A program made the position numbers and the translations under genes. DNA of 64,000 nt. Source: Owenia fusiformis. Its lineage: Eukaryota > Annelida > Polychaeta > Sabellida > Oweniidae. Positions 1 to 64,000 of this stretch are shown piece after piece. Numbering within the stretch: position 1 is the stretch's first letter; every line of letters begins with the position of its first letter. The notes beneath the pieces were generated by a model. That model did not search any database and was not told the origin of the DNA. It worked only from the letters and a program-made list of their open reading frames with translations. Where the stretch lies: contig CAIIXF020000004.1 of NCBI GenBank assembly GCA_903813345.2, positions 20,432,477 to 20,496,476 on the forward strand, given 5' to 3'.

Positions 1-150
1 GTCCGGGAACGGGATAAGTTACATGTACTACACTGTACCTCCCGCTGGGTTTGACTCCCACTCTAGGGCATCAAATTTAGCACACTTTCTTTCAATTTCT
101 TTATCTGGCTTGTTGGACCAATGCTCGCGGTTAGTTACTTACATAGGCTA
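1..150 (+). mobile_element. Truncated tRNA-derived SINE copy
   Basis: Positions 48-140 match, with divergence, the 3' half of the SINE at 5264-5430. They share a B-box-like segment followed by ATTTAGCACA, TATCTGGCT and a CCAATG/GCTCG tail block. The head lies at or before the window edge. Confidence 0.55.
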
Positions 151-985
151 AGGGTTAAGTAATAGTAAGCTGTATATAGAAGAGACAGGTGAACAACTAG
201 GATTTAGGCCACTTGTTAACATGGCGATTTTAACATTATTTGTGTATAATTTTCAAAAAACAATGCAGAGTTGATCCAAAATTGATAGTTCTCAATTCTT
301 ACCTATGAATCAACCACATTCAAGTGATATAGAGTGAATAAAGCCGTCTTGAGGCGAGATATTCTGAAAACCTACAATTGCCTGGCAAGTTACCCGGATT
401 TCCCTGTTGAATCATGAATGAAGGTTTGAAACAAGGAATTTGATTGGTTCCTGCTAACCGCCGCCAGTGACACCTATCTGGTTCTCTAAAATGTAATTCA
501 TTTTCTAGAAATAACAATCAATTAAAGTGTACAAAACTATAAAAAGTTTACTTAATAATTATTTATCAAAACATCTGATTCATATAATATCTTTTTAAAC
601 CCAATTTAAATGGTGAAATTAACATTTTTCTTTGAATTTTAAACTTCTTATTACAACCAATCAAATCAATCGTTACAAGATTCAATCTTTCCATGTGTCC
701 GGAAGTTTCAACTTGCCGGGCAATTGCAGGTTCGTACAGTTGGTGTTTTTTTATGCTGTCTTATCGAAGAGTTAGGATATAGATTTGAAATATTCAACAA
801 TCTACGTTTCGAAAACACTTTGGAGAAGATTCTTGGGAGATTTGGTGGTACGACTCGATACCAGTAAGGAGAACTCGTACCAAGACGGCAAGTTTTTGAA
901 AAATTTTTCAATCCTAATTGTTTACCTGTCTCTTATATATACAGCTTACTATTACTTAACCCTTAGCCTATGGTTACTTATTCAC
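131..985. mobile_element. Inverted-repeat-bounded element of about 850 bp
   Basis: Arms of about 75 bp at 131-206 and 911-985 are near-perfect reverse complements, sharing CATAGGCTAAGGGTTAAGT and AGCTGTATATA. No coding capacity is seen between them. The target-site duplication is not clear. Probably a non-autonomous DNA transposon. Confidence 0.6.
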
Positions 986-1018
986 CTGGGGTGCCCTCGG
1001 GTAATTACACATAAAATG

Positions 1019-1939
1019 AGACCCTATCTGTTGCAAGACTAACGCCTGGCGTAACCGTCACCATGTTAATCAATGTTTTTTAAGTAGCGCAAGGATCCTG
1101 CCATGACCGTGGTAATGTTATCGTGAAAGCCTGGTATAACCGCGACAATGCTGTATTATATTGCAATGCCTGCCATGACCGTGACAATGTAATATAGTTC
1201 TGCAAGGCTTGCTATGACCGTAACAATGTAATATTGTACTGCAAGGCCTGGTATGACCGTGGCAATGTAATATAGTATTGCAAGGCTTGGTATGACCGCC
1301 GTGGCAATGTGATATAGTATTCCAAGTTTGGGTATGAGAGTGGTAATGTAGAAATTTATGATTGCTATAAGTGACCGTGACAATGTGTATTTGAAAACCT
1401 GGCATGACCGTGACAATGTATTATGGGATCGCAAAGCCTGGTATGATCGTGACAATGTAATATAGTATTGCAAAGCCAGGTATGAGGGTGGTAATGTAGA
1501 AATTTAGGCTTAGTCCTACTATGACCGTTATAATGTATTGCAATAACTAGTAAATATGTATGACATTAATGCCAGGAATATCCTTAACAATTTTAAGTGA
1601 TCGCCATTACAATTAAACAGTTTAATACTATGATCATGGTGTTTAACTACCTTAATCATGTCAAAATCAAAATAACTATTATACATTAATATTCACATTC
1701 GCTTATAAACCACAATAAAGGCTACGGTCGCGCCAGGCTTCCACGATAACACTTCCAGGGTCATGACAGGCCTTGCAATATAATACAGCATTGTCACGGT
1801 TATACCAGCCTGTCACGGTTATACCAGGCTTACACGACAACACTACCACGGTCATGGCAGGATCCTTGCGCTACTTAAAAACATTGATTAACATGGTGAC
1901 GGTTGTGGCAGGCGTAAGTCTTGCAATAGATAGCATGTG
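1019..1939. mobile_element. Foldback-type element with tandem-repeat arms
   Basis: Arms at about 1022-1200 and 1730-1937 are reverse complements (sharing TTAATCAATGTTTTT and AAGTAGCGCAAGGATCC). They are built from a roughly 56 bp tandem motif containing ATGACCGTGACAATGT. The motif fills most of 1095-1500. CATAAAATG flanks both ends (1010-1018 and 1940-1948), a likely 9 bp target-site duplication. The minus-strand ORFs here are repeat by-products. Confidence 0.72.
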
Positions 1940-2465
1940 CATAAAATGCATCCATATTATGCCTTTATTTATGGATCTATAGATCTAGTCATAAAATAAA
2001 GCCGGAATTTCAAGTAGAAATGTTAATAATTTTAGCTATATTGTAAGATTTAATAATCTTTAAAATTGAACCCTTCAATGACTATATCATGTTCCACGTA
2101 GGTGGGTAGGTGGGTATATGAGGTAGGAGGTTTTTTATACACAGCCCATAGTGAGTGGGAGGGGATGAACTCTCTGTGGACACACCCCCTTTTCTGATAA
2201 CTCAACTGTTGATCTGTTACGGAGTTATCAAGTTCATGCAAATAAAATTATGATCAAGAACTACCAATAGATATCTTAAACCTGCGATCTATTGCTGTCA
2301 TAATCCACAACATTGGTTATATTACCTGTAATCAGAGCAACTTTTCCGGTGAGATTTCCCAAAGTTACTGACATGTTCTCGTTCATGATCACGTCAGAAA
2401 TATCGCGAGAACTGAAATCCGGAAATGATAAACTTTGTAAATAAACAACTTTTGCCAGTCTAAAT

Positions 2466-5400
2466 ATGCCATTTATTGTGCAATTTGTAACGTTGATAGC
2501 TCTATTGATATGTGATAAAAGTTCTGGTAAGTATTATGATCAATCACAGATTGAGATTCAGCGATTCTCTCAAAGTCCATATCACTTTAGACTCACAGGA
2601 AGTTGTATCAGGTCCTTTTTGGACTAACAGCTCTAACAGAGCTTTATGCGCTTCCCCACTCTCAGAACAGAGGAATATATCTGTTCTGAGAGTGGGGAGG
2701 GGCAAAAAGCTCTGTTAGGCCCAAAAAAGACTTGATACAACTTCCTGTGTTCAGACTGTCTGTTACTTCAAAGGCAAGCAGTTGAACCTGAAAAATAAGA
2801 AATCTAAAGACTATTGAAAAGTAATTTATAAAAAAATATATTCATTGCACACGAATAACATTTGTATATCTTGATTTGCTTGTAAATTGGCTTATGAAAT
2901 CTGTAACTTCTTATATTTTGTTGCCTCTCTGCCATGTTCACGGGGGTCCATCTTTATGGGACGTATCGAAACCACTACATCCCGAAAAACCATTAATTTG
3001 AATTTAAACCTACTAGCGGCGTTTTGGTCCCTAGCTGTGAGATCAAGCAAATTTCATAGTTATCTCATCAGCCTTTTAATCATTCTCGCCCATAATTTCA
3101 TATTGGACCACCATTACAACCCTCCCTACATCGCTACGTCTTCATTTTTGGGCATTAAACCCAGCAGTTTCAAAGCCACCTGCACATCACTTCAAATTTG
3201 ACCAATACATCCCGCCGTCTTCCACTACGTCCCGCTGCGTCTATCACGACAAGCATGGTAGAATAATAATGGACAAGACAGGATAAATCTTAAAACACAA
3301 GTCGATTGGTGTTTAAAAGATTTTGAAACTGCTGCGTTTAATGCCCAAAATGTGGCGATGGAGGGGTGTAATGGGTCCTACCATTTGAAAATCAAGGACT
3401 GAGAGTCTCATACTGCACCGTTTTTCTTCAAACTTGTTCCATTAAAAGCAAAACAAAAATGTCTTTCTTTTGGTACATTATACTGTTATACAGAATCCCT
3501 TCTTTTAGCGGCGTTTTGGTACCGAGAAGTGAGAAGTGCTTCTCACAGCTGCGGACCCAAACACATGAACTGAACCAAGTTGACATAAACAGTTTCAGTG
3601 TTGTAAAGTTCATTCCTCAAGTGATTGCAAGTAAAATAACCGCTGCATCATTGTAATCTGTACATTATCAACTCAATCTAGCTCTTGTGGCGTGCCAAAA
3701 GATTTGAAATTTTTACCACTCACAATTGGCTGTAATTCATGGAACTGATATGCTCCCAAATCACGATGATAGCTAGTGCAATATACATTAGACTGTTACT
3801 CCTGTTACCAAAATGGCTTCTTATGGAAGTGCATGGCTATTTCAAGATATGTTGAATTTTCAAGTGGTGACATATTGTTATTGTCTCCAACTTTTTATGG
3901 ATCGTGTTTGGTGGTTGGTATTCAGCATTAAGTAGTTGGTGTTTTGTATCCAGCATTCGGCATCCGCCGTCTGAAAAATGTCAGATGGTGAAATTTTGCA
4001 TGTTAATGCCTTGTTTAATACAGTACTTGTGTTGTAGGTTTCATCAATAAAGAAATATTTCTTACCCTTGGAGAATCAGTAACTGTAGAACTAGAAGCAA
4101 ACTTGACATATCATGCAGTTGTTAATAACATTACAGAAAAGTACACTTACACCATATTGCAGTCACATAGCTTTAACAGGTGAGTTTGCCAGTGTCAGTG
4201 TGTGCATAATACAAAGTGTACAACTAAAATTATACATGTTCCATACATTTTGAAATGTGCGTGTACAACATGCATTATAATCTTAGCATTTATGATGCAT
4301 CATTGTTTTATGTTCTAATGGGAATGGTACATAGTATTGATATAAACATAACTCATTAAATACACATGTTAACAATGAATAAGAGTTTTACCCACACTTA
4401 AACAAACAAAAATAGATGATAACAAAAATTAGGGAAATGTCATTCAGTATTTGAAGAAGGTATTTCTATTGTGAAGTACAATATTTTTAGCCATTTCATT
4501 TTTTATTGATATTGTCATCATAAAGATTCTCAATGTGTGGATTTATTTAGTTACATCTTGGTTTTAATTCTTACAGCATTGTGAGTGTTTCATTGGTGGA
4601 AGAGCTCAGCTATGACCAGACAAAGACAGGGAGGAATGTAGGGGTACTAAAGCTGTTACTTCAGGGGGAGGATAGGGCAGAATTCTGGGTCAGGGCCCCT
4701 GGGACAAACACCACTGCAACATTGAGGGCAGATGCATATACTAAACTAGGTGATCATTTACATTCTTTAATGATTCATTCATGTAGATTTAAAATACAAT
4801 AAACCTTTTTACATCTATTACTTAAAGGCTCAAAACAAACAGCAGAGCAAATACTTACAAACTAATTAAAATTGATGAAATTCAGATCCCATCCCTGGGG
4901 GCTGTAACTTGGAGTTCAATCTGGAGTATGACCCCAATCTCCTCATCTCACAGACAGAAGACATCACAACAATGGAGTTCCAACTAGCTAATTTGGGCTT
5001 TGACCGCACACAAGGTATTTGGTGGAATTAAAAAGAATATTTCAATCATGTACCTGTATATATTATGCTATTTTATAACAACGGAGGAGATTTTGAGAAC
5101 AAATGCCATAGAAACCAACTCGTGTTTAAACTCAAGTTTGAAATCTGGAAACTAAGAAATAGTAAAATATATAACAAATAAGTTCAGTATACCTATTAGT
5201 ACCATTGTATATGTAATGACCTTCGATAGCAAGTCGCTACTACAGTCTCTGCTGTAGTGGCAAGCCCTTATGGCTCATGGGTAGAACGTCTGACTTGAGA
5301 GTGGGAGGTCCTGAGTTCGATTCCCGTACGGGGCGTTGAATTTAGCACATTCTTTTTCGAGTCTAGTATCTGGCTCGGTACACTATAGCTCCCCGACGAG

Positions 5401-8400
5401 CGTGCCCAATGGTTGTTACATATATAATGTAAAAAATGTATAAACGTTTTAATTTAGTGAATAAAGTTTATTAATAAAAAAGGATAAAAAAGTAACTGTA
5501 TATCCAGCAGCTACATGTATATTATCATCTCAAGTTTGTTTTACAGTTTATACTACATGAAGAAGGGTTCAAATCTTATGGATTTTCCAGTAACAACCTG
5601 TCGACGATTTACTCATTTAGGCGTCATATTATTGTATCAGTGTTGCCACAATTTCATCTTGGGTCAACCCATTGGCATTCAACTAGATATTTAACAGATT
5701 TAATTTCAAATTGAAAATCTTTTTTTAATAATCAATGTACATAAACTTTGATATATATTATATGCTAAATTGATGTAAAACATAAACGTCACATCAATAC
5801 CTGTATGCTAACTTTACTTACTTTTTTTATTTTAGTGGCTCCATCTTGTGAACACACATCTATTCTAAAGTTTTTAAAATATGATGTTTACCTTTACTAT
5901 GGAGGAGAGGGAGTGACAGATACATCACCTTTACTCTCTGAACTCCAATATTTCAACAATGGGGATATGCAACATTTGGATCCGATAAATCTCCATAAGG
6001 TATGTACTCTTCAGGCTTGTCAATGACCCTACAAATGTCTAAGCCAATTAGCTAGTTTTTGGATGTAAATTTAAAAATTACTTTTTTTTATTTTTCAGTT
6101 TAGTTACACATATGGCCATGGAAAAACACGTTTGCTGTTTGCAAGGTTCGTATAAATCAATCTGTAAATTGCTTTAATCCCGGCATCTGCTTTTATTGTG
6201 GCAATTCCCCAATTTTGTGGTATTAAAAGCCAATTAAAAAATCGGCCAGTTGCCAATGGTAATCCCATGATAATTTAAGGAATTTGCATAAAAAGATCTG
6301 CACATTAAATAGTCCATCACAAATATCCTCAAAAAAAGGAAATAAATTGAATTGCTTCAAATTAACTTGAATTGGAATGATTTTACATAAATATGATGAG
6401 GAAATAGTTTCATGATTTGAAGGATTGTTTTTGTATTTCAATATAATTATGTGACCATTAATTATGAATCAACTCCTGGGTAAACTGTCAAGAAAGTGTT
6501 CCTAGTTAAATGTATTTATACTTGTATGGGCCAAAAACTGTGGACCGAAAAGGGTCTTGTTTCTGTAATGTCCATAAACCCTTTCTGTCTCTATTTGATA
6601 CCAATGAATCATACAGATTCTTTTCTAAAACAAAAATGATCAAAAAGGTTCTTTTCAGCTTGAGTACAGTTTTGAAATAGAGATTGCATTGCAAGGATCT
6701 TAACATATACAAGGCCAATAATCTTATCTTAAAATTTTTATTGTTTCAAAAGGGGTTTTCTTCTAAAGGCATGAGCTTTTAAACCTGCCTAGCGCATACA
6801 TAGCTTCACCTCTATATTGTACAAATACTTGTATTTAAAACTATGTAAAATTAACTTTTTAAGATGAGCCCCTACTTTTGGTAGGTTTCATTAAAATTTG
6901 AAATCCAAGCTCATTATCTCATAATTGATTTTCCTAGCCTTTACTTATGTTGTCCACAAATGTTGGCAATATTTTACATGAACAGGTACATGTATTTTAG
7001 GTATCCCAATATAGCCACATATTATACAGTCATAGTAAGGAACCTATTCAACAATGGTACAGGGTGGTCAAGTTATGTGCCAGTTGTGTCAGATGGCTGC
7101 CATACTCAATCTACAGGGTGGTTCAACTGTGGAGAAACATGTAAGTATAGACATAACAATCAGCACAACCGTAGACCAAAGGTAATGTAAAGTTAAAGCA
7201 AATAAATTTATATATTTACCCAAATATTTGATGAATGATAATGAGAATTAGCAAGTTATATATTCTATTCAGTAACATAAGTTTCTTATCTGAAATATTT
7301 AATGAAACTGTCATGTTTAAATACCTTGATAATGGAGATTGCGTCTACCAGGTATTTTACATTTTCCTCAGTATTACCAGAAATGCGTGTTTTAGATTTG
7401 CCACTTTTGAAAATTGACTCTAGTATATGTTGCCCCAAAGATTTCTAAAAACTCTAAATCATGGATAAAATCAAAATATTTAAATGATTTGTAAAAGAGA
7501 GCGACCATATTATCTGTGTGGGTTGTAGATAACCTTGCTGCTAGGATTGTATGTACAGTAGTTGGTGTAATTGTCCTGTTTCTTTGGAGATAACCTTGCT
7601 GCCAGGATTGTATGTACAGTAGTTGGTGTAATTGGCCTGTTTCTTTGTAGATTACCTTGTATCCAGGATTGAATGTACCTGTACAGTAGTTGGTGTAATT
7701 GGCCTGTTTCTTTGTAGATAACCTTGCTGCCACGATTGTGTGTACAGTAGTTGGTGTTATTGGCCTGTTTCTTTGTAGATACTGTAACTTTGCTGCCAGG
7801 ATTGTGTGTACAGTAGTTGGTGTAATTGGCCTGTTTCTTTGTAGATAACCTTGCTGCCAGGACTGTATGTACAGTAGTTGGTGTAATTGGCCTGTTTCTT
7901 TGTAGATAACCTTGCTGCCAGGATATTATGTACAGTAGTTGGTGTAATTGGCCTGTTTCTTTGTAGATAACCTTGCTGCCAGGATATTATGTACAGTAGT
8001 TGGTGTAATTGGCCTGTTTCTTTGTAGATAACCTTGCTGCCAGGATTGTGTGTACAGTAGTTGGTGTAATTGGCCTGTTTCTTTGTAGATAACCTTGCTG
8101 CCAGGATTGTGTGTACAGTAGTAGTTGTAATTGGCCTGTTTCTCTGTAGATAACCTTGCTGCCAGGATTGTGTGTACAGTAGTAGGTGTAATTGGCCTGT
8201 TTCTTTGTAGATAACCTTGCTGCCAGGATTGTGTGTACAGTAGTAGGTGTAATTGGCCTGTTTCTTTGTAGATAACCTTGCTGCCAGGATTGTGTGTACA
8301 GTAGTTGGTGTAATTGGCCTGTTTCTTTGCTTCTTTGGACACAGGTTCTTCAGAACAGGTAATGAACTACACATATATATTTAAACCAAGGAGCACGAAA

Positions 8401-11400
8401 TAACAATCTTTCGGATAAGTGTAAAATCATTTTTTGTCAGGGACATTTATATTTATTGTGACTGATACATTTCTACAATGCAGTAACATCTAAAGATTAA
8501 TTTTTTCAAATGAATCCATTACTTTTTTCATGTATGTACCTTACTTGACCCCTTAATTATGAAAACTTCACACATACATCATAACATTGTGATGATTCGG
8601 TAAAATGGACATGAGAGAAAATTCATTTTCATGTTTTTGTTTCAGAGATGTTCCTGGTTGGTGCTACATCAACTCTCCTAGTCAGCTATATTCTAGTACT
8701 TAAATACTCTACATTTTCTAATATTGGTAAGGAATATGTTGGCTTTGATGAGGGAGGGGTGTATGGGGGCATTTTCTGAAGTAAAATTTGGGTTCATCTC
8801 CTGCATTCTAGTGGCTTAAGCACTAGAAACAAAGCACTAAATATGAGAAGGGCATAGTAGCGAGAGTTTGACATATCAATCCCCCCAATCTGGCAGGTGT
8901 GCACATGTAGCAGTATATGAGTAAAAGCAAACCAACTAATAATAGAGACAAAGTTCAAAGTTATTTGCAATTTTATTATATACACAATTGTTGAACAAAT
9001 GTAAACCAAGCTTTAAATGACTTCTTATACTTTTTAATTTTTATTGCAGGCCAATATATTACAACTGGAGTGAGTGGACTTGTAGGTGGAATTCTGTGGT
9101 TCACATTCTGGTATTTTGTGGGAATACCCGTCCTCTCAGTGCTTCTCATTGGTCTACTTCTGGGCTACCTAATATCAAGCATTGCATTCAACCTAACACC
9201 ACTTGGTATGTAATGGTATTGGTCTAATTCTGGGCTACCTAATATCAAGCATTGCATTCAACCTAACACCACTTGGTATGTAATGGTATTGGTCTAATTC
9301 TGGGCTACCTAATATCAAGCATTGCATTCAACCTAACACCACTTGGTATGTAATGGTATTGGTCTAATTCTGGGCTACCTAATATCAAGCATTGCATTCA
9401 ACCTTACACCACTTGGTACGTAATGTGGAGGTTTTGGATATCATTTTTTACCAAATACCATTCATGTTTTTAATGTATCAAAAATATGTGAGTAATAGAC
9501 ATATGCTAATAATGTTTTATATATTTAATAATGTACAATCTGAAGTTGTATTTTTTACTTGAAATGAATTTTTGGATTAAAAGACGTCAGGCTAATTTAT
9601 TTTAAGTTATTATTAATGAATATTACATTGGTCATTCTCTTTAAGACTCATGAATGCTGATCTAAGTTCCCCTTTGGGCGTAGCAGTGAGGTCTATTGAG
9701 GGAAATAGTGCAAAATGTTTTTTTCTCGAGGGAATATCCTGTACACTGACAGCTTCATGAGGCTCCAGGCTGGGGGATCATGTCAGTGGACAGGATATTC
9801 CAGAAGGGAAAATTTTGTACTACTTTTAAAAGTACTAGTAAACAGTGGTACAGAAATAAACTATTTTAAACTGGAAACTTAATAGAGATGTTTCAAAAGT
9901 ATTATTTTCCTTTTGTATATTAGGAGTACTTGCATTTGTATATCAATTGTATTTTACATTGTATTTTCAGGAGATGTAGACTATTGGGCTACAGAGTTCA
10001 ACTATGGCATGGCCTTCACCTGTGGTATGCTAGTCATAACCACATTTGTATATCAATTGTATTTTACATTGTATTTTCAGGAGATCTAGACTATTGGGCT
10101 ACAGAGTTCAACTATGGCATGGCCTTCACCTGTGGTATCCTAGTCATAACTGCATTTGTATATCAATTGTATTTTACATTGTATTTTAAGGAGATCTAGA
10201 CTATTGGGCTACAGAGTTCAACTATGGTATGGCCTTCACCTGTGGTATCCTAGTCATAACTGCATTTGTATATCAATTGTATTTTACATTGTATTTTCAG
10301 GAGATCTTGACTATTGGGCTACAGAGTTCAACTATGGCATGGCCTTCACCTGTGGTATCCTAGTCATAACTGCATTTGTGTATCAATTGTATTTTACATT
10401 GTATTTTAAGGAGATCTAGACTATTGGGCTACAGAGTTCAACTATGGCATGGCCTTCACCTGTGGTATCCTAGTCATAACTGCATTTGTATATCAATTGT
10501 ATTTTACATTGTATTTTAAGGAGATCTAGACTATTGGGCTACAGAGTTCAACTATGGCATGGCCTTCACCTGTGGTATCCTAGTCATAACTGCATTTGTG
10601 TATCAATTGTATTTTACATTGTATTTTAAGGAGATCTAGACTATTGGGCTACAGAGTTCAACTATGGCATGGCCTTCACCTGTGGTATCCTAGTCATAAC
10701 TGCATTTGTATATCAATTGTATTTTACATTGTATTTTAAGGAGATCTAGACTATTGGGCTACAGAGTTCAACTATGGTATGGCCTTCACCTGTGGTATCC
10801 TAGTCATAACTGCATTTGTATATCAATTGTATTTTACATTGTATTTTCAGGAGATCTTGACTATTGGGCTACAGAGTTCAACTATGGCATGGCCTTCACC
10901 TGTGGTATCCTAGTCATAACTGCATTTGTGTATCAATTGTATTTTACATTGTATTTTAAGGAGATCTAGACTATTGGGCTACAGAGTTCAACTATGGCAT
11001 GGCCTTCACCTGTGGTATCCTAGTCATAACTGCATTTGTATATCAATTGTATTTTACATTGTATTTTAAGGAGATCTAGACTATTGGGCTACAGAGTTCA
11101 ACTATGGCATGGCCTTCACCTGTGGTATCCTAGTCATAACTGCATTTGTGTATCAATTGTATTTTACATTGTATTTTAAGGAGATCTAGACTATTGGGCT
11201 ACAGAGTTCAACTATGGCATGGCCTTCACCTGTGGTATGCTAGTCATAACTGCATTTGTATATCAATTGTATTTTACATTGTATTTTCAGGAGATCTTGA
11301 CTATTGGGCTACAGAGTTCAACTATGGCATGGCCTTCACATGTGGTATCCTAGTCATAACTGCATTTGTATATCAATTGTATTTTACATTGTATTTTCAG

Positions 11401-13443
11401 GAGATCTTGACTATTGGGCTACAGAGTTCAACTATGGCATGGCCTTCACATGTGGTATCCTAGTCATAACTGCATTTGTATATCAATTGTATTTTACATT
11501 GTATTTTCAGGAGATCTTGACTATTGGGCTACAGAGTTCAACTATGGCATGGCCTTCACATGTGGTATCCTAGTCATAACTGCATTTGTATATCAATTGT
11601 ATTTTACATTGTATTTTCAGTAGATCTTGACTATTGGGCTACAGAGTTCAACTATGGCATGGCCTTCACCTGTGGTATGCTAGTCATAACTGCATTTGTA
11701 TATCTTTGTGTTTTACATTGTATTTTCAGGAGATCTAGACTATTGGGCTACAGAGTTCAACTATGGAATGGCATTCACATGTGGTATGCTAGTCATAACT
11801 GCATTTGTATATCTTTGTGTTTTACATTGCATTTTCAGGAGATCTAGACTATTGGGCTACAGAGTTCAACTATGGCATGGCCTTCACCTGTGGTATGCTA
11901 GTCATAACTGCATTTGTATATCTTTGTGTTTTACATTGCATTTTCAGGAGATCTAGACTATTGGGCTACAGAGTTCAACTATGGCATGGCCTTCACCTGT
12001 GGTATGCTAGTCATAACTGCATTAGTATATCTTTGTGTTTTACATTGTATTTTCAGGAGATCTAGACTATTGGGCTACAGAGTTCAACTATGGAATGGCA
12101 TTCACATGTGGTATCCTAGTTGTACCTGTGTTGTTACTGGCATTTACCAAACAGGTGATAACCTTTACACATGACATATGCTACATGTAATTCTTACTTA
12201 AAGGCTATATTTGATATCTGAATAATATGCAGCCCAATAACCACAAAGCTACATTTTCTGAAGATAGCTATATGATTGCAATGATATTAATTTCACATTT
12301 AGCATCAATCTACATCTACATTTGAGGTCATTAAAATCCTGTTTCAAACCATAAATGATCACAATTTTCATATACTTGATATCATGCTTATTTCAGTTGA
12401 ACATAATTGCAACTAGTATCCTGGGCAGTTTTGCAGTAGTGGTTGCTATTGATGTGTATATTGGCAGCTATATGGCCTATATTATACAAGACTCCATCAG
12501 AAAGGCAACTATTGAGGACTTCAGACTTGTCCACACCAAACCACCCTTCCAGACAAGAGGTAAAACAAAACCACTTAGATAAGATTCATTCCACTTGTGT
12601 AATGATAGCATGAAAAATTTACTGTAATGCTTTACCTTGATGCTATTTTCAAATTTATCTGAAAAAATATGATAAATCCATCAGAAAGGCAACCAATAGG
12701 CTTAGCAGGGTTAAAAATGAGATTGATTGAGCAGCTGAACTGATGTGAAAGTCTATAAAATTGTCCATATCATCCAAATTAAAGTTATTAATAAGCATTA
12801 TCCAGATTACTGGAGTTACTTACCAATCACCATGGTTGATGTACAAAATTCGTTCAATATTGATGTACCTACGATTTCAACTAATCTAAGATCAAGTATA
12901 CATGTACTTACATTTAAATATGTATTCCAAATATTTCGTCATGCAAATTTTAGAATGTTCCAATCCTAAACAAGTACAAGGAAATGTTTAAAAACCGGAG
13001 AAATTATATTGTTACGATTTGAAGTGAATGGTATACAGTAGAAAAGTTAAAATAATGATCAAGTTATCATTCTTTTTTCAGATATGATACTGTGTGTCAT
13101 TTGGGTGTTACTTACAATCTGTGGAATATCCTTTCAAAATTGGCGGGAAAAAGACAGAAAACCCTTCCCAGATTGCCCAAATACAATCAGAAAACTGAAA
13201 GCACGTCGGAGACTTGCAGAAATGAATACAGAAGGTGCCCCTACTCCCAGAACTCCTCTTCTGGCAGACCAGCAAGCTAGTGCAAGGTCTTATGGGATAG
13301 ATCCAGGGTCAAGGTCATATGGTTCACCAGGAACAGGTGCAGGTGCTTACCCTGCTAGAACTGTAGACACTAGTGGTTTTGTTGATGCAGGTAACACAGC
13401 TACAGATAGACAGATTGATAGATATGCCAGTCAACCAACATAA
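2466..13443 (+). CDS. TM7SF3: TM7SF3-like seven-transmembrane protein, 13 coding exons
   Basis: Exons placed at 2466-2526, 4038-4179, 4577-4749, 4886-5014, 5836-5999, 6099-6145, 7001-7140, 8272-8358, 8646-8726, 9050-9205, 12057-12154, 12397-12559 and 13082-13443. All have GT-AG junctions with compatible phases. They join to 1803 nt, 600 residues plus stop, close to the human length (about 570). Residues 1-17 are a hydrophobic signal peptide. Residues 18 to about 285 are a Cys- and N-glycosylation-site-bearing extracellular region. From about residue 290 there are seven hydrophobic segments, starting with GVIGLFLCFFGHRFF and including a DUF4203-like Gly-rich segment (ILWFTFWYFVGIPVL). The cytoplasmic tail has a PRTPLLADQ motif, like the RTPLL tail of vertebrate TM7SF3. 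The family is linked to survival and stress responses. The start is the first ATG of the signal peptide. Three introns carry arrays made of their own exon edges (see repeats). A polyadenylation-like AATAAA lies at 13735. Family call is from motif recognition. Confidence 0.85.
2594..2749. mobile_element. Palindromic MITE in TM7SF3 intron 1
   Basis: A near-perfect 156 bp palindrome. CACAGGAAGTTGTATCA at the left is the complement of the right end, and the central arms share CCCCACTCTCAGAACAG. The loop is about 10 nt. The transcript would form a long hairpin. Confidence 0.75.
3105..3378. repeat. Diverged inverted repeat in TM7SF3 intron 1
   Basis: Arms of about 70 bp at 3105-3178 and 3310-3378 share GGGCATTAAAC and AGCAGTTTCAAA in opposite orientation. 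The spacer repeats a short CATCCCG/CGTCCCGC motif. Confidence 0.55.
5264..5430 (+). mobile_element. tRNA-derived SINE in TM7SF3 intron 4
   Basis: The head resembles a tRNA: an A-box-like TGGCTCATGGGTAGAAC and a B box GAGTTCGATTCC at about 5324-5335, then a non-tRNA body. The acceptor and D-stem pairing is imperfect and no 3' CCA-proximal end is seen, so it is called a SINE and not a functional tRNA gene. A relative lies at 1-150. Confidence 0.7.
7529..8332 (+). repeat. Array A: 61 bp x13 exon-8 acceptor-edge tandem repeat in TM7SF3
   Basis: Unit starts are 7529, 7590, 7651, 7718, 7779, 7845, 7906, 7967, 8028, 8089, 8150, 8211 and 8272. Spacing is 61 bp except for two indel-bearing units of 67 and 66. 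Each unit is the first 58 nt of exon 8 followed by TAG. The exon's own CTGTTTCTTTG therefore serves as a pyrimidine tract in front of TAG and creates a complete 3' splice site. The copy at 8272 is the one that runs on into the rest of the exon and keeps the frame open. Entry at 7529 hits a stop after one unit. Confidence 0.93.
9147..9420 (+). repeat. Array B: 70 bp x4 exon-10 donor-edge tandem repeat in TM7SF3
   Basis: The last 55 nt of exon 10 plus 15 nt of intron (gtatgtaatggtatt) occur four times, with donors at 9206, 9276, 9346 and 9416. The last donor is changed to gtacgt. The units are nearly identical, so the array is young. Use of any donor but the first reads GGT ATG TAA, so only 9206 preserves the protein. 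ATTGG is present at both breakpoints. Confidence 0.93.
9931..12121 (+). repeat. Array C: 110 bp x20 exon-11 acceptor-edge tandem repeat in TM7SF3
   Basis: Twenty exon-edge copies start at 9971, then every 110 bp to 11621, then at 11730, 11839, 11948 and 12057 (109 bp steps). Each unit is the first 64 nt of exon 11 plus 46 nt of upstream intron ending in TTTTCAG or TTTTAAG. All 20 keep an AG acceptor: 12 CAG and 8 AAG. Only the copy at 12057 continues into the complete exon ending at 12154. Reading from an earlier acceptor meets a stop at the beginning of the next unit, because 110 is not a multiple of three. A higher-order repeat is also visible: 10191-10740 and 10741-11290 are matching five-unit blocks. 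Confidence 0.95.
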
Positions 13444-15851
13444 TGACCTTTATCAACACAGGCCTATAAGTCAACTATCTTAAAGGCAGAATCAGATCTA
13501 TAGGGGGTGACAAAATTACAAGCAACGTGCATAATTGACCTACCAATCTATTCCTTACAATATCAAATACAATATCTCCCAAAAGATTCACAATATGTTA
13601 TAAATAGGTGAAGTTATTAATGATTCAAAGTGCAAAAATGGGTGAAAAATGTTTAAATTCTCCCAAATAATAAGAATGGTAACCATTCTTATAGAAAAAT
13701 AATACATTATTGTAAAAGTCTTTCGTTTTCCTTGAATAAAGTATGCACTTTTGTGATATTTAGAAAATAGACATGACAAGGAATGACATGAGCCAAAAAT
13801 ATTCTAAAATTGAAACAATTTTTTGTTAAGCATGCTCGCTATCTCTGATTCTCTCTTTAATGACATATTGACTTAAACCAATATTAGTCATTGAAATTAG
13901 GTAATATATGCCAGTCTTCCGATAATTGACTGAAATCAATATGAGTCATTTAAATTAGGCAATATATGCCAGATTATAAGACCAAAACTCGTGATTCAAA
14001 TTCTGAAGTGAGAAAGAAAGAGAAATTGCGACTGTTTAAATTTTGAATTGTGTACACGGTTATGATGCCCGCATATGGGGAATATTGGAATTGCATTCTA
14101 GGATCCAATACAAGTGAATAGCTAAATGGAGGGTAAAATGTGTTTTAACTGCTATACATCTAAGGTATGGGATATATTTAAAAAGGCTCAACATCACCAG
14201 TGTGCAATAGTTTAAAACTCTTCTGCAAATCAAGCACGATGGTCTGCACGACCATTCATGAATACTTTTGGTTGACGTTAACATTACCAAGGAGGATTGG
14301 CTCCCAGGATCAAAACTCGATATTTTTCAACAATGAAAACCTCCAAACGTCGTTATTTTCTGAAATTATAACCGACTATAAATTCAAAATAAACATATCA
14401 AAAGATTCAAACCTATATCATCATCATTTCTTGTGAGTTTTGGAATTTTTCGTAAGTAACTAATGGAAGTAACACCAAATTCACATTCAAATGTTGAAGT
14501 GAACAAAATGGCGGTTGTTTGGATTCAAATTTTGTATCACAACTTGTCCATATATGGGACAGAATATCGATGTTGCACTCTGGGAGCCAATCCTTGCATT
14601 ACCAAATATACTATGCCGTATTATGTCTTAATGAATCACAGAATGTTTAAGAAGAATTGATAAACCATGATTGTGTGGAGGAATAAATCGCGTGGAGGGT
14701 GAATTTGACATGCCATGTTGCCAATGCAAGACTTAATACCTTAGAAGTGTAGTAGCTCATTTTCCCATCATTTACCCATCCGTTATCGTATTTATTTGCC
14801 ATAACATTTGCTTAAAATCAAGAATTGTAAAATAATTTTTTCTACCGTATTGATATGCCGATAAATATTTCATTTTTACTCAATAGGGTAAGCTACCATA
14901 TAGACATAGATTTACAGAAATTTTGTTCAAACTGTATTTAAAAGATATGTTTGACATGCTTTTGGTGACAACTATAGTTTATTTTCAAAATCTTTAAGCA
15001 TATACAACAAAATGATACATACATGATTATAAATTAATTATGGAGAACAAAATATTTTAGAAAAGACTGTATGCATGATGGATTTCTCTTTACTCTGTAT
15101 GAATAGAAAAACTCCCTACTATATCTGCCCGCCCGAAGCGGGACGTAAAGCTATATTTGCCCGCTGATGAAAATATATAGGTTTTTTTATTACAAACACT
15201 GCTTTATGTACCTGTAACACGTCCAAGTATAGGATAAATAGAGATTATCTTAATGACATATTGACTTAAACCAATATTAGTCATTTAAATTAGGTAATAT
15301 ATGCCAGTCTTCCGATAATTGACTGAAATCAATATTATGTCTTAATGAATCACAGAATGTTTAAGAAGAATTGATAAACCATGATTTTGTGGAGGAATAA
15401 ATCGCGTGGAGGGTGAATTTGACATGCCATGTTGCCAATGCAAGACTTAATACCTTAGAAGTGTAGTAGCTCTTATCGTATTTATTTGCCATAACATTTG
15501 CTTAAAATCAAGAATTGTAAAATAATTTTTTTCTACCGTATTGATATGCCGATAAACATTTAATTTTTACTCAATAGGGTAAGCTACCATATAGACATAG
15601 ATGTACAGAAATTTTGTTCAAACTGTATTTAAAAGATATGTTTGACATGCTTTTGGTGACAACTATAGTTTATTTTCAAAATCTTTAAGCATATACAACA
15701 AAATGATACATACATGATTATAAATTAATTATGAAGAACAAAATAAGAAATAAAATCTGTGATAAATATGCTAAACAAACTCAATGTGCAATATGTAAGT
15801 GTACAATTAACTGAACTAAGCTGAGTGAAAATATTTCTTAATATAGATTAA
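13444..15851. repeat. Intergenic DNA with direct duplication, TM7SF3 3' flank
   Basis: After the TM7SF3 3' UTR (AATAAA at 13735) no gene is seen. A block at about 14624-15055 is repeated directly at 15337-15745 with few differences. A smaller block at 13860-13950 recurs at 15252-15335. A segment at 15110-15245 (CGGGACGTAAA, GCCCGCTGATGAAAATATA) recurs inverted at 18470-18605. Confidence 0.7.
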
Positions 15852-16434
15852 CCCCTTATCACACCAAAGTAGTTCTTACCCGTTCTTGCCAGTCCTACGA
15901 AAACGCCGTAAAACGGGCTCAATCTGGCTGTGGTCGGGAAATATGTCTAAAATAATTAGCTACTTCGTTCATAAACAGTCTTCAATACGTCCATCTCATT
16001 CGCAGTTCGTTCAGGTCGCACCACGTCGGTGTGCAACGTCGTATAACGCGTCCCTTAGTCTAGAAGTTCATCATGACCTGATTACAGAACGGTATGGTCG
16101 TCATCGAATTTTGAATCGATTCAAAATTCTATTAAAATCACATTCCCCGTCCGGAAAAGTCCATGAAGTTCGTAAACAGACCGTAGAACGTTGTAGCTAC
16201 GTTCATTCAGTTCGCACAAAGTTTAAAACCGATTCGGCAACGTTTTGACGATCACCAGAAAATTTTGACCATGCTCTAAGTTCTGGAGAACCTACTCGTT
16301 CGAGTAGTTTCATGAAGTTTGTAAACAGATCCCAAACGGTTCTTAGTTGGTTCTTAGTACGTCAAATCCGTTCGTGCACAGTTTAAGCCCGTTTTCGAGA
16401 ACGTAGTGAGAACTAGTTTGGTGTGATAGTAGGG
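15852..16434. mobile_element. PIF/Harbinger-type MITE, copy 1
   Basis: A 583 bp element. Its left end CCCCTTATCACACCAAA is the inverse of its right end TTTGGTGTGATAGTAGGG. It is flanked by TAA on both sides (15849-15851 and 16435-16437), the 3 bp target-site duplication of Harbinger transposons. The interior is rich in an ACGTTC/GTTCGT-type short motif and contains a central GAATCGATTC palindrome. No transposase is present; the 120-codon frame inside is not a gene. Confidence 0.82.
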
Positions 16435-18090
16435 TAAGGATGGTACTTCCGTATACTATCTAATATATGAAAAAAGGTCAGGCATGGTTTCTCAAATAAT
16501 ACGAGATAATTGATTGATTATCTTCAATTTAATGATATGTTTCTTTGAAGTTAAATCAGGATAGTAAATATGTCAAACCATGGGCTCTACCACTACTGAT
16601 AGAGCCCATGGTCAAACTCTCCAAAAAACATTTTTTAGTGGATGCAATCTTGACACATTTTTCAAAATGTCGGACTTGTTATGATACTATCCATTGTTTT
16701 CAGCCTCATTTTGGATACCAAAATTTATCTTTTACTTTCAACCCCATTATGCCATTCTACCTTTGAATAACTTTTTTGAATAATTTATCAATGCAATAAT
16801 ATGAGGAAAAAACATTTTCTTTCTCGAAAACAAGTCCGACATATTCAAAAATGATCGAGTTGAGGTTTGGTCCTCATAAGTGGTTTCCATTAGGGAGCCA
16901 GATTGATGAATTATTATCCTGGGGATCTAAATTGGAAGAAAGCAAATAATTTTCCATACCATAACATAACTGGTCGCATTGAATTAAGAAAATGTATAAA
17001 AAGCTTTTTGATGTACGATATATAATGAATATGACAAAATATTTTAGAAAGACTGTATGCATGATGGATTTCTCTTTACTCTGTACGAGTAGAAAAACAA
17101 GAAAAACAAGGCAATTTATCATAATAGGTCACATTTTAGATGGCAGATGTTACCGTTAGAATTTCCATTTCATGAAAACCCAAGGTGAAATCCGAGACGA
17201 ATATAAAAAAATAATGCATCATTCTGACAGGGAAAGATCAAAGGTGATCAAAAATATCATTTAAATTATTCTATTCGCAAAAATTCAAAATATTCCCACA
17301 AATTATTCAGTTAAGTCACGATCATAACTGCATATATAGTCTGGCTTTGGATTATGAATGGTATGTGAATCCCAAATCATTTTAAATAAAAAAAATATGT
17401 ATTACATCCCTCCAGCACATCAACGAATACAAATTAGAAGCGTCCAATTGAACTTAAAGCGTCCGCCCTGAGATATGCTGCAGAATACAATGCTGATATT
17501 AGTCAAAGGATGATGAACTGGCGGCGATATAGTATTGATGATGTTTATTTACGAGGAGCAAATGCAGATCGAGATAGCTTTCTTTCTCCTTCCGCAGATC
17601 CAGATAGCTTTCTTTCTCCTTCCGCACAATACTTTTTAGGGGAATCTATAACAAAATTACAAGAAAACAATGACATTTAATATTCATTGTGCATTTATAG
17701 TCATGTTCCTTCGGGTTTAGATCCTTTCACTAAACTATTTTCTAATGTTTAAGAGTTATTTTTGAATTGCACGTAAGATTTTAAAGTGTTTACCAGCTGC
17801 ACTTTCTTCACACCTGCATCCACTTCCACAAGATTTGAATCCCAATCCACACCGCTGTGTGAGGCCACATTTTCCATCAATTTCCCTCTCTCGTCGCAGA
17901 AGGGAGTTCAACGATATTCCATGATTCTGAATATTGAAAAAATGATACACATTCTGATACTCATAGCATCTTTCTGTTTCACCAGAAACATGCTCTGATA
18001 CTATGATGGCAAGCGGCGATCTCTGCTAGAAAATTCAACCAATCTTGAAGATTTATTATTTCAAGAGAAAGTTTACTCATTGAGTTATTG
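16435..18090. other. Intergenic DNA with small hairpins and two possible orphan exons
   Basis: A perfect hairpin lies near 16577-16613 (CCATGGGCTCTA arms). A 28 bp direct duplication lies at about 17563-17622. An open frame on + (about 17440-17680) starts after an AG and ends in TAA; its product includes ALRYAAEYNADISQRMMNWR. On the minus strand, about 17930-17756 encodes a Cys-rich stretch (CGLTQRCGLGFKSCGSGC). Neither is assigned to a gene. Confidence 0.35.
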
Positions 18091-18339
18091 CTAGTTGAAT
18101 AGGCGCACAACATGATGGGGAAATATTTTAGGTTTTGTAGGATTGGTCTATACTTATAAGGGACGTTATTATCACATAACTAATGTTATTGTTGACTTTT
18201 TAAAGTTAGTTTCCATACATTATATAAAAGATACTCGAAAAGTTGAACGAAGAGGGGAATGAACGGAGGGGGAGGGGACTATTACGTCTATAAGATAAAT
18301 ATATGATCGATGTTCAGGATATAGGGATTATAGGCCAAT

Positions 18340-19510
18340 ATAATATATCTGCCCGAGGGCCGTAGTCTTGCTCATCCGGATTACATTGTTCTATATTCAT
18401 GTCCAGTCTTTTCTTAGCCATCGTAGGAATTTTTTATTCTCTCAGATATTCATCCACATTTATAAATCGCTTTATCCAATACTTAGACGTGTTAAAGGAA
18501 CATAAAGCCGGTTTGTAAAAACTTATATTTTCATCAGCGGGCAGATACAGTTTTACGTCCCGCTCCGAGCGGGCAGATATAGTATATCTAATACTTGGAC
18601 GTGTTACAGATACAGATATAGTATATCTGCCCGCTACGACATAATCCCTGTTCCCATATTGGTTCATTCTTTGTAACGTTCGTATACTGTAAACGACGAT
18701 GGAGAAAAACGCAGACAATCGCGATCTGTTTGATGCTTTAAAGAAGGGAAGGAGCAGTATGCCCTGTTAATAAGCAAAGATTCGAACAGGAAAATCCGGC
18801 TACGGACAAGAATATAAAACTGGACATGAATATTCTAAAATAATTCCATCGTCGGTTGCAAAGTTTCTGAACTGTGGGCAATTGAACAATGTGAACCAAA
18901 TGATCAAGATTGGAATGGGATAAACAGATCATCCTATAGTCGGTTCAGGATATTGGGATTATCCCGAGGCCAATATAATATATCTGCCCGAGGGCCGTAG
19001 GTCCCGAGGTCCCGAGGATAATATAGGATAATCTCTATGTTAAAGAAGGGAAGGAGCATCCGGTTGATCAAAAATTCGAGAAAATAATGTGGGAATATTC
19101 AACAGTTCAAAAGAACAGGAAAATCCGGCCACGGCCAAGGAAACAAAACTGGACATGAATATCCTGAAATATTTCCATGGTTGAACTGTAATTTCGGGGG
19201 CCAATTGAACAATGTGAGCCAAATGACCAAGAATGGTATAGGATAAACAGATCATCCTATAGTCGGTTCAGGATATTGGGATTATTCCTTGGCCAATATG
19301 ATATATCTACCCTCGGGACCTACGACCCTCGGGCATATATATTATATTTACCTCGGGATAATCCCAATATCCTGAACCTCATATAGGATAATCTCTATGT
19401 ATCTCATACTTGAGTGAGTTTGGGGTAGATATAACCCGGGAATATATATCATATCTGAGGAGCGGGCGGGATATATTGTATATGTCCCGCTCCAGGCCAA
19501 ATGCGGGCAG
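18340..19510. repeat. Palindromic GCCCGAGGG/TATA repeats and a 220 bp direct duplication
   Basis: Blocks at about 18739-18965 and 19043-19268 are diverged direct copies (sharing AAGAAGGGAAGGAGCA and CAGATCATCCTATAGTCGG). They are separated and followed by short palindromes of the type GGTCCCGAGG and GCCCGAGGG with TATAATATAT. No gene is seen. Confidence 0.65.
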
Positions 19511-21079
19511 ATATAATATATCCATCCCTCTCCCGGAAATTTTTCATAAGTTTAAAAAAGTTTAAAGATCAAAAAAATTAAAGTTTGAAGTTAAATTTTT
19601 AGAAAGTTTAAATGTTACAATTCTATTGTATTGAACTAAAGGAATTTTACAAAATTGTTAATTATAAATTGTGATTTTACTATATCACGCGGTACTAACT
19701 TCGACCTTGGTCCCTCCGGTCCCTCAGTTAGATATAAATTCATCCCTCGGGATATACCCTATATCCACATGAAGTCAGAGAATAACCACTCCTCATGTGG
19801 GAGAGGCGAAGACGCCCGATAACATTTTAACGTTTGCTTGTCCTTGATTCCTTTAGATTCAGTAGCTTAGCGATTAATTGGGAGTTTTCTAGAACGAATT
19901 TCAGTCAATGTTGTTATGTTAGCTGGATTTATTGAATTTGATTTATTGAATTTGAAAGCATTAAGATTTAATGGGTATATTGAAACGCACGCTCCTTTTC
20001 GTCGTTTTCGATCATCCCGTGATTTTGAGCCAACGTTTATATTAAATCAAAAGCTTACCATAGCAACTAAATTCAACAAAAGCAACATCACAAGAAATCC
20101 GTGTTTCCCCATCTTGTTATATTATCGTTTAGGTAGTTTGTTCCTTATTTAGGCGAAATCAGTACTGATGATCAGATCCTGTGCCGTGCGAGTGTTCGAG
20201 TCGCTTGTGTGTCACTTGTATGTTTAATTTGAGAGTCGCATCAATAGATTCACTTAATCACCAACACCCTTGACACACGGAGTTTACGTGTGTGTACATG
20301 CAACACATCATGTGCCCAGATTACTAGTGAAGGTTTAATAAACATTTTAGATGAAAAGGAGAAAAATCAGTACCGAGTTTTGTATTAAAAAAGAAGGACA
20401 ATGAATTTGTTTATGCAACACTGAAATATTAAAACCATTAAAGATACGGGACTCCAGATACATGTGAAGCTATCAATATTTTTAACAAAACCCCAATAAC
20501 CTTAACCCACTGTACAATTTTTAGGAATGTGGTCGTGATCTTGAATATTAATTGTAAAAGCTCATGTATTTTGCAAGTAACTTAGTTTTTATTAAATAGT
20601 GTATCCGTCACATACATTCTACGAGGGTAAAAAATGTACAATTTGTTTTAAGCTGCCATTTCTTACCAAAGGGTAGTTTTTTAGAAAAGAGTTCTGATCC
20701 ACTTTCGTAATCATTCCATGACCATGTGGTCTAGAACTGTAAACTTCACTCTCTTCTTTCCTTTTACAAGAATGCTCAGTATAAGGTTCGTGAAAAAAGT
20801 ATATTATTTACACTGTATGTACATGTGCAGTACCGTAGCTATATACAGTATCTGGAATGCATGGGTAACGTACGTAGAATCCCATGACTATCAATAATGT
20901 ACAGTTCATGGAACCAATTGATTGGTTTAGGCGAGGCCAAGTGATGCCACCATTTAGTAACCACACCAACTACAATGTCTATCCCATTGTCCCCTGTATG
21001 AGAAACCTCTCATATCGATGTCCTTCACCCTTTTTGTTGTGCGGTTTTGTGTTGTGATAGCAGAGTACATTTCGTTGTA
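19511..21079. other. Intergenic DNA and probable EAAT 3' UTR
   Basis: No supported gene. The upper part probably holds the EAAT 3' UTR; a minus-strand AATAAA occurs near 20586. The short open frames show no protein-like features. Confidence 0.4.
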
Positions 21080-24000
21080 TTACAAAGTTGTGAAAGCCTC
21101 GTCTCCAATGGGCTTTCCTTTGTAGTCAAGATTGTGGTCGGGTACATACGCATCGTTGATGTTGCCGTTGTGTAGTATATGTCCATTTAGAGGGTGGTCC
21201 AGTTTAGAAGATATTGAATCTATTGGGTCAATTTCAACAGACTCAAGTGGAATCTCTTTCCTAAGTTGTTGATGTGAAAGCTTTTCTACTACACCTGCAC
21301 CAATAGAATCACCGAGGACATTAACTGCCGTGCGGAAACGATCGCTAAAACGACAAATATACATGTACTGTAAGACTCGTCAATAAATAACAAATGACTT
21401 CTATCATACAATCAAATATCTAATAAGCACGGTGACAAAGGGGGATAGAGGCCCATGGAATGTAAACGTATAAAAACAGGGAGAGAAATTAGTGATGCAA
21501 AACCAGTTAGAAACAAACTCAAACATCAACAAATATGTGATTCAAAGCTTTACGTCACGTATGAAACTCCATCCCGTCTTCTCAACCATCGAACAACAGT
21601 ATCACAATCGAACCCCATTTCAGTCAAAATGAAGACATATCACATATGATATGCCGGGGACTTATTAAACTATTCAATACATAAAGATTATTTAATCAAG
21701 GGGCAATAGAAATACTGCACATTTAACGGAAAGGAAGATGGTACCTTGGTCTATTCGAGTCTGTCATCTTATATACGTAGACTACATACAAACAATAGTG
21801 CCATCTTTCTTTCAATACAATTTCATTTTCAAAACTTACAGGAACCAGTCTACTGTAATGATGAGAGCAATGTCATCGACGGGTAGGTTGACAGCAGTCA
21901 GTACAATTGCCATAGTAACCAAGCCTGCCTGTGGAATACCCGCGGCACCAATCGACGCAAGTGTTGCTGTTAAACTAAAATGGAAACGTATACCAATCTT
22001 GGGACCTTTTACCCTACTATCACACCAAACTAGTTCTCACTACGTTCTCGAAAACTGGCTTAAACTGTGCACGAACGGATTTGACGTACTAAGAACCAAC
22101 TAAGAACCGTTTGGGATCTGTTTAAAAACTTCATGAAACTACGAGAACGAGTAGGTCCTCCACAACTTAGAGCATGCTCAAGATTTTCTGGTGATCGTCA
22201 AAACGTTGCCGAATCGGTTTTAAACTGTGTGCGAACTGAATGAACGTAGCTACAACGTTATACGGTCTGTTTACGAACTTCATGGACTTTCCAGGACGGG
22301 GAATGTGATTTAGAATTTTGAATCGATTCAAAATTCGATGGCGACCATGCCGTTCTGTTATCAGGTCATGATGACCTTCTAGACTAAGGGACGGTTTACA
22401 CTACGTTGCACTGGACTTGGTGCGACCTGAACGAACTGCGAATGAGATGGACGTATTGAAGACTGTTTATGAACGAAGTAGCTAATTATTTTAGACATAT
22501 ATCCCGACCGCAGCCAGATTGAGCCCGTTTTACGACATTTTCGTAGGACTGGCAAGAACGGGTAAGAACTAGTTTGGTGTGATAGGGGGGTTACTAACTC
22601 TGATATATGCGATTACCTTATTTATAAAACATTTATAAGGTAGATCTCTTCGGAAAGTGCAAGACAAAGTGGCGTGTATATCGTTAAGAATTAGATACAA
22701 ATGGATGACAAAACAGTGGGCGATATTAGGCCTCATATTTTTTTTTCAACATTATAGTTGCGAAAATGTTTGAATATATATATGGTATTTTAGAAAGCCT
22801 TATTGATGACCTACATATCTAGCTAACTCACCGTACCTGATTGTAATTATTTGTCCAATGTCCAAAGGAATGTTGTTAATTTGTGCAATAAAGATGGCGG
22901 CCACTGCTTCATAGAGGGCGGTACCATCCATATTGATAGTCGCTCCTATTGGCAGAACGAAACGTGTTACCCTCTTGTCCACACCAAGCTTTTCCTCCAA
23001 ACAGTTGAACGTAACGGGCAGAGTTGCAGAACTATTGAAGATAAAAAATATTCATAAGGCTGAGCTTATTAACTAAAAAGAGGGACTAAGATATCATAAA
23101 GATGTACACATATTCAAGAAAATTCACTTAACTATTTGAAAATTTATACTTTTGACACATCCTTAGGCTTTAATGTCCAATAAGATAACAATTTAGACAG
23201 GTAAAAATAACGACCGCGCGAGACACATTAAATTGGAAACGTACCTTGATGATGTTCCGAATGCAGTGACCAAAGCTTGGAGGACGCCATAGAGAAACTT
23301 AAAGGGATTCTTCCGAACGATAATCAAGTAAATGAGTGGTAGAATAATGAGTGAATGGATGCCTAGACCTGCCAGGACAGTGACTGTATACATGCCCACT
23401 TTCTGCACTGTCTCCCCGATGTCCTCCATTGCTATTAGTTTGGCAGCAATTAGGAACATGACACCAATGGGGGAATACCTGTAAACATTCCAAGATTAGA
23501 TCATATAGATGGCGTATCCATGCATGGGGTTATCAAGAGGGTCCAGCTATGTGGTCATTTTTGATGTTTCTTCAAAACTTTCTTTTTGATAACTTTAACT
23601 AATCAAAGAGACTAAGCTAGACGTATAAGCTGCTGTTCTGAATTCGAAACACTCATGTTCCAGAGGATTGATAGTTAAAGAAGCTAGTGACATATATTAT
23701 TACAAGTAAAACCCCTTACCATATGACGAGATACACAAGCTTCATGACCGCCTCATTTAAACCGTCAAAGAAAAGGACGATGATTTTCGCCCTTTCTCCG
23801 AGGCGACTAAGGACAACTCCAAGGGCGATTGTAAAGACAAGGACTCCCAGGATGTTCATCCCATCTCTCTTATCGAGCACTGCAGTTCTGGTTATTACTA
23901 CAATATTCGGAATAAATAAGTACAAGTAAATAACATGTTTTCCAATGAGGTTTCAGTTGTGATCAAGTGACATGAAAACGTAATCATTTCCGTCATTTTT

Positions 24001-27000
24001 AGCATTTGCTAGTGTTGCGGAAACTATTGTTGCTGTTACAATTGCCCCTATGAGCTGGGTGCAAATTGAATTTGAACAAAGTTGAGTATGATGATAGTAG
24101 TCATATCATATTCTCAACTAGGTACATCAATCACCTGCTTTGAGAATACTGTGTATTAAGACTTACGTGTGTTTATGAATCAAAGTTAATTAAATAATTT
24201 GATGAAATTTAAAATCGATTGTCATCAAAGATGATCTTTTCAACTACATGTACTTACCTGACGTGTTTGTGCCATTGATAACTTGAAAGCTTGTTGACAC
24301 TCGGTAGTTAGTTTTCGCCTGAAATTTAGAATAGAAATTGAGAATCACAACTCTCATGTTTGCTCCAAATTGGTAAACTAGTGATATATTTGGCTTTACG
24401 TGTACAATATGCCAGGAATTTGAGACATTGCGAAAACAATTAAGGGGATAGTCCAGCTTTATGCTTTTTGTTGTACGTATTTCAAAAATGCACTCACCGA
24501 ACGAAACGTCGCCTCAACTAAATTATCAGGTAGCATGTTGCTGAAAATACAAATCCAGTCATTATCTTCACTTGCAGACACAGACAGATGGTTAAATAAT
24601 ATGTAGCTGTTAATTCTACATCTGAGCGATAAATGTTGCACGTCCCTCTAAAAGTTTGGCAGTTCAAATTTAAGTCAATTTTCATACTTCAAATCTCAAA
24701 CTTGAGAGGATTGCATATATGAGTTCTAGGGGTAATTAAAAAGACACATAGCCAACCAAGTGACATTCATGCACGCTCTCTCGAATTATTGAGCAACTTT
24801 TTCTAATTTCGATTACCATCAATCCCATCAATAGAGCCTCAAAAAGACGGCAAATGGCCACCGGAACGCGCAAGGTTGCTCATCAAGGAGTACCAAGGCA
24901 GTAGACGCAAACAAATCGTAAGAAGCAATATCATTTAAATCATCACTCTGACAATGGACATATCTAAGTTCGAATTCAACTATGGAAGGCATTTTATTTT
25001 TCCTCTAACATTGGTAGAACTTAATTTCAGAACTAAACATTCACACTAAAACTCCAAATGGCATGATTTTTAGGATCATCACAAGCATACATCTCGACTT
25101 TTTCGTGCAGTACCATATTGTTTTCCCAAGGTGAACATGGTGACACCAACCAATTCAGTTTATGTACATTTGTAAGTAGGGTTGATGGACACTTGAAGAT
25201 CTATGTGTCAATACCATAAATATTAAGTTGTTTGTATTCGAGACAAATCTAAATACAATATGGAGAATGCTCATTACATATTAACAGACATTCATGATTT
25301 TCAGAATTATCCTAGGTAGAATTTAAACTTTTTATGTCTTTAAACGATAAGATACGATGCCATGTTTGGAATTCAGCAAATGAAATAAAGGAATCTTTTT
25401 CTGACAGGGTAATCACTAAGAAAGAACTCACTAATGAAGAACCTCAGAACATGTTTGTGTTTTTCCTTTTTGTATTTTCAATTGACATTTTTATGTCAGA
25501 CAAAATTGGTGACATATTAGCTATATTGAAGTCTCGAGCTCCAACTTTTTTGTAGACAGTATTCGGCGTTCGGTGGTTGGTGTTCGGCGGTGGGCGTCTG
25601 TAACAATTGGCAAGTGGTGGAACTTTGTATGTTAATGTCTCGTTTCAATTTATCATTATTATTGCATAATATTTTCATTTTAATCAATATCATTGTGATA
25701 ATACGAAAATGAATGTCTTGCTATTCCTTATGATGCTATTTATAGGTTCTCACTCGCCAACTTGAAATCAATATTATGAAATTGATGAGAGTAATCAATT
25801 TCACTAATCTGAAAATAGCCATACCTCTGTTGTAGCATTAAAAATGAATATTGTTTGAAATACTGTGTTTTGATTGGCTGTTTGATATAGCATGCCTATG
25901 AGATATGCATGAGCTTCTTCAAAATTAAGTTAATAAATTAGATCAACATTGTTTATACCTTGCCTACTTGCGATAACCCGATTATTTTGAGCTATAAAGT
26001 TCATTAAAAAGGCACAGTGAACTTATTGCGCAGTGCTTTGATTTACGATTACGTCATAAATGTAAGTTCAGAAAATACTTAATAATATTGTAATGTGATT
26101 GGTAGAGCTCTAGTTGCTATTAGGTTTTTGCTGTTCAAATGATATGACAAATGTAAACATCTGAGAGAGAGACGGATGAGGTCAAAATATAGTACTTTAT
26201 ATGAGTATTTATTAAGAGAACTTAAGTGATTAGATTAGATGCTTGTAAATTAGAAACCTCAATAGTGAATAGTGAACCTATTGTATTTATCAAAAAGTAA
26301 TGATAACTTTCATGACATGCTAGAACTATTTCCTGGTAAATTATCTATATATAGTTCAAATGTCATATTCTGATACTCATTACATGGTAACTGGTCAAGT
26401 CGTACCCAAGACAACTCGTACCCAAGTCAAGTCGTACCCAAGACAACTCGTACCCAAGTCAAGTCGTACCCAAGACAACTCGTACCCAAGACAACTCGTA
26501 CCCAAGACAACTTGTACCCAAGTATATCTTTTGTTTTGAATCAAGTGTTGGGCTGGGAATGGGTATAGATATACATATACATATTATAACGGTTACATAC
26601 AGTTCAGAATAGTTTGAAGTATGTAGAAGAGTTTTTGAAATTCATCTTGAAATATGGTATTATCAAAAATATAAAGATTTTCGCCTATTTCTTATTAAAC
26701 AGATAATCTATTTAGGATTTCATATTATCAGATTAAAGAATGATAATTCTAAGAAGTCACCTTCATAAAATTAAGCAATAAAAAATATTCTAAATAATAT
26801 GAATATCAAATATTATTTTGATACTATTCATACATGATATAATACACTTTGCATGCATGCGTTCAAATATAATCCAATTAGTTCAAAATGGAAAAGATTA
26901 AAAGTTTAAAGTTCCCTTATTAATTTTCTCTGAATGCACTAAGCTATAAATTAATTGTTTGATTCATTTGTTGAAAAGTTACTGTTTTAATTATATTCAT

Positions 27001-29488
27001 TTATATGTATGTATTACAAAAAAGTTGAGAACAAGCCCTTCAAAGCACTTCAAATGTAATCCAAGTTAAAACAAAATGCTTTGCTTAATCCATTGAGAAA
27101 AAATGTCTTCTAAATTCAGAAAAAATATTGAGGCACATTATAACATTAAACATTTTGACACAGACTCAATTTGTTTTCTTATATGCACCCATAATACAGA
27201 AAATAAACGTGGGTACGAGTTGTCTTGGGTACCAGTTGACTTGGGTACGAGTTGTCTTGGGTACAAGTTGTCTTGGGTACGAGTTGTCTTGGGTACGAGT
27301 TGACTAGGAAGCCATTACATCTCTCTGACTTCAACTAGAAAGAAGCTAAAAGCAGGCCATGATTTCTCATGATGCAAATATTAGGTTTGCCATCTTTCAC
27401 CCGAAGAGGTTAATAGTAATGTACAAATAGGGAATACTCATATAGCCTAGTACATTAAGTAGATGACGCTCTCTTTTAAGTCATACAGGCAAAAACAAAC
27501 TATTAGGAATTAGTAATATGCAGGGACATTGCTTTATATGGTTGTCGCCAATTCAGAGTATCTAAAGAAGGAGAAATGTTGGATAGTTCCTATTCAACTC
27601 GAATAACGAAGCACACATTAAGCGCCTCTATATTTGAAAAACAAAACAATCTTCCTAAATGTTAAACACTAACTTGGGCACATCCCTTATCATAAATCAG
27701 GATCACAGTGACTTTACACATAAAGCGTTCATTATTTGAATAATGGGAGAGTCAGAAGAATCAATACATTTTCTTATATCACTATTATAATACGGTTACT
27801 ATTAGTTTAGCAATGTGATGCATACACTGAAGTGAAAGAACTGTTTTTGGGAGTTTACAGTTCTTTGGTTAATAAAGTGTGATTTGCATAGACAGAATAG
27901 AAATGCAAATTCCACTGAAAAGTTTAATATGGTATGTTGGTCTCTTTTGTAAATATTGTCAATTAAAATAAAGAATTTGAAAAAGCGTTAATACATCCTC
28001 TTACGAAACTGCATGCATTAGCTAGATAATTGTATTGAATCATTAATAGGCCTATGCATGTCGCTTGAAATTTATGTTGGCCAAATAAACTATTAAAATG
28101 TCAACGATGGATACCCCTTCGAAAAGTTTGGCCAAACATATCCCATATCGGATTTCACATTAACGCCTGTATGTTTTGCAGTTAAAACAATCATCTGATT
28201 TTAAAGGAATGTTATAAAAACCCTTGGACCTGCACCTTCGACCTTCAGCTTCGACCTACAGGGTATCCAAAAAGCGGGCCAAAAAGAAAGTTATAAAAAC
28301 CCTTCGACCTGCACCTTTGCCTTTTCTTATGAAAATTGTCAAAGTCCAAAAATATTTCTTTGAAAAACGACTAAGTCCAACTTCACATAGATTATGAAAT
28401 TGAACGGAGCTCTGTCCTCTGTCCTCCTGTCGAAAGCTATAGCTGTCATCTCTTGAGTTTACATCGGCGAAATACTTTATATGCCTGGTGACGTCATCAC
28501 TTTTCGGACAAGATTTGAAAGTTAAATAACAAGTTATTGACGCCATATCCCGTTTTAATATTGATCACACAACAAGACTATGAACTTCCATTTAAACTAC
28601 CCGATTGACTACCCGATCAACATCAACAGAATCTTAATTTGATAACATGAAAACGCTATTTCACCCCTGTAACTATACCTAGAGTACTGCAAACGTTGCT
28701 ACAATTTAAGATCTTAACGATCTCACCTGTGAACCACAAATCAAGTGACTCTTGCGTGGTCTGAGATCGGCAAAAATAGCTTCTATAATATTTTCTTTTT
28801 TGGACACCCTGTAAGTCGAAGGTGAAGGTCGAAGGCGCAGGTCGAAGGTCAAAGGGTTTTTATAACATTCCGATTTTAAACATGTTATACTAATATAGAA
28901 CGAGTTGCACTAATAGAATATCAGGATTGCCAAACTTGTAGAGGGGTTTATGATGAAGGTTAAATAGAATGCTTACTATACAAGATCAAGTGCAGTGTCA
29001 GCGGCATTGACGGAATCGTCTGTTTGTGTTCCAGTAGCATTTGTAGTGCTTCTGTCCAGTTCCCCAGGTTTAATGGAAACAACAAGCACAATGCCAAGAA
29101 TAACAGCAATAATGGTGGTGGAAAAGTAGTAGATAACTGCTCTGCCCCCGAGCTTTCCAGACGCATTTGCGTCCAAAGAAGCTAACCCCGTGATGAGAGA
29201 TGAAACGATGAGGGGAAGAATCATCATCCTGAGCATGCGCAGCAACAAGTCACCAGGAAGAGAGAAGTATCGGAGCTGGGTCGTAGTCATCGGTGGATTT
29301 AGTGAGCGAAGCGCAATTCCCATTACGATCCCCAACACCATTCCCAGTATTAGGAAAATGAGCAGAATGTTATTTTTCAAAATGTCTAAGCATATCCGCC
29401 CTTTACTTTTCTTTGCTTTCTTGGTGGGTTCCTCATCAATGTCCAGTTCAAGTTCCATATCGGGCGGTGATCTCAATTCCCCATCCAT
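21080..29488 (-). CDS. SLC1A (EAAT): SLC1-family excitatory amino acid (glutamate) transporter, 8 coding exons
   Basis: Exons in transcription order: 29488-28977, 24540-24498, 24318-24258, 23879-23720, 23478-23245, 23031-22837, 21974-21840 and 21344-21080. They join to 1605 nt, 534 residues plus stop, which is typical for the family (about 520-570). The protein would couple uptake of glutamate/aspartate to Na+ and H+ entry and K+ exit at the plasma membrane. Visible signatures are a Ser-rich HP1 loop ([11 protein letters not shown], about 335-345), NMDGT of TM7 (370-374), the HP2 segment [15 protein letters not shown], and TM8 [16 protein letters not shown] with Arg451. That Arg binds the acidic side chain in EAATs and is absent from neutral-amino-acid ASCTs. 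An N-glycosylated loop (NGTNTS) follows TM4. The tail ends TTL, a class I PDZ-ligand pattern. Intron 1 (4.4 kb) and the intron before exon 7 carry transposon derivatives. The subtype (EAAT1, 2 or 3) is not assigned. Confidence 0.92.
22012..22590. mobile_element. PIF/Harbinger-type MITE, copy 2, in EAAT intron 6
   Basis: A 579 bp element related over its whole length to 15852-16434, but inverted. Left end CCCTACTATCACACCAAACT, right end AGTTTGGTGTGATAGGGGGG. TTA flanks both sides (22009-22011 and 22591-22593). It lies between exons 21840-21974 and 22837-23031. Confidence 0.82.
26386..27312. mobile_element. Foldback-type element with tandem-repeat termini in EAAT intron 1
   Basis: The left terminus (26397-26522) is a tandem run of CGTACCCAAGACAACT-type units. 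The right terminus (27209-27306) is its inverse (GGGTACGAGTTGTCTTG units). CATTACAT lies immediately outside both ends (26378-26385 and 27313-27320), an 8 bp target-site duplication. The AT-rich middle of about 680 bp has no coding capacity. Confidence 0.82.
28206..28871. mobile_element. Mutator-like MITE in EAAT intron 1
   Basis: The ends GGAATGTTATAAAAACCCTT and its inverse near 28850-28871 belong to arms of about 60 bp with internal CTTCGACCT repetition. GATTTTAAA occurs at 28197-28205 and 28872-28880, a 9 bp target-site duplication typical of Mutator-like elements. The left arm shows a second, partial copy of the terminal motif at about 28290-28318. The 96-codon minus frame inside looks non-genic. 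Confidence 0.78.
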
Positions 29489-32400
29489 AATCGGATATTC
29501 TAGTTTGTTTAAAAAATTGTTTGATTCGTTATCAATAGAATTAATTCTACGATGTTATAATACTGTGTTTCCCGATATACGACCACGTTATGTACGTCTG
29601 ATCCTCAAGTTTGTCAAGAGAGCTAAGAAAATGTGCAAACCATGTACTACAAGTCCTTATATAAAATTCACTAGATTAAGCAAACAGTGATCTGTAATTC
29701 ATGAGGCAGTCTATTGAACTTGCAAATTTGCGCGAGGCACTTTCAAGTGAATCCTATTGAATTTATGGCATATAACAAACATACAACAATTATATACATA
29801 TCAGGCCTTTCTTACACATTAAGGCCTAGCACTTGTTTTATTGCCCGTAATAAATAACTTTGATTGGATATCATTTCACATACGTATGTACTATCCGGCA
29901 CCTGATAACCCGGTTTTTGAGATTGTGATGCATAGGAATAAACAAAACAATATTCAGATTATCGGGACATTTGAAATCTATAGGATGACATTGTGTGATT
30001 TAGACTATACTTGACTTGTACTTTACTTGTACTTTACTTTCCCATTTAATGACCATTGAGGTAAAAGAAGGAGATAAGCCAATATTCACATTTGACCAGT
30101 TATCTCTTCGTTCAGAATTGCAATATTTTATTGTTTTTTCCTCTGTCGATAAAAATATATGAGATAGTCCCTGGAGTTCGGTGGCGATTATATGATTCTA
30201 CCATGTGATAGCGAAAACTATGTCCTGATGAACGTAGGTTTTAAAATATAAGCAGGGGGCCATTAACAGAAACTTCTTAAAGTTGAGAATTCATAATATC
30301 CATTGTTCTCTAACTGTGACGTCATTATATCCATGGTTACAACAATTGATTTACTAATTGACCTTTTGCGATCAGAATTCAGGAATTTTGTTTATGGATA
30401 CTGTTGTCATGTATTTCGTCTTATTGGTGTGACGTCATATAGAAATGATATTAGACATGATGGAATCACGAAATGGCGGACACTTGGCAGTTTTGAGCTA
30501 AAAATATTGTCGTTTCTTTTATGAAAACCATGAGTCGGATATTTACCAGTTAAGCCACATTGACTAGATCATGATTATTTCTATATATGTGCGAAGTTTG
30601 GGTGAAATTCATACTAAACATCGATGCCTATTAGCGCCCCCCGTTTTTGTCAAAATCGGGGGGCGCTTAACCGCTATCTAAATCATGTCAGTAAGATCTT
30701 AGACTTGGTATGTGCTTAGCATGAATGTTGATCTAGTCAAATAGAGCGCTTTCATGAAAAATGAATCAATAAAGCACGAAATATAGAAGATAATCTCTCA
30801 AAATCAAACATCTAGAGCTAGGTGACCTAATTGTGACGTCACTACAAGATAGAATCCATTCGGTGATCGCAAATCATCAATTCGTAGGGTAATGGCATTG
30901 GTGTGTTATTCCCTATCTTCATTCACGTAGAGAGAGGCCGGACATCCCGATCCTGTAGCGGATCTTCTTATTTTTGGGAGTGGTGACTTAGACAATGTCT
31001 TGAGACATCACCTGTATTAAACACGCACATGTCATGCAATCTGTGTTTATGGTGAGAGGTCTCGGTCGGGGGGCCTGGCAGACAAGGTCTAGTAGCTAAG
31101 CTTCCCCTAACCAACGTCAGTACTCATGTGACGGGTAGTGTATATTTGGTAGATCCTAGGGTAATGACATTGGTGTGTTATTCCCTATCTTCATTCACGT
31201 AGATTAATAAAAAATTGTCATAAGTTTTTCGATTACCGACACATATTAAGTTGAGGTCGCACTTTTAACAGAAATAGAAAATACTTCTTTACCTAAACCG
31301 TAGGCAGAAATCCTATATCATTCAGTATGGATGCAGTCCTGTGTAAGAAATACTAGCGGTTAGTGATTTGGTTTTTCTTTATAAAAAGTCATTTTCTCCT
31401 TCCCTACCTCATTGGAGTGCCATCTGGCGTTTGGGAAGTGAATCGGGACTCACTATTTATAAGGTAGGTCCTAATTTATCTGAAAACATGTCAAAGTTCA
31501 GTGGGAAATCTCATTTTAAGCTGGCGGCGGAGTAATTTTGACCGTGGTGATTTTACCAGAATTTTTTGAGAAATCTGACGATAGAGAGTGTCTTCATCAG
31601 GTTTATTTATCTCACAAATTCGGTGGACAACCCATGGTAATTTTGTTATAGCAGGCTAGGCAAGTCTCTCCCGAACACTTTAGTATGTTGCACTAGGCTT
31701 GGATACTAACCGTTAATAGTACAATAACGTCATTTCAAAGGGCAATATAGTGAAATATTGGACCAAGGGCCACAGGCCCAAGGTCCAATATTTCACTATT
31801 TTGCCCGCAGAAATGACGTTATTACTATTATTACCACCGTTAATGCCCAGGGCTGAAATAGCAAATTTGAAATAGAAAATCTTACGCACTGAACGATATC
31901 ACTTTTCCCGGGAAACATAGCCAGGCGGATAATGTCATTATTGCCCGACTAAAGTCATTAACGCCCGACACAATATTGCTCACGTCAATATAGCAATTTA
32001 AATGCCTTCTCAACTATATCTAGTACTAGAACCCCTAGAACAGGCCCTGCAAGGTGGTAATAATAAGATATACTAGTAGTATAAAATGTTATAATGTTAT
32101 AATAATATCTTTTAATTATCATATTTGTTGATCTTGAGAACTAATGTATTAATACCAAAAAACACAACAAACATATCCTAATCAATTTATTTAGTACTTG
32201 TGAATCGTACTTGAATTATATGTCATCTATACTTACAATATGACCATGATGAGACCGACTTTGTATAGAAGTATACATATAATTTGAAAAAAAATCAGAC
32301 CAATATTTGGAATTTCACTTCGATTCTTTTATGTTTTACAAAGAATCTTATCTAGTTATCTAAAGTGGCAATGTTTTAAACAAACTAAGAAAGATATGTT

Positions 32401-34698
32401 GACATATTTTTGTTCTCTTTAGAAGTTATCAATTATATTAAACCATATCTATCTCAATTCATTTGTTTACAATACATGTGCCAACTACTTATCACTTCTG
32501 AGAAATTGAAAAATACACTAACCGGGTTTTTGCGATTGTGACGTGCAGGAATAAACAAAACAATGTTCAGACTATGGGGACATTTGAAATCTAGGATGTG
32601 TGGACTATACTTGACCTGTACTTAACGTGTGTTCTAATTTCTCATTTAATAACAATTGAGGTAAAAGGAGATTTTCAAAAAATTTCAAAAATTCATCAAA
32701 TTCATCATCGATTTTCGACCTACATGTATTGTAATTGAGGAAATTTTTTTAGAAAATTTGGAGGTATTGGAATTAAAATCAAATTACGTTTCCATCAATA
32801 GTATAAGTATTTTCATCGCAGGTTAAGTAAATAAAAATTCAAAGGTAAAGAGGCTTTAACACGTAGTTCAATGGGGAAAAAAGGTTGCCAAACTTATGGA
32901 GGGGAGTGTAGACCAATGTAATAGAAGTTCATATCCAGAATTCATTTCTACACGAATATATGGACTAAAATGGGGAATTGAATATGATATCGAAGAAATG
33001 AAAGGTTTTATTGTGATGGGAAAAATTGGTTTACATAAATATATAGACTAGTGACTCAATCGCATAAGCACTAAAACGACTATATTGTTTGAGCATTACG
33101 TACAAACAGACAAATTAGTTTATTTTTGTGTATTGCTTATTTTTAATCATCATTTTCGTTGATCTTAAGAACTAACATAATAACACAACAAACATATTCC
33201 AATCAATTATTGACTTATCAATAATTATATATTATTCATACTTAGTACAACATGACCATGGTAAAAAAATCGGGCCAATATTAAAAGTTCACTTTGATTC
33301 TCTTGTTTTACGAAGAATCTTATCTAGTTATCTAAAGTGGCAATATTTTGAAATACAGTGCTGAAAATTATTATCAATGTACGAAAGACATGTTGATATG
33401 TATTTATTCTATTTAGTAGTTATCAATTATAAACAATACCTATCTGAACTCATTTGTTTACATGATCCAACTACTTGTGTGTGTTATCAATTTTAGAGAT
33501 GAAATTATCAGTTCAGAGAAATCAACTAAATCGATCGCCCTTCATTTGATACTGACCAATGTGTATGGGCGATTGGTCACACGTATAGGTTGGCTTTTCG
33601 ATTTTATATGCAAGCTTGAACTCCCTAATATATGTCGCCTATATACACGGGGTTAATGAGTTGCGTATTTAAGTAGATAAATCAATTTTATCCCATTATA
33701 CTACTACATGTACGTATTGTTAAAATTGATGTAATGTGTTTATGTTATATACAATAACATTTTTATTTTTCAAAATGTCATAAAGTTTAGTCATATTTGT
33801 AAATTAAGCATATAGTCTGGCTTTGTTTCATACAAAAATCAGATATGGATTTTGAGTCATAAATATCATAGAATAAAAAGCATAGGTTGGTCGGGATTAA
33901 ATATGGGGTTATATATGAAACCCATATTGAATCCCTCTCAGTAAATAACCTCTGTATTTATCCTTATTTTGAATTAAGCGAAAAACAATTGGTATTACAC
34001 AAGAAATGGGTATTTTCGCATTCCTGGGTCTCGTGAAAGGATTTTTATGTCAAAAAAGAAGGTCATGCAATGTAATTCACAACTTTCAAATCGATTCGTA
34101 GAAAATGATTTAATTCAAGTGATCAGAAAACAATCAGGTATTGAATCAGAGAGCACTTAAAAGTGTCAATTTGCAGTGTTATTAATACTGAGAAATTATA
34201 CGTTTGTATGTTTATGTCTCGGTCTATGCTTGTCGTTTGTTCAAAATACTTACCCTGCCATACGTGGATAGTGCACACTCTTAAATAAACCAATTATGTA
34301 GTGAATTTCCTTTCTGATGCTGTTGATACAGAGTTACTGAACTGAACATCCCTACCCACCTACCTATGGCACACATTCAATTCATCTGAAAATTAAGATG
34401 ATTTTCAAACCAGTTTTTGGAATGTAGTAATGTGCATTTTATATCGCTGGAATACAATTTATAGACAAATATCTGAAGAAATATAGAAATACAGAAATGA
34501 AGTTCTTAATAGTCTAAATTTGGTTCTCCTATTGCTTCTTGCCTCGCCTATTCCCCTGGCACGGCCCCTGAATATAAAAACACTGATAGCCAAGCATTGC
34601 ACATACATTATAATGGTATAGATGTAGGTTTTGATCTACCGAGAGAGGTCTATATATTCTTGCTTCAATGTTTATTTCTTCTGTATGCCATTGTACAA
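29489..34698. other. EAAT-mGluR intergenic region: diverged duplications and hairpins
   Basis: No gene supported. Diverged direct copies: about 29907-30075 with 32520-32665, and about 32118-32475 with 33147-33465. A 50 bp direct repeat (CATTGGTGTGTTATTCCCTA) at about 30885 and 31157 brackets about 220 bp. A C/G-rich hairpin lies near 30635-30671. A palindrome of about 45 bp per arm lies at 31727-31822. Five-prime UTR or promoter of the EAAT gene presumably lies just above 29488 but cannot be pinned. Confidence 0.6.
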
Positions 34699-37600
34699 TC
34701 ATGGACTTCGTGGCTGTGGAGGTCTTAACGACGCCAGGATCGACGAACGCTCTTTGAAAGGTTCAACAGATGACGATGCTTTCATATTCGTTTCATTTAA
34801 AGGGCGTACAGCGCCACCTGGTTGTTGCTGGGTCTCGGCATACTGAATCGCTTCTTCACTGATACACAACAAGGCATAGATCTTAGGGACAAAGAACATA
34901 ACGAGTGCAACTGTGCAGTTCAGTAGCAACGCAAGCGAGAGGATAATGATTTTCAGGAACCCCTTCCCAATGGTTGTCGTGAAGTAGATAGGAATGAGGG
35001 CGCACCAGATGACGAGTGTGGTGTATACACACATAGATATGAAACGGCTCTCGTTGAAGTTATCGGGGAGTTTTCTTGTCTTAAAGGCGTAGAAAGCACA
35101 TAGAAGAACCTGTAAGATTAGATGAAATGACATCAAATAATTGAAGAAGCACACTTTCAAACCTGGAAGACTATTATTTATCCCCAAGTATTTATCATCA
35201 TACAATGGTAGAAAGCACGGATACGAACCTGGGATATTATATTCCGATGGTCAATGTCCAAAATTTAATTGTAAACATTGATATAATTCAATTTCTAATA
35301 TTATCAATATGTGGCAAGTATAGTCTGCCATAAAACACAGATTCCAGCCAGAACGTTTTTTCACAATGCAGTATCAAAAACCGTAAAAGTAATAGTTGAA
35401 TTATAATTCATTCATGGTTATACAAATCGTTGTACTACATACTCAAAGCGCCCTGGCCCAATATCTATTCAATGAAATAACATTAAGATATTCAATCATT
35501 TAAAGATGGCATTACAATGCAAATATACCAGCCATTTAATATATAATTATTTCAAGTTCAGTTAATCAAAAAACTACATTACACATGGTATGTATCCGAT
35601 AGCAAGATGTGGTATTTTAGGCAGTTTAATATGTTTTGTATAAAATTGTATTTAAGAAATTTCTGAAACTGATGTAAACATGAAACAATAAATTCTTCAG
35701 GTAAACTGAAAACGCTGATTTATAGTATGTTAATGTTCTTTTAATATAACACTTGAAGCGTCGTTAAAAAAATAAAAATGCATGATATTTGATTATGATT
35801 TGCTAATATCAACAACGAGTTTGTTACAATAGAGACATTTCCGTGAATTTGCCCCCAAAATATAACACGTATTTGGTACTGAATAACAAATACCATCATA
35901 GTAGTATATCACTGCTGTAAATAAATTTACACCAATACCGTTTTTGTTCCACGCGCGGGAACACTAACCAACACATTCACTATTTGGGGAACGGCTTATC
36001 CTATCATTTACGGAGCATTTTATTAATTAAAATTCAACTCTCATTCACGAGAATACTTGTTTTTGGGCTCTTGTCCCAAAGATTAATCATCATATAAGAC
36101 TGCATAATCAGGAGTATGCGCTTTCATTGCGTAACAGTATCTCATAATTTAACGTAATCGGTTATTTTGTATAAAATTACGCAAGCTCTTCATCGTTAGA
36201 TACCCGTCTCCCCATGCAAAAAAGGATTAATGATTATATAAGGTTGCATAATCAGGATTATGCGCTTTCATTGCGTAACATTATCTCATAATTACGTAAT
36301 CAGTTATTTTGTATAAAATTACGCAAGCTTTTCATCGATAGATAGCCGTCTTCCCATGCCAAAAAAGCTTTGTAAAATATTTTATATTTATTCAATAATT
36401 TCTATAAAAGCTCACACATGTTCTTTGAATATAAATTGTATGACAGTGACGTCAGAAGGCTCAACAATTGCATACTCACCAACAATATATTATATGACAG
36501 TGACCTTAAGAGGCTCGACAATGGCATACTTACCATCAATATATTATACGATAATGACATTAGGAGCCACGACAATGGCATACTTACCATCAATATATTA
36601 TATGACAGTGACATAATTAGGAGCCACCACAATTGCATACTTACCAACGATATATTATATGACAGTGACGTTAGGAGGCTCGACGATGGCATACTTACCA
36701 ACGATATATTATATGACAGTGACCTTAGGAGGCTCGACAATGGCATACTTACCATCAATATATTATACGATAATGACACTAGGAGCCACGACAATGGCAT
36801 ACTTACCATCAATATATTATATGACAGTGACATAATTAGGAGCCACCACAATTGCATACTTACCAACGATATATTATATGACAGTGACGTTAGGAGGCTC
36901 GACGATGGCATACTTACCAACGATATATTATATGACAGTGACCTTAGGAGACACGACAATGGCATACTTACCAACAATATATTATATGACAGTGACCTTA
37001 GGAGGCACGACAATGGCTTACTTATCAATAATATATTATATGACAGTTACGTTATGAGGCTCGACGATGGCAACTTACCAACAATATATTATATGACAGT
37101 GACGTTAGGAGGCTCGACGATGGCATACTTACCAACGATATATTATATGACAGTGACCTTAGGAGACACGACAACGACATACCCACCAACAATATATTAT
37201 ATGACAGTGAGCTTAGGAGGCACGACAATGGCTTACTTATCAACAATATATTATATGACAGTGACGTTAGGAGGCTCGACAACGACATACTCACCAACAA
37301 TATATTATATGACAGTGAGCTTAGGAGGCACGACAATGGCTTACTTATCAACAATATATTATATGACAGTGACCTTAGGAGTCACGACAATGGCTTACCT
37401 ATCAACAATATGTTATATGACAGTGACGTTAGGAGGCTCGACAACGACATACTCACCAACAATATATTATTTGACAGTGAGCTTAGGAGGCACGACAATG
37501 GCTTACTTATCAACAATATATTATATGACAGTGACGTTAGGAGGGTCGACAATGGCATACTTACCAACGATATTTCATATGACAGTAATTTTAGGAGGCT

Positions 37601-40600
37601 CGACAATGGCTTACTTATCAACAATTATGACAGTGGAGTTAGAAGGCTCGACAAGGGCAAATAAGCCAAAAAGATATTATATGACAGTTACGTTAGGAGG
37701 CTCGACGATGGCATACTCACCAACATTATATTTTATAATATTAGTGACGTTAGGAGGCTCGACAATTGCATACTCACCGACAATATATTATATGACAGTG
37801 ACGTTAGGAGGCTCGACAACGACATACTCACCAACAATATATTATATGACAGTGACGTTAGGAGGTTCGACAATGGCATACTCACCAACAATATATTATA
37901 TGACAGTGACGTTAGGAGGCTCGACAACGACATACTCACCAACAATACAATATATGGCAGTGACGTTAGGAGGCTCGACAATGGCATACTCACCAACAAT
38001 ATATTATATGACAGTGACGTTAGGAGGCTCGACAACGACATACTCACCAACAATATATATATGACAGTGACGTTAGGAGGCTCGACAACGACATACTCAC
38101 CAACAATACAATATATGACAGTGACGTTAGGAGGCTCGACAATGGCATACTCAGCAACAATATATTATATGACAGTGACGTTAGGAGGCTCGACAACGAC
38201 ATACTCACCAACAATATATATATGACAGTGACGTTAGGAGGCTCGACAACGACATACTCACCAACAATATATTATATGACAGTGACGTTAGGAGGCTCGA
38301 CAACGACATACTCACCAACAATATATTATATGACAGTGGCGTTAGGAGGCTTGACAGTGGCATACTCACCAACAATATATTATATGACAGTGACGTTAGG
38401 AGGCTCGACAACGACATACTCACCAACAATATATTAGTACAGTGACGTTAGGAGGCTCGACAATGGCATACTCACCAACAATATATTATATGACAGTGAC
38501 GTTAGGAGGCTCGACAATGGCATATCACAACTGAGTTCCACGTATTTCTCTGTGATTAGAGGCATCGACAGGCCGATCTCAGGTGGCGTTATAACTGCAG
38601 TAATGAAACTTATGACCACCTGCAACAATATTCCTCATCAAATTGTTAGGAAATATGCATTTCGTTTGAGCTTGATGAAATACTAAATATACATTTAGTA
38701 TACATATTATTATACATATATATTATACATATATACATATATATTATACATATATAAATATACATTCTCCCCAAAATAACAGCTTTTGAGACAAAGATAA
38801 TTTCTTAATTAAGCTGTACTTCAATCTTTGAGTTGATGTACATCGTTTCCAATGTTATTTAGGAGACACAAGTAGGGATTCACTTTACAGGGAAACCGCA
38901 ATGTGTTTTCAGATTATGTCGTCGTTCGTTGACGTCACCAATCAACTATTAAACAAATATTATCGAAACAATAATTCAATTTTGCTATTGCAACTCTTGA
39001 TTTTATTGCAGGGGTATAAACTTCAATATTTGTTGATCATCGAAACTGCCAATAAGGAGTACTGGCTCGTTTTCGAAATAATTTATAATATTATTAAAAC
39101 AAGGAGGTAATTTTCATTTGCTTGTCACTCACATTCACGGTGTCGGAACATAGACATTAGACTATTTGCACTGCATCAAATGTGGAATTTCTAGTAATTT
39201 CTAGACGTGCTTAGTCGGTCTAGGAACTCCGTGTATCTAGAGATTTCTAGGCGTGCTTAGACGTGCTTAGAGCTGGCGTGGACAGAGCGTGACTAGAGTC
39301 TAGAAATCTCTAAGCACGCCGTGGTTAGACACAAGACAAAATTAGTCGTTATTAAATTGCCATGTGAGATTTTGCGCTATATATGGAAACATTTAAATTA
39401 TAATTTACCGCACGTGTTAATTGATAACTTGCAATGCTTTAAGAACGAAATATTTTGATACGATTTGGCAGAATGCAATAACACATTTACTCGTGTTCAC
39501 TAGAAAGGTATCATTAGTAAATTAAATCCCAAATTTTACCTGAATTGTAATAAGTACAGTCGCTATGACAACCTGTGATCGAGAACCAATTATACTCGGC
39601 CGTTTGGTTGATTTCTTTCCGGCGTCAAAAATTCTGTAAATCCTATTGGTCCTGGTTAGTAATGGGGCGTATACCCACGCGAAACCGAGGCTGAATCCAA
39701 AATGATCTAAGTAGCAATTTATGTCTACAGGTGGAGTGATGAACCCAAACACTGTTCCATAGCCAATCAGCATACCGACCAACATTATGTAACAAAGCTC
39801 TCTGCTCGAGGCCTTGATGAGCTTGTGTTCTCTATGCTTTATAAAGAACCCGAGAACTGTTAACGTGGCAGCGATTCCAAGACTTGCAAAGGCTACAAGC
39901 ATGATTGCTTCAGGGTCATACCATCGCATATAATCGGGTTCTATTGGATCGCATTTTGTAAAATTTCCATTTGGCCAATAATAAATCGGACATGTTTCAC
40001 AATCGGTTTGATTAAGCGTTACGATCTCGTTCTCGCGACATTTCTTGCAATCCCAACAGCACGCGAGATCTTGCCGAACGTAATAAAACCCAAAATCACA
40101 TGGATCACTGCAGATTGACTTTGGAATTGCTGTACTCGCTGGTGTATCAAGGTACCATGGTATATCAGTGATATTTACCAAAAATGATAAATTGCTAGTT
40201 TTTGCAAACCACCTCGCAACGACATCTTGTTCGAATCCCCCGGTGTTGTTATCAATGTAGATTTGTTCAATGTCATACGTTCCAATCACATCACCGTTTC
40301 GATCAAATTCAATTTCACCGAGATTTCCGTCGTACGATGAATTGCGTAGATATTGATACAATGTCGGGCCATTAATGCAATTTCTCGTTGCTAAGGGATC
40401 CAAACCCGGACATGTATTCTTGATGATCTTGTCCAAAGCATTTGCGAAAACGTAAACACTATCAACCACCGCTGCTAAAGATCTCGACTCCATATAACCA
40501 TTATCTTCACTGATTTCCCATGTTGTGTTACATTGCTGCTTTTCCGTAGAATTACTAAAAGTGCAATTGAAATATGATTCCCAATAGTTACTGAACCAAG

Positions 40601-41645
40601 GATTTTCAGCATTGTTGTTTGGATTCAAGCCCTTGAAATATGTTCCAAATAAGGGAATGGTTTTAGCAAAGACATTGAAAGTAAATGCACCGAGCATGAT
40701 ATCTTTCAAACCATTCAACCTATTAGTTCGAATTCCCTCTGCCCAAGCATCACTTCCAATCCAGATAAACCTGCGAGTTATCTTCATCCGCTTTGCCGCT
40801 GAAAATAGTCCAAGAACGTGGTCAGGACCGGCATAGACAACAACAACTTTAGCGCGAGAGTCCACAAGTAATTGATTCACAACATTTTCCCATTCTCCGT
40901 CGGTATACTCCTCTTTAACTTGAATATCAGTCGCTAAACAAACACCCCTTGACTTTGCCAGGAGTCTAAGGTTTGCTACTGCACCTTCTCCGTACACCCC
41001 GATGGAATGAATAGCATGGATATACGTCCAATTAAAATGATGTATGAAATCAATCATAGCGTTGGTTTGTGATTGATCCGGTGGTACCACTCTCATGAAG
41101 TAGGGATACCTTGTTCGATCACTCAGTAGGTCACTCGTAGATCCATAGCTCATCTGTGGAATTTCAAATGGGCCTAGAAGATTTGCGACTTCTAGGCTTG
41201 ATGTACTCTTATATGCTCCAACTACGCCAACTACCTCGAAGAAACCATCCGCGTCCGTTGTAGAAGTATTCGTTGAGGAGGCACATTCGTCGGTTTCGTT
41301 CTGTGGTAGGAAATGAAGCACTTGGACGAGAGCTGTTGTATCCTTCCCACATGTGTCAAGCACAGCCATTCCAAGCGTAACATTTGGAAGAATATCACTC
41401 CGCAGGTTAACTAGTTTAACTGTTATAGCCATCGCTTCGACGAATTGCATCATAGCCTCTGATGCGATCTCACCACCGCATGGTTCAAACGGATGATATG
41501 TCGAGATTGGAAATAGTCCTCCTAAAATTAGATCACCCTGAATCACAAATTGTTTGTTTGGTAGGTCTGGAATGATAAATCTACACGCCACGGAGTGTAA
41601 CGTTAAAACAGATAACAGCACAACAAGTCCTCGTGCCAAAGTCAT
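34699..41645 (-). CDS. Metabotropic glutamate receptor-like class C GPCR, 3 coding exons
   Basis: Exons: 41645-39540 (702 codons), 38619-38476 (48 codons) and 35109-34699 (136 codons plus stop). All junctions are phase 0, giving 886 residues. A signal peptide (about 1-21) is followed by a Venus-flytrap domain to about residue 490, a Cys-rich NCD3G domain (from CSDPCDFGFYY to DCETCPIYYWPNG) and seven TM segments. Typical mGluR signatures are RELCYIMLVG, the ECL2 Cys in ELSCDM, FYAFKTRKLPDNFNESRF and FVPKIYALL. The middle exon is easy to miss because its 3' edge is the seed of a large tandem array (Array D). The VFT keeps the alpha-amino-acid contacts of mGluRs but not the gamma-carboxylate contacts, so the ligand may not be glutamate. 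The tail is short and Pro/Ser-rich. The family is certain; group and ligand are not. Confidence 0.93.
36080..36360. repeat. 144 bp tandem duplication next to Array D
   Basis: Two copies (about 36082-36225 and 36226-36360) share GCGCTTTCATTGCGTAACA and TTTTGTATAAAATTACGCAA. They are inside the same mGluR intron as Array D but unrelated to it. Confidence 0.75.
36432..38523 (-). repeat. Array D: 54 bp x about 38 exon-2 donor-edge tandem repeat in the mGluR-like gene
   Basis: On the minus strand the unit is the last 48 nt of mGluR exon 2 (encoding MPLSSLLTSLSYNILL, the start of TM5) plus gtgagt or gtaagt. The intact exon lies at the high-coordinate end (donor at 38470-38475). About 38 copies follow into the intron down to about 36.43 kb. 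Most keep a strong donor; a block around 37.02-37.62 kb has GATAAG in place of the GT donor. Some units are 3 bp longer or have short deletions. The unit is an exact codon multiple, so long open frames occur on both strands by periodicity alone. Confidence 0.94.
38690..38765. repeat. TATACATA microsatellite in mGluR intron 1
   Basis: An irregular run of TATACATA/TATTATACATA units just upstream (in transcription) of mGluR exon 2. Confidence 0.8.
39190..39320. repeat. CTAGACGTGCTTAG hairpin cluster in mGluR intron 1
   Basis: Repeated GTGCTTAG and TTTCTAG motifs. The stretch near 39238-39262 pairs with its inverse near 39299-39320 (AGAAATCTCTAAGCACGCC). Confidence 0.6.
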
Positions 41646-44600
41646 AGTTTAAGATATTACACTATGCCCACCGGTTCATGAACCTATTGTAAGATCCGAC
41701 GTGAACCATCAAAACAATACATTTTTCCTTCCAGATTCCTAGTATACATCGTTTGTTGCTGCATCCAAGATCAAATCCTAAAGATGGTTCAGGAACATCG
41801 ATAATGATAGAACGACTAAATGTTATATCAGTACTTGATAAACCATGAGCTATTCTCACAAAATATGAGCCCCGTGAAACAAACTTCAGAATACACATTC
41901 ATTTTTATTGATAAAACAGCACAGAGGCAAAGAGACAACCAAAACATAAAGATGATTAATTCTCCAATCAACGACAGTTTTGAATGTCGAATATTAGTTG
42001 TTTGTCAAAGATCCAAGAGAAAATTACCCTGATATCAAAATGTCATTCTATACATGGGGAATTGAAATGCGCACGCAGATTCCAAGCGAGGGATATCTTC
42101 AAGATGGTCGTATATCTTTTACTTCAACGTCCCACTCCATCTCTAAGTTCTTTATTTGTTTAGAAATAAAAAGGAATCGCTTAACATTTGCTAAGAATGA
42201 GATATTACTTATTTATTCAGATAATTAAAATAAATCAGGTTAAACCAATCCTATTTAGTTCCTAATGCTATTATAAATAATGCAAAATACACATCGTTTG
42301 GTTTTTTGTCAAAAATATAGGGGCAATTAAGATGATTCATTTTAAATCCAGACACAAATAGAAACCGTTCCGGCGACCAAAAGTACTATATTATTCAGCG
42401 CAGTCGTTGCAGACTGACCATGCCTAACAATTTGGCGTGTTTCATCGGATAGGCACATTGTAACCGGCTATGTTTTTTCTTAAAACAGATATGATTGACT
42501 TCGTGGTACAGGTAATTACCATTGCACGAATTCAGATTGAGAAATTGTTTCACCTCAACGGTAAAGATATATTCCCCAAAACAACTGCTGATATTCATCA
42601 AACATTCGAGTTCAGAACTTCAAATACAACCAAAACACGTAAAGTAACTTTCAACAACTTTGGAGATAAAAATATAGAATTCAGGCAATATGTCTCAAGA
42701 AAATATCCTCGTCTTTATATTAGCTAGAATTGGCTCAGGCGCCAAAGAGAGCGGACCCAGGGATTTTAATTTTTGATAATTGAAATCGAAGATATATGTG
42801 AGTCTTGCATTTTGAACATGACATGACAGGAAACAGATTCTCAAAATGAAAACTGGATAAATTGATCTTTAATTCTTAATTTGGCAAGGAATCCTTACTC
42901 AGCCACGAATTCTGATATTATTGGTATGATTTCTGATAATTGTAGGGAATTACTGACACGACTATAGTAGAATCATTTAATATACAGGGTGTCAAATAAG
43001 TCTGTTCTCCCCCCTTAACTTTGTTATATTTAAATTTATCATACGTTCCCATATATCATTTTGAAGCTCATGGAAAATGCTGATCACCCTCAAAAAATCA
43101 ATAGTGAAATCTTCTTAATAAAATTCCTACAATGTTTCTTGTAAGGTTGTAGTCAGCCTGTGATAACGTCAAATCAAGTAATATTACCAGGTAATAGTGA
43201 TTGAAAAGTGAAAATGATACTGCAGTGACAATGCCAGCATTGGGTGATTCGATGTTTCTCAATATCATTACAGAGTAAAATGTGTTACATTCAGGGGAGC
43301 CTTTGAAGCAGGGGCATCTTTCATCACAAAATAGTTGATAACACCTAAAATTAAACATTCTGAATGATTTGTACAGGATCATATCCTCTTAGAATTGAGG
43401 CCATCTGGGCTGCTGGGGGAGACATACAGACTATCAGAAAAGTGAAATATGGACATCACTAAAAATACTCTAAAAAATTTGGAATTTAACGAATCACTCT
43501 GAAATTTGGTGTGTGATCAGCAAATTAAATTCCCTTTAAGATGATATATACCAATGCTCTGTCATCTCTGAATTAAAAAGGTTAAGGGGGAGAACAGACT
43601 TATTTGACACCCTGTATATTTGAAAAGCTACATCCACATAACCAGATTGCAAGGTGGAGTAGAGGTCATATGACAATATGTGTTTTACTCAGGCAAAATG
43701 GGTTCAAATTCCAGCAAAAAGACTTTTCCTCATTTGTTAACCACAAATTTTCCTTGATCTCCTTATATATGAAACATTGTCATATTTAATAACAGTTAAG
43801 GGTTTTAAATCATAGATATAATGATTGTATGGCGTATTATGTTTATAATATTCCAGGTATCCATTCTGATTTATCAGAGTCTCACTTTATCTAACGCTTT
43901 GGTGAGACATTCCAAAGGATAATACTTGCTGTGAATCCCACAATGTCAGTTACCACCGAACTATGGAACTGGATACGATAACTGCTGTTAAAGGTCCATG
44001 TGCAGTATGACAAGTGATTTTAGACAGTCATATCTTTAACCATGAATACTTTCTGGGTATAACACTGGTTCTTAATTATTAAAACAATATGTTTCTTTCA
44101 AGTGAAGTACCCATGATGATAGACATATCAATCGAGCAATTCGAAAAAGCACGAGTTTTCCCTTTGGGAAAATAACATGGGATATGTGGTTTTTAACTTT
44201 AACGGATTTCAATACGCATACCATTATTTTTCAGAGAGTTAGATTCTTGATATTTTACTACCATGTGGACTTCACTTGAAGAAAAACATATTGTTTTAAT
44301 AAGAAGAACACTGTATTAATGGCCAGAAAGTACCCATGGTGAAAAATATGACCGTTTAAAGATGCATTATACCATGGGTGTCTCCCCCAGACAATCAATA
44401 ATGATGTCCTATTGTTATTGCTCATATAATATCTCACATACCATGGATATATCTTGAGAATAACTTTTGGGTATATTATTGCCGAAATATTAAAATAATC
44501 AACAGAACAACCAACCTCCAGAATTAAACACAATTGATTCCTCGGCTAACGAGGGGAATCCCCATTGAGTCACACAAGCGCCTTGAACCAGGCAGCCAAA

Positions 44601-45683
44601 CAGGTTCATGATAAACAAATTCAACGACCAATCAGATAACAGGAGGACTTTCCCGGTATATTCAAACTTCAGATTGAATCAATTTCCGCGAAAATAATTA
44701 GATCGGCCAGCACAATCGCAAAATGAACACTGAAAGAGGGGGATTTGGGACTTCTTCTTTGGTAAGTAGATGGGTAAATACGTTGTGAAACTATACCCGC
44801 ACATGGACCTTTCATGCATGTCAAAATCACCAAACGCATGCACGCTGAATACAAAGCCTAAATGCAATCGGGTAAATCAGCGTTGCTATCTTGACATTAC
44901 ACCTAGCCTTGCCCAAGTCGGTATTTTAATATTTATCTTGATTTTCAATTACCCTCTGTAAAGAAAAAAGGTGCACGGTCCTTTAATTATTAATATAAAT
45001 ATAAAATAAATAAAAAGAGACCAACTTAGGCAAGGCTAAAATACAGCTGTACACCTCTTTCTGGTCATTATTTTGAATTTTAAGAGTGGAAACTTGGTTA
45101 TATGATCTTTTGAAGTTAATGCAGATCTCCTAAAATCTCATTAAAACGGGACTTTAACGAAATTTCAAAGCTTTATGGAAAAGGGATCATTTTTATCCCT
45201 TTCGCAACCTTTTTAAAGGTGTTGTGCAATTCAAATAAAATAAATGACCCCAGGTCCTAGAACTTAATTCAAAACAACAATGTAGTTTGGAACAGTTATT
45301 CTATCAAGCGATATATTACAGTGAAACTGTAAAATAGTAATGAAACAGTGATGATAATAGTGAACGAGAGGGTAATTGAACTTAGATTAATATTTATTTA
45401 TTAGGTGCAGACGGGATTCCGATGAAAACAAGACTAAAGCCATATGTGGTAATGGTCTTCGCATGGAGATCAATGCTTCATCAGATGATGTGACATCGAT
45501 CTTAATTTTACCATCATCCAATGTAATCTTGGCCTTCAAGAAAAGATATGCAAATCAAGTTTCTTTCTTTGCAATACATAAATATTTAAAAACACAGCGG
45601 AAAAATATAAGACCTATTAGTCCAATGTTATAACTTTTAAATGGCTACAAGGCCGAAGCTATTGTTTTCTAAGTAACTGCGCA
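41646..45683. other. Intergenic region upstream of the mGluR gene
   Basis: Besides the MITE at 42985-43614, a diverged inverted repeat is visible (about 44030-44115 against 44262-44360, sharing AAACAATATGTTT and AAGTGAAGT). No convincing gene is seen. Confidence 0.5.
42985..43614. mobile_element. TA-flanked MITE with CAGGGTGTC termini
   Basis: A 630 bp element between TA dinucleotides. The left end CAGGGTGTCAAATAAGTCTG is the inverse of the right end, and the shared arm continues through the GTTCTCCCCCTTAAC block for about 40 bp. TIR type and TA duplication fit a non-autonomous Tc1/mariner relative. It lies between the mGluR gene and the intronless gene. Confidence 0.8.
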
Positions 45684-47096
45684 TCATCCCATTAACAACA
45701 AAATGCCTGTGACCATAAGTACAAAAATTTTCGAAAAACAAATTGACGCAGGTCCACCGTTGCTTGTGTTTTGACGATATCCAGCTCGAATCATGACGTC
45801 ATCAGGGCAGGCGTCAGAGTATCCATCCGCCAAAAATAGATCACCGCCATTTGTTCTCGATTGGTTGCTGTACACTGGCTGTACTACTTTTTCTAATCTT
45901 CTCTGAACGTTCCTAAAGCCATCGGGATATATGCTCACCAATCCAAGACCGCCTATACCCGCAAGACTTGCCCGGCAGCCAAAATAAACAGCCGTGACTT
46001 TGCCTGTCTCTTTGATGGCGACCCCAGTTAGTGATTTATCGTCGTCGCAGTCAGGTTTCGATTGGCAAGACTTTGTGAGACTACATATGCCGGCAGTCAA
46101 ACCCTCTCCTACGTCAATTAAAATCGTCTTGTCTTGAAGAATGCCGTCCTTAAGTACCCCGCAGTGAATTCTCAAAATTGATGACCAACATAGAGTCCCA
46201 TTGTGATGGTCAATGCCGAACCGTGTAACCGGGGTAACAGCTGATTTAGGTATATCCTGTTGATGAAGAGAAACAACCGTGTTATCAGCTGATACTCCAA
46301 GTAAATCGATCGTTATTGATTGTTCTCTGCGATTTTCTACGGTTTTGTTGAAGACTTGTAGGTAAAAGGTCAAGTCTTCATTTAGTCCTGAAACGATTTC
46401 CATGGTCCCTTTGACTGGCTCGTAGTGAAACTGGGTTGATTCTCGTTGTATATTCCTGCCACGCGCTTGAGGTGCGTCTGAATATTCCGCCACAAGTGAG
46501 ATGAGTTCAGAACTATCGAAAATGTTCAATGTTTCGGTGCTATTCAAATTCTTATTGCCTTTAAACTTACGGATTTCAATCTTTGTTGTCCCCCTTCCGC
46601 CTCTGTCTGTATATAATCCAGACAAAATAAAATATATTTCTGAGTTGAATAACGTTGGAGATGTAATTCCAGATCCGTATGGCTCAAAGAATAAATCATT
46701 TTCGCTATAATCTGTTTTGGCGCTCAGGGAGACATCATCATAAAGTAGTTCCGGCAGTGTGTCTAACGTGGGGCATAAATCTCCCTGTGCAAGATTTAAA
46801 CGATTTCTCACTCCTTCAGTACCGATATGCATCAATGATTTTTGAGAAACGGGGTCGTATGAAACCGATTTGATATCAATTCCCATGAAGTTTTCTGTTT
46901 GCATATAGCCACCTTCGTTTAGATTGCGATATTTACCATCATCGCGATCTCTGGTTATTTCCGGTATTGGACCCCCATACAACCCTGCCAACTCACCGTC
47001 TCCACCAGGTGTATCGCGAAATAACAGTCGTCCGCAAACGGCGGTTGTGAATATCCAAACACATACGGATGCGAATATGATGATTTTGCAATTCAT
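45684..47096 (-). CDS. Intronless secreted protein with GPI-anchor-like tail, unrecognised
   Basis: A single uninterrupted frame of 470 codons in a window where every other gene is split. Residues 1 to about 21 are a classic signal peptide (FASVCVWIFTTAVCG). The last 16 or so residues are hydrophobic (IFVLMVTGILLLMG) after a small-residue stretch (NTSNGG), the pattern of a GPI-attachment signal. Between them are several Cys and N-glycosylation sites and repeated beta-strand-like segments, including a GIDHHNGTLCWSS stretch reminiscent of beta-propeller blades. I do not recognise the family and assign no function. An AATAAA on the minus strand lies about 280 bp past the stop (around 45395). Possibilities are a retrocopy of a spliced gene or a genuinely intronless extracellular receptor or scavenger. 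That it is expressed is inferred from the long frame and intact targeting signals. Confidence 0.8.
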   Translation of the reverse strand: MNCKIIIFASVCVWIFTTAVCGRLLFRDTPGGDGELAGLYGGPIPEITRDRDDGKYRNLNEGGYMQTENFMGIDIKSVSYDPVSQKSLMHIGTEGVRNRLNLAQGDLCPTLDTLPELLYDDVSLSAKTDYSENDLFFEPYGSGITSPTLFNSEIYFILSGLYTDRGGRGTTKIEIRKFKGNKNLNSTETLNIFDSSELISLVAEYSDAPQARGRNIQRESTQFHYEPVKGTMEIVSGLNEDLTFYLQVFNKTVENRREQSITIDLLGVSADNTVVSLHQQDIPKSAVTPVTRFGIDHHNGTLCWSSILRIHCGVLKDGILQDKTILIDVGEGLTAGICSLTKSCQSKPDCDDDKSLTGVAIKETGKVTAVYFGCRASLAGIGGLGLVSIYPDGFRNVQRRLEKVVQPVYSNQSRTNGGDLFLADGYSDACPDDVMIRAGYRQNTSNGGPASICFSKIFVLMVTGILLLMG

Positions 47097-47332
47097 GATC
47101 CGCTGTTGTTTATAACAGCAGCTTTAAACTGACTATTCACTGAGGATAATCTCTCCCTACAGAGAAAGGTGAATTTCAAAATAGGCTACAGGCTGGTCCA
47201 TAACAACATTGTACATTTTTAAGTTACAGAAAAGCTGTTACCATGGAATTCGTCCCATCGATAGGCTTTTTGACAGTGGATTTAACCATTTCTCACTACT
47301 ACACACATCAACCTTCGAAGGGCCGTATTTGA

Positions 47333-48275
47333 GTGTTTTTTGGCTCACACAGTGAGCCTATGGGATTGACCAGGCGTCCGTCCGTCCGTTGGTCCGTCCG
47401 TTGGTCCGTCCGTCAACATTGGCCGCACAAATTAAAACTGCTATTCGGATTGAGTCATATCCACATTCATTTTATGCATATCCATAATACCTATTTGACC
47501 TATCATCGCCATTTCCCAAGTTCGCCCGGTTTCTGAGAAATTGCGGATTTTGACGTCTGTTGAAGTAGAACTTTCAAATAACTTTTAGTAGTTGGTGTAT
47601 ATGCAACTTATGTCCTCTGAAGATTTCAAAGCTCTTGGAATTACGGTTTTTGGTGTTTACTCTATAAAATTTGAAAAAAGTAGGACTTGGTCATTTTCAG
47701 GAAACTTTCTCATGTATAAAGTCAATGGCAGGTTTTGTAATTGACAAGATTCTTAAAGTTTGCCTTATACTTGATCATTTCCTGCAATAAATTACATCAT
47801 TAATAGATTTAAACATTCCCTATATATTTCTCAGTATATGTCAGCATCAAATTTTTACCGTTTTTTAGATATTTGACGTCAAAAAACAGTAAAAATAAGT
47901 TATTTGCTTCAATTTGACCAAATTTTTTTTGAAAATCATCTACAAGTTGCCAGGAGTTCAAATCTGACATTAGTTTTAGGATTTGACCTTTACTTGACCT
48001 TCAGTGACCTTCGAAAGGTCAAAAAAAGTTGATTGTTCAAATTGATTTTTGGATGTAAATTTTGGTCAGCTTAATCACAAAAGACCTTACTGAGCTCTGA
48101 ATAAGTAACATTTTCAAGGTCAAAGGTCATCAAACCAGGTCACACAACTATGCTATCTAAGTTTCTCAAAGTTCGACACTACAAATCCAAATCAATATCT
48201 TTGTTTGAAAGTCAGGATATAAATTCCTCTGAAGGTTCCAAACTGTGTGAGCATAGGACCGTGGGTCCTTCATTA
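47333..48275. mobile_element. Dispersed-type repeat with GTCCGTCC run, about 940 bp
   Basis: It opens with TTGGCTCACACAGTGAGCC, then a CCGTCCGTCCGTTGGTCCG run. It ends with AACTGTGTGAGCATAGGACC, roughly the inverse of the start. The interior holds many short direct repeats of GACCTT/TTTGACC. No coding capacity is apparent. It resembles repeats common in marine invertebrate genomes; class not assigned. Confidence 0.5.
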
Positions 48276-51200
48276 TAAAATATTTGAGAGTATTTAAATA
48301 CATGTACATGGACGCCTATTTGTTGTATAGTGTGACATCATTGACAAATGATGCCTGACTCGAATTCGAGTTGCTCAAATGACCATGCTTTACCATTAGA
48401 TTTGAAATACGATATTGAATTATTACATAGTGTCTCATAAAATTTAGATTTTGTTCATGTTCGCCAGAAACTATTTCTCAAAAAAGCCAAAATCGACCCT
48501 AACGTATCAATATGATTCTAACACAGAAACGAATCATCAGGAATAAATAACATATTTTTTGGAGCGGTCTGTATTACCACAGAAAATATAGTGCTAAGGT
48601 AGGTAATTAACAAAGTGATTGATTGGAAACGTATGAAAAGTAAAAACAGATTCTTTCTAAGACATGCTTCTAAGTTGCATATTTTGTTTCACTAGAAGAA
48701 CATACCCATTTGTAACATACAACATCGGGGTCAACACCTTAGTGTTCTTACTGAAGAATGGAAATCAATGTTATTTTGAGAAAGAAAAATGGACAACAGA
48801 CACTGGCTGTTTATCCAAAAAAGTATTTTTGTTTCATGCGTTCATGTTGTTACGATTTATTGTGTTTACAGAAGCTTGATTTAAAAGTCATAGGCTAACT
48901 GCCATGTAGATTATATCCCAATGTTATTTTGATAAGTTAAGTTTTTAATGTTTGATTATAATATTATTTCGTAAAATACAAGTAATAATAAGTCATTAGT
49001 TCATAGCGCATGCGTGACATCATCCTCATCGTCTGAGAGACGCTTGGGCAAGGATAGTTTAAGATTCCTGTTGAGTTTTTCAAAAAGGATTTTGCACATA
49101 TATACCTAGCCTGTAATTATTGCATATATTCCGCTGTTGAATCTTATCTAATGTTGTTTTAAAGGATTGATAGCGATATGGTGAACTGAAGTCAACATTG
49201 TTTACATCCAAATGTTATTATGATAAGTAAAGGTTTTTAAGTTTGGTTATAATCAAAAAGGAGTTTGCACAGATATCTATGACCATTGCCTTTATTTATT
49301 CCTCCGTTGAATCTTTAAAGGATTGATAGCGATATGGTGAACTGGATTCAATATTGTTTTTCTCTTAAACCAATCATTGAAAACATTCTGTAAAAAATTA
49401 CACGATATATAATTGCTTTTGTGAGCAATTTCTGTTTCTGTTTTTAGTGCATTTGTTTTTTCTCCATTTCTAACAATTATTGAGAATGAAAAAGGATATC
49501 TATCTGAGCTTTTTGTTCGAACAAAATGGCAATAAATAACATTTTCTTAGAACTATCAATATCATAGTTTTACAAGGGAAAGTTGGATTCATTTAAAGAA
49601 GTATCAAAAATTGACCAAACCCCCAAAATAGATAAATATTAAAGTATACATTTTGTTTCATGAACAAGATATTTATTTCAAATGAACCGAATGTTCCTAT
49701 GTACAATTACAATATTGAGAGACCTTATTTAAGGTTTTAATTAATTAATCGTTTTAACGTTGTAGTATGTAATCTTGTTCTAACGAGGTTCGGAGATATG
49801 TTTTACTCAATTTTCATTCCGAACATATGGTACCAAGAACAAAAGAAGTGTCTGATGTGTATTCTAAAACTATATATAGAAAAGTAGATTTTTTCAAATT
49901 AAAATTGTACCATTCAAAAGATGACCATTAAAGTTGACGTTGTGTAATCTTTTCAGATTTTAGATGACTGGTTTGAAGAGAAACGTGTGTTCAATTTAGT
50001 TCACCATATCGCCACCAAGCCTTTATATTTTTTGCGTAGCGAATAGGTCTAGGATATAATAAATACATAATTATCTTAACTGAACTTTTTCATTTGGATT
50101 GGAAGTTGTGCTCTTTCAACTTGCATATTTAGCTGGATACAACAGTTCATGAACAAAAACAAAAGTACCCGCTTCGAACACTCACCACAAGTACGTGTGT
50201 GCGTATAATTTGAACGCTTTCGTAACATGAGATCAATTTAAATGTATTTCTTTTCAAAAATCATGCATTTTACAATCAGAAAATGATATAAGTCGTTGGA
50301 CTTTTTATGGTGCTTTTTCCAGGATTTAACCTCGCATGAACAAGAGATTAATTCGATTTTAATAGCCATGTTTTATTATTTACCTCCTATCATCACTACG
50401 AAGCATAATGTACGTCAATAAGATTAAATGCTAGACTTCTACTTCTAATACTTTTTCAATTGAATGTATCAATAGTCCGGATTAGTCTTAACAATAAAGA
50501 GTCCATGGAGCTCACAAACTAAGCCGTTTCTTTCAAACATTCTACCGAACGAATAATGTAGAAGCATATGAAACTGGAAAGATTATAATATTAATAATTA
50601 TAATTTTATATGAACTTTGAATATTCCCGATGTCATATTTTGAATATATTTTATACATATACGTACAGTATGTCTCTCACATAAGATGCCATTGGAAGAT
50701 CTCACAATATGGAATTTTAAAAGCGTAAAGGTAAGAACAAATCATTATTTAGAATATATGCTTCGGTCATAGTGTGTTGAATAAAGTACACATATTTAAA
50801 ATTGAATAACTATATAAATTGAGATATAATGTTTATGTTTTGTCCAATTGTACTTTGCTATTAACTGAATAATGTCATTTATACCATGATCACGATGCTA
50901 CATCCCACATTGAATGCTACATCCCACATTCGTCCCGTATACATCCCGCTTATTATATAATTGTTATTTTGGAAGTTACATTTTTTAAATGAATATATAA
51001 ATACAACCTGTGTAAACCCAAATGTCATGAGGAGGGGTGGTCAATTTTTACGATAGCACTGTTTGCAAGTTTTCCTTGAGCAACAGATCAACGACACTTT
51101 TAGCGTACAAATCAAGTTAGATTTTTAAAATATAAAGATGAACATTTTCACTCTTTCTAAAAAGTTGTTCAATGAAACAATTACAGTTTTAAGCTAACAT

Positions 51201-51410
51201 TGAAAAGTATATTTTCAAAATTTTAAACCTTGGAAGCTAGAATATACCTAAAACCCAAGTGAGAATGGGATACTCTCGAGAATGTGTATCTTCCTCGGTC
51301 CCTCGGGAGATAAACAATAGTGCAAAACCACATTGTTTTAAACTCTCATGTTCTTAGATCATTGGTCTAAACAACTTCATGTTTTAGGTGATGTGGCGAC
51401 GTGTTTGGTA
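48276..51410. other. Intergenic region upstream of the protease gene
   Basis: A tandem duplication of about 200 bp lies at about 48917-49370 (each copy carries GGATTGATAGCGATATGGTG). No gene supported. Protease 5' UTR and promoter are not resolvable. Confidence 0.5.
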
Positions 51411-54400
51411 ATGCATGTTCCACGGGCATTGATTTATTTGTGCGTTTTAATTGGACTGGGTCTGACTATATATGGTATGTATCTGTTTTGATATCCATCC
51501 CCGTCAAAGTTCGGAAAGTCTTATTCCGAACGACCATAAGAATTTTTTTTTTCAAAGCTATTCTTCAGTCATACATCACAAATTAGATGAACTTCGCAAT
51601 GCTCATTATAGTTAATAAATATTAATCTTCACTGGACACACATAGATATTGCGATATGAATCATGCATTCAAAAATCGCAGCGATACTGTTGGTCATGGA
51701 ATATTGGGCATTTCACAAAAATCAGTATATTGTCTTTGCTGTAAGAATTCTAAATGTTTGAATTGCATGAAAATATGCAAGAGTGGTCATTCTTAAATGT
51801 CCAAACTGTGATTGTTTTAATATGTCCAAACTGTGATTGTTTTAATATGTCCAAACTGTGATTAATGTTTTAAAATGTAACCTATATTAGGTTAGAGAAT
51901 GCGCTCTTTAACTAGAATACTCTCCGAGAATTCAATGGATCCCGACGGATTCATTACTGGGAAATGAAACATATTGTAAATTACAAATGTGTTCAATTTA
52001 ATTGTTCTGACCTGTCTTTGCATATTTGGAAAATCTCCATCCATTAATGTTTGAGGGGGCATTGAAAAAGAGCAAATCAATGGTAAATTGGTTCCAATTT
52101 AATAGGAGCAACGATGATATTTGCGTTATTTTAGTATCATGTTAAAATATTGTTAAAACATCATAATATTTACAGCTGAGATTGTTACAAATATTGACGA
52201 GAGGGAGTGTGGATTCCCCGCCATTGATCCTTTACAAATATCCAAGCTTTCAAGAATAGTTGGAGGTTCCGTAGTAAAGCCGCATTCTTGGCCATGGCAA
52301 GTGGGCTTGTGCTACTCATCAAACATAGCAGAAGATGTATTTTGCGGAGGAACACTGATCAGTGAAACTTGGATTGTAACAGCTGCTCATTGCATCGATT
52401 TGTAAGTTTTTGTAGAAAGTACACAATCAATTACCCGTAACCTCTACAAATCTCAGCTTCGTTTCTTTATGAACATGATATTGAGGGCGTTTGTATTTAT
52501 TGAACGACGGCCTCGTTCTGGACGAACATAAATGTTAAGGGTGGACGTTAAACAGTCATCGTCAAATGACATCTTGGCCCAGTCAAAGCATTGCGCCTAG
52601 TCTTCAAACAACTTACATGTATTTTCACGGTGTCAAACCATGGCCAGGCCCCGCTGACATCGAGGGCAACAAGCTCGTGTTAGAAGTGGGGCCTCGAGAG
52701 ATCTAATAAAAGTGAAATATAAATAAACTTTTCTATGGAACTTTAGTAAGTGATTTACCATATTCTTTAATTCTGCATAGTCACCGTGATTTTGTTAAAA
52801 CAATAACATTTTTAAAGGCAAAGATACCTGCACGTGTTTCACATAAAGAGCATCAAGTGCCTGAAAAATACAAAAACGACACAAGAATGAACCCTTGAAG
52901 TGGGAAAGTTTCATAAATCCGTTTTAACCTTGAAAACTCTTCAACGATGACATTCTTCAATTTACTGCTTTCAGTCTGACGGAAAGTGAGCTACTTCGTG
53001 TAATAATTGTAGTTGGAGCACATGATATGACAGCGTCTGTCGTCGATGAAGACGAACGCCAACTGATTAATGTCCAAAGGGTGATATATCACCCACGCTA
53101 TGATATTGGCTATGAACTGAACTATGACATAGCTCTTATTGAGCTTAATACATCAGCAGTGCTTGGGGAGAATGTAGCAGTGGCGTGTCTTCCTATTACT
53201 TCACTGACAAATGGTCAACAATCGTACGTCACCGGATGGGGCTCAACAGGTTAGGATATTTCACATAAAATATCACAAATGATTATGATTAAATCATCAT
53301 TGCCTCTTGAATGCAAAATACTACACTGCTCCTTTGGTAATACTATTCTAGTATGAATGAATTAAATCAATTCTTTTACATGCTGCAGCCTCTGGTGGGG
53401 GCAAAGTAACTCGACTACGCGAAGTGATGGTGCCAATAATAGATAGAACACATTGCATCGCCGAGTCGAACTATACCGCCAATGATGATCTGTCCATAAC
53501 AATGGTCTGTGCTGGTAGTATAGTTGGTGGCATAGACACCTGTCAGGTATGACAATAGCACAAACCTTCAGCAGGTCAGTTTGTAGTTCGAGGGGAACAC
53601 TGGGCAGGATGGTCTTCTTATAAGAGGCGGAAATAGGTGGAAAAACCTTCATGCATAAATGGACCATTTATCCCCCTTTACGTCTTGGTCAATCGTGTCC
53701 TTGGTTTCCCTAGTCAAGTAGCCGTATGAACTTTGATGTTAAGCATAGACCCGAATGATAAGCTAATTATTTTCGGATTCAACCGCCGGCTGTCGACTGA
53801 TTGTTAAATCTACAATTTATTTCAAACTAATTCAAATATTAATGAAATAATGGCAGGTATTAATCACATTTAAATGAGTTGGCTATAAATGAGTAGATTA
53901 AATCGCCAGCCGGCAGTTGAATTTGCGAATTCTACCTTAAAAGCCTTGGTTGAGTTTAAAAGCTTTCGGCACCTGAGAATTACACTAATCTTGTTATTAA
54001 TCAATCATAAGATACATACATTCGTTTATAATTCGTAAATATACTACATCTCTTCATGCATTTGCGAACCGGAAGTTACCATTTGAAAGCGTAATTCAAA
54101 CAAGCTTCAGCACGCGGTCAAAAGACGGAGGAATCCTGTTGCCAAACCTTTTGGGGAAAACAATACGAATTTAAGAACATGTATTTGGTCCTACAGGGTG
54201 ACTCTGGCGGTCCACTGGTGACGCAGATGAGCCACAATTCATCACTATGGCAGCTGAGTGGTGTCATAAGCTGGGGTATTGGTTGCGGAGACCCTTCTTA
54301 CCCCGGGGTGTATACCGATGTCATCTTATTCAACAATTGGATAAAGGGAATAATTTCAAGTGAGCATATTTGCTTTTATATTTTTATAACTTTAGAGTTT

Positions 54401-55960
54401 TAGAGCTTTTAGAGTTAAGATGCAAGAAGCATTTCATCCAAAGTCTCTAATTAAGGTAGTTATTTCTAAATGCATCGAACGCTTGAATAAAGAATAATCA
54501 CTATTAATATTTATTCAGTGAATTTAGACGTACGTTGTACTAGTAAACTTGAATTTTGACGCACATGCTAATAGTAGACTTAAATTAAGATGCATATACG
54601 GATGGAAGAATGTACTCAGACGTGTAGGCCCGTAGCCGGTAGGGTGGGATGGGGCGGAGGAGCGGAAGCTCCCACAACTGGCTAGAAATTATTTCAAAAT
54701 CATGCAGTTTTTACCTTTCTGAGCACTATTCGCAATATTTTTAGCGAAAGATTTCAAAAAGCCCCCCCCCCTTGGTAACACCTGGCTTCGTGCGAGGACG
54801 TGTTTAATAGTAATACACTTGAATATAGACATATGTTCTACTTTAATCTCAGACCATTGTGGAGATTCATCATGCTGCGCATACCTTGGTAGCATTGGGG
54901 AATGCGAGACTAATCCAAACCTGATGTTTGACTCTTGCCTCGAAGAATGTATAACAGGTATTAATTAAATCTGCTGTCAAAGTATATATGTAGTTAATTT
55001 CTAAATATTCATAGTAAGTCTATTCAATTGTAACCAAAATGGACATTAACTTGAACATTTAATAATTTATAGAGCCCCCTGTGACTGATTCAGCAACTAC
55101 TGAGTCAATTACAAGCACAATTGTAACCACTCAAACTAGTTCAAACATTGTAAGTGATGTCACTAAAACTAGTCAAACCACAACGGACGCTACACTCAGT
55201 TCGACATCAAACGGTGAAGATAAAAACACTGGGCAAACGACAAGTACATCTGAAGAGGCAAATGCAACGTCTACTGAACAAGCGACAAGTACCAGCATCT
55301 CGACTCAGAACATCGTCAGTTTGCCGCCTGGTTATCTTGACCTTGGGGTATGGGAACATTTCTCAAAAGTTATATTTTTGATTTAGTTGATCATGAAAAC
55401 GAACACACAGAACATTTGAATACTTTATTTAAATACTTTAGCATCAGTAAATACTAAAAACTGTGTTGTATTTTCAGCTTTTTGGACAAAGCAGGGGTAA
55501 AAGTAAGTAGTTTTTATTCTGGGACATATTTATAATGACGAAAATGAGCAAATCTATAGGGCCTACATTTATATAGGATTGCATGTTTTTCATGTCAGAT
55601 CTTACGCTAATATTTCGAAATGCCATCTATTAGTGAAACTAAAACTGTTCACGAGTTATTCCCTTCATTGCACTTGACTGAGAGTTCTATGAGGCGAGCG
55701 GTGTGCACGAGAAATGATCAAAATACTGGAGCAAGAAATACTTAAAATAAACAGTTTAACTTAAACCAAGATATCTGATAAATTATTGGTTGATATTTGG
55801 TGTTCAAGTCGAAATCCATCACTAAGTGGTTTATTTATTTTTAGCCTTACCATCTTCGAGCTTTATGTTCTAAAATGTTGGGTTTAATTTTGCAGCATTA
55901 AGAACAAACCTAACTAGGGTGCTAACAATGACTGTATTATCATTGGCGATTGTCGTATAG
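51411..55960 (+). CDS. Trypsin-like serine protease with ShKT-like module and Ser/Thr-rich stalk, 9 exons
   Basis: Exons 51411-51474, 52176-52401, 52975-53249, 53389-53546, 54197-54359, 54853-54957, 55073-55347, 55478-55502 and 55896-55960 join to 1356 nt, 451 residues plus stop. The signal peptide is residues 1 to about 20. A short propeptide contains ECGFP. The activation site is R48-IVGG. The catalytic triad is intact: His93 (TAAHC), Asp148 (NYDIAL) and Ser244 (GDSGGP). Asp238, at the position equivalent to chymotrypsin 189, predicts trypsin-like cleavage after Arg/Lys. Residues about 296-330 resemble a ShKT module but have an extra Cys (SSCCAYLG) and lack the usual last Cys. About 331-421 is a Ser/Thr-rich, mucin-like stalk. 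The end is a hydrophobic stretch ([13 protein letters not shown]) compatible with a GPI signal or membrane anchor. AATAAA is at 56224. The small eighth exon is the least certain. Confidence 0.88.
51799..51870. repeat. 26 bp x3 tandem repeat in protease intron 1
   Basis: Three copies of a unit containing TGTCCAAACTGTGATTGTT. It is not at an exon edge, unlike Arrays A-E. Confidence 0.85.
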
Positions 55961-58241
55961 AACCTAACTGATCTATCTGTTGATTGACCACGAAGGCTGA
56001 AGACTGTGGTATGGGAAACTGCTGATGTTGACAATGATCGTTTGTGTCCTCGGTAAGGAATACTGCTGATGTTGACCTGATAATCGTCAGAAACGGTGAT
56101 AAGAGAAAACTGCTATATTGTTTATGGTTGCTGGGATGCTGGCGTCCACACTCTGCTTGTGATGGCCATATTCATTCGAGATCGTGGTATAAAACTAGTA
56201 CTCTACTGGTGTTGTCTATTGTCAATAAAACCCATCTTATAGAAGTATACTGGACCAAATAGATAAGATGATCAATCACCTCCATTTCTGAAGAGTGACG
56301 CAATGAAACTATTTAGAAATATCCAACGTTATCACGGGATTAATTATGTAATCTGTGTATTAGCAGTCATTGGTATTATTTAAATAACGGCGAGTGAGAT
56401 CATACATTTTCTAAAAGCAATAAAAGAGAATTTAAAGCGAATATTTAAGGCGTAGCCAGAATTTGGTGACCAGGGGTTCTATTTTTCATGTTATTCATGA
56501 ATCCCTCCTCCATTCATTCTAGTTCCTTACAGTATTCATATGCTGATCCAGAAACTAACAAGGAGGGGGTCCAAATTTCGAGTCTGGAAAAAAAAAATTC
56601 GCGCTTGAGCGGATAAATTTTTTGGGCCCCTAAAACAGATTCTATATAGCAAAAACTAGCGAACTATGACTAGTATTTTAGGGCTGGAAATATCAATTGG
56701 CATCATTTCCAATACCTCCATTTTTTCTCACTAAATACTAACATAGAAGACAATTGGGTTTGAATTTTGAATTTGACCTATGCAAGTATTTACAAAGTAA
56801 AACAAGTATTTCAACAAAGCTATAGGTCCCCAAAGTCTCTCGAATTGAAATAACACAGGAGACGAAAATTTTCAAACATGACTTAGAAGCTAGAACTTTA
56901 ATTGTTAATGACTTGCCCTGAACCCACCATTCCGCATTGGTTTACATGGGCATGACGATTTTAAATTATTCACCAGTCATAAATAATTGGAGGTATAGGG
57001 AATAAAGTCAAATTACATCTCCTTTATCATAAGTACGTTCATTGCAAGTTATACAAATAAAAATTCAAACATAAAGAGTTTTTAACACGGAGTCCAATTT
57101 GGAGCTAACATTTGGAGGGAATGCCTAATTTTAGGAAGACCCTGGAGCATGGTTTTTTACTTAGAAATATCAATTATTTCACGCAATTTGTATTTTACTT
57201 AAATGCTGCTTCATTTCGGACAAAACAAACCATCCGCGTGCACGTAGCGACCGGGGGTTCGAGGGGTTCGTGCGATCCCCCGGTCAAAATTCCTAAAAAG
57301 GAGGGGGAGTTGCTTGTAGAATGAATCGGGGGATTTTTTAAGCATTTCCCTGTCCGTTAGTCCATAAGTGATAGATAAAACAGGAGCAATTATTAATGTT
57401 ATACAACTTTATTGAAAAGCTACATTAATGAGTGACGCCATCAAATATAAATGCAACTAGAGACACCTATCTGTGACTTAAACTTAAAGGCTCATCTTTG
57501 TAATATCACATGACAATCCCCAAAATTATTTCTCATTTTCAAGGATTATCTGATATTTTCATTTTTCAAACTTCAGAGGACTGAGAATCATTGATCCTAT
57601 TCGCTTTTGAATAATATAAATTATGTTTTAAATAGTTTCATGTAGGCAAATAATTTCTCAAATCCATTGAAGCAAGATTCTGTTCTCTAGTAGCATTGTC
57701 TCATCATGAGTAAGCTTTGAATTACGAATTATTTATAATCTATTTCTAAAAATTACAATATTTTTTATCAACATGTAACAATAAACATCAATTTTCTCAA
57801 GTATCAATTTTGTATAAAGACTCTAATTAACATATTAAGGGTGATTAAGCCGAGTGACATTACAACACAGCTGGTTCATTGGATAGTGTCTTTAAGGAAC
57901 TTAATATCGTGTAAAGTCGCAAAGATTCACCGTTTATTTGATTGAAATTAATCGAAAAATCGATGAATTGGATCACGTTCATCAATTCAGAACAGAAACA
58001 GATTATGCATTGTATTTCTGTTTAATAAAAACGCACCGTTCATTTTTCAAAACTGGCTCCAAGTTGAAGCCAGTTTACAAATCAGCTCTCTCCATATAAC
58101 ACAAAAGTATTTAGCGACAATCTAGCAACTGGAAATCACGGGATACTGTCTCTCGATCATTTTGATGTGCATTATGCATCTTATTCTCTTATAGTTTGCA
58201 TGAAAATTAGAAAAAACTGAAAAATATGTAAAATCTTAATA

Positions 58242-59327
58242 TACGAGGGGTGATCCAAAAGTCTTGGGCGCCCTGCTCTAATTTTGTTGGTTTTTGATAA
58301 AATTACTTTAAACTTTCCAATAATAAAGACCAATAACTTAACTACTTTGTGTATTAATTTCATGGAGAAATGATATATTTTATGTAGTTTTCTAGATAGT
58401 TTTTAATATAGTGACCCTGCCAACCGGAACGGTATTCACACATGGCAACTTTCAGCCTTAAATGTTGCTGCCATTTGACTTGTTTTGCAAGTCTTGACCA
58501 CTATCTTTCTTTGAATTTTGAATGTTAAACCATGTTAGTTTACTTCCTTTGTTTCTAGGCAAGCAAATAATTGTGTTTTAATTATAATGTCACACTGACA
58601 ATGATCATATATGTCAAAATTACATCAGACAAGCAACCCTCATTCTTGTATCATTTGTGCTCCAAGATGGCTGCTGAAATGCAGAACATGAAAGAAATCA
58701 AAGTGGAACAAAGAATACTACAAAGATATTCTCATTATTATTGAACTTGAGCAGCTACCATATGCACGATGCAGTCTAGATATGGCTCCGTGTGATTTTC
58801 TTCCTTTTCTCCCAAGTCGAAAAGGAGGATTGAAATAAAATGTTTTTACTCATTTGATAAGGTTTAGAGTGGCACTCCAGCAGCATTTGTATCACATAAG
58901 CAATGGCAGTTTCATGAATGTCTTCCATTCATTGGTAAAGCTGTACGAAAAATGTGTTCAAATTCGTTTAAAATATTTGAAAAGTAGGTCTTAATATGTG
59001 AAGATGATGATGGCAGATGACAATTGGATTGAAAATCGGAAATTCTCTCATATCATGACTTTGTATTAGGCTGTGCACCTGCACCTAAAGTATTTTCCAT
59101 ATTAACAGTTGTGACGTGATTTGCTATATTTAAATACCATTCCGGGTGGCAGGGACCCGGTATTTAAAAATATTTAGAAAAGTAGCTAAAATGTATTATT
59201 TTCTGGTGAAACTTATACACAAAGTTGTTAAGATGTTGATCTTTATTATCGGAAAGTTTCATGTAATTATATTAGAAAATAGCAAAGTAAGAGCGAGGCG
59301 TCCAAGACTTTTGGATCACCCCTCGTA
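58242..59327 (+). mobile_element. Mariner deletion derivative with decayed transposase remnant
   Basis: Ends TACGAGGGGTGATCCAAAAG and its inverse are in TA context, with arms of about 140 bp. Inside, about 58780-58985 still translates in pieces to the mariner transposase C-terminus: an APCDF motif of the catalytic region and an EKCVQIRLKYFEK-like end. Frame breaks and the 1086 bp length show it is defective. Confidence 0.85.
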
Positions 59328-61646
59328 TATATCAAGATATTTTGCAAAAAGTCATTTTAAGCCAAAATTATAAGTGTAAATTGTATTCTTAACATGACTA
59401 TCGATAAATTGGACCACGTTCATAAATTCAGAACAAATTATGCATTTACTGTCTCTGTTTAATAAAAACGCACCATTCATTTTTCAAAACTGGCTCCAAG
59501 TTGGAGCCAGTTTACAAATCAGTTCGCTTCATTTAACACAAAATATTTAAGGACAATCTAGCAACTTTATCAACATATATGAATTCAAAGTTCTATACGG
59601 AGTGGTCCGAAATGTGGAACATTTCAATCAAATATTGCAATTTATTTCTCCACTAAAATACATCATATCTTGACCGATCATGTTGTGAATCGGTTTTGCA
59701 AAATTCACTACGGCGCTGAATGAATATCCGGAATACGACTATAGGTCATTTGATTATTCATTGCTTTAGAGAACTACCCAAAGGAAAGTCGATTTCTATA
59801 CGCAATGTGCAAATGGATACCACGGGTCTTTCACACCACTAAAACCTACCAATTAGGAAAGGATACTTTTCAAAACACGTGAGTCAATGGCACTTAACTA
59901 GCAAGTGCATCTACGGCTTGGATTCTACTACATAGCCGTAGGGACCGGGGGTTCGATGGGTTCGGACGAACCCCCGGTTGGTATTTCTCCCAAAAAAATA
60001 TTTGTGGAAAAATTCATTGCAATAACCAGAAACATATATTCAATTTATATGACCAGTAGGAAAAAATAGTAAAGGAAGAGGTTTGAGTATTGGCAAATAT
60101 CCCTATGGTCATAATGAATCATTCTTAGGTGTAACATGAAGAATAGAATGTCATAATACTTTGGAAAATATTAAAGTGCTGGGGCACACATAAGCTGAGA
60201 TAGGGATCATTTCATGATTCTCGTCATTAATGATAAAATCAGCGGAACTGTGATAGAAAATGGAATGTTTTCAAAGTTTTTTATTTTCAATTCAAAGAAA
60301 GCACAACAAATAAGTTTTTCAGCATTATTTGTTCTTTATTTGTTGCAAGGCATTGAAATTTAAGAGAGATGTTTAATGTTAGAGCCTACAGAGCACAGTG
60401 GATATTTTGTTATTTCAATTTTTTTTTTTAAATTTCAGCCTATGTTTCATTCCATTACAGTACTGGCGATAGCCTCAACATTTTGTGGGTCACATGACCC
60501 AGTTCAATCAAAAAAGTGGGTCAAACTTGGAAAATGTGGGTCAAATTGAATTATGAAAATATAGCGTCATTTTCGGATAATCTTAAGTACAAAAATAAAT
60601 GTGCTGCAATGAGACTTCATGTCTTAAAGGCTGAAAATCAGCTTAGGCCAAAAGGTTGGGTGAAACATAAATCAAATCAATGGATAATGACCAAATAGAA
60701 GTGCGGTGCAAACTAGGGGGTCTGGGGCATGCCACTCCCCCCGAAAATTTTGAAATTTAGACCCTCTCTGGTGCATTCTGAGCATATCTCAGCATAAAAT
60801 TTCCAATGATAATATTTATATAAACAATAAGAAAAATAAAAAGATTGTGTTGTTAGAAAACTTTATATTTATTTTTTCAGATAAATTATGCAGATTTTTG
60901 AACTTTTTTTGAAAACATTTAACCATAAAATAAAATCAGTATTTTCCTGTCACTAATATCAAACTGTATTTGAGCAATTGATCTCAATAAGCAGATCAAT
61001 ACATAATTAATTGTAATTAGTTTTTTCTTAATTACTTTGTTTTTCAATGTTGCCCCTTGTTCCTCCTCACTCTGAAGTAAATAAATAAACTCAATATTCC
61101 TTTCTGGCACATTATCAATCTCAATGAAATATAAGGATCAACATTCAATAGTTTTATATGTATTTTTTACTTGTAATATTTTATTTGTTTTCAAATGTTG
61201 CCCTTTTTGCTTCCTCACTGTGATGTAAGATAATGCCAAGAAGATCAATTATATTAATTAAACAGTTTGTTTTCAAGTTTATGTGTAATTGCTAATAATA
61301 GTATCCATTGAAAGTTGGCAGGACAGTGATAAAGGTTTTTTGCTACTGACCCATTAATCTCAAAGCAATGACGTTTTGGTGAGAGGTCAATCAAAATCGT
61401 GGTCGAATTACAGTAAGATAATTATCTCAGTGTTTCTCTAAAACACTGCTGATTATCTGCCTATTATACTTAGATTTTGTCTTCACAAGGTAGGCCAATT
61501 TATATTCTTTCGTTTGATATGTTTAACTTAATTGAAAGCCGGAGATTTTCGTCTGGATCGGTAAGATATCGGTCAAAACCTTTTTTTCTTGTGTATTGCT
61601 ATTCTTCCCGGGAAATAGCGTTAGTCTGTCTACCTGAGGATCAAAG

Positions 61647-62204
61647 TTTATCGCATCCTACGACCCCTTTAGATTGTGGTCGTAGGCCCGTTTCATTCGT
61701 AAGCCTGTGTTTCTACAATGTCGGAGAATGAACTATGCATTGCACACATAAATGACCTACCTCGATACATTCCTGAGTATTTTAGAATTCTTTTCATATA
61801 GTTGAATCGCAAATTGTATGGGTTTATCGGCAGAACGAAGATATTTTCGTTTTTGATAGCAATATTTGCGTGTAATATTTAACTTATTACAACCGTCAAA
61901 TTCCTCCATTCAGTTCCCGGCATGCACCAGTCATAAGGGAAATCCCTGGGGAATTCCCCTTCCGACATTTTGAAAATTGCTGAGATATTTCCGATGTAAA
62001 AACTAAAATCTCTTCGTTCTGCCGATAAACCCATACAATTGGCGATCTAACAACATAAAAAGAATTTTAAAATACTCTGGAATGTATCGAGGTAAGTCAT
62101 TTAATAGTGCAATGCGTAGTTCATTCTCCGACATTGTAGAAAGACAGGCTTACGAATGAAACGGGCCTACGACCACAATCTAAAGGGGTCGTAGGATGCG
62201 ATAA
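61647..62204. mobile_element. Long-hairpin MITE, probably hAT-like
   Basis: Arms of about 200 bp are reverse complements (TTATCGCATCCTACGACC at the ends; TCTGCCGATAAACCCATAC inside), with a loop of about 130 bp. GATCAAAG flanks both ends (61639-61646 and 62205-62212), an 8 bp target-site duplication. Confidence 0.82.
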
Positions 62205-62965
62205 GATCAAAGTGCGTGAATGAAACGCAATTAGTTGTGAATTCTGCGTCAGACTTGATCAAATGTGCGTAAAACGATAATGATTAATACAATACTATTT
62301 GTCATCTGTCACTTCTATCGTCAGTACCAATTGAGAGTATTCGTGCAGCCATTACGACTTTTATTGTGCGCCATGATTAAATAAGTATTACATTCTTCAA
62401 AAATATTTGCTTTTGAATATACTAGTATTCAGAAACTAACTGTAAGTTCATGAGGTCATTATGAACTCCTCTATTACAAAATGAAATGGCAGATAAAATT
62501 CTTTTGATTTGGATTCTTTTCAAAAATCATCTAAAAGTGTGGGAATAGCATGCCAGAATTTGACATATCTTTGAATGATGAATTGGGAATGACGATTTTT
62601 CAATGGTAGCTTGTTAAAAAATATGTTCCTTAGAGATATGTTGTAATTTGCCCTTTACAAAAGTTGTCTCAATGTATGCTAACCCTTGATTTGGATTTCA
62701 TTGAACAATTAAACAATTGTTATATAAAATGTATGACTTTGCTACCAGAATTCAATATCTTTCAGTAAAAGATTCACCAAAAACTATTTCAATATAGAAA
62801 ATCAAATTGTTGCCAAACTTTTGGAGGGGTGTAAATTGTATGTACAAAAAATACTTTTATGTGAGGTACACCGATGAAGGGGGAGATTTGTGGATACATA
62901 AAAAATCGGACCCCTGGTCACCAATTGCTCGCTACGCCACTGTCTAGTGAGCGCTTTAATTCAAA

Positions 62966-63349
62966 ATGGGGTTTGATGACCTGTTACCAGAATTAGGAGG
63001 ATTCGGACGATATCAGAAAGTTTCCATAATCTCATTTGTATTATTCTATGCTGCAACTACATGGCAGTATAATATTACAGTAATCATTGCCGCTGATATG
63101 CAACATTGGTGTCATGTGCCAGAGTTAGCCCATCTCAACCACACAACATTTATGAACATAGCTGTTCCCCTCGAGGAAAACCAGTTTGGGGAAGCCGTGT
63201 ACAGTCAATGCAGGGTCTATGATCTCAACTACTCCAGTATCACAGACGATGATGTGACTAACTGGATCCCTAATGGCAACACGAGTACAAGGAAATGCAA
63301 CGGATATGTCTACGATACGAGCAGGTTCACGTCAACACTTGTAAGCCAG
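62966..63349 (+). CDS. SLC22A: SLC22 organic ion/carnitine transporter, first exon (gene continues beyond window)
   Basis: The first coding exon encodes 128 residues and ends at a phase-0 donor (CAG|gtaaac). It opens with GFDDLLPELGGFGRYQ, the conserved SLC22 N-terminus before TM1. TM1 follows, and then the family's large extracellular loop with Cys residues (HWCHVPEL, QCRVYDL, KCNGYVYD) and several N-glycosylation sites. The final YDTSRFTSTLVSQ is the usual sequence just before the FDLVC motif, which should open the next exon, outside the window. The product would be a 12-TM major-facilitator transporter for organic cations, anions or zwitterions. The substrate class cannot be decided from this exon. 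Its donor edge is tandemly repeated downstream. Confidence 0.9.
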
Positions 63350-63990
63350 GTAAACAACTTATATATGATATAAGCAGGTACACATCAACACTTGTAAGCC
63401 AGGTAAACATTTTACATATGATACTAGTAGGTTCACGTCAACACTCGTAAGCCAGGTAAACAACTTATATGTGATACTAGGTTCACATTAACATAGATTT
63501 AGATTTATGAACTTTTTACACATACATACCCTTAAAGGGTCAAGTGTACACAAAGTAAACACTAATTTTACAATATATCAAAAAAAAAACAATATACGAG
63601 GGTTGATCCAAAAGTTCCGAACCGCTCGCTCTAAAAATCCCAATACTTCACAAAAAATTGTTCACACCTGGCCAAAACCACCCCACATATAGTAGCTCCA
63701 CTTTGTGTAAAAACAACCAATAAATTTGACCAGCAACACAGGTATCTAGTTACCACAGCAATATGACAACAGGGTATGTGGAGAAAGAGCACGACATATT
63801 GTAGAGGTGGAAAAACGTTATCGCACCGATATTTATAAGAAAGGTAAACAACTTATATATGATAATGATAGGTACATCGACACTTGTAAGCATTATTAAC
63901 AGTTCATATATTATAATAGTAGGACGTACATCGACTCATGAAGCAAGGTGAACAACTTAACTCGCATATGATTGTAGCAGAACTATGCTG
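63311..63990 (+). repeat. Array E: 53 bp donor-edge tandem repeat after SLC22 exon 1, split by a mariner end
   Basis: The last 39 nt of SLC22 exon 1 plus about 14 nt of intron recur at 53 bp spacing. Donors are at 63350, 63403 and 63456, with a decaying fourth copy to about 63499. The same motif reappears at 63840-63990, with donor-like sites near 63844 and 63948 (about two units apart). The intervening DNA begins with a mariner-type terminus at 63595. The array probably continues past the window end. Confidence 0.85.
63595..63838 (+). mobile_element. Truncated mariner-like end inserted in Array E
   Basis: Starts TACGAGGGTTGATCCAAAAG, like the termini of the element at 58242. No matching right terminus is seen before Array E-like sequence resumes at about 63840, so the copy is truncated or rearranged. 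Confidence 0.6.
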
Positions 63991-64000
63991 TCGACTTGAC

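Follow-up and report, generated by a model that had tools for sequence, protein, structure and literature searches.

What kind of event fills an intron with copies of the edge of the neighbouring exon? The question is raised by a stretch of 64,000 nucleotides from the annelid Owenia fusiformis (hereafter the window), for which the original prediction, made from the sequence alone, had described five tandem arrays, each seeded by an exon edge together with its splice site, in three unrelated genes, and had seen in them a tendency or process of this genome that amplifies exon edges. The assembly to which the window belongs (GCA_903813345.2) consists of 498 Mb in 525 contigs, at least 12 of which are chromosome-size.

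Tandem arrays in the window and their host genes

Five tandem arrays were recovered by TRF in the window (61 bp in 13 copies, 70 bp in 4, 110 bp in 20, 54 bp in 39 and 53 bp in 3), and reading of the sequence, combined with decomposition into units whose boundaries were partly hand-set, places each of them over one splice junction (Table 1). The host genes are a TM7SF3-like gene (A1 to A3), a class C GPCR (A4) and an SLC22-like gene (A5). Three-frame translations of positions 4000-13898 gave no match to Pfam, and the exons of the TM7SF3-like gene were therefore joined; the resulting product of 600 aa matches TM7S3_TM198 with E = 1.3e-34. In this gene the final copy of A1 continues into exon 8 (8272-8358), copy 1 of A2 is the 3' end of exon 10 (9050-9205), and the final copy of A3 is the beginning of exon 11 (12057-12154), such that a single intron of 2851 bp carries A2 at one end and A3 at the other. 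The class C GPCR gene encodes ANF_receptor, NCD3G and 7tm_3 domains in one frame (about 41438-39467), with the body-proximal donor of A4 at 38475. Exon 1 of the SLC22-like gene was identified by its resemblance to SLC22A6 chains, having no match in Pfam. Three copies of A5 are clear, up to position 63480; these are followed by other sequence and then by degenerate copies, recognized by eye, at 63843-63990. The segment 63590-63840, starting with GAGGGTTGATCCAAAAGTTCCGAACC, which separates the two parts, resembles an element of the mariner type.

The description of five arrays, each over one exon edge and distributed among three genes, is thus borne out by TRF, reading, unit decomposition, exon joining and domain matches. 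The make-up of the units, given originally as 39-64 nt of coding sequence plus 3-46 nt of intron, needs only a small adjustment, the measured values being 36-64 and 3-46 nt. When the A3 unit was used as a DNA query of the genome, the 21 matches listed were all within A3, with no dispersed copies among them.

Table 1. Genes and exon-edge arrays of the window, and edge arrays in sampled loci elsewhere in the genome.
Feature	Window position	Strand	Description	Basis or sample
A1	7523-8329	+	acceptor-side; 61-bp unit = 58 nt exon + 3 nt intron (TAG); about 13 copies	TRF, decomposition, exon joining
A2	9148-9425	+	donor-side; 70-bp unit = 58 nt exon + 12 nt intron; 4 copies	TRF, decomposition, exon joining
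A3	9931-12120	+	acceptor-side; 109-110-bp unit = 64 nt exon + 46 nt intron; 20 copies	TRF, decomposition, exon joining
A4	36431-38528	-	donor-side, class C GPCR gene; 54-bp unit = about 48 nt exon + 6 nt intron; about 39 copies	TRF, decomposition
A5	63314-63990	+	donor-side, SLC22-like exon 1; 53-bp unit = 36 nt exon + 17 nt intron	TRF, decomposition
TM7SF3-like gene	2466-13443	+	13 exons, CDS 600 aa	exon joining
Class C GPCR (mGluR-like) gene	34700-41500	-	includes exon carrying A4; last exon from about 35109	last exon by eye
SLC22-like exon 1	62966-63349	+	128 aa	matches SLC22A6 chains, best E 1.8e-6
L076			donor, 101 bp	first sample
L082			acceptor, 88 bp	first sample
L094			acceptor 86 bp and donor 71 bp, both edges	first sample
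L102			donor, 54 bp; interrupted by other sequence	first sample
L114			acceptor, 51 bp	first sample
L133			acceptor, 20 bp; weaker case	first sample
L148			donor, 45 bp	second sample
L150			acceptor, 118 bp	second sample
L171			acceptor 81 bp and donor 54 bp, both edges	second sample
L175			acceptor, 123 bp	second sample
L166			acceptor, 47 bp, ends at AG; weaker case, scored as non-edge by scripts	second sample

Edge arrays elsewhere in the genome

The genome-wide comparison that had been suggested as a check of the presumed tendency was carried out on a sample of 166 loci, each consisting of an exon found by a family search plus 450 bp on either side: 107 in a first sample, 41 in a second, and 18 in a kinesin sample. 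The loci taken and the family matches from which they come are 59 of 85 for Helicase_C, 42 of 144 for Pkinase, 6 of 25 for ABC, 13 of 22 for AAA, 28 of 73 for UCH, and 18 of 144 for kinesin. Loci were required to lie on chromosome-size contigs, with a match of 99-400 bp (120-400 bp for kinases), an open frame of up to 160 aa, and a spacing of at least 5 kb; as exceptions to this rule, a few near-identical paralogues were omitted and one eligible kinase match on contig C5 was missed. For kinesins, rule and criterion were fixed before retrieval, and 18 of the 20 chosen loci were used, the other two places going to two pieces of a kinesin array described below. The best 30 Pkinase loci were exploratory: TRF was run on all 30 and some were inspected, and they enter no count.

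Each locus contributes two presumed edges, 332 altogether, with first and last exons included. The family match holds a stop codon, and so overruns its exon, in 28/107, 17/41 and 5/18 loci of the three samples respectively. Edges were set by hand from reading in nine loci with arrays (L076, L082, L094, L102, L114, L148, L150, L171, L175); for the others a simple splice score was used in the per-sample test (where alone L166 was also hand-set), and the pooled test used the splice score for the first sample and the plain match limits for the second and third.

Judged by reading, 13 of the 332 presumed edges bear an array (95% interval 2.1-6.6%), in 11 of the 166 loci; two of the 13 are weak (L133 and L166), and without them the count is 11/332. 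The 13 arrays are spread over 7 of the 12 large contigs, and none of the 18 kinesin loci has an edge array. Arrays in L161 and L177 look like edges of neighbouring exons and are outside the count. Also outside the sampling rule are a USP exon edge with a period of 150 bp and about 11 copies, found in the family match list, and a kinesin exon edge with 18 matches at a spacing of 158-159 bp, both ends of which were read.

Two candidates were rejected. L078 (181 bp in 2 copies) was flagged by the scripts, but has no splice site at the edge and looks like a transposon-type helicase. L126 proved to contain two complete, diverged GSK3-like kinase exons at about 270-590 in gene orientation, some 178 bp apart and possibly mutually exclusive. 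Among the exploratory kinase loci, L017, whose gene is on the minus strand, carries at 667-1472 a 23-bp unit, GTAAGTAATG..., repeated 35 times from the exon donor onward and composed almost wholly of donor-side intron. Short-period intronic arrays with TTTCAG-like acceptor motifs, for which no exon edge was identified, are found in L025 (2010-2210) and L127 (803-1127), and are perhaps a decayed or micro form.

To compare these counts with chance, a seed of one period was placed at random in 10,000 simulations, and seeds falling wholly within the exon were discarded. With strict limits (period at least 40, at least 2.5 copies, score at least 200), which were set after the first and second samples had been seen, 10 of 15 arrays include a sampled edge where 2.12 were expected, and 0 of 10,000 simulations reached 10; no array of the kinesin sample passes these limits. 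With looser limits the pooled values are 11/29 versus 4.5 expected (p = 0.003) with L078 left out, and 12/30 versus 4.9 (p = 0.001) with L078 included; taken separately, the first sample yields 7/16 versus 2.6 (p = 0.007, L078 included), and the second a borderline 5/13 versus 2.2 (p = 0.056). A genome-wide tendency to carry tandem arrays over exon edges is therefore supported, by sampling that is moderate and partly post hoc: of the original proposal of a tendency or process, the data support the first half (13/332 edges; 10/15 arrays versus 2.1 expected), and a dedicated process would be a less likely cause.

Splicing and variation among the copies

The TM7SF3-like frame is intact over its 600 aa when the exons are joined at the body-proximal splice sites, which is the one combination that was assembled. 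None of the unit lengths 61, 70 and 110 bp in this gene is divisible by 3, and splicing at most of the other copies would consequently lead to a frameshift. Judging from the sequence, normal splicing probably uses the copy adjoining the exon body.

Variation was studied in 18 arrays (5 in the window and 13 elsewhere; 9 at donors and 9 at acceptors), which contain 131 copies in addition to the body copy. In the final counts the exon part of the unit was 26 nt for L114 and 127 nt for L179, and earlier boundaries had given the same conclusions. Relative to the body copy, the extra copies show differences at 101/2492 first, 102/2527 second and 195/2474 third codon positions, and at 199/2214 intron positions. 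When instead the extra copies are compared with each other, in arrays with at least 3 of them, the sites that vary are 35/271, 34/273 and 43/268 for the three codon positions and 62/283 for the intron, and the difference between positions 1+2 and position 3 is not significant (p = 0.20). The codon-position pattern of the differences from the body copy, together with the flat variation among the extra copies, points to a constrained body copy and to extra copies that are largely free and behave much like intron. The extra copies show somewhat more variation in their intron columns than in their coding columns (62/283 versus 112/812); given this difference, they may be under some constraint or may undergo conversion by the body copy.

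The splice signal had been stated to be present in every copy; among the scorable extra copies of the 18 arrays the AG is intact in 61/62 and the GT in 56/68. These dinucleotides are retained no better than random dinucleotides of the same units (p = 0.25 for acceptors, p = 0.74 for donors), and the decoy splice sites are thus intact-looking without visible maintenance. In A3 the base before AG is A instead of C in 8 of 19 extra copies. This array, the only one examined in this respect, displays concerted evolution with distinct boundary copies: its units fall into a body-proximal group of 109 bp and a distal group of 110 bp, and neighbouring copies are slightly more similar (0.975 at lag 1, 0.958 at lag 8).

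Comparison with mirages and other known systems

The term mirage was reportedly introduced by Canestro in 2002. Mirages are minisatellite-like tandem duplications over an intron-exon boundary in amphioxus genes (PMC3087553), known from Adh3, the globins BflGb6 and BflGb9, TnC and PGBD5 (PMC3087553, PMC3902484; TnC as cited in the latter). Their units measure 150-160 and 157 bp in the globins, 10-72 bp in Adh3, and 60 and 108 bp (imperfect) in PGBD5; splicing is undisturbed, many but not all units have AG or GT, length is unstable, and mirages have been proposed as an origin of new introns (PMC3087553, PMC3902484). The Owenia arrays resemble them in that the unit lies over one exon-intron boundary, either donor or acceptor (9 and 9 of the 18 arrays), and in that AG or GT is present in many copies and not in all (61/62 and 56/68). 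In addition, the grouping of 109- and 110-bp units in A3 is like the boundary exclusion reported for BflGb6 (PMC3087553). The Owenia arrays are unlike those of amphioxus in their annelid host, and in having been counted across several gene families (13/332 presumed edges); length polymorphism and somatic instability are reported for the amphioxus mirages, whereas a single assembly underlies the present data. The arrays, for which the original prediction knew of no named class, thus match mirages on the structural points that were tested, and would extend mirages to another phylum.

In the literature examined, mirages have so far been a curiosity of amphioxus genes, and a search judged from titles and abstract openings, which covered few subscription papers, led us to recognize no report of mirages outside amphioxus. 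Noteworthy here are the apparent jump to another phylum and the frequency, about 4% of the sampled exon edges. At such a frequency in an annelid, the arrays suggest that a convergent or widespread force acts on the length of introns. They also constitute a natural experiment in splice-site choice by the spliceosome, with up to dozens of near-identical decoys to an intron, and a substrate on which the conversion of mirages into new introns, as has been proposed, can be tested.

A related system is the gain of introns by tandem genomic duplication of an exon segment containing AGGT (PMC3443670). It has in common with the arrays a tandem duplication of coding sequence that is rendered harmless by splicing; in that system, however, both new sites derive from the duplicated AGGT and the intron is new, whereas in Owenia an intron that was already present grows at one of its ends. 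Each unit of the 18 arrays bears a single splice site, donor or acceptor according to the array, next to an exon edge that was there before, and the arrays do not correspond to intron gain of the AGGT type. In tandem exon duplication with mutually exclusive exons, whole exons are duplicated with both splice sites. There too, repeated coding sequence lies beside its source, as apparently in L126, but the Owenia arrays copy one edge only.

Origin of the arrays

We consider it probable (roughly 0.8) that the arrays are minisatellites of the mirage type, in which an edge duplication shielded by splicing was followed by expansion and homogenization through exchange. The scheme would start with a short tandem duplication that by chance takes in one exon edge and its splice signal. 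If splicing kept to the copy adjacent to the exon body, the extra copy would become intron and the change would therefore be close to neutral, while duplications internal to the exon would presumably be purged for the most part. Unequal exchange, conversion or slippage could then expand and homogenize the array, whose decoy sites, being unselected, would later decay. Random duplication and shielding alone, however, predict neither an excess over purely intronic arrays nor donor units that are rich in exon sequence.

The latter feature is recognized in the composition of the units. The mean share of intron is 0.20 in the 9 donor arrays (KS versus uniform, p = 1.2e-4) and 0.35 in the 9 acceptor arrays (p = 0.15); the test excludes L017, L133 and L166, whose units are short or consist mainly of intron, and when they are added the donor value becomes p = 0.001. 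The need for a complete splice signal sets a minimum to the intron share, and simple neutrality sets no maximum. Exon-rich donor units could possibly result from a duplication biased toward exons with exon-internal events purged, or possibly from exchange between haplotypes, if this works mostly where exons form conserved islands.

These observations bear on the alternative that a dedicated or coupled process prefers exon edges, in the form of repair linked to transcription, R-loops or splicing, or of recombination between very different haplotypes within exon islands. It would account for the excess of arrays at edges, for the dominance of exon sequence in donor-side units, for the two exons, in L094 and L171, that bear arrays at both edges, and for the greater homogeneity of the edge arrays, whose mean TRF match is 94.1% (11 arrays) versus 86.1% for non-edge arrays (14; p = 0.008), the latter value becoming 87.7% (18; p = 0.02) when four doubtful arrays are counted as non-edge. 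Composition is nevertheless the only mechanistic mark that was examined, and much of the same picture would be given by purging of exon-internal events combined with a general exon bias of duplication; we regard such a process as rather unlikely. Similarly doubtful is its wider form, according to which an active process tied to splice junctions or conserved exon islands would amplify edges in the annelid lineage as in amphioxus, with thousands of arrays that lengthen introns and provide splice sites as raw material for new introns and exons.

Mirage-type duplication must also be weighed against the view that ordinary intronic minisatellites overlap edges by chance and were noticed through one rich window. 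The window was in fact chosen for its arrays, the kinesin loci with an edge array are 0/18, the strict limits are post hoc, and of the 53 arrays with a period of at least 15 in the first 148 loci, 39 are non-edge. Yet 13 of these 53 are at an edge versus 5.6 expected (p = 0.002), the strict comparison is 10/15 versus 2.1, and two large extra arrays, those of the USP (150 bp, 11 copies) and of the kinesin (18 matches at 158-159 bp), surfaced in match lists; chance overlap is accordingly quite improbable.

There is very little to suggest that the copies are functional alternative exon ends yielding protein variants: unit length is a multiple of 3 in 9 of the 18 arrays, a proportion without significance (p = 0.11, one-sided), and most copies retain AG or GT, but the other half of the units shift the frame, the extra copies have no significant codon-position bias, and their splice dinucleotides are not preferentially retained. 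An artefact of assembly, to which tandem repeats are prone, is hardly credible given that copies differ among themselves and are broken by other sequence (A5, L102), and that the 13 arrays of the count are distributed over 7 large contigs out of 12.

Other features of the sequence

Several features were seen in passing. In the window, a 39-bp tandem array at 1132-1498 has related sequence in inverted orientation at 1783-1860 (by eye), and a 16-bp repeat, CAACTCGTACCCAAGA, at 26394-26523 has a near reverse complement at 27210-27302, about 700 bp apart (TRF); both pairs are like foldback elements. Two long inverted stretches stand face to face at 61550-62200 (by eye), and are perhaps a palindromic transposon. 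By eye also, 28976-29490 on the minus strand resembles exon 1 of an SLC1-type transporter, and 54300-54360 on the plus strand resembles the last exon of a trypsin-like protease. In the genome, kinase matches with identical scores occur in pairs (C10:36714897 and 36804954; C67 and C489), which suggests recent duplication or uncollapsed haplotypes. The chromosome-size contigs, about 12, are fewer than the chromosomes of lancelets. GFP as a marker of lancelets and FMRFamide as a marker of protostomes drew no match in the genome, and as their controls were equally silent, neither result is informative. Finally, the profile Eryth_link_C, which we take to represent the annelid erythrocruorin linker family, has four clustered matches in the genome, three of which are above the cut-off on their own.
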